Below, in pieces: positions 1 through 64,000 of a stretch of DNA of 64,000 nucleotides. The position numbers and the translations under genes are program-made. Numbering within the stretch: the stretch's first letter is position 1; each line of letters opens with the position of its first letter. Origin of the DNA: Dictyophora rubrovolvata (lineage: Eukaryota > Basidiomycota > Agaricomycetes > Phallales > Phallaceae); contig CP114123.1 in NCBI GenBank assembly GCA_029959195.1, forward strand, positions 186,001 through 250,000. The letters run 5' to 3'. The notes beneath the pieces were generated by a model that worked only from the letters and a program-made list of their open reading frames with translations, had not been told where the DNA came from and searched no databases.

Positions 1-3000
1 AAAACGTCCATGTTGATGGCTCTTCTCGGTTAGAATTTGATTATATTTATTATCGTTTGCGCGGTTGAGTACTGAACGCACTATGATTAGGCGAGATGCA
101 TTTTATGCCTTATTCACCTAACTCGTGGTTTAATCTTCCCCGCGCTGGTGGCGTTGCGTATGCTGCACAAGAATCGTGGGTGCTTAATGATACGATTAAG
201 GTATGTACACGTTTTTCGGCACACTACTTATTTCAACATGTTCGTATATAGGACAATATCGTATTCGGTGCCGCTTTTGATGAGGAGCGATATAAGAAAG
301 GTATAGATTTTGTGCAACTTTTAGCAGTGTATCCCGCTCTTATCATAATCATTCCACTCTCTAGTTATTCATCAATGTGGTCTAACGCGTGATCTTTCAT
401 TATTCGATGCTGGTGATTTGACTGAAGTTGGGGAGAAGGGATTAACTCTGAGGTAATGACGTCCCCGCCTTTCCTTCCGTTTGTTTCAATATTCATTATG
501 ATCAACAGCGGTGGACAGAAGGTAGGGATAGAATTGTGCAAAGAAAAGCTTTACTTAAAGTGATTTTCACTTATCAGGCCCGCGTCACTCTAGGTATGCT
601 TCAAGTTTTTGTGTTCATAATTGGATTATTATTAATCATTTGCTACCCGCCAGCCCGAGCGATCTACTCAAATGCTGAAATTTTAATCTTGGACGATGTA
701 CGCGTGCTCTTTTTTCCCGCGTTTATTTATACATACGCTTTGCATAGGTCCTTAGTGCACTCGACGTTCACACGTCGAAATGGATTCTTGAGAGATGCTT
801 CTTAGGAGACTTAGTCAAAGGTAGAACACTGATTATGGTGGTATGTAATCTTTGTATATTCCTTCTCCTAGCTATGCACCATTTATCCATTTACAGACTC
901 ACAACGTCAGCATGGTCGGACCGCACGCGGACTTCGTCGTGTCCTTAGGCTCGGACGGGCGTGTTCTTGCTCAGGGATCGTTCGACGAAGTTTTGTCTCA
1001 TAGTTCCAAGCTTCGGCGAGAGGTTTCGGAGAATTTGAAAGAAGTCGAGAGGGCCGATCAGGAAGTAGATGCAGTGGATAGTCCAGATGATCCTAATAAA
1101 AGTGCTTCGGATGGAAAGCTTGTTGTTGAAGAGGAGAGCGGTATCGGGCATCTTAGTTTGGCTTCGTGTAAGTTCTTTTCCCCCTTTTTCTTGTTAAATG
1201 AGGGTTTCGATGACGAGAATATAATAATAAAAGTGAAAATGTATTTCAAGGCGTTTGGAGGAACATGGCCAGCCTTATTTTGGGTCGCATTCTGGTCGGC
1301 TACTTTCTTCGAATGCATCGTCGAGGTCTTTCAACCCTGGTTCCTTGGACAATGGGCTACAGAATATGAAACTCATCCTCCTGAAGAAGTCGATGTGCCC
1401 TAGTAAGTTTCTTGCCTAGCACTGACTAACTGTTATCTAAATATATCAGCTACCTTGGAGGATACGCCTTCCTCGTGGTGTTGATGTTACTGGTTTATGG
1501 GATAGCTCAAGTTGGACTAGCTCTCGGAACGGTGAGTTCCGCTCGGACACTTCATAAACGATTGGTAGATACTGTTTTGGGTACCACGTTGAGGTTGGTG
1601 GTGCTTTTCAACCGTCATGATATCTTTGCTAACGTTTATTCTTCTTGCAGGTGGCTGGACAAAACTCCCACATCTCGAGTCATAACGAGATGTACACAGG
1701 ATATTTCATCTCGTACGTAAGCCGTTCCCTTCTCCTCTCTAGTGTTTCTGACGACGGTGCTATATTGCTTTTGCCTACAGTTGACAGTCAAATTCCAAAT
1801 ACATTGTCAAATGTCTTTGAACTCACGGTTCTAATCATCGTGCGCTTCTTTGCCATCGTGATATTAACACCCATATTCGGTTTCATGGGTCTCGCCGTGA
1901 TGGTGATAGGATTATTTGTCGGACACCTTTATATTAAGGCGCAGTTGTCTGTCAAGCGTGAACAGGATAAGGCGAAGTCCCCTGTGATGGGACATTTCCA
2001 GAGTACGACTGAAGGAATCAGTTAGTGATGCTTTATTTATTCTCGTAGCATATTTTTCTAACGATATTAATATTAAATTGTGTAGTATCTATCCGAGCTT
2101 ATGGTGCACAGGCGAAGTTTAAGCAGGATTCGATGAGCAAGATTGATAACTATTCTCAGGCGGCTTTGATTAACTGGGATTTGAACAGGTAATTTCTATG
2201 ACACTACATGTTTAGCGTCGTTCCTATCTTTGTTTTTCTAAAGATGGATAACTATACGTGTGGATGTCTTGGGAGATATTTTCTCCAGTTGTCTTGCTGC
2301 ATATTTCGTCTATTATGCTGATAAAGTCACCGCGGCGAATTCAGGCTTCGAACTCAATCTAGCAGTCTCTTTTGGGTCTTTGGTGCTTGTCTGGGTGAGA
2401 ATGTTGAATTTGTTTGAAACTCAGGGTAAGAGTCAAATATCATATTGCCATCATTGCTAGCGCTGACAGGAACTCTCTTCTAGGTAACAGGTATAAATCG
2501 CATTGTATCCAGAGTTAGACGAATGTTTTCTGATTAGCGCTGCGATAGTATCGAACGTCTGCATCAGTATATGGTTATTGAGCAAGAAGATAAGCCTACG
2601 ACTGACGGTTTGCCCCCTGCTTATTGGCCCGCGTCTGGTAGTCTTCGTGTCGAAAATCTTTGTGCACGCTACTCTAACGTAACTCATCTATTCATGTCGC
2701 TTTGTCTGCGTCTGACACATCTTGTTAGGATGGGCCACGCGTGTTGCATGATGTTTCGTTTGAAGTGAAGAGCGGAGAGCGTGTTGGCATTGGTATGTAT
2801 GGAAGTGTTGTTGGTACGAGCCATTATTAACGAAAGCAACGCAGTTGGTCGTACAGGGAGCGGCAAAGTCAGTACTCTATTCTCGTTGATAACATTATGT
2901 TCATCTTCATATTAATTTCAGAGCTCATTAACATTGTCACTTCTTCGTTGTATTGTCACCGAAGGAAACGTGTACTACGATGGCCTTTTAACATCCGCTG

Positions 3001-3731
3001 TCAATCTCGATGCTCTACGGTCAAACGTCACGATTATTCCTCAAGTACCTGAACTTCTGAGCGGCACTTTACGTCAGAATTTAGATCCCTTCGATCAATA
3101 CGATGATATAACGTTGAACAATGCTCTACGTTCCGCTGGTCTATTTTCACTTCAAACCGAGGACGAAGAGAGCAGGATGACATTGGATAGTGCCGTTTCT
3201 CGGGGTGGGGGAAATTTGTCAGTTGGTCAGCGTCAGATTATCGCTTTAGCTCGAGCGATAGTGCGGGGAAGCAAGCTGCTCATTTTAGATGAGGCCACCT
3301 CGGCTATCGGTGAGTTTCTTTTATAACAAATTCCACTTTATTTTTGAATTAATTTGCCTCTTAGATTACAAAACCGACGCTGTCATTCAAGAATCCCTTC
3401 GACATGAGCTCAACAAGGATGTGACAGTTTTAACTGTTGCACATCGTTTACAAACTATCATGGACGCTGACAAAATTGTAAGTATTGTGTATTGTGTATC
3501 TTGAAGTATTTTTCAGGACTCATTCGCTCGAAAGATGGTCCTTGATGCAGGCCGGATTGTACGTTCAAAATCATCGTCTGTTTTGAGCCAGTAATTAACC
3601 TGTGTTTCCTCTAGGTTGAATTTGACTCTCCGAAGGAATTGTTGAAGAATTCTTCCGGATTTCTTCGCTCATTAGTAGATGAGAGTGGTGATAAAGACGC
3701 ATTGTACGCTGCTGCCGGAACATCACCATAA
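1..3731 (+). CDS. ABCC-type ABC transporter, 3' part (copy 1)
   Basis: This is the C-terminal two thirds of a full-length ABC exporter of the ABCC (MRP/Ybt1-like) subfamily, an ATP-driven membrane pump; the substrate cannot be read from sequence. The window opens in frame at the lysine of the NBD1 Walker A motif. First exons: 1-28, 91-200, 252-300, 365-452, then two microexons, 509-521 (13 nt) and 578-593 (16 nt), which together encode the ABC signature SGGQKARVTLA. NBD1 Walker B (ILILDDVLSALD) follows, then a charged linker, transmembrane domain 2 (about 1240-2460) and NBD2 with GRTGSGK, signature LSVGQRQIIALARAI, Walker B LLILDEATSA and H-loop TVAHRL. The stop is at 3729-3731 after DKDALYAAAGTSP. 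Frames remain open across splice sites, so the visible part looks functional. It is closest to the inverted copy at 37013-43400; the 66 residues at 2571-2768 are identical in both. Confidence 0.9.
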
Positions 3732-4259
3732 CCTCCGGATCAAGCTGGAATTGGCTGGAGGACACTCCCAGAACACTGATATGATCTTGTGTACAGTTTG
3801 GATACGAATTGACCTTTTTATTCATACCTATTCATTCTCATATTTGTTTATAAACCAAACAACTGAGATTGGACTGTCAAACGTGATGAAAAGACAATTA
3901 GTCTGAAGCTTAATCAAAAGTTACGTTTTAGCCATCCATTGAAATTTTCCCTTGAATTTCAATCTGCGAACTCAAATTCTTCTATAACCATGCTATCTAC
4001 CAGGTCCGAGGTCCTGACTTTCAATTTAAAGCGACTGGATATTCGATCTGAGTATCGACCAAATTGACCGATTTTATCCATTGACCAAAGGAGGTTTCTA
4101 GAGACCTCTTATAGCACTTCAGGTATCACGTCCATGAATGATTTTTTCATCAAAGCCTTTATTATTTACGAACGCAGTGACAACTTTTGTGAGCTCATGA
4201 TGCGTGCACCATCCAGTTTCCAGTTTCAAGAAAGGAGTTACATTGGCAAAGATCTAGTG

Positions 4260-4700
4260 TTAGATCTCGCATGGAATAGATAAAACAACTTTAATTCAAA
4301 TTGCCACCAGGAACAAGAGATCAAGAAAATTCGACCGTGATGATCGATTAACAACTGCGGATATGCGAAAGGATTTTTCATTGTTTTTTTGAGTATTATG
4401 TGAAAATGAAATCAGAAAACAGCTCAAAACATGGTTATCGAACTTGTCAAGAAGTATTCAGAAGAGGATATGTTCAGGAGTGGAGAGCATCTCAAGCTGT
4501 GTTGATAGAGTATGCCCCAATTTCGTGATCTTTCTCGAATATCCAGTCGGTGCTGTCTCGAAATACCTTTAAATCCTTAGTCGAAAATGGTGTTCTAGTC
4601 TCGATATCACCCCTTAAAAGAACCGTTTCCTGGTAGTCAGAAACTACCTATGCTTGTAAGATAGGTGTAAACTGGGCGGTGAGACTGGATCCCTGTCTTT
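4260..4700 (-). pseudogene. Relic of the unknown 58.7/62.8-kb family, 3' end
   Basis: On the minus strand this stretch matches the last exon and 3' flank of the genes at 58710-59825 and 62791-63872. It carries the same blocks, for example QFTPILQA, QETVLLRGDIETR and DSTDWIFEKD, ending in a stop near 4477-4479. Similarity to the 58.7-kb gene continues into the 3' flank (shared bases around 4415-4450). The coding part has an in-frame stop where the relatives read YVV, and nothing of the upstream exons is visible beyond about 4700. I read it as a truncated, dead copy. Confidence 0.7.
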
Positions 4701-4829
4701 GGAAGGGTTTAACCGACGGTTGTTTACTTTCCAATATTACAAATTAAGATTGGAGGCAGTCAAGTTTCATTATTTTTTGGTCTCTATGAAGGCTTTTATC
4801 TATTCATTTCAAATACTATTCATCAGCGC

Positions 4830-4940
4830 AAGAGCGCAATGAAAGAGCTGCTGCCGAAGCGTCACCATCTTGAGCAAACTTTGGGAATCGATGTATTCAT
4901 TTATATCTATTTATTTACTTTCATATTTGTTAATAAATAT
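4830..4940 (+). pseudogene. Relic of an ABC transporter 3' end
   Basis: The stretch around 4840-4870 (GCTGCTGCCGAAGCGTCACC and the following TCTTGAG) matches the last codons and stop of the 37-kb ABC transporter gene, which ends GCTGCTGCCGGAGCGTCACC then TCCTGA. The AT-rich 3' flank with a TATTTGTTAATAAAT-like stretch also matches. The rest of the gene is absent, so this is only a tail fragment, beside the other relic at 4260-4700. Confidence 0.55.
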
Positions 4941-5155
4941 AGAGGTTTTTAAAAATCATATGGGGAAAACTAAGATTGCCTTCGTGTTTTTGACTGTTAA
5001 AACGATTCAAACGACACAGGGAGAAGCAGCCGTTTACTGGAGGATAATCTTCATGACATCATTTATAACATCGAAAGCAATGCGAACGCTAGCCAGACCA
5101 ATAATAACTTCGTCAGTGCCAGAGTCGCAAACATTACAGCTGCGTTGACCACTGT

Positions 5156-6853
5156 TTAGTAGCCCGGGACAATTGAAACAAGAATAGCACTGCAGTTGTT
5201 CAACTGCAGAACAGACTCGACGCCGTTTTCCATTTTGGGGCAACGGACAGATATTTGTAACGGACATCCCGCATCCCGTCGGCGGTCGCAACATGCACGG
5301 ACCAGGGAGGCATGCGTCTTGTTGAATCGGTTTTCTGACAGCTCCACTGTTAATTCGCGTAGGAGGGGGCAGAGTAGCTCTGGAGTGGTGGGTATCGTTG
5401 AGGAATCGGAATTATAGGGTATACTTTCAGAGCCCTGTGGTAATAAAATCGAATCGGAATCTTGCATATGATTCATATTGTAGTCCAAAGCCTCGTACTG
5501 GTCTAGGTTCGGTGTTAAGGCCGATAAGCACAAAACGCACGGTTCGATTTCCTCAAAGTCTATCGAATACTTTTGTTTGATAGATAGGAAAGTTAAATTC
5601 GGTAACGACGCGAAAATCATTGGAAGTGTTGTGTTTTCCAAAGTGCCTTCGACTTCGATGTCCAGGCGAGTGATAAGAGATGTACTGATAGACTGCATCA
5701 TCGGGTCCCAGAGAGACAACAGCTCCGCTGTGTCCTGATGCGAATACACGAGTGAATTGTCATTGAATTGATTGATATAGTGTTGGTCACGATTTTCCTG
5801 AAAGGACACGTAGATAAAGTCGGCATCGGTAAACGTGATATGGAGGGACGTGAAGTGCGCTTTGAATAGTAGTTGGGATAATAGTGGCGAGTCCGCAGTA
5901 AAGTCGAGTTGATATTGAAGATCAAAATGCCATTTAAAATTCGAGGGAAGGACTACGCGTTCCAAAATCAAAGGTAGCAAATCGACAGCGGTGTTCACCT
6001 CGAGAACGAGCCTTTTCAAGTGTGGCAAATTGATTTGGTGGTCAGAGGTGGAAGAGTCGGAAGATGGCCATACAAGCAAGTCCCAAGCGGCATACAGGCA
6101 GAACAGTTTGAGACATGGCGACAAAGCGAGAAGATCGAGGAAACGGCCGAAATTGAGGGTTGAAGAGTAGGAAAGAGTAAGGTAAAGCTCCGAAAGATCA
6201 CGGAATAGAGGGCAACTCAACTCCCGAAAATCTTTGGAAAGTTTGTGGCGTAAGCGTTTAAGGTTGGGAGCATCTTTCGAGAAAAGCGTGTCCAGAAATG
6301 TGTCTTCGAGACGGAGGCCGGGATTATTATACCAAAAGCGGAACGTTTGTAGTTCGGGCGCGGGTTGACGAAGACTTAGCAAAACCTGTCGGATTAATCC
6401 TTGCAGACGATCTCGAGAGTTGGACGAAGAACTCGGCACATTGTAAGCATTAACATCTACCTCTACCTGCAGTAGTTTGAATCGATGAATTTGCGAAAAA
6501 AGAGAGAAAAGCATGCTTGATGTATTGTCGTAATCCACTCGGAGGTGCCGGTGACTCCTCAAAACGAGGATTACATTCAGCAAGGCAGAATCAGATCGTC
6601 GAAGTAATCCCAGTATTCCGCTTGGTTTTATTTGTGGAATTACAAGCAATGACCACATTGATGGATCTGACAAAAGATCGTATCTCCATGAGCGACAAAC
6701 ATGTGACGCGATTATGGGAGGCGAGACAAGTTGTAGATCTAATTCGACATCATCAATTTCGAGCGCCCGCGGAATATACTTGTAGGTGTAGACCATTATT
6801 TGACGAAAAATCTCGTAAGGAAGACGAGTGGATACAGGAGAATTTAGTTCCAT
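5156..6853 (-). CDS. F-box protein, single exon, 565 aa
   Basis: An uninterrupted 565-codon frame, unusual here because almost every other gene is split by introns. Residues about 8-70 form an F-box: LPYEIFRQIMVYTY, then a charged insert, then ASHVCRSWRYDLLSDPSMWS, the typical pattern in Agaricomycete F-box proteins. F-box proteins bridge Skp1-Cullin1 ubiquitin ligases to substrates; this role is inferred from family. The remaining residues contain leucine-rich stretches (LRRLRHKL-like and PHLKRLVLEV-like segments) suggesting degenerate leucine-rich repeats for substrate binding, but no regular repeat is clear. The start is the first ATG and lies 36 bases downstream of a TATAAAAG on the same strand. 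The stop TAA is at 5156-5158. No damage is visible. Confidence 0.85.
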   Translation of the reverse strand: MELNSPVSTRLPYEIFRQIMVYTYKYIPRALEIDDVELDLQLVSPPIIASHVCRSWRYDLLSDPSMWSLLVIPQIKPSGILGLLRRSDSALLNVILVLRSHRHLRVDYDNTSSMLFSLFSQIHRFKLLQVEVDVNAYNVPSSSSNSRDRLQGLIRQVLLSLRQPAPELQTFRFWYNNPGLRLEDTFLDTLFSKDAPNLKRLRHKLSKDFRELSCPLFRDLSELYLTLSYSSTLNFGRFLDLLALSPCLKLFCLYAAWDLLVWPSSDSSTSDHQINLPHLKRLVLEVNTAVDLLPLILERVVLPSNFKWHFDLQYQLDFTADSPLLSQLLFKAHFTSLHITFTDADFIYVSFQENRDQHYINQFNDNSLVYSHQDTAELLSLWDPMMQSISTSLITRLDIEVEGTLENTTLPMIFASLPNLTFLSIKQKYSIDFEEIEPCVLCLSALTPNLDQYEALDYNMNHMQDSDSILLPQGSESIPYNSDSSTIPTTPELLCPLLRELTVELSENRFNKTHASLVRACCDRRRDAGCPLQISVRCPKMENGVESVLQLNNCSAILVSIVPGY

Positions 6854-6888
6854 TGTAAGATGGATGAAAGGGAAGAAACGGGCTCCTG

Positions 6889-6896
6889 CTTTTATA
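6889..6896 (-). promoter_or_regulatory. TATA box of the F-box gene
   Basis: The minus strand reads TATAAAAG 36 bases upstream of the F-box ATG (6853), a canonical TATA box. It implies a very short 5' leader. Confidence 0.6.
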
Positions 6897-8671
6897 GACC
6901 GCGTACTTTAACTGCGTGACGCTGACACATGTCTCGACCGAGGCCCGAGGGTCACCGGCGCTCTCTCGTTTACCCTACTGATGGCGACAACGTCCATGCC
7001 CTTTCCTCTCACTATAATCGCGCTTGAGCAAACTAATTCTAATTAAACCGTAAAGGTCTTTTTCACTGTGTCAACATTCTCCCACAGAATTCACTTTATG
7101 ACATGAAAAACTTCATATATCAATCATCACTCAACTTGTGCCATCAATTGACTGTTGAGACGATCCTGCGTGAAACTGAGGTTAAACGGTGACTGCCCAA
7201 TCTTAGTTTACCAAAGCTAAGATCGTTTGTATTAATAGGGCAAGTAAAAATGGAGTTGAACGTCTTGAATAGCCATACATCTGCCACCGACGAGGAAATG
7301 ATCTCTCACATACTATCCAGATGCTGCAACATCATCTAGCATAAGTCTTTAAAGTCCGATAATATCGCGTCTGAAATTGAGATCTTTTCTTTTCAATGAT
7401 GGCGATGCTTCAAAATAATCACACTGCATGATACATAATGGTTCCGTTCCCAACGATATTTAAGATCTCAGGTTCTGAAGGTCTTCGTGGCTGTCAAGTT
7501 CGAAAATATGAACAGCACAAACATTAATGCAGCTGCTGCGGTCATGAACGTCAATGTCCAGGAAGCCGTTTTCGAGTACGTGTTTCTTCTTTTCTATGCC
7601 CAGTAGCGGACACGTCGCATCAGCCTGAAATATCAGTCAGGTCAATAGCTTTGCACTGACCAGTTCTTTAAATAAGTAAGCAGTTTAAACTTGGCGTGAA
7701 GAACGGTAACTCCACGATAAAGCATGAACTCCAGCACTACTTTTATACGACACGTTGCTGAGCCTTTCGCAAGAAATGGAAACCATATGGTTGAACTGGA
7801 AGTCGTTTAGCTTACCCGCGTTACTTTACCTCTTGACAAGATATCCCACCTTTATTTGGCAAGTACTTCTTTTCTCGATGGGCACTGGGACAGTCACAGT
7901 GAGTCAGGTCTGAAAATATATTCAATATCCTCATTTTTTAAAGTTGAGGAGGTAAGATCTTGTAGTCCTTAATATTTCGTGGAAATTGGACTCGACCACA
8001 ATCAAGTTGTAATAGGCTCGCGACTGCAGCAAATACTATGTCTATTTTGTGGCACACTGGTGTCAAAGGTCTTTATTCGTTCATAAAATTAAAGTGAAAG
8101 GCACTGAATGATGGTTACTTCAGGCATATTGGTCACTTGGGCGTATTCCTTGTGTCGAGGTGGTCGAATCTTAACCAAAATCTTAATTTTTGGTTTTTTT
8201 CGGTGTTGGTTTTGAACGTGCTCTGTACGAATCTGGATCGTGTCATAAAAACAAATATCTCACACTTTCCACAGTGGTAATAGCACTCTGTGGGTGTCTA
8301 GGAAGGTCAGAAAATGATCGATACTCAGTACTTGCTTATAACTAATCTATTCAACATTACAAATTCTAGAACAAATAACAGTATGTTTTCGTCTTTGAAC
8401 ACTTGGCTCATTGTATAAACCACACATTTCAGTTGGGGTGTTCATCCTCGAGTTGCTCATGAATATTATCACCATTTTTACAGATGTTCTTATATTCTTC
8501 ATTCGTATGTGGAAGATTCGAAATATGTGGAAGTTGAGACATGAAATTGGATTTCAAAGCTATAGTGGTCTTATTGTCGTATTTCTTGTACAAAGTTTAA
8601 TTTCAGTTATCTCTTGGTGAGCACTCGTAAGCAACACTTTAGCCATATGCAGGTAGGCACTCGGTTTTTCA
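6897..8671. other. Intergenic, probably decayed coding sequence
   Basis: No gene can be supported. Two weak coding-like pieces exist. A plus-strand frame at 8411-8620 has hydrophobic stretches (FILELLMNIITIFTDVLIFF, then MWKLRHEIGF, then LIVVFLVQSLISVIS) like the membrane segments of fungal multi-helix proteins. A minus-strand piece around 7469-7620 could be a terminal exon with one hydrophobic helix. Neither joins to neighbouring exons in a convincing frame, so both are best seen as relics. Confidence 0.4.
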
Positions 8672-8996
8672 TGTTGAGAATGAATTCATTATGGCTTCTT
8701 GTTGAGTTACAGTCACAGTGTATATAGTTACATACGCGCACCGCGCCTATTTCCTCACTCGTGTTGAGTACACATAGTGAGGTACATTCCTTTTATAGTT
8801 TAGTTTCTCTTTCTATTATTAATTACTGTACCTAGCAGTATTCTTTAGGTATGCTAATATTATATCACTCATGTTGAGTACACGTAGTGAGCAATATTCT
8901 TTACTTCTTGAAGCTGTATCGCTGTCTTAGCTGCAACAGTCGAGACCCAAGTAAGTGGTGAAGCAGTGAAGAGGTCAGACCTATATTTACCCATCA
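8672..8996. mobile_element. Probable solo LTR of an LTR retrotransposon (fossil)
   Basis: A 325-bp stretch starting TGTTGAG and ending CCCATCA, with the TG..CA ends expected of an LTR. It is flanked on both sides by the same six bases, TTTTCA (8666-8671 and 8997-9002), which fits a target-site duplication. No gag, pol or second LTR lies nearby, so it would be a solo LTR left by LTR-LTR recombination. The family is uncertain; the TGTTGAG start resembles Copia-type LTRs. It contains two copies of an internal near-palindrome, listed separately. Confidence 0.5.
8755..8890. repeat. Two copies of a 26-bp near-palindrome inside the LTR
   Basis: 8755-8780 and 8865-8890 share 24 of 26 bases. Each reads TCACTC, then GTGTTGAGTACAC or its one-base variant, then AGTGA, so outer TCACT/AGTGA and inner GTGT/ACAC arms pair with each other. 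The copies are 110 bp apart. Duplicated palindromes in an LTR are often transcription-factor sites; that role is inference. Confidence 0.55.
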
Positions 8997-9659
8997 TTTT
9001 CATCTAGTTGACTCTGAATGTAGGTACTTTTCCGTCTAAATTACATATATATACCTCATGCAACCTGAACTAACTGATTTATGTAGTTCAATTTCTTTTA
9101 CACTGCTGTGCAAATAGTGGCCGTTTTTCAAAACACGTGAGATTATCTTTGTCAAAAATTTTTGATCTCCCCCTAACTCTATTTTATCTTAACTTTCTGG
9201 CCGAAAGCCTGCAAGCCATTCTAGTGGCTAACTTCACATTATACCTTCGGTATCGTAATTCTGCTAGAATCGAAGCTAGTGGCATATCTTTATCAACACT
9301 TCACCTCCAAAGTATACTCCAACATGTACATCAGTCATTTTGTCTGGAACTTGCCATGCCAGAGGAGATAATTGAAGTGAGTGACAGAGGCAGCGATTAC
9401 TATGAGATTGATCTGGTGGCTATCAAAGACAATGTTCAGCCTGGAACACTTCCATTTGAATTGCAGAGGTTTTGCGTCTCACTTTGCAAATCGCGAACGG
9501 GATGTCCTATTGTAGATCCCTTAAAGTGTTGGAGTTTACGATGCGGTCACGGTACTAGGTAGATTAGAACTTATATATTACATAACGCGCTGTACATAGT
9601 ATCCTGAGGCGCCGGCCAAAAGACTCCGTCTTTTGACCGAAGCTCCTCAGTGCTTCATT
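8997..9659. other. No supportable gene
   Basis: A 141-codon plus-strand frame lies at 9137-9562 but has no recognisable motif, paralogue in the window or clear splice context. I do not call it a gene. Confidence 0.4.
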
Positions 9660-9850
9660 CAACATAAAGGCCATATTTATAAACCATTTGCTCACCGGGA
9701 AAGTCGATAAAAACCTGGATGAGATTGTCTCATATCTGAAATTAGAATTGACTTTTCAAGAATTAAATTTTATACTATGATCCTTTACAGGTAAATTGAA
9801 ATAGATAGATAGCGGACAATTAGAAAAACACCTTTGGTGGTGGATGACGG
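9660..9850 (-). pseudogene. DUF6533 gene fragment (part of exons 4-5)
   Basis: This stretch is a diverged duplicate of 11040-11225 in DUF6533 copy A. It matches the end of exon 4 (minus-strand codons for the block ending SIYL), the following intron and the start of exon 5. Shared runs include GATAGATAGCGGAC and AAAAACACCTTTG. Nothing else of the gene is present, so it is a truncated remnant at the 3' edge of the array. Confidence 0.75.
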
Positions 9851-10124
9851 GTGAATATTTTATACCCGAAACTTATCTTAGTATATACTCAGTGTCAGGC
9901 CGTGGAGAGTTCCACACTCCTTCAAAAAGGGGGGGGCGTAATTACATTTTCTCCCGGTGGTCATTGAATTTCGGAAAGCATAATATTTCACTATAAGGTC
10001 TAAATAATTCAGATCCATAAAAAAACGAGTCAAGATTAAAACGCATTGCGGCATTGGAAATTTGAATATACGTCTACCATACATATCAAGTTATTATTGT
10101 ACATCAACGGATTCTCGGATGAGC

Positions 10125-11537
10125 CTAGTAGCTTTCTCGAGTCTCGACGCAAACACTGATGGAAAGTGATCGCTGTCTTCCCGAAGCCAATGAAGCACGG
10201 GCTTGCAATGAATTACCAAATACTGGCTTGGAAGCAGTGGAACGGAGATTAAGGATCAAGCGACAGCACTGAAAGGTCATCAGAGGATTAATTCAGATAA
10301 AAGGGTAGTCAGATACGTACGCAGATAGCTGTAGTGGTGATCAACAGCCTACGCAAACAAACAGTCAAATTATAAGGCAAGAGAAAAATAGAAGGTACAT
10401 ACATAATGGATAAATCGCCCAAATACTGAGCTTTGAAGACGGAAATGGCGCATAACACTAAAATTACTGGAAAACCATTGTAATACCACAGCTGAAAGTG
10501 TATACTTTCACATACCGACAATAAGGAAGTAGGCCCAAAGTCCGTCTCTTACAAACACCATATACAGATGGGAGTTTTGTAGCCCTAACCCCCATGATCT
10601 ATATTGATCACGGATAACTTTGACAAGTAAGCATGTAAAAAGAATGCTTTGGTAGCTGAGCATGCCGATCCTAAGGGTAAGAGAACCTGAAGGTCAGCGG
10701 TTAAAACAGTGTGGCTATGATAAATACATACATACCATATGGTTGCTAATTTGTGAGGGTAATTTACTGAGACACAATTCTCCCCAAAAATAATATTCAG
10801 TTGTGGTATCGGATCTAGGGCAGTTTTATAAAGTGGCAAGAAAATGACACCAAGTGAAAAAATGGCTGTTTCCCAGCCAATAAAAAGAACGACTAATAGA
10901 ATGAGGATGTGTTTGTTTTTGCCGTAGAATGCGTAAACTAGGAAGATATCATTATTTTGTTTCGCAGAAATATTATAGAAGTTGTGAAGTTACCTCTAAA
11001 AGCCAAAAAAACATCCGCCGCGGCCCCCACAAATATACCTCCTAAAGCTACAACCCATTTGGCCACCGAGCAAATTGGATCTGATAAAAACTTGGATGAA
11101 ATCGTTTCGTATCTGGAATCAAATTTAATATCTCAAGAATCAAAATTTATGTCGATTATTCTTACAGGTAAATCGAAATGGATAGATAGCGGACGATCAG
11201 AAAAACACCTTTGATGAGTGACCACTCGGAACTATTGAGGGGGTATGTATACAATGAGGACTTGAAGAGGACTTGAATTTGACTCACCTCCAAATGTATG
11301 TGAACTAGGTAAGGTGAACATCTTAACGCCCACTCTATTCTAGAAAAAGCAGCAATACTGACCTCCTCGTCTAATGTTAACAAGGTATCGTATATTTGCA
11401 CAGTAAAGGTGGCAACTTCAATTATGAAGAAGAAAAAATGAAGTGAGCAACTCGTATTGGAAAAACAACGACTAACCATAGAGAGATAGAGCGATATATT
11501 GTTCAGATACAACCTTGGTTAGTGCCTGTTCCGCCAT
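10125..11537 (-). CDS. DUF6533 seven-helix membrane protein, copy A (302 aa)
   Basis: Ten exons join into one open frame of 909 nt: 11477-11537, 11363-11415, 11288-11304, 11166-11231, 10994-11112, 10736-10937, 10516-10670, 10403-10466, 10321-10348 and 10125-10268. The protein begins MAEQALTKVVSEQY. It has the DUF6533 core: YDTLLTLDEE, then FTYIWSSEWS, then IKGVFLIVRYL. Further blocks are SVAKWVVALGGIFVGAAADV, VYAFYGKNK, FIGWETAIFSLGVIFLPLY, IGMLSYQSILF, VRDGLWAYFLIV and CCRLILNLRS. About seven hydrophobic helices are visible, a serpentine topology likely in the plasma or an internal membrane; DUF6533 proteins have no established function. Exon 3 is only 17 nt and exon 9 only 28 nt. The stop is at 10125-10127. 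No damage is seen. Copy D has the same exon sizes, which strongly supports the model. Confidence 0.85.
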
Positions 11538-14015
11538 CAGATCTTTGTCCAGTATCGAAAATGAAAGAAAGTGGTATTATGGTGTTCAGGCTAACTCCGT
11601 CGGTGATGTGACTGGAGAAACGTAATTCTGAATGCCTGCCTTTCCTTCTATTTTATGAAATTCACGAAATACCATTGAGAGTCCTTCACTCAAGTGAATC
11701 GAGGTGCGGTCGGTCAAACCATCCTGATGAATCCCGATCACGATGATGGTGTCCGTGTGTCTCTAGTTGCTACCCGATCACTACGGGTGCTGCACGCACT
11801 ACTGCGGAGGTATTGAGTTGACATTGAATTAGATTCATGTGCAGCTGCGCAGAAATTTTGAACATCACCTGCAAGCCAACAGTTGAGTCCCGGTGCAGCC
11901 TTTATATTCTGTGTGATGATGTTCCGTTTTGTTTTTTAAGACCGGCCCCAAAGATACCATTCAGGCTTATTGTAGTGTGGCCGGCGCCGGGGTCAAAGCT
12001 CTGCTGCCAACAATATTAGAATTGGGGTATACGGAATATATACCATTTGACCGTCATGAACTTCCAAGTGGGGTGTGAGGTGTGGGACGAAGTGTTAATG
12101 CATGGTCTAGATGATGCGAGATTGATCAGCATGTCCCCAATTGACTCATATGCGTCCGGAACGAGCCTGAGGCAGTCAGGCAATGTCAACTAAAGCTTCC
12201 GATGACAGCTAAGCATTGTACTTAAACATCAAACGAGATGGATGCGGATGTTTCACTGAGTGTCCACGGTTCCGGCTCAACATTGGCTGGCGTTGACGTA
12301 CCGTCTCGTTCCTTTCGATATCTTGAGGCGACGGCCATTCGCATAACGTAGTCCTGCTATTTATGATGAGAAATGGAGAGGAAATACTTTGAGTTGAGAT
12401 TTGTGATTGAGGCAGAGATTTGAGACGATGCAGTTTACGGCTTTGCAACCGTTGGGTTGGTGTTCTACCATTGACGATGATCACTATATCGTTTCTACTG
12501 AATACATTTTTATGAATTCAAGTAAACGGCACGTACTAGGGAAGAACTTAGGTACGCGCTAGTAGTATACGTGATTGAGCATGCGTAGGGAACATCACAT
12601 AATTGGAACTGTCAATGTCCTTGCTTGTTTGTCACAGGCATCGCATTCCCAAATTGTCTTTCAGATCACCCCTCTTTGAAGCTTTGTCCCCGTTGTGTAA
12701 CATGGCGTACGGTTGAACGTTCCGAACAACGAAAACATTTTCGAGGTAGCTGTTTGTCGTTTAGGCATTAGCGCTCGGAAATAGCCGCAGTGCATTACAT
12801 GAAGTCCTCGCCTCTCACGACGTGCGCAAATTTCTCGGCTCCGAGTCCTTCAACACGATAAAGAAAATTGTTGTGGGTGCTGCCGCTGCAGATCGTGCTC
12901 TATTTTGCTAATGTAAATGGGGCGTGTCTCTGAGATGAGCAGCCAGTACGTCGACGGTCGTGCGGCGTGACATTGTGATCGCAATGACTAGTGAAAGAGC
13001 GGAGCCAGCGCAATGGGAAAGTAGAGATATGAATGGTATATTTTTAGGTATTGCTAGGCACAGGAGAAGAGCAAAATGGAGAGAAAATTTTCTGAGATGA
13101 TGGATTGCGGAAGGCGTATCATGTGCCGCCTCACTGGCGCTCCCTTATTTGCCACGCTGACGATTTCTCCTCTTAGCGAGTTTCTCGACACTAAGCTGAG
13201 GCTGTCCGCTCCTGGTTATCAGGAATACATTACTTGTTCTTACTGGTTCACCATATCTTATGGATGTGGAATGGAAACGTTTCGTAAACTCCTGACTGAC
13301 TGACATTCCCTCATAAAAGGAAGAGGCGCCACGCACAGTTTTACTATGGACCACGTGGCGGATTCAAAAATCAAGCCTTTATGGAGAATTTGAACGCCAT
13401 CATGAGGGAACTCTATAACCCGCTCTACATGTGCTCAACCACCACAAGGTGGGCGGACATTCGTCATCGTATGCTTTGGGTGTGGTAAGTGTTCGATTAA
13501 TTGAGCTAGAGAACATCTGACGACATGGGACTTTCGTGCATATGTTTAATGCCCACACAGCAGTGAGAATGCGCATATCCGAGGAAACGTTGTTGCCTAG
13601 CCAAAAACATGTACAAACACGTTCGTTGATTCGCTTTTACAAGACTAGTTGAGGTCATGAAGTTTAGCTCTTACTAGTGCTACGGTTTACATTATAAGAT
13701 AAGAAAATAGTTAAGAGAATGTTACAGTCTCAATCGATTAACTTGTTGAAACATACGGGATGTAATGTATGATTAGGGGAATATACGTAATTTTAGGCAC
13801 AGACACGAGACACAGACATATAGACACAGACACTCATTGGGGTCCGCACATGATGGTGGAGGACAACTGCAGCCTACTAGAGTGTATTAATATGTAATAT
13901 CTAGGGTACATAATTTATAGTAGTCCGTTGGTAGTCCGACGTTACAAACTCCAACATAAATTATGTTGGGGTTTGTAGCATACAATTCAACATCGTTTTA
14001 CGAATGAAATATTTT
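11538..14015. other. Spacer in the DUF6533 array
   Basis: No gene is supported. Visible items are a short region of ACAGACAC-type simple repeats near 13797-13835 and a hairpin at 13943-13977 (listed separately). Small frames here have no family resemblance. Confidence 0.5.
13943..13977. repeat. 17-bp inverted repeat with one-base centre
   Basis: The arm at 13943-13959 (TACAAACTCCAACATAA) pairs with 13961-13977 in 16 of 17 positions; the odd pair would be G-U in RNA. It lies about 40 bp beyond the stop of DUF6533 copy B. Confidence 0.7.
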
Positions 14016-15456
14016 CTAAGTCAACGAGACATCCACGTATATCTGAATGTCAGACATTGGCTTATAAGCTACGGAGTGAAGATTAAGAATTAAACGACAG
14101 CTCTGCAGGATCGCTTTTATTCAGGTTTAACACAGCTCAGAATATTTATACACTTACACAGATACTTGTGACGACGGTAAATAATCTGATGCGATATAAA
14201 GTGAGCCATTTCATGAGGAGTTTGATAAACATACACCACGAATGAATAATCGCCCAAAACCTTCACTTTGAAAACAGAAACAACATTTAGCACTAAAGTT
14301 ACTGCCGATTGTACATGAGCATAAATATCATGCTTATAATGATTAGGAACTACATACCGACAATGAGAAAGTACGCCCAGAGGCCATCTCTCATAAGCAC
14401 TCTGTATAGCGGGGTCTGACAGTGCGATCTCAGAAACCATATACCGTGGTGGACAATACAGTGTTTGTAAAGCGCGTTCAGAATAAAGCACAGAAAGAGA
14501 ATACTCTGATAACAGAGCATGCCAATCCTGAGAGTAAAAGAAAGATTAACGATTGACCTCAGATGCGCATTACAGTGTACATGGGTAATACGCACTATAT
14601 GATCGCCGTTTTCCGGGAATAAACCACTGGAGTACATACTGGGCCCACAAAAAAATTGGGCGGAAGTACTGGATTAAGAACAGCTATATTGTGCGGCAGG
14701 AAGATAGCTGCCAGTGAAAAAACAGTTGCTTCCCAGCCAAAAAAGGCTATAATTAAAAAAACAAGTAGGCTTTTATTCTCTCCGCAGAATGCATAAACTG
14801 GGAAATAAATAAACACTTGACACAATTCAAAAGATAATTGGAAACACCTCGGTAGGCCAAAAACATGTCTGCCGCTGCCACCACAAAGACACATCCGATA
14901 CTTCCGTACCATTTAAATGCCGAGCAAGGGGAATTCGAGTGTAACATAGATGCGATCACTCCAAACCTAACGAAATCAATATCAGCTTCTTTGGTAAAGT
15001 TCATAAAGTCTTACAGGTAAATTGAAAGCGGAAAGTAGCGAACAACCAGAAAAATAACTTTGATAGGAGACCACTTGGAACTACCGGAATGAGGGGAAGA
15101 GATGGTAAGCCATTACACTATAAATATTCTGACGCATTCTGACACACCTCCAGATATATACTTTCTGAACAGGGGGGGAATAATTGAGTTGAGCCGTACC
15201 CAGCCACAACGAAAGCAAAAACACCAACTTCATCATCCAATGTTAGCAAGATATCATATAACATTACGGTCATGACAACGGCTTGGGTTACGAAACATCT
15301 AAATATGAGCTGAGTGACGCAGTGTTTAGGAGAAAACCAACCGTAGATTATTGTAGCGAGATAATCTCTTGGTGCGTTCTCGACCCAGACAGACGCTTCA
15401 GGTGCGGAAAACAACACCAAGTTTTCATTTCTCGCAACCGACCTTGTTAACAGCAT
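14016..15456 (-). pseudogene. DUF6533 copy B, probably a recent pseudogene
   Basis: Same gene plan as copies A and D. Exons 1-5 can be read as 15342-15456, 15229-15281, 15148-15164, 15015-15080 and 14848-14966, with exon sizes 53, 17, 66 and 119 nt exactly as in A and D; exon 6 starts at 14797. Recognisable blocks are YDILLTLDDE, KVYIWSSKWS, SAFKWYGSIGCVFVVAAADM, VYAFCGENK, FFGWEATVFSLAAIFLPH, IGMLCYQSILF and MRDGLWAYFLIV, ending SCRLILNLHS. At the exon 6/7 junction, where A and D splice to TGG, B would splice to TAG, a stop. The donor after exon 8 is also shifted by one base. The N-terminus is longer (38 codons against 20 and 26). The gene is likely newly dead; an alternative splice form that avoids both defects cannot be excluded. 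Confidence 0.7.
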
Positions 15457-16664
15457 GAGATATTTGTTGTATACCTGGGTGTCGTTTCAAAGAAGAGCAC
15501 TGGATGTGTTGTTGCAGCGACTGCAAAAAAGCTTTCCGCGCATTTATAGACAATCGGATGATGCAGGTCCTTGGCTTGGGTGACCACACGGTGCTGGCAG
15601 CTGAGATCGAGAAGCTACTGGGCTCGGACTGATACGCTGTGCATATTGTGTTATTGTCCTCGCCGCTTTCGACTCGATGGACTAATGCAAACTCTACTAG
15701 TCAAGTTGGACAAAAACGACAATGGTTCAGAAGTGGAATGCGATCATAAAGTGAATTCTGCCACCTTCCACTTCTTTCATTGCTTATACCTTTTGGCTAT
15801 CATTTGCTTTGTATTTATATGTCAGAATGTTCCGATATCAATTTAGGCTTCAACCTCACAAATGATGCGCACTGATAATGTGCCGTTGTCCGTGGGCGCC
15901 GACTTGGAAGTCTTCACGCTAGGGACCAAACAATAAAGTCATCTAGGACTCCAAAACCCACATATGAGATAAATGTTAAGACTTGGAAGGCTGGGTGCTG
16001 ATTTTAAGTAGCATGCTCCAAATCAGGCGTCGATGGTAAGGGTGTACGCGTGTGCGAACGGTTCAACGTTAAATTAAAAGTTTGTTCAGGCCCCGACACA
16101 TTGCGTCGGCTATTTTTTCCTTGCAGGTGCCGTTGCTCACACAGTAGCTTTGAGTTGCAATTGAGCCGATCGGGTTGGTATGGCTGGGTCGTGCATTAGT
16201 AAATTCCGGTGGCAATGTGTGTTTAGTAAGTCTTTTAATGGAGCAGATGCCAGAGCCCTATGTCCCGACGTGTCACCTCATAAAGTTGTTTATAGCTGTA
16301 GTATGAAGGAATTATCGCTGTGAAGTTACTTTTAATCATGAATGCCAATTTAATTACACTCACGTAATATATACGTAAGTACTTGGACCAATAATGCGTG
16401 TAGTGATGGACTTAGACTCAAATTTTTAATATGACCCTTGCTATACTGACAGCCTTTCACACACGTTACATTATATAGGACTAGTATGATTGCTTCTAAA
16501 GTTATCATATCGGTAATGTACCGAAAACGGTCAGGTAGGTGCATCTCCACGTGAATTGGTTCGTGATCTCAACATCGTTGATATCACAGCTTTTACCACC
16601 TGGTGAAAAGCCAGGTTATTTTGATGCCATTTATGATACATCCCCGGGCAGACCGAACACTTTT
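15457..16664. other. Spacer in the DUF6533 array
   Basis: No gene supported. Small frames at 15571-15846 (+) and 16350-16550 (-) show no family features. Confidence 0.5.
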
Positions 16665-17969
16665 TAAGGCAATAAAACATCCGACAGTTCTAGTTCCAGT
16701 TGTAATGAGGCATCGGAGACAGCCTGGTGAGCAGCGGAGCGCAGATTGAGAATGAAGCGACAGCGCTGTAAGTTTAAATTGTCAAAGGCATGGTTACGAC
16801 ACAAGGTTAAGCATTTGCGTACACATATGTTTGTGATAGTGACTAGCCACCTTACTCAGATAGTTGAATCCAAGCAAAGAATATAATGCGAATGGACGCA
16901 CATTATGAATGAATCACCGAAATTTTGCGCCTTGTAAACAAAAATCACACATAGCACCAAGCCCACTGGAAAATCGTAATCGTAACGCGAGCGTATACAC
17001 CACTCTTCGCCAATTTTTACGTACCCGCGATAAGCAAATAAGCCCAGACGCCATCCCTTATGAATACAGCATATAGAGGAGAGTTCTACAAGCCCAGCTT
17101 CCACGCTTTATTGCGTGTGGCCGATTTTCAGAAGTAAGCACGTGAACAGGACGCTTTGGAAGCTGAGCATGCTGATCCTGAAAGTCAAAAAAGATCAATA
17201 GTGGACATCCCAAATTCAACGATGATTGCGACGATTACTTACCATATAGCCGCTATCGCCCGAGGATAGACAATTGGGATACAACTGCCAATCAGAGAGA
17301 GGAGTTGAGGTACTGGATCTACAACATTTACGTAAAGCGGTAGGAAGATGGCACCGAGAGTAATAGTCGTTGCTTCCCAAGCAAAAATAAAGAATGATGA
17401 AGAAGATGCGCAGATATTTACCCCTTCCACAAAATGCGTAAACTGATATCCAATCACAGGGTCACTATGATAAAGATGATGTGACGAATGTGAATATACG
17501 AACCTCTATACCAGAAATATATCTGCCGTTGCCTCTACAACCAACCCTCCCAACCCTGAAAACCATGTCGACACCAGACAAATCAGAGCGGAGGAAGAGC
17601 CAGCTGCGACCGCTGAGAAGCTGTATGAATCCAGGAAAATCTGGGTCAGTCCGAGCCAAACTGAGATATGTGGGCCGATCCTAACATTTGAATTGAAAGG
17701 GATAGATAGCGGACTATCAGGAAAACGCATTTGATTGGGGACCACTTTGAACTATAAAGACGCGTATAATGAACAACCTTCATTGGGTTATAAGTATTTC
17801 TGACTTCCAGATGTATCCTATCTAGTCAAGAATGTAATGTCAAGTCGAGGTCCGCCCTGTCCTATAAAATGAAAGCGGCACCGACCTCTCTATTCTACGT
17901 TGTCTTGTAATGATATTCTTGACCCGGTATCGGTAAAAAAAGTTGAGTGGTTCGATATATATTTTTCAT
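16665..17969 (-). pseudogene. DUF6533 copy C, decayed
   Basis: Most exons of the DUF6533 plan are recognisable in order on the minus strand: a degraded exon 2 (about 17880-17935), the IGYIWK exon with SKWSPIKCVFLIVRYLSLSI (17690-17850), STWFSGLGG with ATADIFLV (17510-17690), AWEATTITLGAIFLPLYVNV (17230-17420), ISMLSFQSVLFTCLL (17030-17195), GLVLCVIFVYKAQ (16910-16980) and a terminal exon with RCRFILNLRSAAHQ ending in TAA at 16665-16667. Several small insertions or deletions break the frame, including two bases lost near the end of exon 5 and a shift within exon 6, and exon 7 has an in-frame stop. It is closer to copy D than to copy A (shared ITLGAIFLPLYVNV-type block). Confidence 0.75.
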
Positions 17970-19435
17970 CAAAGTAAAAACAAACCTAGACATACGGACG
18001 AAAAAAGAGGATGCCAAAGCCAACCCAACCAATTTGCTTTCATTTTCCAGAATATGTGATATCAGGGCCATTGCATGGACATGCTTTAGCCTTTAATTAA
18101 TCCCGACCTATTTGATACATTAATATGATTATATGAAGAATCGGAAAACCATATTGTAAAGATGTCTGTAAAACCCCCATATGCTTCTATTATCGTCTAT
18201 GATTTTGTTTCTATGTACACGCAAGGCCATCGGCCTTGTAAATAGTTCGGCTAGCAGTACTGGTTGAATTCCGCCAAACCTTCTAGCCTTAAGCTCCACC
18301 AAAAAAAAAAAAAAAAGATGTCGCGAACATTACAGCATCTAGGATTACATATGTGACTGTGCGTCGCGAGAATAGCCTGATCCAAACAATTTGAAAGTCG
18401 GGAGCCGGGGACACCATCGCTCATCACATCGACGACTGACATATACCGAGATTTTTCTATAGTTACACCAGAGCGTTCATGTCCAGACGACTATGAGGAA
18501 ATTTAAACACCGTTGAAGGAATCAAGGCTGGAAAGCGATCTTTCAATGTGAATTAAGATCAAGTTTTTTGAGCCACATGATAGTGGGGAAACAGATGTTT
18601 GGCGAACGCGAAAATGGTAGTCTAAAATCTTTCGGCAGCTGCCCTCCTGCTGGCGGGAAATCTCATACAGTTCTCAATTGGCAACATGGCACAGTTGATT
18701 CCATGTCCTTGAGAAAACGTAAAAAGATGTAAAATAATGGCGACTACAAGATAATAATTTGACATACGTGATCCGATCTGAGATCTGAACGCTGTGCGCT
18801 GAGCATCTATGGGTTTCCAACTGTCGGAACCAAATGCATCCACTTGAAACGAGCTTCGACATTCTCACACAGTGTCCGACTGAAATATTACTTTTCTCAT
18901 CGACAGGATCAGGTATGATATCAAGGAGAAAAGTCTTAAGCATAGGCGCCTCAAGGATAAAAAACACGTGACCGTTTCTCACTCCGATTGAGCTCAAGCG
19001 CTCAGCTCGTATCCATTTTGCAGAATGCAATTGCAATTACACATGAGAATTGGGCAGGAAACCAGAAGTTCTATACGCCCTTTAATTACCATGGTTTCAC
19101 CTGCATTTCGTTTGAGGGGCGACAATTTGGATGAAGCTCAGTGCAAGCTCTGCAAACACCGTGTTTGCAAATTGCAATTGCGGCTTAACCACAGTGCCAT
19201 AACAGTGGGTGTTTTAGTTGTGACTCATTTGTAACATTGATTGAAGTGGTTTGGGTGATAAGGCACGTGAAATGTTTTCAGTATCTAATTAAAGTTGATC
19301 GAAATACTAGCCTTTATCGTTTTTGGATAACGTTGTTTATTTTAAGACCAACATTCGTGAAAAATACATCAACTATCGTTGTCTAATTTCCTACGAATGT
19401 TTATATCTTGAACCACTCACAAATTACGCGGAAGT
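17970..19435. other. Spacer in the DUF6533 array
   Basis: No gene supported. A run of 17 A residues lies at about 18301-18317 on the plus strand. Confidence 0.5.
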
Positions 19436-20896
19436 TCAAGTAAGAGATGCGATTAAGGCCGACTCGTTCTGTTCAATCTGCCTCGAACACGATATGTGGA
19501 TATCGGAGATGGGCCGATGAGCAGTGGAACGCAGATTGAGAATGAAACGACAGCACTGCAATCGAACAAACAAACAATCAGGCGTCAATCATATGAGAGT
19601 AAACATATGCGTACGCAGATATTTGTAGTGGTAATAAACCACCTTATGCAAAATGAAGTAAGAAGCCTGAAAAGAAAGAATAATTAAACGTACATAATGA
19701 ATGAATTACTGAGAGATCGTGCTTTGAAAACGGACACGACACCAAGCCCTAAGCTCACTGGCAAGTTTTATTAGTATGAGAGAATCAGTACTGCTACTAG
19801 GTCTGACAGGGCTAATTACATACCAACAATAAGAAAGTATGCCCAGAGACCGTCTCTTATAAATACTACATAAAGAGGAGGGTTTGTTATTCCTAGTTTC
19901 CAGGCTTCATATTGGGTGAGGATAATTTTGAAGAGCAAGCAGGCGAAAAGGATGCTTTGATAACTGAGCATGCCAATCCTGAAAGTAAAAAGGGATCAGC
20001 AAGAGTCGATGGCTTATATTGGCAAATGCATTTAATGAGGGTGCTTTCGATACCCAGGTACATACCATATAACAGTTAATCTTTGACCAGCCAATGAGAT
20101 ACAGGCTAGACCAAAGAAGCTATGGAGCTGGGGTACTGGACTTGTGACATTTACATAAAGTGGCAAGAAGACGATACCGAGTGTAATAGTTGTTACTTCC
20201 CAGCCAATAGAGAGGAGGATCAAAAAAATAAGTAGACGCTTGTTTTTACCGCAGAATGCGTAGACTTGAAAATATATTCTAAGCACTTAGAAAACACAAT
20301 GCGAGAGATGATGAAAATTACCTCGAAAGATCAGGAAGAAATCTGCTGCAGCCACTATAAAAAGAGCTGTGATACCTATAAACCATTTATAAATCGAGCA
20401 AGCTGAATCCGAGGAAAATCTAGTTGCAATCTCGGAGAATCTGAGGGAGTTAGAGTTAGCCATCAATGATAATAATGTAATTATATGCCACTTCTGACAG
20501 ATAAATTGAGAGCGATAAGTAGCGAACTATCATAAAAACACCTGTGATAGGTGACCATGTAGAGCTAATGTCGATGCAAGTATATATTTAGAGGGTAATT
20601 CGAGGTTTGGGAGGGTTATAGCGTACTTCCAGATGTATATTATCTAGTAATGGTTAATATGTTGGGCCTTACCCGCTCATAGTACCTAAAGCTGTATACG
20701 TAACTGACCTCCTCTTCTAACGTTAGTAAAGCATCATATATCATTACAGTCACAGCGGCAACTGAGAGATCAAAACAGGAATATGAAGCGAATGGATTAT
20801 GACTTGCGAAAACTCACTATGGATAAGTATAGACACATATTGGCCCGATGCGATCAACTCCGAGTAGGACACGGAAGAAATCTCTGACTTTTCCAT
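19436..20896 (-). CDS. DUF6533 seven-helix membrane protein, copy D (299 aa)
   Basis: Ten exons join into exactly 900 nt with every junction in frame: 20818-20896, 20709-20761, 20627-20643, 20499-20564, 20322-20440, 20066-20264, 19824-19978, 19694-19757, 19615-19642 and 19436-19555. The protein starts MEKSEISSVSYSELIASGQY. Core blocks are YDALLTLEEE, IIYIWNSTWSPITGVFMIVR, SIYKWFIGITALFIVAAADF, VYAFCGKNKRLLIFLILLSI, GWEVTTITLGIVFLPLY, IGMLSYQSILFACLL, IRDGLWAYFLIV and CCRFILNLRSTAHR. Roughly seven membrane helices fall at residues 15-40, 48-67, 83-108, 113-140, 170-196, 215-240 and 243-265. Exon 3 (17 nt) and exon 9 (28 nt) are microexons. A TATAAAG about 105 bp upstream of the ATG may be the core promoter. 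The function of the family is unknown; the topology suggests a membrane receptor or sensor, which is inference only. Confidence 0.88.
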
Positions 20897-22161
20897 TTTG
20901 TGAGTGAAGAATAAGATACCTAAGACCAGCTTTGTTTGAGAAATAATGACAGTGCGTGGTTTCTGTAACGACCGGAAAACCTTGGACCTTGATCTTCACA
21001 CTTTATATTATATCGAACGAGGTCCTCAGTCAACCACACCTTAGATGACCAGACATACCGTATACACACAACTGATGACGTTTTTGAGAGTTCCTGATGA
21101 GATTATCATGATGGTGCCAGTACAGCCCAACTCATGTAAATTATGATGTGAAAACCATGAAGCTCAAGACAGATTGGACTTTATTAACCCAGTAATGAGT
21201 ATGGGCGTTACTAGCTAAAAACCTTACCATTTAATTAACATCAGTTTTTCGTGGTTCATGCGCGACCTTTCTCTGTTTCACTGATTGAGGTAATTTGGTC
21301 TCATAAATAGGACCAGATTTGGAAGCACTGTGCCTGTGAATCGGAATCAAAGGCAGCGGATGAAGTGAGATACTCTTTGGTAATGCACTCAAAGCCGCCA
21401 AGTTCCCGCCCCTCGCTATCAAATTGTTTCCAAATACTTGAACTACGAACAATTGAAAATTGTCAACATAAAACGAAACCGTCGATGCCCAACCCTTCAT
21501 TCGTTTAGGTTCCGCGACAAATGAGCCTTCGGCTCAAGTGAGAATCTCCCCCATAAACTTTGGGATCGTCGGGATCATTTTCAGCACCGACTTCCTTGAC
21601 GTGTGGCTGAAAATCAACATATTGATGACAGTTGCATGAAAGCCACCGCAGTAACAATGTGAGGAGATGAGATTTCTGTTGAATTTCGTTCATATGGAGT
21701 ATCGAGACATAGGTATTGTTATTGTTGGTGATGCAAATACCCCTTCATATATAACAACACGAGCACTGTAGTAATTAAATTCTTTTTTTTTTTCGAAGGT
21801 GCATGCACGTGTCGACACGATCAGGCCATTGCGTCGACGTCCACGGCCTTCTAATGATTTTGATCTATTAAATATGTTGATACGACATACGAAAAGAAAT
21901 CAAAAAAAGATATTATCAGACAAATATTAAGGAGAAGAGAGTGTGTTGTCATGCTGTATGATTAAAAAGAGACTTCACAAGAAAATATAAAGAAAGGAGA
22001 GCATTACAAGTCATACCGCGATTATTACAAGTGAGGTATATAGTTAAGCTGTGTTGTGGTATTTGAAGATGCACCGGAAAGAACAAAGTTTAATGGCACG
22101 AAAGCGTATTTCATCATTGGCAGAAATCGAAAAGAATATTATTAGGGAATATGTGCAGCGG
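20897..22161. other. Intergenic
   Basis: Between the DUF6533 array and PAC1. No gene supported; a poly-T run lies near 21783-21793. Confidence 0.5.
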
Positions 22162-24089
22162 CTATGGAAGCCATATCTTGACGGTCTGGTCGGAATATAA
22201 ATTAAACTCAATGGGTTTCTCGAATATTTCGTCATACCTTATCAGAGCTGGCGGTAGCAACAACATTCACTGGTCTCGGCCCATCATCCTTTGCTCCTTT
22301 ATCGGCGGTTGCGGCTGTTGTGGTTGTGGAAGATACAATTTGTCTACCCCAAGATAACGACTCAATAAAGGAATCGTGGGCTGATTCTATTTTCTTTGCA
22401 CATCGTCCTGTTTTTAATTCCCATATACGGATAGATTTATCATCACAGGCTGTGAGGAGGTACTTCCCGCTTGGATGGAATGTGACGGAACGGACCCAGT
22501 TGTCGTGGCCAATCTTTATTTTATCCATCGTTAGTTAATAGGATAAAAAAAATCGAATACTTACGAAAGTCCATAGACATTGTCCTGATAAAGCATCCCA
22601 AAGTTTGATAGTCTTATCCCGAGATCCGGTTAAAATGAACGCAACACCCAAAGCATCAATTTTCGCCGTCACGGCATTACCGGGCTGAAGGAAAAGAAAA
22701 GGCGTTTAAAAAGGTAATGAATAAATAATTTATATTAGAATGTTACTCGTGCGACTAGCTCTCTAATAGCTGGGATTGATATTGATGGAGCAAAAACGGC
22801 GATTTCAACGACATTTTCGTGTCCTCGTAAATCAGCTTTCGTGGCTCCTGATTCTGCATCGCTGAGTTTCGCGGTCTGAGAAAGGTAAAGAGATGCAGCA
22901 GGGAATAATGAGCAGTAAGTTCAACATACATGATCAGTTGAACATGTTAAAATTAGCCGACCATCGGGGCTGGGGAACGCGCTACGTATCCATTCGGAAT
23001 GAGCATTTAGAGTTTTTACGCAATGCCTAACAGGAGGTGAGATTGAAAGTCTTTTCCGTTGGCAGGATAGTCCGTGCATACCCGGTGGCAATATTCCAAA
23101 TTCGGACGGTCTGATCTCGACTAGCACTGACAATCTTTTCGTCTCCAGGAAGAAATCTAGCGGTGGAAACAGTATGTTCATGGCCTCTCAGCGTTGTGGA
23201 ATTTTGATAATCGTTTTCCACATTCCATAATTTGATGAAAAGATCATTCGAACACGACACTGATAATTTGAATAAGCAATGATGGATCAGGTTCTTGGAG
23301 TATACGAAAGGGCCAAGCCAGGTTGGGTATCTTACCTAATTGCTTCCCCTTGGAGTCATATTCGCAATAAGTTACACCCCTTGTATGACCTTTGAGTGTT
23401 CTCTCCAACTCTCCCGACTCCCAATCCCATATTTTCAATGTTGAGTCTAAACTGGCAGATGCTATGGCGGAATACAGGGGGTGGAAGGAAACGGCCGTAA
23501 CGGTGTCTCGATGTCCGCTTAGTGTGTGTTTTGCCGGGGAACGTGGAAGCCAATCCAAATTGGTACGTTTTGTACCGACTGGAAGATGCGACAAGTGTGA
23601 TAAGTCTTCTTGAGCTTGCGACAAACGGGCCTCGAGATCCATTATCTGGATAAACCATGAGACAGATAGCATCTCGTCAACCATTCTTTTTGGACGGCGT
23701 TTGCTTGCCTTTCGTTGTAATCTAATTAACCCAGTCCATTTCTTCACTAACAGTCCAGCCGTCTTAGAATTCGAATCTGGATGAAAATCATTCTGCAAAA
23801 CGCGAAGAACGAGGCAAAGGACAGGTAAAGCCACCTCACGTACAACGAAACTAGCAATCAAAGGATACGCACCAGTCCTGGCACCTCTTCCTTCATCTGT
23901 TCATACGTTTTCGTAAACCCAGCGCTCGATAAATAATCCAATATTGACCGGTGGCTTTCCGTCGAAAAGAGAAAGAAAGAGAGAACAGACAGAAAAAAGA
24001 TTCAGAATAGGTGTGAAAAATGATAGTGTTGAGGAGAATATTTTGCCTTACAGATCATCTTGCTGCCTCTCGGAAAGTGTACCAGCCAT
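22162..24089 (-). CDS. PAC1: LIS1/PAC1 nuclear distribution protein (dynein regulator), 445 aa
   Basis: Ten exons join in frame to 1338 nt: 24052-24089, 23873-23954, 23709-23792, 23336-23645, 23082-23259, 22930-23026, 22747-22875, 22565-22684, 22238-22513 and 22162-22185. The N-terminus [13 protein letters not shown] leads into a LisH dimerisation motif ([20 protein letters not shown], residues about 14-45). A short coiled coil follows around [20 protein letters not shown] (residues about 65-90), then seven WD40 repeats, for example [60 protein letters not shown] and ATASSDKTVKIW. LIS1/PAC1 binds the dynein motor and NudE to drive nuclear migration; this is established for fungi. Length and domain order match the family. 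The third intron (23646-23708) begins GC, not GT. Repeat 4 ends TAKLSD where the aromatic WD residue is usual. Confidence 0.95.
23646..23708 (-). other. GC-AG intron in PAC1
   Basis: On the minus strand the exon ends CGAAAG and the intron starts GCAAGC and ends ATCCAG. AAG|GCAAG is the standard context for the rare GC-AG intron class. Removing these 63 bases joins RLQRK to IMDLEAR in frame, matching the conserved LIS1 coiled coil. Its length is a multiple of three and it has no stop, so a plain ORF scan reads through it. Confidence 0.8.
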
Positions 24090-24886
24090 TATTTTCGAGA
24101 TTTTTTTCCCTTGATACGTTTACTCCTCAAGTAAAAAAAGCCCTTCGCGCCTAGCCTGTGCGTTGTGTGGGGCGGCGGTCGGTTGTTATCGCGTCACGTG
24201 ACAAAAGTTAATTCGGAGTTTGAATTTCTCAAGCTGCGTAAAGCGCCCATCGATCTCCTCTACGAAAACGAACATGTCTGCACAAAAGGGCGCATTGACA
24301 TCACTGTCAGCCTAATTTTAGTAAATGAGTTTACTCTCTGCAATTCTTTATCTTTCCTCATAGATTTCATTTTGTTTGTCTCGTTAGAGAATCGGTGCGT
24401 TCGCATTGCAGCTGCGCTCTTGCTTCTCCGACGTTGAGCTACTGAATGTGGCTTACATTCGCCTTAAACGGCGACATTCGTGAGATAGGTGATTGCTTAT
24501 ACTCTCAAATTCGATGAAAACTCATCTCATCTCAAAGATACGTCCGAAAGAGGCTGTTCAAGTCATTTATTAGCATTTGACTCAAGCTTCGAGTCTTCCT
24601 CTTCTAAAGTTCTTACGCAATACTGCAAATTTTTTATAGAACAAGAACAGGGTTTCAACGTTTAAGAAGCCAGGCGGAGGAAATGTTATCTCCGGTTACC
24701 TTTTCTTTCTCAAGTGTCCGCCAACCTGAGCTTCCATTTTACAGCCCAAAAATCTCACTTTCTTCCAAAGAAGCTCAGGCTTTAACAGAAACGTATGCAA
24801 AATCAATTGTTACAAATGGAGTTCCTAGCTAAAGTTCACAATAAATCGGAAGGTGTTGAATCTGATTCGTGGCTGCGATTCCCTTG
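24090..24886. other. Intergenic
   Basis: Upstream region of PAC1 and downstream region of the C2H2 gene. No gene supported. Confidence 0.5.
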
Positions 24887-25694
24887 CTAGTTCGCTGATT
24901 CGACATTGCCGGCCGCATCAATATTCTCGAAGGCGCTGGAAGCCACGTGAGTCCGCTCATGGCGTCGCAAATTCGATGCAACACTAAAATGTTTATTGCA
25001 GATTTTGCATGAGAATGCTTGAGATAACTGATTAGATATGCTCCGATGATAGAGGGTTTCTGGCAGCTTACGCTTTTCTCCGGTATGAGTACGAAAATGA
25101 GTCTTTTGTACCAAACGGAGTTGAATAGAGTAAACGGACTGGAATTCCATCAATTGGGCTTACCGATAACGCACTGGGTGTTGGGAAAGTGGAACCACAT
25201 TCTGTGCAGCAGTGCTTTCCAGGACGGGGTTTGTAACTGCTGGACCCTTCCACTACCCTTACTGGGTAGGCTGGCCGAGTCTGTTCTGGCATGGCCATCC
25301 ATTGTGTAGGCTCCAGATTCTGAGGATAATGTGCGTAACGTGTCGCCCAACTCTGCGCATTCGCCATATATTGATCCATGAGAATAAGCTTGAGTACAGA
25401 AGTTGGAATGCCAGTTGACAGTGAGCAAGAAGTGAAAAAAAAGTTTTTTGGACGTACATTGTCTTGTCCATGTGCATGAGGAGCGGCGTATGTATTGTTT
25501 GTTCCTTGAGACATCATGTTGACACCTATATAGGTATATATGTCAGAGCGAATACTCAATGAATGAAAGTATCAAGGGAAATACAAACCTGCATATTCGT
25601 CATAAAGGGGGCCTGTCAGATTCTTGTTCATGTCGGGGAGATCGCTTGTTCCTTTCCCATGCGCGGCATTAGAAGAAGAGTTCATATAAGACAT
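24887..25694 (-). CDS. C2H2 zinc-finger protein with two tandem fingers, 186 aa
   Basis: Five exons join in frame: 25589-25694, 25458-25525, 25164-25388, 25072-25102 and 24887-25017. The C-terminal half has two classical fingers. The first, CTECGSTFPTPSALSTHFRTH, spans exons 3 and 4; it is followed by the canonical TGEKP linker; the second is CKICNKHFSVASNLRRHERT plus H. Two fingers with that linker usually bind DNA, so a transcription factor is likely; the target is unknown. The N-terminal half is rich in Asn, Gln, Tyr and Pro, like an activation or low-complexity region. The frame is open to another ATG at 25781; I prefer 25694 (MSYMNSSS) because the extra part looks like leader sequence, but this is not certain. 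Confidence 0.85.
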
Positions 25695-28600
25695 CTTGAT
25701 CGCACAAGTGTTGCGCTGAGTGGAGAGAAGAGAACCCGACGATTCGTGGACCCCCCGCGTATATTTTATATTGTTAAGCATATTTGCTCTGCCCTCATTT
25801 GAGATGTCCCCTTGCGAATCTGGTATTTTATTCCATTACCGCCCGGAACTCCTGTGACCTATACTAAATAAACTTTTCTTAAGATAGGAATCATACTTCG
25901 CCTATCAAAACATCCCAAGAAATGAACAAAAGTTTTGATTTTTGGCTGAAAAGGTACATTCTTACTTCATAACCGTTCTATTTCTGAAGAAAAGACCAAG
26001 TCTGGATTTATTTGCAATATTTGCGATATTATTGATGAATAAAAACACGACTGAGATAAACTTTCGTTTAATCACTTCTGGCAAAAAAAGCTGGAATCTC
26101 ACTTCCGTGTTTGCCTTAACAATCAACAGGCCGCGGTCTAACCCCCCCACGTTGGTTTTTTAGCTTCTGTCATGATCATGATCATTTTTCAAGAGTGCTT
26201 TTCGCCGAGGCTGAGGTATAAAATTGACAAAACCTCCGGACTATTTCTTTTCAGCTCTTCTAAACTTTAAAGTGAAATTGAACTGCATGCGTCACTCGTA
26301 CCAATGACTCGTTGCCTTGGCTCAGTATCTCAACTCAACTTGGTAATCAGGAAAACCGGTATTGAAAGCGACCGGGTGCAGTCAGTTGGAGATTACCTCT
26401 TTTTAGAAAAAGAAGAGTAGACCAAAGTAACCACAAAAGTGCGGGCTCACTTCACTCCTGACTTGTATTTCGGGTGGCTCTGTGCTCTCCGCCTGATGGA
26501 AAGAAGCTGCGTTATGGTAATGAAGAACATAGTGCCCAACTTCGGGATGAAACCATCATGCCGGCTCAAGAGAGCCTTCAGGGGGCGCAGTACGCATATC
26601 ACTGCTTGGTCTCGGTTTTCTCGACTGTTACAGTGATCGAACATTTCGTCACAAGTCCAATGCCTTGAATTATTCGACCAATGAGGATTCAAATTGTAAC
26701 CTTTTTTTCTCACTGGGTAACAACCCGACTTGTCCCGAGTCTCAGGCCATGGGCTTCGCAGGTCCCAGGGCAGTTCATATCCTTCCACATACGTTGACAT
26801 TGCATCGCAATTCTATGCTGTGCCCAGTTTTTCATTTTAATCCAGGTGATCATGATCTCATGAATTCCGAAGTCAGCCAAAGGCACTTGAGCAACCAGAT
26901 GGAAAATTAGTAGTAAATTCTAGAGGTGCGATATTTTCTCACGTACTACAGCTCAAAACCAGAGGCTCCATAAAATTGATTAGTCCGTTTGAATCTCGTC
27001 TGTATCCGCTTATTACCCATGATAGTCTTGATAAATTATATGTTCCACGTACCGATTTGAACTTGTTAGGGAAGAAACCTGATTCGACTATTAGCTTACA
27101 AACTTACTTCTCGACTCACAGTTGGTCTTTCACTGCTTGTACGTATTGTACAAGTTTCATTTCAGGCTTGGAGCGTCTGAGATAAATACGGTTCTGAGGT
27201 TGTCCAAGGTTCGTGATCAATTTCGGGAACCTCGGCACGACTTTCTTTATTTCACAGCATCACATATTTGCCTAGCGTAGTTTGCGTTACTCAATTATCT
27301 CCATTCAAGTGAGTTCCAAAAGGCCTTGACACTTGGGATCTCGAATGATGCAATCTAGTAGTTGCCAGTGACCCCGAATTAGGCTTCGCTCGTATTAAAA
27401 CCGAAGTCATGCCGGGCACATTGGTAGGCATGATTTCTTTGCATTGTGTTCTCTCTTTTGCAAATTGCCCGATACATTCATATTCATCGCGTTCGGCATT
27501 ACCCAATACCCATTACTTGATAATTGCTATCGCTAGATGAGGCTCGGACTTCCCTCGTGTTTGCATAAATGGATAGACATGGGCCGATTCAACCAACCAA
27601 GGTACACGGATAATTCCGAGTCCTAATTTAGATCTAGATCTCCTGATTAAGCCTTTTCAATGAAAGTGAGAACGGTTGTCTTACGCGACTCGGAAAAGTA
27701 AAGAACATTACATAACTACTTCGGACCGATAAACTTGAAGAAGACCAAGTGCAACAATGAATTACTTCTCAAAGTTCTTTCATCAAGTATAGCCATAAAA
27801 CTTAGCGGAAAAAATAAAACCGCAAATAGACGATAATTAGCCGGAAACTCTCCTCTATTTAGAAGCCGAGCTGAGATGAGCACATATTTCAGTCGTCCGG
27901 TTCAGATTAAAAATCCCTTTTGGATTGGTAAAAAAAGCTCCACGGTAGAGTGAGGTTCTATCTTCTGCGAGGTTGCCCGTAGGCTCCGATTCAGCCGCTC
28001 TGGCCGACTCAGTCAATCAAGGTAATACTGGACGTCTCGCGAAGAATGGCACCACTTCAGCCCTAAATTTATCTTCTTTAAAAAGATCTAGAGCAAATTC
28101 CAGAGAAGCACCCTACAAACATTTGATCGTTGACCTTTCCTCATTCAGATTTCAATGTTACATATTATTATCATCTGAATCGTTCGTCAAATTCAAATAT
28201 CAGTGGCTATTAGTTGCACGACTGTAGCTCAATTGAGCACTGGGTACCGCTACTGATTATTCAATTTCTCTGACGTGGCCAAAAGATAGCGTGATTTGAA
28301 GTTTATTTTGCTTAAATTGCCATGTCGCCACATTAAGAGAATCTATGGAAAGAAGGTCCAGGTACTTCTTCAATAACAGCCCAATGAATGAACATACATA
28401 TACTGCGCAAAGATATTTCAAGCCGGAGGACTCTATCATCATATCTTTTAATCGGACTCGGACTCATCACTCATACTGGTACAATCGATATCTTATATGT
28501 AATCCGACCAGACCAGCTAATATCAAATACGTATACGTTCTAATAATAATAATAAAGTTCGGCATAAGACAATAGTTGTGTTTGACGCATATTCCGGTAG

Positions 28601-29591
28601 GAGCTCTCAATTATACGTATCCTTATCCGCGTGTGCATGTCAATGGTACAACTTTGAGGCCGTTCGTTATTCGTCATCCGTGAGCTATTATAGTGGCGCT
28701 GTCAACGTATACTATACGAATATGGAACAAAGCCACTCTCCGGTATGTCGCGGCATCGAATATTTTTTAATTGTCTCCCTCTTTTTGATTCTTCTTTGAA
28801 ATAGTTGTACATATAATGTTCAGACTCTCAGTTAATTCTAATATTGAATCGTTGTTGAGTGGGACATTTGAGTTGCTTAATAGTTATGATGAAAACTGTA
28901 CTATCTCTGAGTAATTGAAGTAAGGTACGAACAAACATGCTACAGAAAAATGTAAATACAAAAGCTAAGTGAACCTGGTTGTTTTTTGAAAAAACGGAGG
29001 ACAAAAGAAACAGGGAAAAACGGAGCGTGGAACCAAAAAAGGCGAACAAGATAGATCCTGATAAGGAATTTGATAGCTACACATGGGGACGGGTTGACAA
29101 TTTTGTAATATGTAATGGGAATGCGGAAAAAAAAAAAGAGATGCCGAGACTTTGAAAGACGCTTGAAGAGCAATATAAAAAGAGCAATGACTCGGGTTCT
29201 ATAAGACCGAAATCTGAAACAAAAAGGAAGACAACCAAATTCTTCAAAACAAGACAAAAACGGGCTTAGAGAAAAAGAGATGACTTGAAAGGTACGGCAT
29301 ACCCAAAACGGATGTGAGGCAAGGGAACAAGAAGGACGAACAATAATTAAGGAGAAAGGGGGGGAAATTCGACAAGTCCAAGGTTGGAACTATAAATAAA
29401 AAGAAATTTAATTACTGTTTAAACCAGGCTAATCATTCGTTTTAAATAAGCGATCGGCAGACAGCATGCTGTCTCTGAATGATTGCAACAAAAAACAAAA
29501 AGAATGATAAAAAGACCGATTTTACTCCAACAACCTGCAATGAGACAGACACAATGAATGGAACAAACGGAGAAATATATCCAGACTTCAT
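25695..29591. other. Long stretch without a supportable gene
   Basis: Nearly 3.9 kb with only short frames. Minus-strand frames near 26447-26800 contain a plausible coding-like piece, but no family, start or splice chain can be fixed. Simple sequences include a TAA repeat near 28541-28556 and the palindromic ATGATCATGATCAT near 26171-26184. Part must be the C2H2 promoter and the RING gene 3' flank. Confidence 0.4.
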
Positions 29592-31717
29592 TCATTTATT
29601 GTTTCTCGTTATCTCGATTTCGCGGGCCTGAATCCATTCTTCTATACTAGGAGCCGGAGGTCTGTGCCACGGAATTCGCCTTCCGAGAATGTCGACATTT
29701 ACGTAGGTCGGCTCTTGGCTATCCGATATACCGAACCATTGTCTAATTCTCAAGGTTAAACTGTGAGGATCGATGTCGAGTCTGCATGTGGGACACGTTG
29801 TTTTGATGCTGAGCCATGGGAATAGACATGTCGTGTGGAACAAATGAGCGCATGGGAAAGCATGGATGAACGAGTTTGAGGCCGACGAGGATGAGGAAAA
29901 TGGAAGACACGCGAGAGCGTGTAAATTCCACAAGTCTTCGCTATCGTTTATGTGCATGGTATTCTTCTGTATTTGAGCTTGGTCCTCTTCGGCCTCGTTG
30001 TCCTGTTGTTGTTGTTGTTGTTGTCGTTCTTGACGGAGGAGAGTATCTCGGCAAATGATGCAAATATCCTCCCCGCGAACTTTACCATATCTCCGCACAA
30101 GATTTGGTCCAACACTTTCGAGACCATCTAACAATTCCTTTGCACGCTCTTTATCACAACCAAAAACGTCTTCATCATCCTGAGCGAATGAACCTTCCGT
30201 TGACAGGACCGTTCCGCCGCCGCCACCGCCACCGCCACCGCCAGACGTAGTATCATTTGGCGGGACCAGCCAAATCTCGCTTGCACTTCCATCACTTTGC
30301 TGATCAGACGGCGTAACCTCCAGAAGGGAAGGAAGCTCAGGTAGATGCATTTGAATTGGGGTTCCGGGATGAATGAAGCGGGATCTGCTGTCTTCCGAGA
30401 GCGTCTGCGTCTGGGAAGCGGCGATGGGAGTTGGGGGACGGTCCCGATCGGATCTATCCGAGGGGCTGAGAAGGACAGGAAGATTATCTCCGTCATTAGA
30501 TGGATGGTATAGAGCCAGGCCTATATTTAACGGACTTAGCGATCGCGAGCTGGATGAAATTCTGCGGGAGCGTATGGAGGTTGACCCACGGGAGCTTGTT
30601 GAGCGAAGGACTGAAGAGGAATAACGGGTAAAGATTGTATAAATAGCAATACAATAAATAAATAAACTCAATATACCTCTTAAAGCAGAAGTATTCAGTC
30701 TATGTCCGGAAGGGCGTGTTCCGGGATTGGTACGGATGTTGCTGTCTGGACGTACGTTACCTCTTGGGGTAAGGGTGTATCCAAGGCCTGTGGACAGCAT
30801 GAACTCTGATGATGGCGACGACCGTCCAGAATCTGACGCCGCTGATGCAGCACGTCTGGAAGTAATATTTTCAGAAATGTATGGACCTTCTCCTGGAGAA
30901 TCTGAAACCGATAAATTATTGGCAGAAGCATAGGAGCTTGAGGGTGTGAGAGCGAGAGGATGACATGTTTCGCCGTCGCCAAGTTGGAGGCAGTCCCCCT
31001 GCGTGGGGAAGCTGAAATTGCGTCTCCAAGCCACAATGGATGCGAATGATGTGGATGACAAACTAGGTTCTGAACGCGAGGTTATTTGCTGGCGGTCAAG
31101 ACGAGAATGATCAGCCGCAGCTGCAACAGAGGTTCTTGCGGATTGTGTGTTTACGACGACGCCGGACGTGTTTGAGAAAAGGAGAGAATTTGAGATCATG
31201 TCTGTAATTGATTTTTCCAAGAACAATTGAATATGAAATCAAACTGTGCATGATAAGAAACAAGTTACTTGGGACAGTGGTTGGAGACACGAGAGAGGGG
31301 AGCTGAGGGTAAAATCCGAGGGGGGGTTGATGGACCGACGCAGGAGGAATTTCGGAAGAAAAATGGAGCTCCGGTTGCTGTGGAAGGCAATCTTGGAAAG
31401 GGAGATTAGATTCAGATACACGTTCCATTGGCGACAAGGCCGATTGAACAGCTGGAAAACTCAAAGACGACCCTGCGCAGATTTGATGGGACAAAATAGA
31501 AAAAATGAAATTGAGTGTTTGCGAGGAACAACAAATCGGGCACATACTTACTCTCATAATAATTGACTGCCTGAAATAGACAGGAATCAGTGCACGAGTC
31601 GATTTCACGGTCGACATGTCGGACGGATGCATTTCGACGGGTATTTTCCGAGTCTGATTCGGAACTCAGTGAAGCTGGGGTGATATTATGGCCTTTGAAG
31701 AGAAGTGAATCTGCCAT
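29592..31717 (-). CDS. RING-H2 finger protein (probable E3 ubiquitin ligase), 637 aa
   Basis: Four exons join in frame: 31552-31717, 31269-31472, 30677-31201 and 29592-30610. The protein starts MADSLLFKGHNITPASLSSE and is Ser/Pro-rich and probably disordered over its first 420 residues, with a poly-Gly tract and acidic stretches. The C-terminal RING-H2 has CIIC, then an unusually long loop, then FPCAHLFHTTCLFPWL and CPTC, giving the C3H2C3 zinc ligands. The loop of over 50 residues carries a poly-Gln run and an acidic stretch. RING-H2 domains recruit E2 enzymes for ubiquitin transfer; substrates are unknown. The third intron is 66 bases, a multiple of three and stop-free, so a single frame also reads from 31226 to 29592. 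Removing it restores a Ser/Arg-rich context (RSTSSRGSTSIRSRR). Confidence 0.85.
30003..30023 (-). repeat. Glutamine-codon repeat in the RING loop
   Basis: A tract of TTG units on the plus strand codes for a run of seven Gln on the minus strand, between the second and third zinc-ligand positions of the RING finger. Confidence 0.8.
30210..30242 (-). repeat. Glycine-codon repeat in the RING gene
   Basis: CCGCCGCCGCCACCGCCACC-type triplet repeats code for eleven or so consecutive Gly residues on the minus strand. A likely length-variable site. Confidence 0.8.
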
Positions 31718-33414
31718 TGAAAAAAAAATCAGCACATGTAAATACTTTCAGAGTTTAAAAGACGGAGGAAAGGTAGAATTTAGGGAATACAAAAAGGAGG
31801 AGGAATGGCCCCTATACAACAAACAAACATGCATTGAACACGCCCAAACCGCGTGTCACGCGTCACATGCTTACTCAAGAAACAAAGTCACACACCCACA
31901 CACCAAGAGAAGAGTGCTTCGCTACTTCGCAAGGCTCAGATCCGCTCCCAGACACAATTATAATTACCGTCCCTATTCGCGATCTCGCTTAGTGCGTTCA
32001 GGAGACAGTGTGTTGCTGAGTAATGCAGAAAATCTCCGGTCCTATTGAGAGCCACCGTTTTTCGCTGATCGTGGCAATTGACGAGAAGAGTTTTGCAATT
32101 AAGGTGACTTCTCCTTTTTTTAAGGTTTTCCAAGTATAAAAATACTATACATAGGAATCTCGTACCTGTGTTATGAGAATTCCACGTTGGCCCGCATGAC
32201 CCCACGCTGATACCTGCGACGTGCTTAATTTACAGACAGCATCAATCCATATGGCATCCCGTTACGCCCTGCGTCATACTCGCAATCAGCAATCAGAAGT
32301 CGTGCCTGTATAATCAGCGTGTGCCGTAACTATGGGAATTCTTTAGACTACTGGGGAAACAAACGTCAAAGCCCAAACAAAAGTGGCATTTAAAAGATCA
32401 AGCAGTGTGTCATGGGTATATGACATGGCTTGCCTTTCCTACCAGTGGACTCTGCAAAGGCTTTGTCTATATGAGTGGGTTCATCTTAATCCTGTCGCTG
32501 TTCTTGACCAGAGGACTTACATGCCATCCTTTTAGACTCTGCCCTCTGCCCTAAAAACGTGCGCAAATAGTAGAGAAGAAAATTAATATTTGCGCTCTCT
32601 GGACCCTGGTGGTTCATCACCGCTGGCTTGAGTTTCAAGAAACCAACTGTGACCTTCCCAAATGAACGAGGGACTAGTCTCAGTGATCTAGTGATAGGTG
32701 AGTGTTACGCACCTTCTCCGCATTTTCTATGTAAAAGTGATGGCCACCTCCGCTTCGCTTATTGGGTTTTTACCCCTTCCTATTCCACGCTTAGATAAAG
32801 ACTGTCTATTTTATAATAAACGCCCCTGCTGACTATCAGGACCCTGATTTGCCATTTTTAGCTCTTTCTGCCTCGTTGCATCCTCGTTGCAAGCGAAGTG
32901 GAGGGGGCTCTTTACTTGGGATTGGTGGATTAGCCCGTGTATTCTTGTCAAAATGATGCCTTATTCGGTTCAGGAAAACACAGCCAAGCCATGGCACTCG
33001 CTCACGCAACGCTTGCACCCCATCTTTGCAAATCTGCCTATGTCTTCTAGAATCCGGCGTAGCCTGGGCATGCGCCCGTGGCCCCATGCCAATTCTATCC
33101 TTATCGCCACCAAAAAAATGCACTGTTCTCCCCTCTCTCTCATTCGGAGTCACATCATTGTGGCATTTTCAAATAACGCATCTGTACGCAGGTTCCATAA
33201 ATTAACTATATTGGCCCATGGGAAACAACATGTATTGTAGATCCAGCCCAAATGGCGCCATACCCTTGGGTTCCAAGCAAGAAAAAGGAAAGAGAGGTCA
33301 CAGTAAGGGACTCGGAGACCCTTTATAGTTGCTTGTCTGCCGTCATCGCAATGCTCTTTTCTTCACCCGTGTTCCTCCCCCCCTCCTCCCTCATCTAGGT
33401 CCTTATGAGGTAGC
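31718..33414. other. Divergent intergenic region
   Basis: Lies between the divergent RING (-) and DUF6699 (+) genes and must hold both promoters. A strongly pyrimidine-rich stretch (33351-33400) precedes the DUF6699 ATG, as is common at fungal promoters. No gene is supported. Confidence 0.5.
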
Positions 33415-34960
33415 ATGAAGAACAGCGGTCACCACCACCACCACGCCCATCACCATCAGAGTCAAAGCTTTCTCCATCGTTGGCTTTCTCGTACGAACAA
33501 ATACGCCCATGCCCATGAAGGTGACGTACTACTCTCTGATGGGGAATCGGAGAGATCGATCAGCTCCCCACCGCCCTTGACGGAGTCGTCCTCGACAACC
33601 GATTCGTCTTCCTTCCCTCCGCCCACACCGGCGCCCGTCAGAAGAACTGCTGTGTCCATATCATCGTCCTTGAAACCCGTTAAACCCGTGCCCATCCATG
33701 CGGTTATTCACCAGCAGCAGCAGCAACAACAGCAACAACAATTGCACGAATCTTCACGACCTATTATTCATCGATCTCGGCCCCATCCTCTTAATCAAAC
33801 CCGCTTAGTAGTACCCCCGCAATCGCAATCGCAATCGCAATCTACTATTAACTTTCCCACGACCTCCGACGTTCAGCCCGGTAATAACAATAACAATAAC
33901 AATAGCAATAACAAGAACAAGAACAAGAACAATAGTAGCGGCGGTGGTGGCACTATTAGCAGTAACAACAATAACGTCGCTTCCAAGTCCCACCCTAGAC
34001 TTGATGTCGGGCATGTCCACAAGCCCGCCTCTTCTCTCCAGGTCACCCGTGCACAGACCCAAACCCCACGTTTAAAAGGCGTGCAGCCCGCCCGATTACC
34101 CAGCTCTCGTGTTAAAACACCTTGGACTCCGCCAAGTAGAAATATTATGTTACCCGCCGACGATTTTGATGAAACGACTCCAGTGGCGAAAGCCCGTCAT
34201 GTTATGTCTCGTAAGCATTATATTATTCGTCTGTTAACTTTGAATTAATCAATGAGTTGATAATTTTTTTCTCCCCTCCCCTCACGCTGTTCTTTTCGTC
34301 TCCTTCTCAGTCCCTCCAAACTCTCAACGACCTACTTTTCCCACTATCGCATTACACCCCTTAGTAGCCTACCATCCCACTCGCAGGACGATCATGTGGG
34401 ATCTGGTCCTCCCCATCACCTACCTCCAAAAATACTCATCCCCAGTCACACCCTCGGTCGCCTCCCAGCTCCTCGTAAACCATCTAACTTCCAAACCTCT
34501 TTATGGCTGCTCCCGTCTCGCCGACGAAGAATGGTCCGAGTACATTTCCCATCCCCCTCTCCCGCGTATCAGAATCATCACCGATCTCTGCAAATGGCCC
34601 GTCGAAGTACGCGCTCAAAGTCCACTGCCCAACGATCCCAGGTCGTTTCTTACTGTTAAAGATGTGTTATACGCTTTGCATGATATGACGCGTCAGATGG
34701 CTTCTGATTCTGAATTCCATAACGCGCCGAGTCGGTTTAGAGAACAGCTTATGAAGGCGAGGGAGCGTCGTCTTGCTGTGAGGAAGCCCATTGATATTGC
34801 GCCAGTTGAGCAGAAAAAGGGTATGAGACGGGTGGATTATCTTCTTGATATGACTATGTTTGCTGGATTCGAACGTAGAGATTCGGACGCGCAAGATGAT
34901 CTTCGCAGGAATGACGGTTTTATTACTTTGGTTCTCAAACTCGATCCCCATTGGAGCTGA
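33415..34960 (+). CDS. DUF6699-domain protein with low-complexity N-terminus, 481 aa
   Basis: Two exons, 33415-34210 and 34311-34960, joined in frame (TCT C|TC CCT). The N-terminus MKNSGHHHHHAHHH is His-rich, followed by Ser/Pro/Thr tracts, poly-Gln (about residues 100-112), Gln-Ser repeats and an Asn/Lys tract. After a basic segment (RVKTPWTPPSRNI) the C-terminal part begins ALHPLVAYHPTRRTIMWDLV and contains the DUF6699 pattern of an initial HPLL-like motif, a tryptophan-aspartate-leucine core, then ITDLCKWPVEV and FLTVKDVLYALHDM. DUF6699 is a common basidiomycete domain of unknown function. The protein ends TLVLKLDPHWS. No membrane segment or signal peptide is seen, so it is probably cytosolic or nuclear. 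Confidence 0.8.
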
Positions 34961-37012
34961 AAAGAGGACCAGCCACCGTCCCTTTCCTCTTGCTCATTCT
35001 CGTTCTATTCTCCCCTTAATTTTTTTCTTGCTCAAGTCTTTAAGTCTTTCACGTTAAATTTTTCCCTCCCTTTTTATGTACGCTTCGTTGCTGTACAACT
35101 TTCCTCCCTGGTACTATCGTTGTCGCTTATTACCACCTCTTTTCCTTCTTTTAAAAATACCCCCTCATCCCCTCCTCAGAACATTCCCTTCCCCCTTTCC
35201 TTCCTTACTATGCAATACCTTTAACATCTCCCGCTCTCACATCTCATCCACATCCATACTATCATCCATAGTTTCGTCATCTCTCCACTAAACTACGTCT
35301 ATGCATACCATTTTTCTTATTATCTACACTGGCACGTCATGTGAAGAGCCCGTTTCCCCCTTTTGTCGATTATGTTACGTTACATACATATCTACGAGGA
35401 GTCCTAGTCAGGAAGTCAGAAGAGTCACATGGACACGCGGACATTGGTTGGACATTGGACACTGAACATTTTGAGACCCAGTTTTTATCTTCTCCTCTCT
35501 CGCGGTATAATCCAATTACATCCCATTGCAAATTCATAAATCAAAATGCGTAATAGTTTATGCGGAGGCACTGCATGCAGGTCTTGGGTGTCTGTCTTCC
35601 TTTTTCTATTTCCTTGGGTACCCTTCTCCTTATCTTCTGCTTCTTTACTTCCCTGGCTGAATTGCAATGGAGAGTGTATTCGTGGTATAATTTTTTTTTG
35701 GTTTGGTTAGCTCCGATCATCGCGAGCCGCGCAACTCCTCTTTCCACACCCTCGTCTTGATTTCTTGCGAATTATGAATGTAGATGACTATTTGATATTT
35801 CCTAGGGATACACTGACATGTATAAGGACTTCGTGCCATATATCAATGACATCGAAATCCGAGTCGATTTTCAGTATTAATACACGCATATCTATTAATA
35901 AAGGCTCGTGCGATAACGTGTCCAACTGTTAATGGTGATGTCATTGCATAAAATGGCTTCCTGCATGGAAAACAACGAAGATGCTGAACATCGAACCTGG
36001 CCTTCGTGTAATTTACATTTGTATTCAAACTTCAAATTTTATTGATTCCAAATTCTACCCAGGGAGCGCCCCGATTGGACGCATATTGAGTAGTGTATTG
36101 AGTTCATGATTGAATTATTATTACGTTAAGTTAGAACCTTTTAATTTTCTTTTGATAGATATGGCAGTGGCGATGGCACGATGGATATGACAGTCAGTAG
36201 TGGAACGGTGTCAATGAGATTTGATGGTGTCAAACTCGCATCATTTTTTATAAGGACGACAACGCCACACTACCTTTCCCACTTTCGATGTATTTTGCAG
36301 TATGGGAAAAAAAACCAAGCTTAGTTACTGAATTTTTCAGGAGAGGTTTACAATTACGAAGAGTCTCGTATGATCCTAAAGGACTCGCTCTCCTAAAATA
36401 CCAAATAGCTGGTTTCTTGTAGATCGGCCAGATCCAGATACAAAATAGGTTTCTCAGTTTCAATGGCACCTTCCAGAATAACTGTCTCCCGGCAACCGGA
36501 AATCGCATATGCCTGTAAAAGGGGTGTGACCTCAATGCTGAGATCCGATTATCGTCTTCAAAAAAGTCAGGTTAGTACTGTAAGGGAATCGACTCCTACG
36601 AGTGCCTCGGCCTTCCCATTATTAGTTAATCACTCTTATCCAATTCCCCTTACTCAACTTTCCTTTCCTTTCTTCGTCTTTCTTTTTCTTATTACTTAAT
36701 CATTGAGTCTCAAAAAATATATAAAGCGAGCGTTTTTGTATCTAGTTCCCTCAGTTTTCAATTTAACGAGACATTCAACCACTCTGCTCATTGAACGTCT
36801 TAGTCTATTTTGGAAGCTTGTGTAGACTACATCGTGAGGGCTTCACAAGTACTTACTAGTTTGCTTTATAGTGGATAAACCAAGTGGACGCGCGGCTTTA
36901 CATGTGGTTTTGAGAACGCAAGGGTTATCTCAAGTAACAAATCTATTCCCAGTTCTTTGATTTATAAACAAATATGATGATGAATAAAGGTCGATTCGTA
37001 ACAGAACTTTAC
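34961..37012. other. Intergenic with one relic
   Basis: Pyrimidine-rich 3' flank of the DUF6699 gene (34960-35760), then AT-rich sequence. The only coding trace is the relic at 36290-36560. Confidence 0.5.
36290..36560 (-). pseudogene. Relic of the unknown 58.7/62.8-kb family
   Basis: The minus strand carries SDLSIEVTPLLQAYAISGCR, then ETVILEGAIETEKP, then YLDLADLQETSYLVF, clearly the last-exon block of the genes at 58710 and 62791. The frame is then interrupted and the conserved C-terminus is degraded. No upstream exons are recognised. Confidence 0.7.
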
Positions 37013-40000
37013 TCAGGATGGTGACGCTCCGGCAGCAGCGTACAATGCGTCTTTATCACCACTTTCATCTACTAATGAACGAAGAAATCCGGAAGAATTC
37101 TTCAGCAATTCCTTCGGAGAGTCAAATTCAACCTAGAGGAAACACAGGTTAATTACTGGCTCAAAACAAATGACGATTTTGAACGTACAATCCGGCCTGC
37201 ATCGAGGACCATCTTTCGAGCGAATGAGTCCTGAAAAATACTTCAAGATACACAATACACAATACTTACAATTTTGTCAGCGTCCATGATAGTTTGTAAA
37301 CGATGTGCAACAGTTAAAACTGTCACATCTTTGTTGAGCTCATGCCGAAGGGATTCTTGAATGACAGCATCGGTTTTGTAATCTAAGAGGCAAATTAATT
37401 CAAAGAAGTTGAATGTGTTATCAAAGAAACTCACCGATAGCCGAGGTGGCCTCATCTAAAATGAGCAGCTTGCTTTCTCGCACTATCGCTCGAGCTAAAG
37501 CGATAATCTGACGCTGGCCAACTGACAAATTCCCCCCACCCCGAGAAATGGCAGTATCTAATGTCATACTGCTCTCTCCGCCCTCGGTTCGAAGTGAAAA
37601 TAGACCAGCGGAACGTAGAGCATTGTTCAATGTTATATCGTCGTATTGATCGAAGGGATCTAAATTCTGGCGTAAAGTGCCGCTCAGAAGTTCAGGTATT
37701 TGAGGTATAATCGTGATATTTGAGCGTAGGGCATCTAGATTGATGGTCGACGTTAAAAGACCGTCGTAATAGACGTTTCCTTCAGTGACGATACAGCGAA
37801 GAAGTGACAATGTTAACGAGCTCTGAATTTAATGTGAAGATGAACATAATGTTATCGAAGAGAATAGAGTACTGACTTTGCCGCTCCCTGTACGACCGAC
37901 TACACTGCTGTCGTTAATAAATGGGTTGTATTAACAAAACCATACATACCAATGCCAACACGCTCTCCACTCTTCACTTCAAACGAAACATCATGCAACA
38001 CGCGTGGCCCATCCTAACAAGATGTGTCAGACGCAGACAAAGCGACATGAATAGATGAGTTACGTTAGAGTAGCGTGCACAAAGATTTTCGACACGAAGA
38101 CTACCAGACGCGGGCCAATAAGCAGGGGGCAAACCGTCAGTCGTAGGCTTATCTTCTTGCTCAATAACCATATACTGATACAGACGTTCGATACTATCGC
38201 AGCGCTAATCAGAAAACATTCGTCTAACTCCGGATACGATGCGATTTATACCTGTTACCTAGAAGAGATTTCCTGTCAGCGCTAGCATCGGCAATATGAT
38301 ATCTGACTCTTACCCTGAGTTTCAAACAAATTCAACATTCTCACCCAGACAAGCACCAAAGACCCAAAAGAGACTGCTAGACTGAGCTCGAAGCCCGAGT
38401 TTGCCGCGGTGATTTCATCAGCATAATAGACGAAATATGCAGCAAGACAACTGGAGAAAATATCTCCCAAGACATCCACACGTATAGTTATCCATCTTTA
38501 GAAAAACACAAAGATAGGAACAACGTCATACACGTAGTTGCGTAGAAATCACCTGTTCAAATCCGAGGCAATCAAAGCCGCCTGAGAATAGTTATCAATC
38601 TTGCTCATCGAGTCATGTTTAAACTTCGCCTGTGCACCATAAGCTCGGATAGATACTACACAATTTAATATTAATATCGTTAGAAAAATATGCTACGAGA
38701 ATAAATAAAGCATCACTAACTGATTCCTTCAGTCGTACTCTGGAAATGTCCCATCACAGGGGACTTCGCCTTATCCTGTTCACGCTTGACAGACAACTGC
38801 GCCTTAATATAAAGGTGTCCGACAAATAATCCTATCACCATTACGGCGAGACCCATGAAACCGAATATGGGTGTTAATATCACGATGGCAAAGAAGCGCA
38901 CGATGATTAGAGCCGTGAATTCAATTAAATTTGACAATATATTTGGGATTTGACTGTCAACTGTAGGCAAAAGCAATGTACCCGTCGTCAGAAATGCTGG
39001 AGATAAGGGAACGGCTCACGTACGCGTTGAAATATCCTGTGTACATCTCGTTATGACTCGAGATGTGGGAGTTTTGTCCAGCCACCTGCAAGAAGAATAA
39101 ACGTTAGCAAAGATATCATGAAGACAGCACTACCAACCTCAACGTGGTACCCAAAACAGTATCTACCAATCGTTTATGAAGTGTCCGAGCGGAATTCACC
39201 GTTCCAAGAGTTAGTCCAACTTGATCAATCCCATAAACCAGTAACACCAATATCGCGAGGAAGGCGTATCCTCCAAGGTAGCTGATATATTTAGATAACA
39301 GTTAGTCAGTGCTGGGCAACAAACTTACTAGGGCACATTGACTTCCTCAGGAGGATGGGTTTCATACTGTGTAGCCCATTGTCCAAGGAACCAGGGTTGA
39401 AAGACTTCGAGGATGCATTCAAAGAAAGTAGCCGACCAAAATGCGACCCAAAATAAGGCTGGCCATGTTCCTCCAAACGCCGTGAAATACATTTTCACTT
39501 TTATTATTATATTCTCGTCATAGAAACCCTTATTTAACAAGAAAAAGGGGAAAAAGAACTTACAAGAAGCCAAACTAAGATGCCCGATACCGCTCTCCTC
39601 TTCAACAACAAGCTTTCCATCCGAAACACTTTTAATAGCATCATCTGGATTAATATCCACTGCATCTACTTCCTGATCGGCCCTTTCGACTTCTTTAAAA
39701 TTCTCCGAAACCTCTCGCTGCAGCTTGGAATTATGAGACACAACTTCGTCGAACGATCCCTGGGCAAGAACACGCCCGTCTGAGCCTAAGGACACGACGA
39801 AGTCCGCGTGCGGTCCGACCATGCTGACGTTGTGAGTCTGTAAATGGATAAATGGTGCATAGCTAGGAGAAGGAATATACAAAGATTACATACCACCATA
39901 ATCAGTGTTCTACCTTTGACCAAGTCACCCAAGAAGCATCTCTCAAGAACCCATTTCGATGTGTGGACGTCAAGTGCACTGAGAACCTATGCAAAGCGCA

Positions 40001-43000
40001 CGTATGGAATAAATACGGGAAAAAAGAGCACACATACATCATCTAAGATTAAAATTTCAGCATTTGAGTAGATCGCTCGGGCTGGCGGGTAGCAAATGAT
40101 TAATAAAAATCCAACTATGAACGCAAAAACTTGAAGCATACCTAGAGTGACGCGGGCCTGATAAGGTGAAAATCATTGTAAGTATAGCTTTTCTTTGTAC
40201 AATTTTATTCCTACCTTCTGTCCACCGCTAGTAATCATAATGAGTATTAAAACAAATGGAAGGAAAGGCGGGGACGTCATTACCTCAGAGTTAATCCCTT
40301 CTCCCCGACTTCTGTCAAATCGCCGGCGTCGAATAATGAAAGATCACGCGTTAGACCACATTGATGAATAACTAGAGAGTGGAATGATTATGATAAGCGC
40401 GTGATACACTGCCATAAGTTGCACAAAACCTATACCTTTCTTATATCGCTCCTCATCAAAAGCGGCACCAAATACGATATTGTCCTAGGTACAAAAATGT
40501 CGAAATATGTTCACAATGTGCCACCGCGAAACGTGGACACACCTTAATTGTATCGTTAAGTACCCACGATTCCTGTGCAGCATATGCAATACCACCGGTG
40601 CGGGAAAGGTTAAACCACGAATTAGGCGAATAAGGAATGAAGTGCATCTCGCCTAATCAGCGTTCAGCACTCAACCCCACAAACGGTGTGTATAATCAAA
40701 CTTTACCAAGGAGAGCCATCAACATGGACGTTTTCCCAGACCCAGTAGGTCCAACAATAAGATTAATCTTCCCTCGCTTGAAAAGAACCTCATCTTCGAC
40801 GTTGAGATGAAAGCGCCTTTTGGAGGGTGTCAAGTTCCCAGACTCTGGTTGTTCGACGGACCAACTGAATCTAGCGGAACGGAAGCCGATTTTGTCATTG
40901 TCGGCGTCGGATGCTAGTGTAATGGTGGTGGTAGACTCGGGTGTATAGATGTCGAGTAATTCAGTCTGGTTATCGGTCAAAAGACAAAGGTGGGAGAGTG
41001 ACAATGAGCGACGCACATTGGTCAAAAAATCATTCATACGATCCAGGGAGACTTTCCCTTTTACAATTGTCGGGATAAACGAGAACACACGACTAACCTG
41101 GCCTTGTAAAATCCAAAACACTGTTCAATGAACGGGGTGTCAACATTTTATGGTGTGACAACGCGACGCGTAACGGTTCAAATCATCAATTACCTGAGAG
41201 TGCGGTGAACACAGTGGCCGCATCCAACGGTTTTCGAAGAATCAGGGTCTTTAAAAAAAAGTGTAATGTTCGTTAGACTTTGGTCAAAAAGCCGATGTAC
41301 CCAATTATAACATACATAAGTGGCAAAAGTCAACAGCATTATGATCATGGGTAGAACGGAGCTACATACATACATAAAGTTAGAGGTTGAGTATACATAA
41401 CTAATACTATGACGACCCACTTGATATTATTGAAAGCCATGTCATACATTCGGCTCTTCCATACCCAAACGAGCTCCTCTTCTCGCTTTTTGTCAAGTCT
41501 CTCACTCATCTTGCCTTCCCATCCAAAAAATTTAACCATGCGTATAATACTTATAGCTAATAAAAGCTTTTTCAATTCAATTCAAGGCGGAGCAGACGAA
41601 CTAACACGTACTCTCGGTAGCAACATCGACACGACTGTCTCTCTACTCACAATAATTACCATGTGAAAGGATATTGATGATCAAAGCGCTCGCTCACCGA
41701 CCTTTTCTGTAACCATCTTCGTGGTACTCTGAAGCACCCGGGCCAACAAAATCGGAACGGGTAACTGGATGATCATACCAACAATGCCCACAAAAGCGCT
41801 CCATCCCAAAATGGTATACAAAAATATAACACAGCCAATGGTGAGACATGGGCCGAGTAGGAAAGGCTGCATAAATTCAGCACCACCGCCAATAGCTTTG
41901 AGATCACTTGATATGAGGTTATTCATCTTCCCTACAAGATTTTTTGATTTCGCGTCACTAGCAGAGGCGGCTGTTGGAGTAGGGACGACAGTAGAAGTGG
42001 CAGTATTTAGAGAGGCATTTGAGTCTGCCAAGGTGCTTCCTTCACCTTCGCCGACATCCGTCTCTTGATCATTATCATTGGTGGTGGAAGGTGATTTAGT
42101 AGCAGTTGGGGTTTGGGTCGGCGAACTCTTATTGGATTTGGTCACTCCCCCTGCTGCCGCTCCCTCCGGCTCTGCAACTAACCGAATACGCAAAGAATGC
42201 TCAAGGACAAGTTGCGTCAAAACTGCTTCGAGGTGCACTGTAACCCGCGTAAACAAGCGATAATACTGCTGTTGGAGAGCCGAAGTTGAGGCAGGAGCGA
42301 GGAACATGAGAGCAACCCACACCCAAGGGCGAATTTGAGCACCTTCGCCTCTGGTCTCGAGGTATGCAAGAAGATTTTGGAGAGCAAATGGCGAGCTGAG
42401 AGATGCGGCAGCTTGGAGAACCACGACAATGCTCATAAGGATATAGTCGGTGCGATAGGTCCGCAAAAGACCCCAGAAGATGTGTCGACGTTTGATGGGA
42501 ACGAATGTGTCTCCTGCAAATTGGTCGATGTTGGAAAATGCCTCGCGTGATATAACGGATGTGTGGGAGGAATCAGGAAGAACAGGTATTTCGGCCAGGG
42601 GAACGCGTTCGACTTGTGTGGCGTGCCATATAAGACCATCGAGCCAGGTGAACAAAAGGATGGAAAGTGGAGAGGCTGTTTGTTGAGGGCTCGGTGGTTT
42701 GGTGTCCTGGAAACGTTCAGGGGATAAACACTGTATGTATACTTGAAACTCACGGTAGGATTTACAGGGACAAACTGTCTTGGCGCGATCAACGGGATTA
42801 TAACGCCGACAACGCTCAGTCCCACTATCAATGCCCATAAAAGGCCGTCGTTGGGATCATCAACAGGGCGACCACTGACGGTGCACAAGGGTGCAAGATC
42901 ACGAACGGCGAATACAGTCCAAGTGAGGAGAAGGAGAATAAACAGATTGAGTTTGAAAAATGTACGAGTTAATCCGGTCCGTGAAATAATGACACCGAAA

Positions 43001-43400
43001 GCAAGTAACGTTTGATATACCTAACCTGGATTAGCCTGACAAATAAAAACAAAGCACGACGCGCACGTACGAATGCCAAGGTCAACCAAACTATAGGATT
43101 AAGATTGTCTGTGGTTCCAGACTGAACTTTCCGAGACAAGACTGACGACAAGCCGACAAGTGCAACACATCCGAGAAATCTGATTACTTCAAACACGCAG
43201 ATGACGACCCCTCCATGGTTTTCGATATGCGCTTTAACTTTGGCAGTAAATGTCTTTGAATCACTTGACGTTCCATCGGAAACGGTAGCGTGACGGTACG
43301 CCGAGATAAGAGAATGAATGAAAAGTAGAGCAGCGGAAACAGCGCAGCCATAAGCTGGAATAAGAAGCGACATCGACCATTCAGAACTTTTCCAGTTCAT
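37013..43400 (-). CDS. ABCC-type ABC transporter, complete (copy 2)
   Basis: A full-length ABC exporter split by many small introns. In order on the minus strand: an N-terminal membrane domain (MNWKSSEWSMSLLIPAYGCA, 43400 down to about 42700) like the TMD0 of MRP/Ybt1-type pumps; TMD1 (42700-41200) with a Ser/Thr-rich cytoplasmic insert ending near NLVGKMNNLISSDLKAIGGG; NBD1 with GPTGSGKTSMLMALLG (about 40740) and a signature built from two microexons (40215-40227 and 40142-40157); TMD2 (about 39600-38300); and NBD2 with ITIIPQIPELLSGTLRQNLD, LSVGQRQIIALARAI, LLILDEATSA and TVAHRL. The stop TGA is at 37013-37015. Every piece I joined stays in frame, so it looks functional. ABCC pumps export organic anions, conjugates or bile-acid-like compounds at plasma or vacuolar membranes; the substrate here is unknown. 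It is the tandem neighbour of copy 3 and the inverted near-twin of copy 1. Confidence 0.9.
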
Positions 43401-43870
43401 AGCAGATTTCGGTGTGAGCTAAAATTCAGGTATTGATTGTGTTTGGTACCGTGACCATGGTTAATTTTTAAGCACAAGCACAGGAAAACAAACTCGTTGG
43501 CACCTGTGGGAGAAAATCATGTTCACGTGCGCGCGTGACTGTTCTTCCCGATGGTTCGCGCTTAGCGATACGGTACCGAAGATAATCTCGACCTGGGTCT
43601 AAGGGTCTAAGAGGGTCTAAGCCGCAACCCCATATATATAGTTGCTCGCACACATCCTTGTATATATCAGGCAACAGAGAGCCCATCTCACCATAATATG
43701 CGATGGAACCTTCGTTGAGTCCCTATTTTTATGTGAGCCGACCTACGCCTTGTTCTTCCTTCATTGGATACCTTACAAAGATACTGATGTAAATCGAGCA
43801 ACAAATGAGTGAATGAATAGGTATGAATGAAAAGGATGAATGAAAAAATCGATTTGTATTCAAACATTAC
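43401..43870 (-). promoter_or_regulatory. Promoter region of ABC copy 2
   Basis: This intergenic region is strongly similar to 50269-50640 upstream of copy 3. Shared pieces include CTGTGGGAGAAAATCATGTT, GAGAGCCCATCTCACCAT, ATGCGATGGAACCTTCGT and GATACTGATGTAAATCGAGC. A TATATATA at 43633-43640 lies about 230 bp upstream of the ATG; copy 3 has only GTATAG there. Three GGGTCTAAG-like units (43595-43621) occur where copy 3 has one. Confidence 0.7.
43595..43621. repeat. Short tandem repeat in the copy 2 promoter
   Basis: GGGTCTAA occurs three times in 27 bases. The homologous place upstream of copy 3 (around 50450) has a single GGGTCT, so this is a local expansion after the duplication or a loss in copy 3. 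Confidence 0.75.
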
Positions 43871-46800
43871 TCAGGATGATGACGTTCCAGCAGCAGCATA
43901 CAATGCGTCTTTATCACCACTTTCATCTACCAGCGAACGAAGAAATCCGGAGGAATTCTTCAACAATTCTTTCGGAGAGTCGAACTCGACCTAGAGAAAA
44001 CACAGGTTAATTACCGATGAAAGGCGGATGACAATAAACGTACGATGCGGCCTGCGTCAAGGACCATCTGTGGTGATACGAATAAGGCATGAAAAATGTC
44101 TCATTACTAGATACTCACAATTTTGTCGGCATCCATGATAGTTTGCAATCGATGTGCGACAGTTAAAACTGTCACATCCTTGTTGAGCTCATGTCGAAGG
44201 GAGTCTTGAATAACAGCATCGGTTTTGTAGTCTAACAGGCAAGCATTCCAAAGCAACTCATACTGAGATGTGTCAGAACTCACCGATAGCGGAGGTGGCT
44301 TCATCTAAAATGAGCAGCTTGCTTTCCCGCACTATCGCTCGGGCCAGAGCGATAATCTGACGCTGACCAACTGACAAATTGCCCCCACCGCGAGAAATCG
44401 CACTATCCAATGTCATCCGGCTCTCTTCTTCATCCGTTTGAAGTGAAAACAGGCCAGCAGAGCGTAGAGCACTGTTCAATGTTACATCGTCGTATTGATC
44501 GAAAGGATCTAGATTTTGGCGTAAAGTTCCGCTCAAAAGTTCAGGTATTTGAGGTATAATCGTGATATTTGAGCGTAGGGCATCTAGATTGATAGCCGAC
44601 GTTAAAAGACCGTCGTAATAGACGTTTCCTTCAGTGACTATACAGCGAAGAAGTGACAATGTTAACGAGCTCTGAAGAATAATGAGTTGAATACTGTCGT
44701 CACGAAAAAATAGAATACTGACTTTACCGCTCCCGGTACGCCCAACTACGTTCGTTTTGTCAATGTTTGCTGCAGACATTGGCGGCGGTCGTACATACCG
44801 ATGCCAACACGTTCTCCACTCTTCACCTCAAACGAGATATCATGTAACACTTGTGGCCCATCCTAACAAAAAATGAATGAAACACAAGACGAAACTATTG
44901 GAATAAACGGGTTACTTTGGAATAACGTGCACAGAGATTCTCGACGCGAAGACTGCCGGATGCAGGCCAATAAGCAGGGGGCACACCATCAGTTGTGGGT
45001 TTATCCTCTTGCTCAATAACCATATATTGATGCAGACGTTCGATACTGCCGAGCTCTTATCAGATACTAACCCAGGATTATGGAATGGTTATACCTGTTG
45101 CCTAGAGGAGAGATTCCGGTCAGTGCTGGCGTCATCAAGATAATATTTATTTCTTTACCCTGGACTTCAAACATGTTCACAGTTCTCACCCAGTAAAGTA
45201 ACAAAGATCCGAAAAAGACTGCTAAACTGAGTTCGAAGCCCGAGTTTGCCGCAGTGACTTGATCAACGTAATAGACGAAATAGGCAGCGAGGCTGCTGGA
45301 GAAAATATTTCCCAACGCATCCACACGTATAGTTATCCATCTAGAGAAAAAAAATGAAGAGTGAGCATCACACGCTATATACTATTCTTCTATACACTGA
45401 TACCTGTTTAAATCCCGGTTGAGCAAGGCCGCTCGGGTATAGTTATCGATCTTACTCATTGAGTCTTGCTTAAACTTTGCCTGTGCGCCATAAGCTCGAA
45501 TAGAAACTGCGTCATAGAAAAATTAGAACACGTTAATGATGGTACATATAGTGAGGCATCACGAACTGATTCCTTCGATAGTACTCTGGAAATGCCCCAT
45601 CACGGGAGACTTGGCCTTATCCTGTTCACGTTTGACAGACAATTGCGCCTTGAGATAGAGGTGTCCAACCAATAATCCCACTGCCATCACTGCGAGACCC
45701 ATTACACCAAATGTGGGAGTTATAATAACTATGGCCAAAAATCGCACAATAATCAGAACGGTTAGCTCAAAGACTTGAGACAATATATTTGGAATTTGAC
45801 TGTCGACTGTATAGTAATAGTATCATCGTCAGAAACGCTTTAGATGGAAACGGCTCACTCACGCGACGAAACGTCCTGTGTACATCTCGTTATCACACGG
45901 GATGTAGGAGTTTTGTCCAGCCATCTGCCAAAAAAAAAGGAAGTCAGCAAAGATATTGTAGTAGGCGTGATGGAGCACTACCAACCTCAACGTGGTACCC
46001 AAAACATTGTCGACCAACTTCTTATGAAGCGTCCGAGCAGAATTCACGGTACCGAGAGCCAACCCAATTTGAGCAATTCCATAAACCACCAACATCAAAA
46101 TCACTAGGAATGCGTATCCACCAAGGTAACTGACAAAGATTTATGTTGTAAACAGTACCGTTGAGCAACGAACTTACTAGGGCACATCGACTTCTTCTGG
46201 AGGATGAGTTTCATATTGTGTAGCCCACTGTCCAAGAAACCAGGGTTGAAAAATCTCCACGATACATTCGAAAAAGGTAGCCGACCAGAACGCAACCCAG
46301 AATAAGGCTGGCCACCTTCCTCCGAACGCTTTGAAATACATTTTCACTAGAAGTTCTCTCAAATCAATACCCCGTGGTTCCACATACTACTAATGGACTC
46401 ACATGAAGCCCAACTAAGATGCCCAACACCGTTCTCCTCCTCGACTACAAGCTTCCCGTCCGAAGCACCTTTGACTGCACCATCTGGGCTATCCCCGTCT
46501 GTATCTACGTCCACTTCCTGATCGGCTCTCTCAACCTCCTTTAAATTCTCAGAAACCTCTCGCCGAAGCTTAGAACTATGAGACAAAACTTCGTCGAACG
46601 ATCCCTGGGCAGAAACACGCCCGTCTGAGCCTAATGATACGGCAAAGTCCGCATGCGGCCCGACCATACTAACGTTGTGGGTCTACGGATGGATGAACAA
46701 TATATGATTGGAAGATGATTTACAAGTAACCGTCAAGCGACATACCACCATGATTAATGTTCTACCCGTGACTAAATCTCCCAAGAAGCATTTCTCGATA

Positions 46801-49800
46801 ATCCATTTCGACGTGTGAACGTCGAGTGCACTGAGAACCTATGCAAAGCATATGTATGAAATAAATGCGAAAAAAAAGGTACATACGTCATCTAAGATTA
46901 GAATTTCGGCGTTGGAGTAGATTGCTCGAGCTGACGGGTAGCAAAGTAATTCATAATAATCAAATTATGAACGTAAAAGAACTTCAACAGCATACCTAGA
47001 GTGACGCGAGCCTGATGAGGCGAAAATCACTGTAAGTAAAGCTTTTCTTTGTACAATTTTACCCTCACCTTCTGTCCACCGCTGTGAATTATAATAATAA
47101 TTATCAAAACGAGTGGAAGGAAAAGAAGGGACGTCTTTACCTCAGAGTTAATCCCTTCTCCCCGACCTCAGTCAAATCACCGGCGTCGAATAATGAAAGG
47201 TCACGCGCTAGACCACATTGATGGATAACTAGAAAGTGGAATGACCATGATAGACGCGTGAAAAATTGCCAGGAATTGCACAAAATCTGTACCTTTCTTA
47301 TATCGCTCCTCGTCAAAAGCGGAACCGAACACGATGTTGTCCTATATACGAACATGTCGAAATATGCAGTGTGCCAGAAAATGCGCACATTACCTTAATC
47401 GTGTCATTAAGCACCCACGATTCCTGTGCAGCGTACGCAACGCCACCAGTGCGGGGAAGACTAAACCACGAGTTAGGAGAATGAGGCATAAAATGCATCT
47501 CGCCTAATCATAGTGTGTTCAGTACTCAACCGCAGAAATGATAATGTATAATTAAATGCCAACCGAGAAGAGCCATCAACATTGACGTTTTTCCAGAACC
47601 TGTAGGTCCAACAATAAGATTGATCTTCCCCCGCTTGAACAAAACTTCATCTTCGATGTTGAGATGAAACCGTCTTTTGGATGGTGTAAGGCTTCCGGAG
47701 TCTGATTGCTCGACGGACCAACTAAATCTGGCGGAACAAAAACCGATTTTGTCCGAGTCCGAGTCCGAGTGAGATCTATCTGCAATGGGAACGTTGGGTT
47801 CGGGTGTGTAGATATCGAGCAGTTCAGTCTACCAGGTGTAGAATTCCACATATCAACAAAGAAAACAAGAAACATCCAACGGTAACGCACATCGTTCATA
47901 AAGTCATTTATACGATCCAGAGAAACCTTCCCTTTTATAATCATCGGGAGAAAGAAAAACACTTGTCTGACCTGGTATTCTAGAATCCAATACACTGAAA
48001 CAGGGTATTAATCGTTGTGACAACGCGACGCGTAACGTGTCAAATCGACAATTACCTGAGAGTGCGGTGAACACAGTGGCCGCATCCAAAGGTCTCCGAA
48101 GGATCAAAGTCTTGGAGTGTGATGTCAGACCCAGTTAGCAAGGTGGGTCGAGTATTTGACGTACATAAGTGGCGAAAGTCAGTAGCATCGTCATCATGGG
48201 GAGGATGAAACTACGTAAATCAAAATCAGTAAACCACGGAGTATATAAGAGAATAATATTTCACGACACACTTGATATTATTGAATACCATGTCATACAT
48301 TCTGCTTTTCCAAACCCATGCGAGCTCTTCTTCACGCTTCTTGTCGAGCCGCTCACTCATCTTGCCTTCCCAACCGAAAAGCTTGACCATGCGGATAACG
48401 CTCATGGCTGAAAGAACCCGTTTAAATTTGATAAGTTAATGAGAACAGATAACACTTACTTTCGGTAGCAGCATCAACACGACTATCTCTCTACACACGA
48501 TAATCAGCTTGTAATATCAATGCATTAAAGCGCTCGCCCGCTGACCATCTCCGTAACCTTTTTCGTGGTACTCCGGAGCACACGCGCCACCCAAATCGGA
48601 ATGGGTAACTGCAGAACCATACCTCCAACGCCCACAAATGCACTCCAGCCCAAGATGTTATATAAAAACACAACACAGCCAGCAATAAGACATGGACCGG
48701 ATAGGAAAGGCTGCATAAACTCAGTAGCATTGCCAATAGCTATCAGATCGCTTGATATGAGGTTATTCATCATCCCTACCAGATTTTTGGGCTTTGCATC
48801 ACTGGCAGAGGCGGCGCCGGTTGGAGTTGAGACTGCAGTAGATGCGGAGGTGTTGAGGGTGATATTTGATTCTGCCAAAGTACTTCCTTCACCCTCGCCA
48901 ACATCTGTCTCCTGATCGTCACCGGAAATGGAAGACGGCTTAGTACCAGTTGGGGTATGACTAAGTGGTGTTTGCGCCAGTTCAGAATCTTTTTTGGAAT
49001 TGACTGTCGCACTCGCCCCCTCTGGCTCTGCAACCATCCGAATCCGCAAAGAGTGCTCGAGGACAAGTTGCGTCAAAATTGCTTCGAGGTGCACAGTAAC
49101 CCGAGCATGCAAGCGGTAATACTGCTGGAAGAGAATCGAATACGACGCGGGACCCAGAAACATAAGAGCAACCCACACCCAAGGTCTGACTTGTGTACCT
49201 TCGCCTTTGGTCTCGAGATATGCAAGTAGGTTTTGTAAAGCGAATGGGGAGCTGAGAGCTGAGAACGTTTGGAGAATCATGATAATGGCGATAAGGATAT
49301 ACTCGGTGCGAAAGGTCCGTAAGAGTCCCCAGAAGATGTATGGACGTTTGTTTGGTATGAGTTTGTCTCCTGCAAATGGGTCGATGTTAGAGAATGCGCG
49401 GCGTGATAGAACGGACACGTGGGAGGTATCGGGAAGGACGGGTAGTTCCGCCATTGGAACGTGCTGAATTTGTGTGGCACGCCATATAAGACCATCGAGC
49501 CAGGTGAATAAAAGAGCGGAAAGTGGAGAGGATATTTGTTCAGGGCTTGGTGGTTTGATGTCCTGGAGTCATTTAGAAAGCTGAGAGGGATAAATATTGT
49601 GTATTTAAAACTCACGGTAGGATTTACAGGGACATGCCGCCTTGGTGTAATCAACGGGATTATAATGCCCACAACACCAAGTGTCACAATCAATGCCCAT
49701 AGAAGCCCGCCGCTGGGAGCATCAACAGGACGGCCGAGAAATGTGCACAAAGGTGCAAGATCACGAACGGCGAATATAGTCAAAGTGAGAAGAAGGAGAA

Positions 49801-50268
49801 CAGTCAGATTCAGTTTGAAAAATGTACGAGTTAATCCCGTCCGTGAAATAACGACACCGAAAGCAAGTAGCGTTTGATATACCTAACCTGGATTAGCCTG
49901 ACAAATAAAAAAAGAGCACGACGCGCACATACGAATGCCAAGGTCAACCAAACCATAGAATTTAGATTGTCTGCGGTCTCAGACTGGACCTTTCGAGACA
50001 AGACTGAGGACAAGCCGACAAGTGCCGAGCATCCTAGCAGCCTTATTACTTCAAACGCCCAGATGACGACTCCTCCATGATTTTCGATATGCGCCTTAGC
50101 TTTAGCAGAAAAAGTTTTTGAGCCGCTTGGCGTTCCATCCACGATAGGGCGTGTAGCGTGACGACGGTAGAGCGCGATAAGAAGATAAATGAAGAGCAAA
50201 GCAGCGGAGACAGCACTGGCATAAGCAGGAATGAGCAGAGACATTGTCCATTCAGAGCGCAACTTCAT
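43871..50268 (-). CDS. ABCC-type ABC transporter, complete (copy 3)
   Basis: Same architecture as copy 2. It starts MKLRSEWTMSLLIPAYASAV at 50268, with N-terminal membrane domain, TMD1 (49780-48100), NBD1 (about 47600-46360), TMD2 (46330-45070) and NBD2 (45000-43871), stop TGA at 43871-43873. Microexons of 13 nt (47069-47081) and 16 nt (46996-47011) again encode the NBD1 signature. NBD2 motifs LSVGQRQIIALARAI, LLILDEATSA and TVAHRL are present. The linker after NBD1 has an acidic insert (EVDVDTDGDSPDGA) not in copies 1 and 2. Copy 3 is clearly more diverged from copies 1 and 2 than they are from each other. No frame damage was found in the parts checked, but I did not fix every exon edge by hand. 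Confidence 0.88.
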
Positions 50269-50929
50269 AGCAGTTATCAGTGTAAGCCAACGACCAGCTG
50301 TTGATTGTGTTTTGTACCGTAAACATCAACTTGCGTGCCTTTTAAAAAAACAAATTTGCTGTGGGAGAAAATCATGTTTACGTGACTGTTCAGATGATGA
50401 CTCGCGCTTAACACAAGCTTAGCAACACGGTGCCGAAGATAGTCTCGACCTGGGTCTCAGCCGCAGCCCCGTATAGTTGCTCGTACACACATCCTATCTT
50501 AACAGAGAGCCCATCTCACCATATGCGATGGAACCTTCGTAGAGTCCCTATTCTTAGGAGAATTGACCTATGCCTTGCTCTTCATTTATTGACGCCTTAC
50601 AAGATACTGATGTAAATCGAGCAACGATCAATTGTTTGTCATCACAATGGTGAAAAGTTTGAACTTCTGACCTTTTATGAAACCCACTTTCTCAAACTAG
50701 AGTTTGAACACACGCGCCCGGGGAACTCTGACATGGACGGGTTTAAACTTTATCCACAAAGGAGACCAAGCGTCTCTAGTTGAGATCAAAACATTACGGC
50801 AATTTATATATCACACCGCACATGCAATCATAGTGCCGGTTGAAATCATATTCTGTCAATTAATGAATTGGAGTTGCACTACATACATTACACCAGACAC
50901 GCTAGCGGTAATTTCCATGCAGAGCGATA
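50269..50929. other. ABC copy 3 promoter and intergenic
   Basis: Up to about 50633 this matches the copy 2 promoter and ends at the same GATGTAAATCGAGCAAC sequence, which marks the edge of the tandem duplication unit. Beyond it the sequence is unrelated and has no gene up to the stop at 50930. Confidence 0.6.
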
Positions 50930-52061
50930 CTAGATTTGCAAACCAAAATTGAATAATCCAGTAGAAACAGCGAAACCAGTATTGGAATGATGCGGCTGTA
51001 GATTCGGTAACAATCCTGGATTGGGAAACATCCCAACATTGGACCCGAGGTGACCCGACTGCAAATCCTCTGACTCCTCGAAGTCATTCTCGTTGACAGA
51101 CTGCCAGTGCCATTTGTGTGGATGAACTGGGTCGTGGTTGGGTGTCCCGAGTCGAGCACTATTGGATCCGGATCGACTTGTCCCAAGTCGCAGGTTCAAA
51201 TTAGGAGCACTAGTATGGGGGACCCGCCCAGCGATGTGGTTATCTGGTTGCAGACCGTCCTCGTAATTGTCCTCGCTGGCATGCTGCCGATTGTGCGGAT
51301 AACCTGAACTGTGGGGCCCCTGAGGAGCATTGGAACGCAAATTTGATGCAGGACGCGAATTGTGAGAGACACGACTGGTATTGTAATTATCCAACTGCGA
51401 ATCCTCCTCATAACCCTCCTCGGCAGTAAGCTTCCTACGTATTTGGCCTGGATTATGGGACTTCGACCCCTTTGAACCAGCCCGATCGTTGGTATCGGCG
51501 TCGGGGTACTTTGACTCTTCCCAGTCATCTTCGCGAGCATTGGAGTCATTCAACTGTCTATTGCGCGAGGAGCCAGAATTGTGGGACTTGGACATCCCCT
51601 CAGAAGTAGCCCGACTAGCATTAGCATTGGGGCTACTTTCATGATGGTCATTATCACCAACGCCGGCAACGACACCAGTACCGTACATATACGTGTAATT
51701 GTACGTCGTTTGGGTTACGTGTGAATTCGCTGCGTGGAACGTTGGGGATACGTTGGTATTGCTGGGCGAAGGTGAATTTGGGCTTGATTGGACGGCCTAA
51801 AAACTTTCGGGTTAGATATACTATAGGAGGTAGGAAGGAATGTGAAAATGGTATTACCCCGGTGTCTTGGTTGGCGTTGGCGTTGCCTTGATGATCCACA
51901 GAATGCAATGGCTGTTGATGTTCGAGATCTTGGGGCTGCTTAACGACCAGTTGGTCTTGGTTGGTCTTGATATGCTGATCTACAGCATGCGTCGCTGTTC
52001 GCTGACGCTCAGGATGTCGGGGCGATTGAACGATCGGTTTGTTTTGGGTTCCGTTGGTCAT
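50930..52061 (-). CDS. Hydrophilic, probably disordered protein, 356 aa
   Basis: Two exons, 51858-52061 and 50930-51796, join in frame (ACC GGG | GCC GTC). The first exon (MTNGTQNKPIVQSPRHPERQ) is Gln/His-rich. The second is dominated by Ser, Asn, His, Asp, Arg and Gly and has loosely repeated units of the type SKSHNSGS / SKSHNPGQ, NREDDWEESKYPD / EEGYEEDSQLDN / EDNYEDGLQPDN / ENDFEESEDLQSG, spaced about 35-45 residues apart. No enzyme motif, signal peptide or membrane helix is visible. I do not recognise the family. The segment around SNTNVSPTFHAANSHVTQTT is shared with the tiny gene at 54726-54953. Confidence 0.7.
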
Positions 52062-53435
52062 GGTTTGCTGATGCAGAAGGGGCCAATTAAAGAATAACAG
52101 CTGTACGACTCCGATGGAGTGCCAATATGTATTGCGAACAAGTGAATGGCTGAGGTTTGAGATATTGGCGACAAGTTGATGGTTGGAGGGTGAAGTGAGG
52201 AAAAGATGCGAGATAGGGTTTAAATATCAGAAAATAACCAAGCGCTAATCTTTTGTACTTTTAGACATTAATCTTGAAATCAGTTACGCCGAGTTCACGT
52301 TGGAACCACACCTATCACGTGAGGGAAAGATATGAAGATCAGTGCATACTCAGCCCTCACAACACATATCTCCTAGTGCTTCGTCGAAAACTACTGTTGT
52401 TGACGCGTTGGACAGGTTGGACATCGCTGCTTTAAGTTTAATCGTACCTGCCATAAATACAACGATCGCTCGAAATCTATGTTAATAGGGTAAGCTATAA
52501 ATAGACCTAACAGAAAAAGTGCGTAACTTTATGACAAACATCCCGAACGTTCCAAATAAATTCTCAAGCGCAACCATATTGCGATCACCACCCATTGATA
52601 TTGAGGGGTTTCGTATGATTTTCGGGACAGCTGGATAATCACTCGTTGGCAAAAGGTCCAGCAGAAGTGAATAAAGGTATTAAGTAAGTACGTTGGTCGG
52701 GGTGCTGCCCTAGATTAGTTTATCTTCCGCACCGGATGTCCATCGATTACTTAGATCGTGGCACGATCTCGGCTCTGAAGGTTATAGAACATAATTTGGT
52801 CGAGATGATGGATGTCACGTAAGGTAGCGTAGTCATTAGCTGAGTATGAGAACTTAACAAAGAGTAAGAAACGGGTGTTGTTGCGAGGATTATCGATAGG
52901 TTAGATAAGATACTCGTCTCGGAAAACATTCGGGGGTGCGAGAAAAACGTTTCAAAGGAAGGTTAGGGCTAAAATCTATATGAATGAGACATGGGTCACA
53001 GGTATTAGCATAAGTAACTCTGATTATTTTGACATACTTTCTCTAATATTTCTTGAAATCGATCAGGTTTGTTAAACTCAGAGTATTCTGTGTACGTTAG
53101 CGACATCTTGTCGGTTTTTTTTGTATGACCCAGGAAGGATTATAGACGGTTGACCGAAGGTTTTCGACGTCAAATTAAATGAATAAGCCGACCACTATTC
53201 CGTTTTTTGAGCTCGTCGCATTGATTCGCAAAACCTATTGGACATAATTTCAACATGGTTCAAGTTCGTCGAAGAGACAAATCATGACATCTAGTAAAGC
53301 ATTTTTCAGTGATTGATTTGGATCGAGTTGAGACCAAGCACTTACACCTTGTCATCCTAATCATTAGTGCATTGGCAGAGATGTGGACAAAACAGTGTTG
53401 ACGCAATGACACGTTGAAGCTGAACAGGCTTGGGC

Positions 53436-53453
53436 GCTCGGCAAATGCCGAGC
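53436..53453. repeat. GC-rich hairpin
   Basis: GCTCGGCA, AA, TGCCGAGC is a perfect 8-bp inverted repeat with a two-base loop. Imperfect pairing extends outward on both sides (CTTGGGC.. and ..CTAAGCGCAAG). Confidence 0.7.
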
Positions 53454-53742
53454 CTAAGCGCAAGTTTCAGTCCTTGATTGCATCCCCTCATTGTCCCCTC
53501 TTCATGTTTCGCTATTCTGACAATTTTGGCTAAATATTTTTGTAGTAAATACATTTCCTCCAGTCCAATCATGTGAAGATAAAATTCAGCAATTTTGGAT
53601 TTGGCAAGCTTGAGTTCAAGTGCAGGCCTTGTAAGCGAAAACGTCACCTTAGATGAAGAGACGAAAGCGAAACCTTAGGCGACAAGCAGAAGTTAAAGTC
53701 GAGTCGATGCATAGGGCTACGCCCTCAGAGACTCAAAAGACT

Positions 53743-53759
53743 CACACACACACACACAC
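53743..53759. repeat. CA microsatellite
   Basis: About eight CA units in a row. Confidence 0.9.
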
Positions 53760-54725
53760 GTCACCTTAGAAGATGCCTCAGCCAGAATGCACCCTATTTC
53801 CCCTTCGTTCATCCATTCTATTTCTTCTATTCTATTAGTTAATCTTCCTTCTGAATTTACGCAAGTAAGGACGAGAAACACTCGAGCGCGCAGGGCACGG
53901 GACCACCCACATCGTTGACGCTTGTTGAGGACACGGACGAGTTATGAAGAGAAACGCGTATAATTGGAGGATCACGTGACGGGCTGACATAGCCCTTTAG
54001 CTGAGGAGACGGAACGAACTGATTCGAGAAACAGCTTGTCTTAGCGGTTACAAGGCTCGGTCGCTCATATATGCGAGTTCACCATGACAATCTCATTAGG
54101 CCTTATAAACGACGTTTAGAAAGTCAGTGCCTCAGGAGTTCCGTTGTGTAACAAAATTTTCTTTCCCCATTTATCTCTTTTTCCGTACTTTCCGATTCCT
54201 TTTCTCTTACTACTCTCAAATTACTTAGATACCAATTTCCAAAAAGGTCCGCTACAAAACGGAAATAAATGTATATAAAAACCACCTAGTTCTATACGAA
54301 GAAAACAATAACATCTTTCCCCTTCACGAATTCTCTCAAAACACACATTCGCTGGTTCCCTCATTCTTTCTCTGCCTACCTCCTGACGGCGCATATCACG
54401 CTCAGATGCATATCAGTGATAATTGCAGTTTCTTTGGATTTCATGGCATACAAAAGTTGTCTTTCACTCGTACTGATACTGACGCTGATCGGATGGAAGG
54501 ATACCAAAAAAAAAGGAATTGCTCAGGCTACGCGGCAAAAGTCTCAAGATCTCAAGCTCGATATGGGGGTTTATTGGGGAAACAGGGATGGGGAAACAAC
54601 TTGAAAAAACAGAAAAAGGAACAAACAGAGAAGAGGCGAGTGAAGGGAAGAACTTAGAACGTGGACAGAGAAAAAGTTGGGCCTAATCATTACTTCGACT
54701 ACTAGGTGTTATCGTCGTCCCTCTT

Positions 54726-54953
54726 TTACTCGTCGTCATCGTCATCGTTGTCATCTTGGTTGACACTAACGCCGAAACTATCTTGTATAACCGTATAATT
54801 GGATGAGCTTTGGTGTACGGTTGAATTCGTCGCTTGAAATGTGGCAGTTACGTTGGTGGAGCTCTAAACAAGAGTAGGTTAGCTACGGGTAATGTGGGGT
54901 GGTGGACTAGGCGAATGGGTGTTTAGTAGGTCTACCTGAGGATTGGAGGACAT
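54726..54953 (-). CDS. Tiny two-exon gene, 51 aa, relative of the 356-aa protein
   Basis: Exons 54936-54953 (18 nt, MSSNPQ) and 54726-54863 join in frame with good GT..AG signals (GTAGAC..GTTTAG). The product continues SSTNVTATFQATNSTVHQSS and ends in an acidic tail, NQDDNDDDDDE. The middle parallels SNTNVSPTFHAANSHVTQTT, the NYTYMYGTGVVAGVGDND region and the exon boundary of the gene at 50930-52061, so the two are probably related by duplication. It could equally be a surviving stub of a once longer copy. No function can be given. Confidence 0.5.
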
Positions 54954-57192
54954 GTTTATTCAGTCTAAGGCTGTTAAATAACGGGTGCTGAAGTATGCGA
55001 TAGAGTGGAGATACGTACCCGTTGAGATTCGATGCCAAAAGTTAGAAAGTTTGGTTGGGGTAGAGAAACACAAAGGGCGAATAGGGTTTTTAAGTGGAAA
55101 ATGAAAGACTTTCAACTTTTGAAGGTTGAGGTTGGGTACTACCGAGCCCACGCCGGAGACATACCCTTTGCGCGAGGAAAAGATATGAGATTTGGCAATA
55201 CATAGTTAAACGTTATTGCAAACATTCCAAATTCCTTGAAACTGGGGCAATTCAGATCATATCATGGATTATCATCCATTTTTGTTAATAATGAATTTTC
55301 ATGTGATTTTTAGGACAACTGATAAGCGCGATTATCACTTTTTTAATGAAGAGCCTAGAGAGTGCATTGTGTTAAGTCACGTAGTTTGTGTTTGTTACCT
55401 CGACTGTCTTTGTTAAGCCAACTCAGATCTGTTGATTCATCGCAAGAAATGTCCGTGGATGATTAGATAATTTTGGGAACTTGCAGGCAAGGTTTTGCAA
55501 AGACGGAGGGGAAATTAAGTCGGCAATACAACGCAATGTGAATGAATCGGAAAAAGCCGGAGAATTTTGCTAAAGGGCTTCATTGAGAACGGATGCTGTA
55601 CTGGGGAGAGATATTGATGGGATGATGTGAAGGGGGCTTGTTGTCTAAGTAAAAATGGAATTTCAAGGAAAGTGTCAAATCCGACGACTTCGAAATCAAG
55701 CCCAGCCCTCGCGAGAGACACGCCTTTCATGCCTGAAAAGAAAATGGATTTGAGAATCTTGATTTGCATCCACAAAGCTGCACAAAATCGTATATAATAC
55801 TCTAATAAATAATTCGTCAAAGGATCAAAAGTGATTATTGAATATTGAGATGTTGAGCCCGGGTGTGTTGACGCGTTGGAAGCTGTTGGAAGCTGGTCAC
55901 CGGTCACCGTTGTTTTCAAGCTACCCTGAGCGCCGGTGTACCTATGTATAACAAGGAGAGGAATTTTGAATGCTGCAAGGATTGCAAGCTCTATATTTCA
56001 GGCCGCGTTGTCCTGAGCATAGAGAGATAAAAAAACGGGAAACCCTTTTAGATGGTTTAGGGTTTAGGGCCTGTTAGTGAGATAATACTGAATCCAATTC
56101 CAGCACCTTTTTATCTTTTTATCTTCAAGTCCATTCATGGCTCGCCGGATCCTCGGAAGAATGACGGATGTTTTGTCGAACGTTTTTGAGGCTAAGTCGG
56201 TGGGCAAGCCGGCGGTCACCCTGCTCCTAATAAATAAGTTTTTGTGAATAAAATCAGTAAAAAAAAGTATTAGATCTTAAACACGATCGAACCTGAGGAT
56301 AATTTGACCAGACGTACATTCATAGCGCCACATGGTTTATTGAACAAGAGAAGCGTAGCAGAAGCTGCAGAACATTACGACATCCAGAAAAAGGTCTTGT
56401 TAATTCATTCAGCCTACGCAGGAAATTCAAATACCTGTCATCTGATAAATATTGTGATTAAGCACGGTGTTGACGCGATGACGAATGGCCACTGGACCTG
56501 CGTTGAAAGCTGAAACGTGCGAAGCCATGCGCCAAGCACTAGACGCCCATACCCTAACTTGACCCAACGCTTGTACCACTGTGTACTTTTTTTGACTTCG
56601 GGCAACGTTTGCGCAGCGCGCTATTTTAACTCTCCCGGCTTAAGAAGTACATTTATAAGTTGTTAAAGCTCCGCTTCTACTTATTTCACTGTAAGCTGAA
56701 TTTCCAAAACTTCGTGCCTAGACTTGCGCATGCTAGCCAGTGCCATTTCAGCTCAGTTGCAACGTCGACGTTTCTCCTTTCTCGTCTATTTCAGCATGTT
56801 TTTTCCAAACACTCCGACGGTCTGCCTTTACGATGCCATCGCCATATTATCAGGGTGGGTTTCGGACTCCACATGACGAAACCATCCCCGAATCTTGACA
56901 CTGCCTGCAGGGAATTTGAAACAATCCCTGAGCGGGACTCCTTTAATCCTTTCTGTCATGCCGTCGACACGCTACCAACACCGTGATGACATATCAATCG
57001 GTTCAGCTTTTTACCGTTCTAAAAGGGGCCTTATTCCTCTTCTGTTAGACTGCTGGAAAAGAACTAACAAAGAAATGTCAACTATTTAGCGTATAGTGGC
57101 ATGCGGCGAAGACCGGCAATAGCGCAACTGAGTGGTCCTGGCCCAGATGACCACAGCTTCCTTGTATTGGTCAATCCGACCCCCGGATTTCT
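54954..57192. other. Long stretch without a supportable gene
   Basis: A 134-codon minus-strand frame at 55515-55919 has no recognisable feature. A short telomere-like GGTTTAGGGTTTAGGG lies at 56054-56069. Nothing else stands out. Confidence 0.45.
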
Positions 57193-57200
57193 TATATAAA
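57193..57200 (+). promoter_or_regulatory. TATA box of the DUF3455 gene
   Basis: CTTATATAAAAG lies about 50 bp upstream of the ATG at 57251, a typical fungal TATA position. Confidence 0.65.
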
Positions 57201-57250
57201 AGCCTTCATTTCGCTAATACTTTATTCATAAGTAATACCCTCAACATTAC

Positions 57251-58184
57251 ATGTATCTCATGCACTTCTTCAAGACTGCTTCATTGGGTCTCGTAACCAT
57301 TCTTGGCTGTATTTCCGCCACTCTAGCTCAATCCAACTGTGATGTTTCACAAGCTGTAATCCCTCTTGGCACATCTGGCCTGACGCCGCCTCCTGCTGGT
57401 CAAGTACCCATTAACATCGCAGTATGTAGCAAGCTCATAATACATGGGCATTAATATCATTAACGTATTCAATTTAGCTCGGTGTTGGTACTCAGAATTA
57501 TACATGCAACTCTGCTGGAACATTCACGTATGATCTTTTCCTTTCTTAATCAATAGCATGGCGGCGTATTGAATGTTTCACAGGTCTATTGGTGCTGTTG
57601 CCACCCTTTTCGACGCTTCCTGCGTCTCAGAATTCATATCCAACTTTTTATCCTACGTCAACTTCACAGTACTGGCCGAGTCAACCACCCCTCTTGAAAT
57701 CATCGTCGAAGTGCTGGAAGCTGCTTTGGGCTATCCACCAGAAATTCTCGGACACCATTTTTTCACCGCCAACGCTACCGGTGCCCCAGCAAACTCAATT
57801 TCTCCGACATTTGATTTCCGTTCAGGCATTGACCAAGGCAACCCCAACGCCTTCGTGATAACGTCCAAGACCGAAGATGTCAAAGCTCCCGCTGATCCAA
57901 CTCACAACGTGGATTGGCTTCAGTTGACGGCAATTCCTGGTGATGGTGATTTGGCTAAGACGGTTTATAGAATCCTTACTTTAGGCGGACAACCCCCAGC
58001 ATCGGTAATTTTTTTCCTTTGATGATGATTTGACTCTGACTCAATTTTCATCCACTTGTTTAGTGTACGCCAAACTCTGGTCAGATTACCGTTCCTTATG
58101 CGGCGAACTATTGTATGATTTTTGCCATGATAGTTATTTTTTAACCGTTTTATCTAACTACTATTTCTAGGGTTCTTCAATTGA
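57251..58184 (+). CDS. Secreted DUF3455-domain protein, 234 aa
   Basis: Five exons join in frame: 57251-57421, 57478-57527, 57584-58004, 58064-58112 and 58171-58184. The protein begins with a signal peptide (MHFFKTASLGLVTILGCISA, with the alternative first ATG three codons upstream) and a likely cleavage after ATLA. The DUF3455 core follows: LGVGTQNYTCNSAGTFTSIG, AVATLFDASC, LGHHFFTANATGAP, SPTFDF, VDWLQLTAIPGDGDLAKTVY, RILTLGGQPPASCTPNSGQ and VPYAANYWFFN at the end. These small secreted proteins are widespread in fungi and are often mislabelled malate dehydrogenase; their function is not established. Four Cys in the mature part could form two disulfides. The last exon is only 14 nt. No damage is seen. 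Confidence 0.88.
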
Positions 58185-58709
58185 ATGTTTTTTTTTTCAA
58201 CCCTCGCGAACCCGCAACCAAGCTATGGTAGTTAGTGACATTTCGTAAGGATGTTTTTCGAATAGAGAATGAAAAACAAAATCTTTCATTGAGATTATAT
58301 GACATTTATGTGTTTTTATCGCCATGAAATGCTCCGGCTATGAAGATACAAATTAGTCAAGGGCACCATATATTGTTTGTTATTTCGAATCTTCATGGAG
58401 TACGGTATCGTATCAAGACATCAAGCACATACGTGACTCTTTAGACATGTGCAACAGACCTTATGTTAAATCTGGAATAGAGTGGATAAAGCGACTTTAT
58501 TTCAAAAGTGCAATGGGAAGATAACAAAACAAGACAACAAGGAAACAAGAAAAGTCGACCGCGTTCAGGCTCGATCAACATTGAGACATGCATTTTTTTT
58601 TGTTTTTGTAATATGTAAAAAAGGTAGACAGATATAGAACCTGAAAACAAGAAAACAGCTCAAACCTTGGTTATTGAAAGTGTCAAGAGTGATTCAGAAG
58701 ACGACATAT
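58185..58709. other. Convergent 3' flanks
   Basis: Separates the DUF3455 gene (+) from the next gene (-). The part nearest 58700 matches the 3' flank of the relic at 4260-4480. No gene. Confidence 0.5.
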
Positions 58710-59825
58710 TTATTCTGCCAATGCGTTTGGGACGATAGTGTATGCCCCTGAGACGGGATCTTTCTCGAACACCCATTCGGTCGTGTCTCGTAGTCCCGTT
58801 AAATCCTGGGTCCAAAATGGATTCTTAGTTTCGATATCACCTTTCAAAAGGGTCGTTTCTTGATAACCGGAAACTACGTATGCTTGTAACACAGGTGTGA
58901 ACTGAGCGCTGAGACTAGATGTGTGTCTAAGGAAGAAGTACATGAGTATTCGGCCCAGGTGAATAAAGGGCAATGTCATACCCAATATCTGGGAAGTAAA
59001 GAAGGGGTATGGCATTATCCTTCTCAACAATACCTGGTGGTACGTAGTATGGAAGTTAGCTCATCGAAGGATGATAATCAAGTAGAAAGCCATACCTATA
59101 CCAAGATCTTTTTTGCTCCCTGTGTTGTTCTCAGCGATTATAAGTTTACCGCTCCCTGGTACCGGTTTCTGTAGGTCATACCGGTTATTGATACTTCAAA
59201 CCGCCAATGGCAGCTGGACAGATGGTTTTAAGAGTCTCACCGTGAAAGTAACACCCGGGCCATTTTTCTCAAGAGTTGTCTTTTGACCAGGCTTAATAAT
59301 AATATTGACTTATAATGAAATAGAGGATGCGTGAATCAACGAAACCCACATCAATTTCTATCCACTGGTTGGGCTTGACGTGGTTGCCGCTGGTTATTTG
59401 AGGATTGGCGACGAAAAGTCTAGTTTTAGTTCGATCAAATCGCTCTCAATATGTAGTTGCAATGGAACACATACTGGCTTATGTACTTGGCAGTTAAGTC
59501 TTCATGTCCTGTCATAAAAGACACGGTCAGCATCATGTCATCCACGAAAATACTTTATGATGCATACCTTGACCCGTGAAATCGGCGACTCTGAACGGAG
59601 GAATATATTAGATGAAGCTTGCGAGAAGAAAAAGTTATTAGTTATTACCTCCATGCTATGGGAAATTGCTCATGGTACAACTTCGACGGATCGGGGACTT
59701 GGAAAGTCAACAAGAGCGTAACAGGCTTTTCCCCAACGCTTCCACTGTGTATACGATGAGCGGCGATGAGATTTAGATAGTGGTGGGACGCACCGTTTGA
59801 TGTTGAGAATCCTGGTGAAAACCAT
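58710..59825 (-). CDS. Unrecognised family, member 1
   Basis: A multi-exon gene of a family I cannot name. It starts MVFTRILNIK at 59825. After a short intron it reads GSVGEKPVTLLLTFQVPDPS, then YHEQFPIAWRVADFTGQ, then a region with very short exons whose exact edges are uncertain. The chain resumes with LFVANPQITSGNHVKPNQWI, PGQKTTLEKNGPGVTFT, KPVPGSGKLIIAENNTGSKK and IVEKDNAIPLLYFPDIG. The last exon holds SSLSAQFTPVLQAYVVSGYQ, ETTLLKGDIETKNPFWTQDL and DTTEWVFEKD; the stop is at 58710-58712. The alternation of short beta-prone stretches suggests a small all-beta cytosolic protein; this is inference. No signal peptide. A TATAAAAG lies about 80 bp upstream. The same exon order occurs in the gene at 62791-63872. 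Confidence 0.7.
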
Positions 59826-59903
59826 TATCGCAGAGAAAAGTGAATGAGTAAAATGTGAGGTGATTGAGGAACGGATGAGACCTCCGCTGTCCTTTTCGCT
59901 GTC

Positions 59904-59911
59904 CTTTTATA
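59904..59911 (-). promoter_or_regulatory. TATA box of the 58.7-kb gene
   Basis: TATAAAAG on the minus strand, about 80 bp upstream of the ATG at 59825. The 11-mer GCTGTCCTTTT, read on the plus strand, occurs twice around it. Confidence 0.6.
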
Positions 59912-61899
59912 GAGAAAAATTCGCTTTGAATTGTTATTTCAAGGCATAACAAGGCATGGAAAGGCTTCCAAACCCTGGTTTCGTGTACGATTTCATCAAA
60001 GTCAAGTGCGTTCAAATGAATATTGAACTGAGAAGTCGACGTCTGTAAAAATCGACAAACATGGAACTTCTTTTGTTCAATTTTGTTTAAGCGAATTTGA
60101 ACTGTGGCTCTCCCAAGGGCTATTGAAATACACAAGCGGAGGCATTGTTGACTTTCCAAAAATAATGGGTTGGCAGTATGGCACCGTATACATACGCCCT
60201 TATTCAATTATAACAGTGAGGCAAGTGACCTTTCTTCGTTGGCTCGCACTTCCTTTAGTCAGCAAGTCTGGTAAGCGAGTGTGTTACATTTGATTCACAT
60301 TATGAGGTCGGACACACCCGGCATCGGACCTTGCTTCGTGCCGTTACAAGTAACATACGCGGGCTGCGTCTTGTGGCATTTTCCATGTTCCGCGCGTCCA
60401 AACGTCTTAATCTTTGAAACAGAGGCAAGTAATATCGAACGCGACATACAGATTAATGGGGAGTTCCGTCCACAACGGTATCCAATGTTCGTTCGCTATT
60501 CAAAATGTCCATATTGATACGTATGTGAATTCTCTTACGATATTACATCGACGTTTATTTACCCCAAACCATTAAATTCAAACGAAGATGCTCCCCGCCT
60601 ATATCACAATTACCGAGATAATTGAGAAAACGGGGATGTTTGTTTCCCGACCTTATCTTACCGAGAAGCGATTGTAAACTGTACCTTGAATTGTTTTTCA
60701 CCGAGCTTCTATTGCATAGTTTCCCGTACGTCACCCTTTGTTTTCCCTCTTTCAAGTCACCCCTCAGTTACCAATCAAATATTGGAATGAAGTACACAAT
60801 GGGACTGCGATAACTTCTATTCGCTAGCGATTGGAATTGTTTAAACGTCATCGTTTCTCGTTTCCATAAATAAAATTTTGGTCCGGGAGCCGATGAAGAA
60901 AGAAACGTTTGTGGTGCGTGTTCGACATGTGAATAATCGTTATTCGATTGAATAATTCTATGCATATATGGTGCCTAGTTTGTAGATATTTGGGCCTAAT
61001 GATGCTCCGCTCGTACATTTCAATGGCTCCGGGGCTGCTGTATGGGAACACTTGAAAAAATTAAACAAAGGAAGTTCCATTTCATTTTGTAATGGAAGAC
61101 AGTTACAAGAACCCCATGCATTCGGAGTGCATATCAATTCAACTGAAAATCGATTATCCTCCAAATAGCGACGAAAAAAAACTATTCGTTTTTTCATCAC
61201 CTCATATTTACTTCCAATTTAATGGTTTTCCAGAAAACTCCCCGGTACGTCCAACCACCGTCTAGCAGCTATCGCCTTTAGTGGAGATGTCGGAGGAATA
61301 CCCGTCTCTTATTATCCTTTCAAGCTCCCGATCTGCCACGACTGTCCCATAGCCAGTTCTTTGTAACATGCTAATGCACGGCGTTCCAGAGTCACTCCTG
61401 ACGAGTTCAATAATCAAACCTTCCTTTGTTTCTCATGTTTCCAGTTGTTTCCGTTTAGCCTCTTTCTCATACCGAAAAAATATTAAATCGAACGCAGTCG
61501 CCTTTTCAGCCTTTACAGTCCTATCTAAGATACGTTTTACAAAAAAGAAATAATATTCAAAATAAGAAGCTTCAGTACTGGATCCCAGTTTTCATCTTAT
61601 TAAACACAGATCGTTCCCGACATGCCAATATGAATACCGTATGTTACTGTGTCAACACAAAACTCGTTCCGGACTTACATACATACATCACTGCGTTACT
61701 CCGGACTGAGCAAAACTTTGAACCCAAGCTCGTAAAACCATACGAATAGGAATGCATTGACGATGAGGGGGATTGGAACTGTACCGACTGTTAAGTCATC
61801 CTTGAAGTAAATGACTAGGAGGTATCGTAATTAGAAACCTGTATCTGTAGTATTTCCAGCCTATGAAACCAGGCTCGACTGAATACATGTAAATCTATT

Positions 61900-61935
61900 A
61901 AGTCCCTGGGGGCTGAGCCCTATGTGCCGGGACTT
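61900..61935. repeat. Inverted repeat AAGTCCC..GGGACTT
   Basis: Outer arms AAGTCCC (61900-61906) and GGGACTT (61929-61935) pair perfectly. The interior GGGCTGAGCCC forms a second small hairpin. Confidence 0.6.
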
Positions 61936-62313
61936 TAACTCGTTGAGATGGCCGTCTCGCGTCATTTCTCGTGTACTCTTCGCTCGTCGGGCGCGTAATG
62001 AGGTGTCGTGGGGATGACTGAATACATATTATACAAGACGCTCTATGCACCGCAGTGTGGGACTACGGTATATACCAACGGGTTGCGCATACCGTAATAA
62101 ATACCCAATGAAGCGACACATACAACGTACCATCACCTTCTAACAATGACGAAAGACAGATAGCTGAAAGCGCGACGAAGGATGTGGCATGGATTTGACC
62201 CCAGTCCGGCCCCTAGACTCACTTCTCATTAGATGACGATGTGTCCCGGCGTCACCCTGCTCAACAAACAGTCCGGTATTAGTTGTGCGACGTAGCACGT
62301 GTTGAGGCGATCA

Positions 62314-62333
62314 ACGGACATATAAATGTCCGT
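62314..62333. repeat. Perfect 8-bp inverted repeat around a TATAAAT
   Basis: ACGGACAT, ATAA, ATGTCCGT. The loop overlaps a TATA-like TATAAAT. Confidence 0.65.
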
Positions 62334-62790
62334 CCGCTGGTTCTATTTGCCTTGCAGAGTCAGACGAAACAGAGTGAACAAACTCCACAGTGGGTATGGT
62401 TGAACTTGAGACTGTAACTGTAAGTCAGTAACACAAATCCTCGAAACGAATAAAAAATTTGAGGCGAATTTTGGGAAAAGACGGGGATCGCGAACAAGAA
62501 GAAAAATTATTGGCCCGTTGGAAGTGGGTGGTATGACAATGTCTTCATCCATGGGAGTACCTTAGATAGCCCTAGCACACCCAGAAGGTATGTGCGGTGT
62601 CAAAGACATCAAAGTAGACATTCAAGTGACAAGTCTAAAATCTGCGGAGTGATACTCCTTGACAAGACTACATAATAAATCAAGAAAAATTCAACCGTGG
62701 TTGATTGACATTTGAGGTAGATGAAATACTAGACAACCGTTGGACTTAAACTAGTCAATAAAGATTGAGAAGAGGAAGTCCAGTAATGGT

Positions 62791-63872
62791 TCAGTGAGAA
62801 ACTTGCTCAAGACGGTATTCTCCAGTCTCGGCTTCTACCTCGAATATCCAATCAGTGCTGTCAGATAGCAGTCTCAAGTCCTGAGCCCAAAGTGGTTTCC
62901 GAGTCTCGATAGGACCTTCCAAAAGCGTTGTTTCCTCGTAGCCAGCAATCACATATGCTTGTACAATAGGTGTAAACTCGACGCTGAGGCTGGATCCTTG
63001 TCTTTTAAATTAAATATTCAGTCAACGTGCAAATTGAAAGAATGCAATGACATACTTGACTTTAGGGAAATAAAAAAGAGGTATGGTCCTCTTCCCGTCA
63101 AAAAAACCTGGTGATACCGATGAAACTTATTTGTTGAGGGATGAACATAAGGAGATACCTATTCCCAAACCTTGCGGAATTTTTGTGAGATTTTGAATAA
63201 CAATTTGTTGATCGCTTCCTTTCTCAGGTGCCTATAAGTCACAAGTATTGGCACAACCCAAGGGCTCGACGGATAGTATTAAGACTCTTACGGTGAAAGC
63301 AATGCCTGAGTCTCTTTCCTCAAGAGCTGTCTTTTGACCAGGCTAGATCGTAGTTTAGGATGGCATACACATGGTGTGTATGTACAAACGCACCTCGATC
63401 TTTATCCACAAATTGGGATGAACGTGCTTGCCTTCGATTATTTGAGGATAACAGACGAAAAGTCTGTTTCATTTCAATCAGATCGCGTTCAACCATGCAA
63501 TTACTATGAAATACGTGCTGGTTTATACAGGTGGCTTCCATTGCCTCAATTCCTGTCGAGAAGACACAGTCAACATCATATCTAGAAATTCCCTGGCACA
63601 TACCTTTACCCGAAAAGTTGACAACTCTAAGTGGAGAAATTCATTAGATGGAGCTTAATCGATCCGACCCGAGGGGAAAGAGTATTACCTCCATGCCACA
63701 GAGAATTGGGTTTGATACAGCTGTTTCGGATCTGGGACTAGAAAGCATAGTAAGAGCGTCGCGGGCTTTTCCCCGATGTTTCCACTACAGATGATGAGAA
63801 ACCATGAGAGCTTTGAAATGGAGGTGGCCCTGCCACGTACCGCCTGATGTTGAGGGTTTTTCTGACAAACAT
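62791..63872 (-). CDS. Unrecognised family, member 2
   Basis: A close structural parallel of the gene at 58710-59825. It starts MFVRKTLNIR at 63872, then GNIGEKPATLLLCFLVPDPK, YQTQFSVAWRVVNFSGK, a region of uncertain very short exons, LFVCYPQIIEGKHVHPNLWI, PGQKTALEERDSGIAFT, APEKGSDQQIVIQNLTKIPQ, GFFDGKRTIPLFYFPKVK and a last exon with GSSLSVEFTPIVQAYVIAGY, EETTLLEGPIETRKPLWAQD and DSTDWIFEVEAETGEYRLEQ. The stop TGA is at 62791-62793. All late exon junctions keep frame. Divergence from member 1 is large enough (roughly half of residues differ in places) to suggest an old duplication. A TATAAAC lies about 75 bp upstream of the ATG. Function unknown. Confidence 0.7.
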
Positions 63873-64000
63873 GATATCCACAAGAAGAGTGAGTACGTAT
63901 GACCCTTGTATGAGTGAGAATTGACTGGATTTTTTTATCGTTGTTTATAGTAAGAACGAATTCCTGTTGTCTGATTGAACTTTGAAATATGACAAAGACC

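Follow-up and report, generated by a model that had tools for sequence, protein, structure and literature searches.

Inverted gene copies that flank a block of unrelated genes are documented in Saccharomyces, where the flip/flop region of chromosome XIV (YNL018C/YNL034W; Salzberg et al. 2022) consists of 4.2-kb inverted repeats, 97.6% identical, around a 24-kb spacer (PMC9731477). According to that report, gene conversion homogenises the copies, and both orientations of the region occur across strains as a by-product of it, the block being inverted by an occasional crossover; yet no change of orientation turned up among some 53,800 mitoses and 950 meioses (PMC9731477). A second described case is a recurrent inversion on the mammalian X chromosome, flanked by inverted repeats that have been homogenised (Caceres et al., as cited in PMC9731477).

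The locus described here lies in a window of 64,000 nucleotides (C7:186001-250000) from a genome of 28.2 Mb in 11 contigs. Since the window edge cuts one of the gene copies, the left neighbour DNA was added, with negative coordinates denoting positions to the left of window base 1, and one assembly was compared throughout. Two ABC-C transporter genes, copy A (-2653..3731, plus strand; C7:183347-189731, of which 1..3731 lies in the window) and the inverted copy B (43373-37013, minus strand), enclose a spacer of 33.3 kb (3732..37012). The earlier note had reported just such an arrangement, near-twin ABC transporter genes in opposite orientation around 33 kb, and had drawn a line at about 90% for arm identity. 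Both the pair and the spacer are as reported there, and the arms, once the left neighbour is included, extend over 6.4 kb and lie above that line at 92.1% identity (-2695..3729 against 43415..37018; 6475 columns). The window part alone (1-3729 against 40734-37018) gives 92.7% over 3744 columns. The description of A and B as near-twins was likewise borne out, but it missed a third open copy, C (50244-43871, minus strand), which stands head-to-tail in tandem with B and is 77.4% identical to B over 6997 columns and 78.6% identical to A over 6589 columns. A whole-genome search with the left arm gave five matches, namely A, B and C at full length, 62 bp on contig C6, and 109 bp on contig C8 at 84% within a region of scattered ABC-like stretches. 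The nearest paralogue found outside the trio, on contig C6, is about 26 to 69% alike per aligned stretch and is too distant, so that the trio was left unrooted. A short tandem repeat (43810-43846; 13-bp unit, 2.7 copies) marks the junction of the B and C units.

In its general plan the locus resembles the yeast region, in that inverted protein-coding copies flank a block of unrelated genes and conversion between the copies is indicated (PMC9731477). It differs in that the yeast arms, 4.2 kb long and 97.6% identical, include intergenic DNA (PMC9731477), whereas the ABC arms are 6.4 kb long and 92% identical, their likeness ends near the gene, and a third, tandem copy appears to take part. The mechanism proposed here, in which exchange keeps inverted repeats similar and toggles the spacer between them, is also that of the mammalian X case, for which long-term recurrence across species is established (both as given in PMC9731477), whereas the ABC pair is known from one genome.

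The gene models were computed here from the sequence alone. A single 31-exon model, placed by columns on the three-way alignment, leaves all three copies open, with products of 1524 (A), 1527 (B), and 1536 (C) amino acids. Separate automatic models of A, B, and C have 32, 34, and 33 exons, respectively, and most of their edges agree, though not all. Of the gene that had been placed at 37013-43400 on the minus strand, the strand and the 37013 end were recovered, but the other end falls at 43373 in the present model. A run of 66 identical residues claimed for 2571-2768 proved to be wrong, because the stretch includes an intron (2679-2728 in the model of A) and codes for only about 49 residues. 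Longer exact protein runs, of 97, 94, and 92 residues, are shared by A and B elsewhere, and at the DNA level the quoted stretch falls within a run of 210 bp (A 2563..2772, plus strand; B 38179-37970) that is identical with its intron included. Exons of A and B are 94.7% identical (4313/4556) and introns 92.1% (1610/1748). Synonymous divergence is 0.147 for A-B, 0.598 for A-C, and 0.595 for B-C, with dN/dS values of 0.19, 0.14, and 0.16 for the same pairs; by these measures A, B, and C are three constrained genes.

A Pfam scan of copy A found two stretches of ABC_membrane (PF00664) and two of ABC_tran (PF00005), which is the full ABC-C layout of two transmembrane regions and two nucleotide-binding domains in one chain. 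The search for structural relatives was run with a shorter, 1474-amino-acid model of C. The nearest solved chains were ABCC2/MRP2 (E 1e-164) and yeast YCF1 (E 1e-156), and the best 60 of 104 relatives (E up to 1e-50) are all ABCC proteins, YCF1, SUR, or CFTR by name. Judged by these matches, A, B, and C are ABC-C transporters of the MRP/YCF1 type. The fungal ABC-C subfamily is reportedly the subject of a paper by Kovalchuk and Driessen from 2010. The domain order and closest solved structures found for A and C are likewise those of ABC-C proteins as the subfamily is presented in PMC2848647 and PMC4692070. The terms "tandem" and "gene conversion" have 0 occurrences in the main text of those two papers, and a literature search found no title on exchange between fungal ABC genes, which does not prove that there is none.

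The presence of copy C makes exchange among the genes detectable. Across the gene body, 963 of the 1290 two-state sites join A with B, 178 join A with C, and 149 join B with C. Two short stretches depart from this pattern. At A -48..248 (window 1..248, plus strand; B 40783-40488; C 47640-47345), 34 sites join A with C, against 16 for A with B and 10 for B with C. At B 37817-37699 on the minus strand (C 44666-44548; corresponding to 2927..3045 of A, plus strand), 17 sites join B with C, 2 join A with C, and none joins A with B. The best-segment scores of 18 for the A-C tract (shuffle maximum 7) and 17 for the B-C tract (maximum 8) were each reached in 0 of 2000 shuffles. Both tracts hold when exon sites alone are used, with scores of 14 (maximum 9) and 17 (maximum 7), respectively. 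With intron sites alone, little of the A-C signal is left (p 0.024) and the B-C signal is absent (p 0.49), the latter being unsurprising because the B-C tract sits inside one exon. Synonymous distances by codon window show the same departures, being inverted at codons 700-799 (0.54 for A-B, 0.32 for A-C) and reaching 0.34 for A-B, 0.32 for B-C, and 0.74 for A-C at codons 1300-1399.

Differences between A and B are also clustered over the whole gene, with a dispersion of 2.50 against a maximum of 1.54 in 1000 shuffles, and the longest identical run, 223 bp, exceeds the shuffle maximum of 212 (1000 shuffles). The clustering in exons (2.07) is above the shuffle maximum of 1.82, and in introns (1.95) it is below the maximum of 2.07. 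Taken together, there is good evidence in the aligned copies that A, B, and C have exchanged sequence, probably by ectopic gene conversion. The recombination between inverted copies put forward in the earlier note is supported by this directly in the sequence, in that A is kin to C rather than to B in the A-C tract and kinship switches at the 5' edge of the genes. The case for exchange of A with B itself is made by that switch and by the clustering, not by a third-copy tract.

The 5' switch is sharp. The likeness of A and B ends about 42 bp before the ATG, and on the other side it ends by about 3868/36947. Over some 400 bp of upstream DNA, B (43416..43808, minus strand) and C (50288..50654, minus strand, as placed by the promoter alignment) are 74.9% identical, A and C 59.4%, and A and B 56.4%. 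Among 133 two-state sites in this promoter stretch, 83 join B with C, 30 join A with C, and 20 join A with B. A change point at A -2675, some 20 bp ahead of the ATG, gave a log-likelihood gain of 44.0 against a maximum of 9.8 in 500 shuffles. Identity between B and C is alike in promoter (256/342) and introns (1170/1618; Fisher p 0.35), whereas A-C identity differs between the two (184/310 and 1198/1639; p 2e-6), as does A-B identity (186/330 and 1610/1748; p 2e-52). Because the B-C likeness is even across promoter and introns and the A-C likeness is not, B seems to have been left undisturbed and the body of A to have changed partner, the direction being from B to A. Transfer of the body of B to A with the promoter of A spared is a reasonable reading of this pattern. 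In the 3' flank, 19 of 31 informative sites join A with B, and the other two pairings have 6 each, so that kinship does not switch a second time on the 3' side.

The same edge could have arisen by a plain young duplication, in which the body of B was copied in inverted orientation to the A site beside unrelated upstream DNA, leaving the two short tracts as the sole conversions. Such a copy would account for an A-B likeness that sets in 42 bp ahead of the ATG and takes in the 3' tail, and for a 3' flank that likewise joins A with B, and it would fit a promoter of A that is for the most part only 56% like that of B. We nevertheless consider it unlikely, as chance would have had to place the end of the copied stretch right in front of the start codon, and as a short collinear piece about 400 bp upstream of A matches C (61 columns, 80%, E 5e-8) and B (45 bp, 84%, E 2e-7) in a blastn search with short words, as a family promoter would. 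This piece suggests that the upstream region of A is the old family promoter, much diverged, rather than foreign DNA. Most of it may still be non-homologous rather than old, since 56% is about what a gapped alignment of unrelated DNA gives. A genome search with the promoter of B returned only B itself and C, and the distal piece of A was not reported in it. Upstream DNA shared by A and C beyond the edge of B had been considered as proof that A did not come from B, and it was dropped, the homology being not significant at a score of 31 (500 shuffles, p 0.12).

The probable explanation, in our view, is a three-gene ABC-C cluster with interlocus gene conversion, in which the body of B was transferred to A and A kept its promoter. 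B and C form a head-to-tail tandem, with A 33 kb away in opposite orientation, tail to tail with B. Interlocus (non-allelic) conversion among the three genes would have left the two short tracts and the switch 20 to 40 bp before the start codon of A. The body of B may have overwritten that of A in one or several events, their time marked by the synonymous divergence of 0.147. With the older, diverged promoter retained at A, nearly the same transporter would stand under two different upstream regions. Some of the exchanges may have ended as crossovers. With A and B in convergent orientation, a crossover inside the two genes would turn the 33-kb spacer round, while both genes would stay intact and keep their own promoters. 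Such a process is an already known kind of gene-family behaviour, with a known mechanism. With promoter and body split in this way, the idea of two controls acting on a single transporter sequence can be put to the test.

A different origin for the layout would be an ancient tandem array, with A once among B and C, split by a single inversion with its breakpoint in the array and fixed in orientation since then. All three copies share a common unit of about 6.9 kb, with the upstream piece and the 3' tail, and a stretch at 4847-4914 resembles the ABC 3' end in the orientation of A, as a broken array might leave. That stretch is part of a longer one, 4858-5200, which recurs on contig C4 (73% over 411 columns) with no ABC match in 10 kb there and need not be a relic. 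A fixed, split array would also leave the switch of kinship unexplained, and we hold this origin to be improbable. The recurrence on C4 likewise led us to reject 4847-4914 (76% to the ABC 3' end) as the remnant of a fourth ABC copy. Mis-assembly, for which inverted repeats are a usual place, might have produced either the A-B likeness or the inverted layout, but A and B are set apart by indels and by differences at about 8% of aligned sites, and each keeps an open frame, so that they are not one locus entered twice. Their flanks differ as well, and an artefact is very improbable.

Under gene conversion among the three copies, flips of the 3.7-37 kb segment are possible by analogy with the described systems. 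Two marks of a flip/flop region are present, namely long inverted repeats of high identity around unrelated genes (6.4 kb, 92.1%, 33.3 kb) and sequence exchange between the copies, as indicated by the A-C and B-C tracts and the 5' switch. An active or recent flip/flop, in which nonallelic homologous recombination between A and B has repeatedly inverted the 33-kb segment and both orientations persist in the population, would draw on these 6.4-kb arms at 92% and on the close yeast precedent, with its 4.2-kb arms and 24-kb spacer (PMC9731477). Its weak points are arms at 92% against 97.6% in yeast, a synonymous divergence of 0.147, and exchange tracts of 120 to 300 bp, which are typical of non-crossover events; we consider the idea rather unlikely. 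The yeast orientations, moreover, are documented in strains (PMC9731477), whereas the ABC pair is known from one assembly alone. The earlier note had called orientation polymorphism between strains expected. That word is too strong, because the A-B pair shows a synonymous divergence of 0.147 and no identical run beyond 223 bp, while the yeast repeats stand at 97.6% and even so gave no flip in the mitoses and meioses followed (PMC9731477). The ABC arms are longer than those of yeast but less similar, and the large A-B exchange is not recent. Should exchange be real and still under way, the yeast flip/flop region would have a counterpart of basidiomycete type in this locus, and long-read assemblies from a few strains would show both spacer orientation and A-B likeness directly.

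The spacer contains no full ABC copy between 3732 and 37012. Its genes, most of which have many exons, include members of a repeated family in which DUF6533 was scored twice, at 7734 and 20691, a LIS1/PAC1-like WD40 gene, a RING ORF (29592-31226), and a DUF6699 ORF (34394-34960), the last two assigned by family matches. Residues 85-188 of the WD40 gene product match mammalian LIS1 (1vyh, E 1e-49), which backs the PAC1 gene named in the earlier note; the DUF6533 genes and RING gene that it had listed between the arms were found there too. Sixteen ORFs were sampled from the surroundings (26 scanned in all), and four of them gave family matches (RING, DUF6699, WD40, and DUF3455). The DUF3455 match (E 2e-15) belongs to an ORF at 57573-58019 on the plus strand, to the right of the ABC genes. 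DUF6533 (PF20151) has at least 144 scored matches in the genome, many of them on contig C7, among the 150 of 217 candidates that were looked at. This abundance, together with the introns, is in keeping with a basidiomycete fungus.

A second inverted repeat lies at the right end of the window, where 58433-61504 (plus strand) matches 67818-64734 (minus strand, right of the window) at 97.1% over 3087 columns. Over 1820 bp (59361-61180 and 66876-65057) the two arms match perfectly, and in windows of 200 columns the outer parts of the repeat are about 90 to 95% identical and its inner part 99 to 100%. Two more minus-strand copies, at C7:257784-260685 and 261343-264219, are 77 to 81% alike. As in the ABC trio, a copy in inverted orientation stands opposite an array whose members share one strand, and it resembles the nearest of these members most. 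A coding model for the repeat at 58.4-67.8 kb gave no convincing gene, the best model having 66 amino acids. If correctly assembled, this repeat, with its perfect 1820-bp arms, looks a likelier candidate for present-day inversion than the ABC pair. One could go further and suppose that conversion halts at the start codon and repeatedly copies the transporter into a locus with a regulation of its own, that rare crossovers in these arms toggle the spacer and its DUF6533-family genes, and that the repeat at 58-68 kb, beside a tandem array, is a second case, active at present; we regard this as a long shot.

Pieces related to the second repeat occur just past the 3' ends of the ABC genes, at 4407-4705 beside A (73%) and at 36441-36549 beside B (70 to 72%). 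Inverted gene copies abound in this region: to the left of the window, one inverted duplicate pair consists of -35890..-32140 and -25597..-22753, with pieces of 69 to 92%, and another of -39983..-37860 and -3632..-5755, at 68%.
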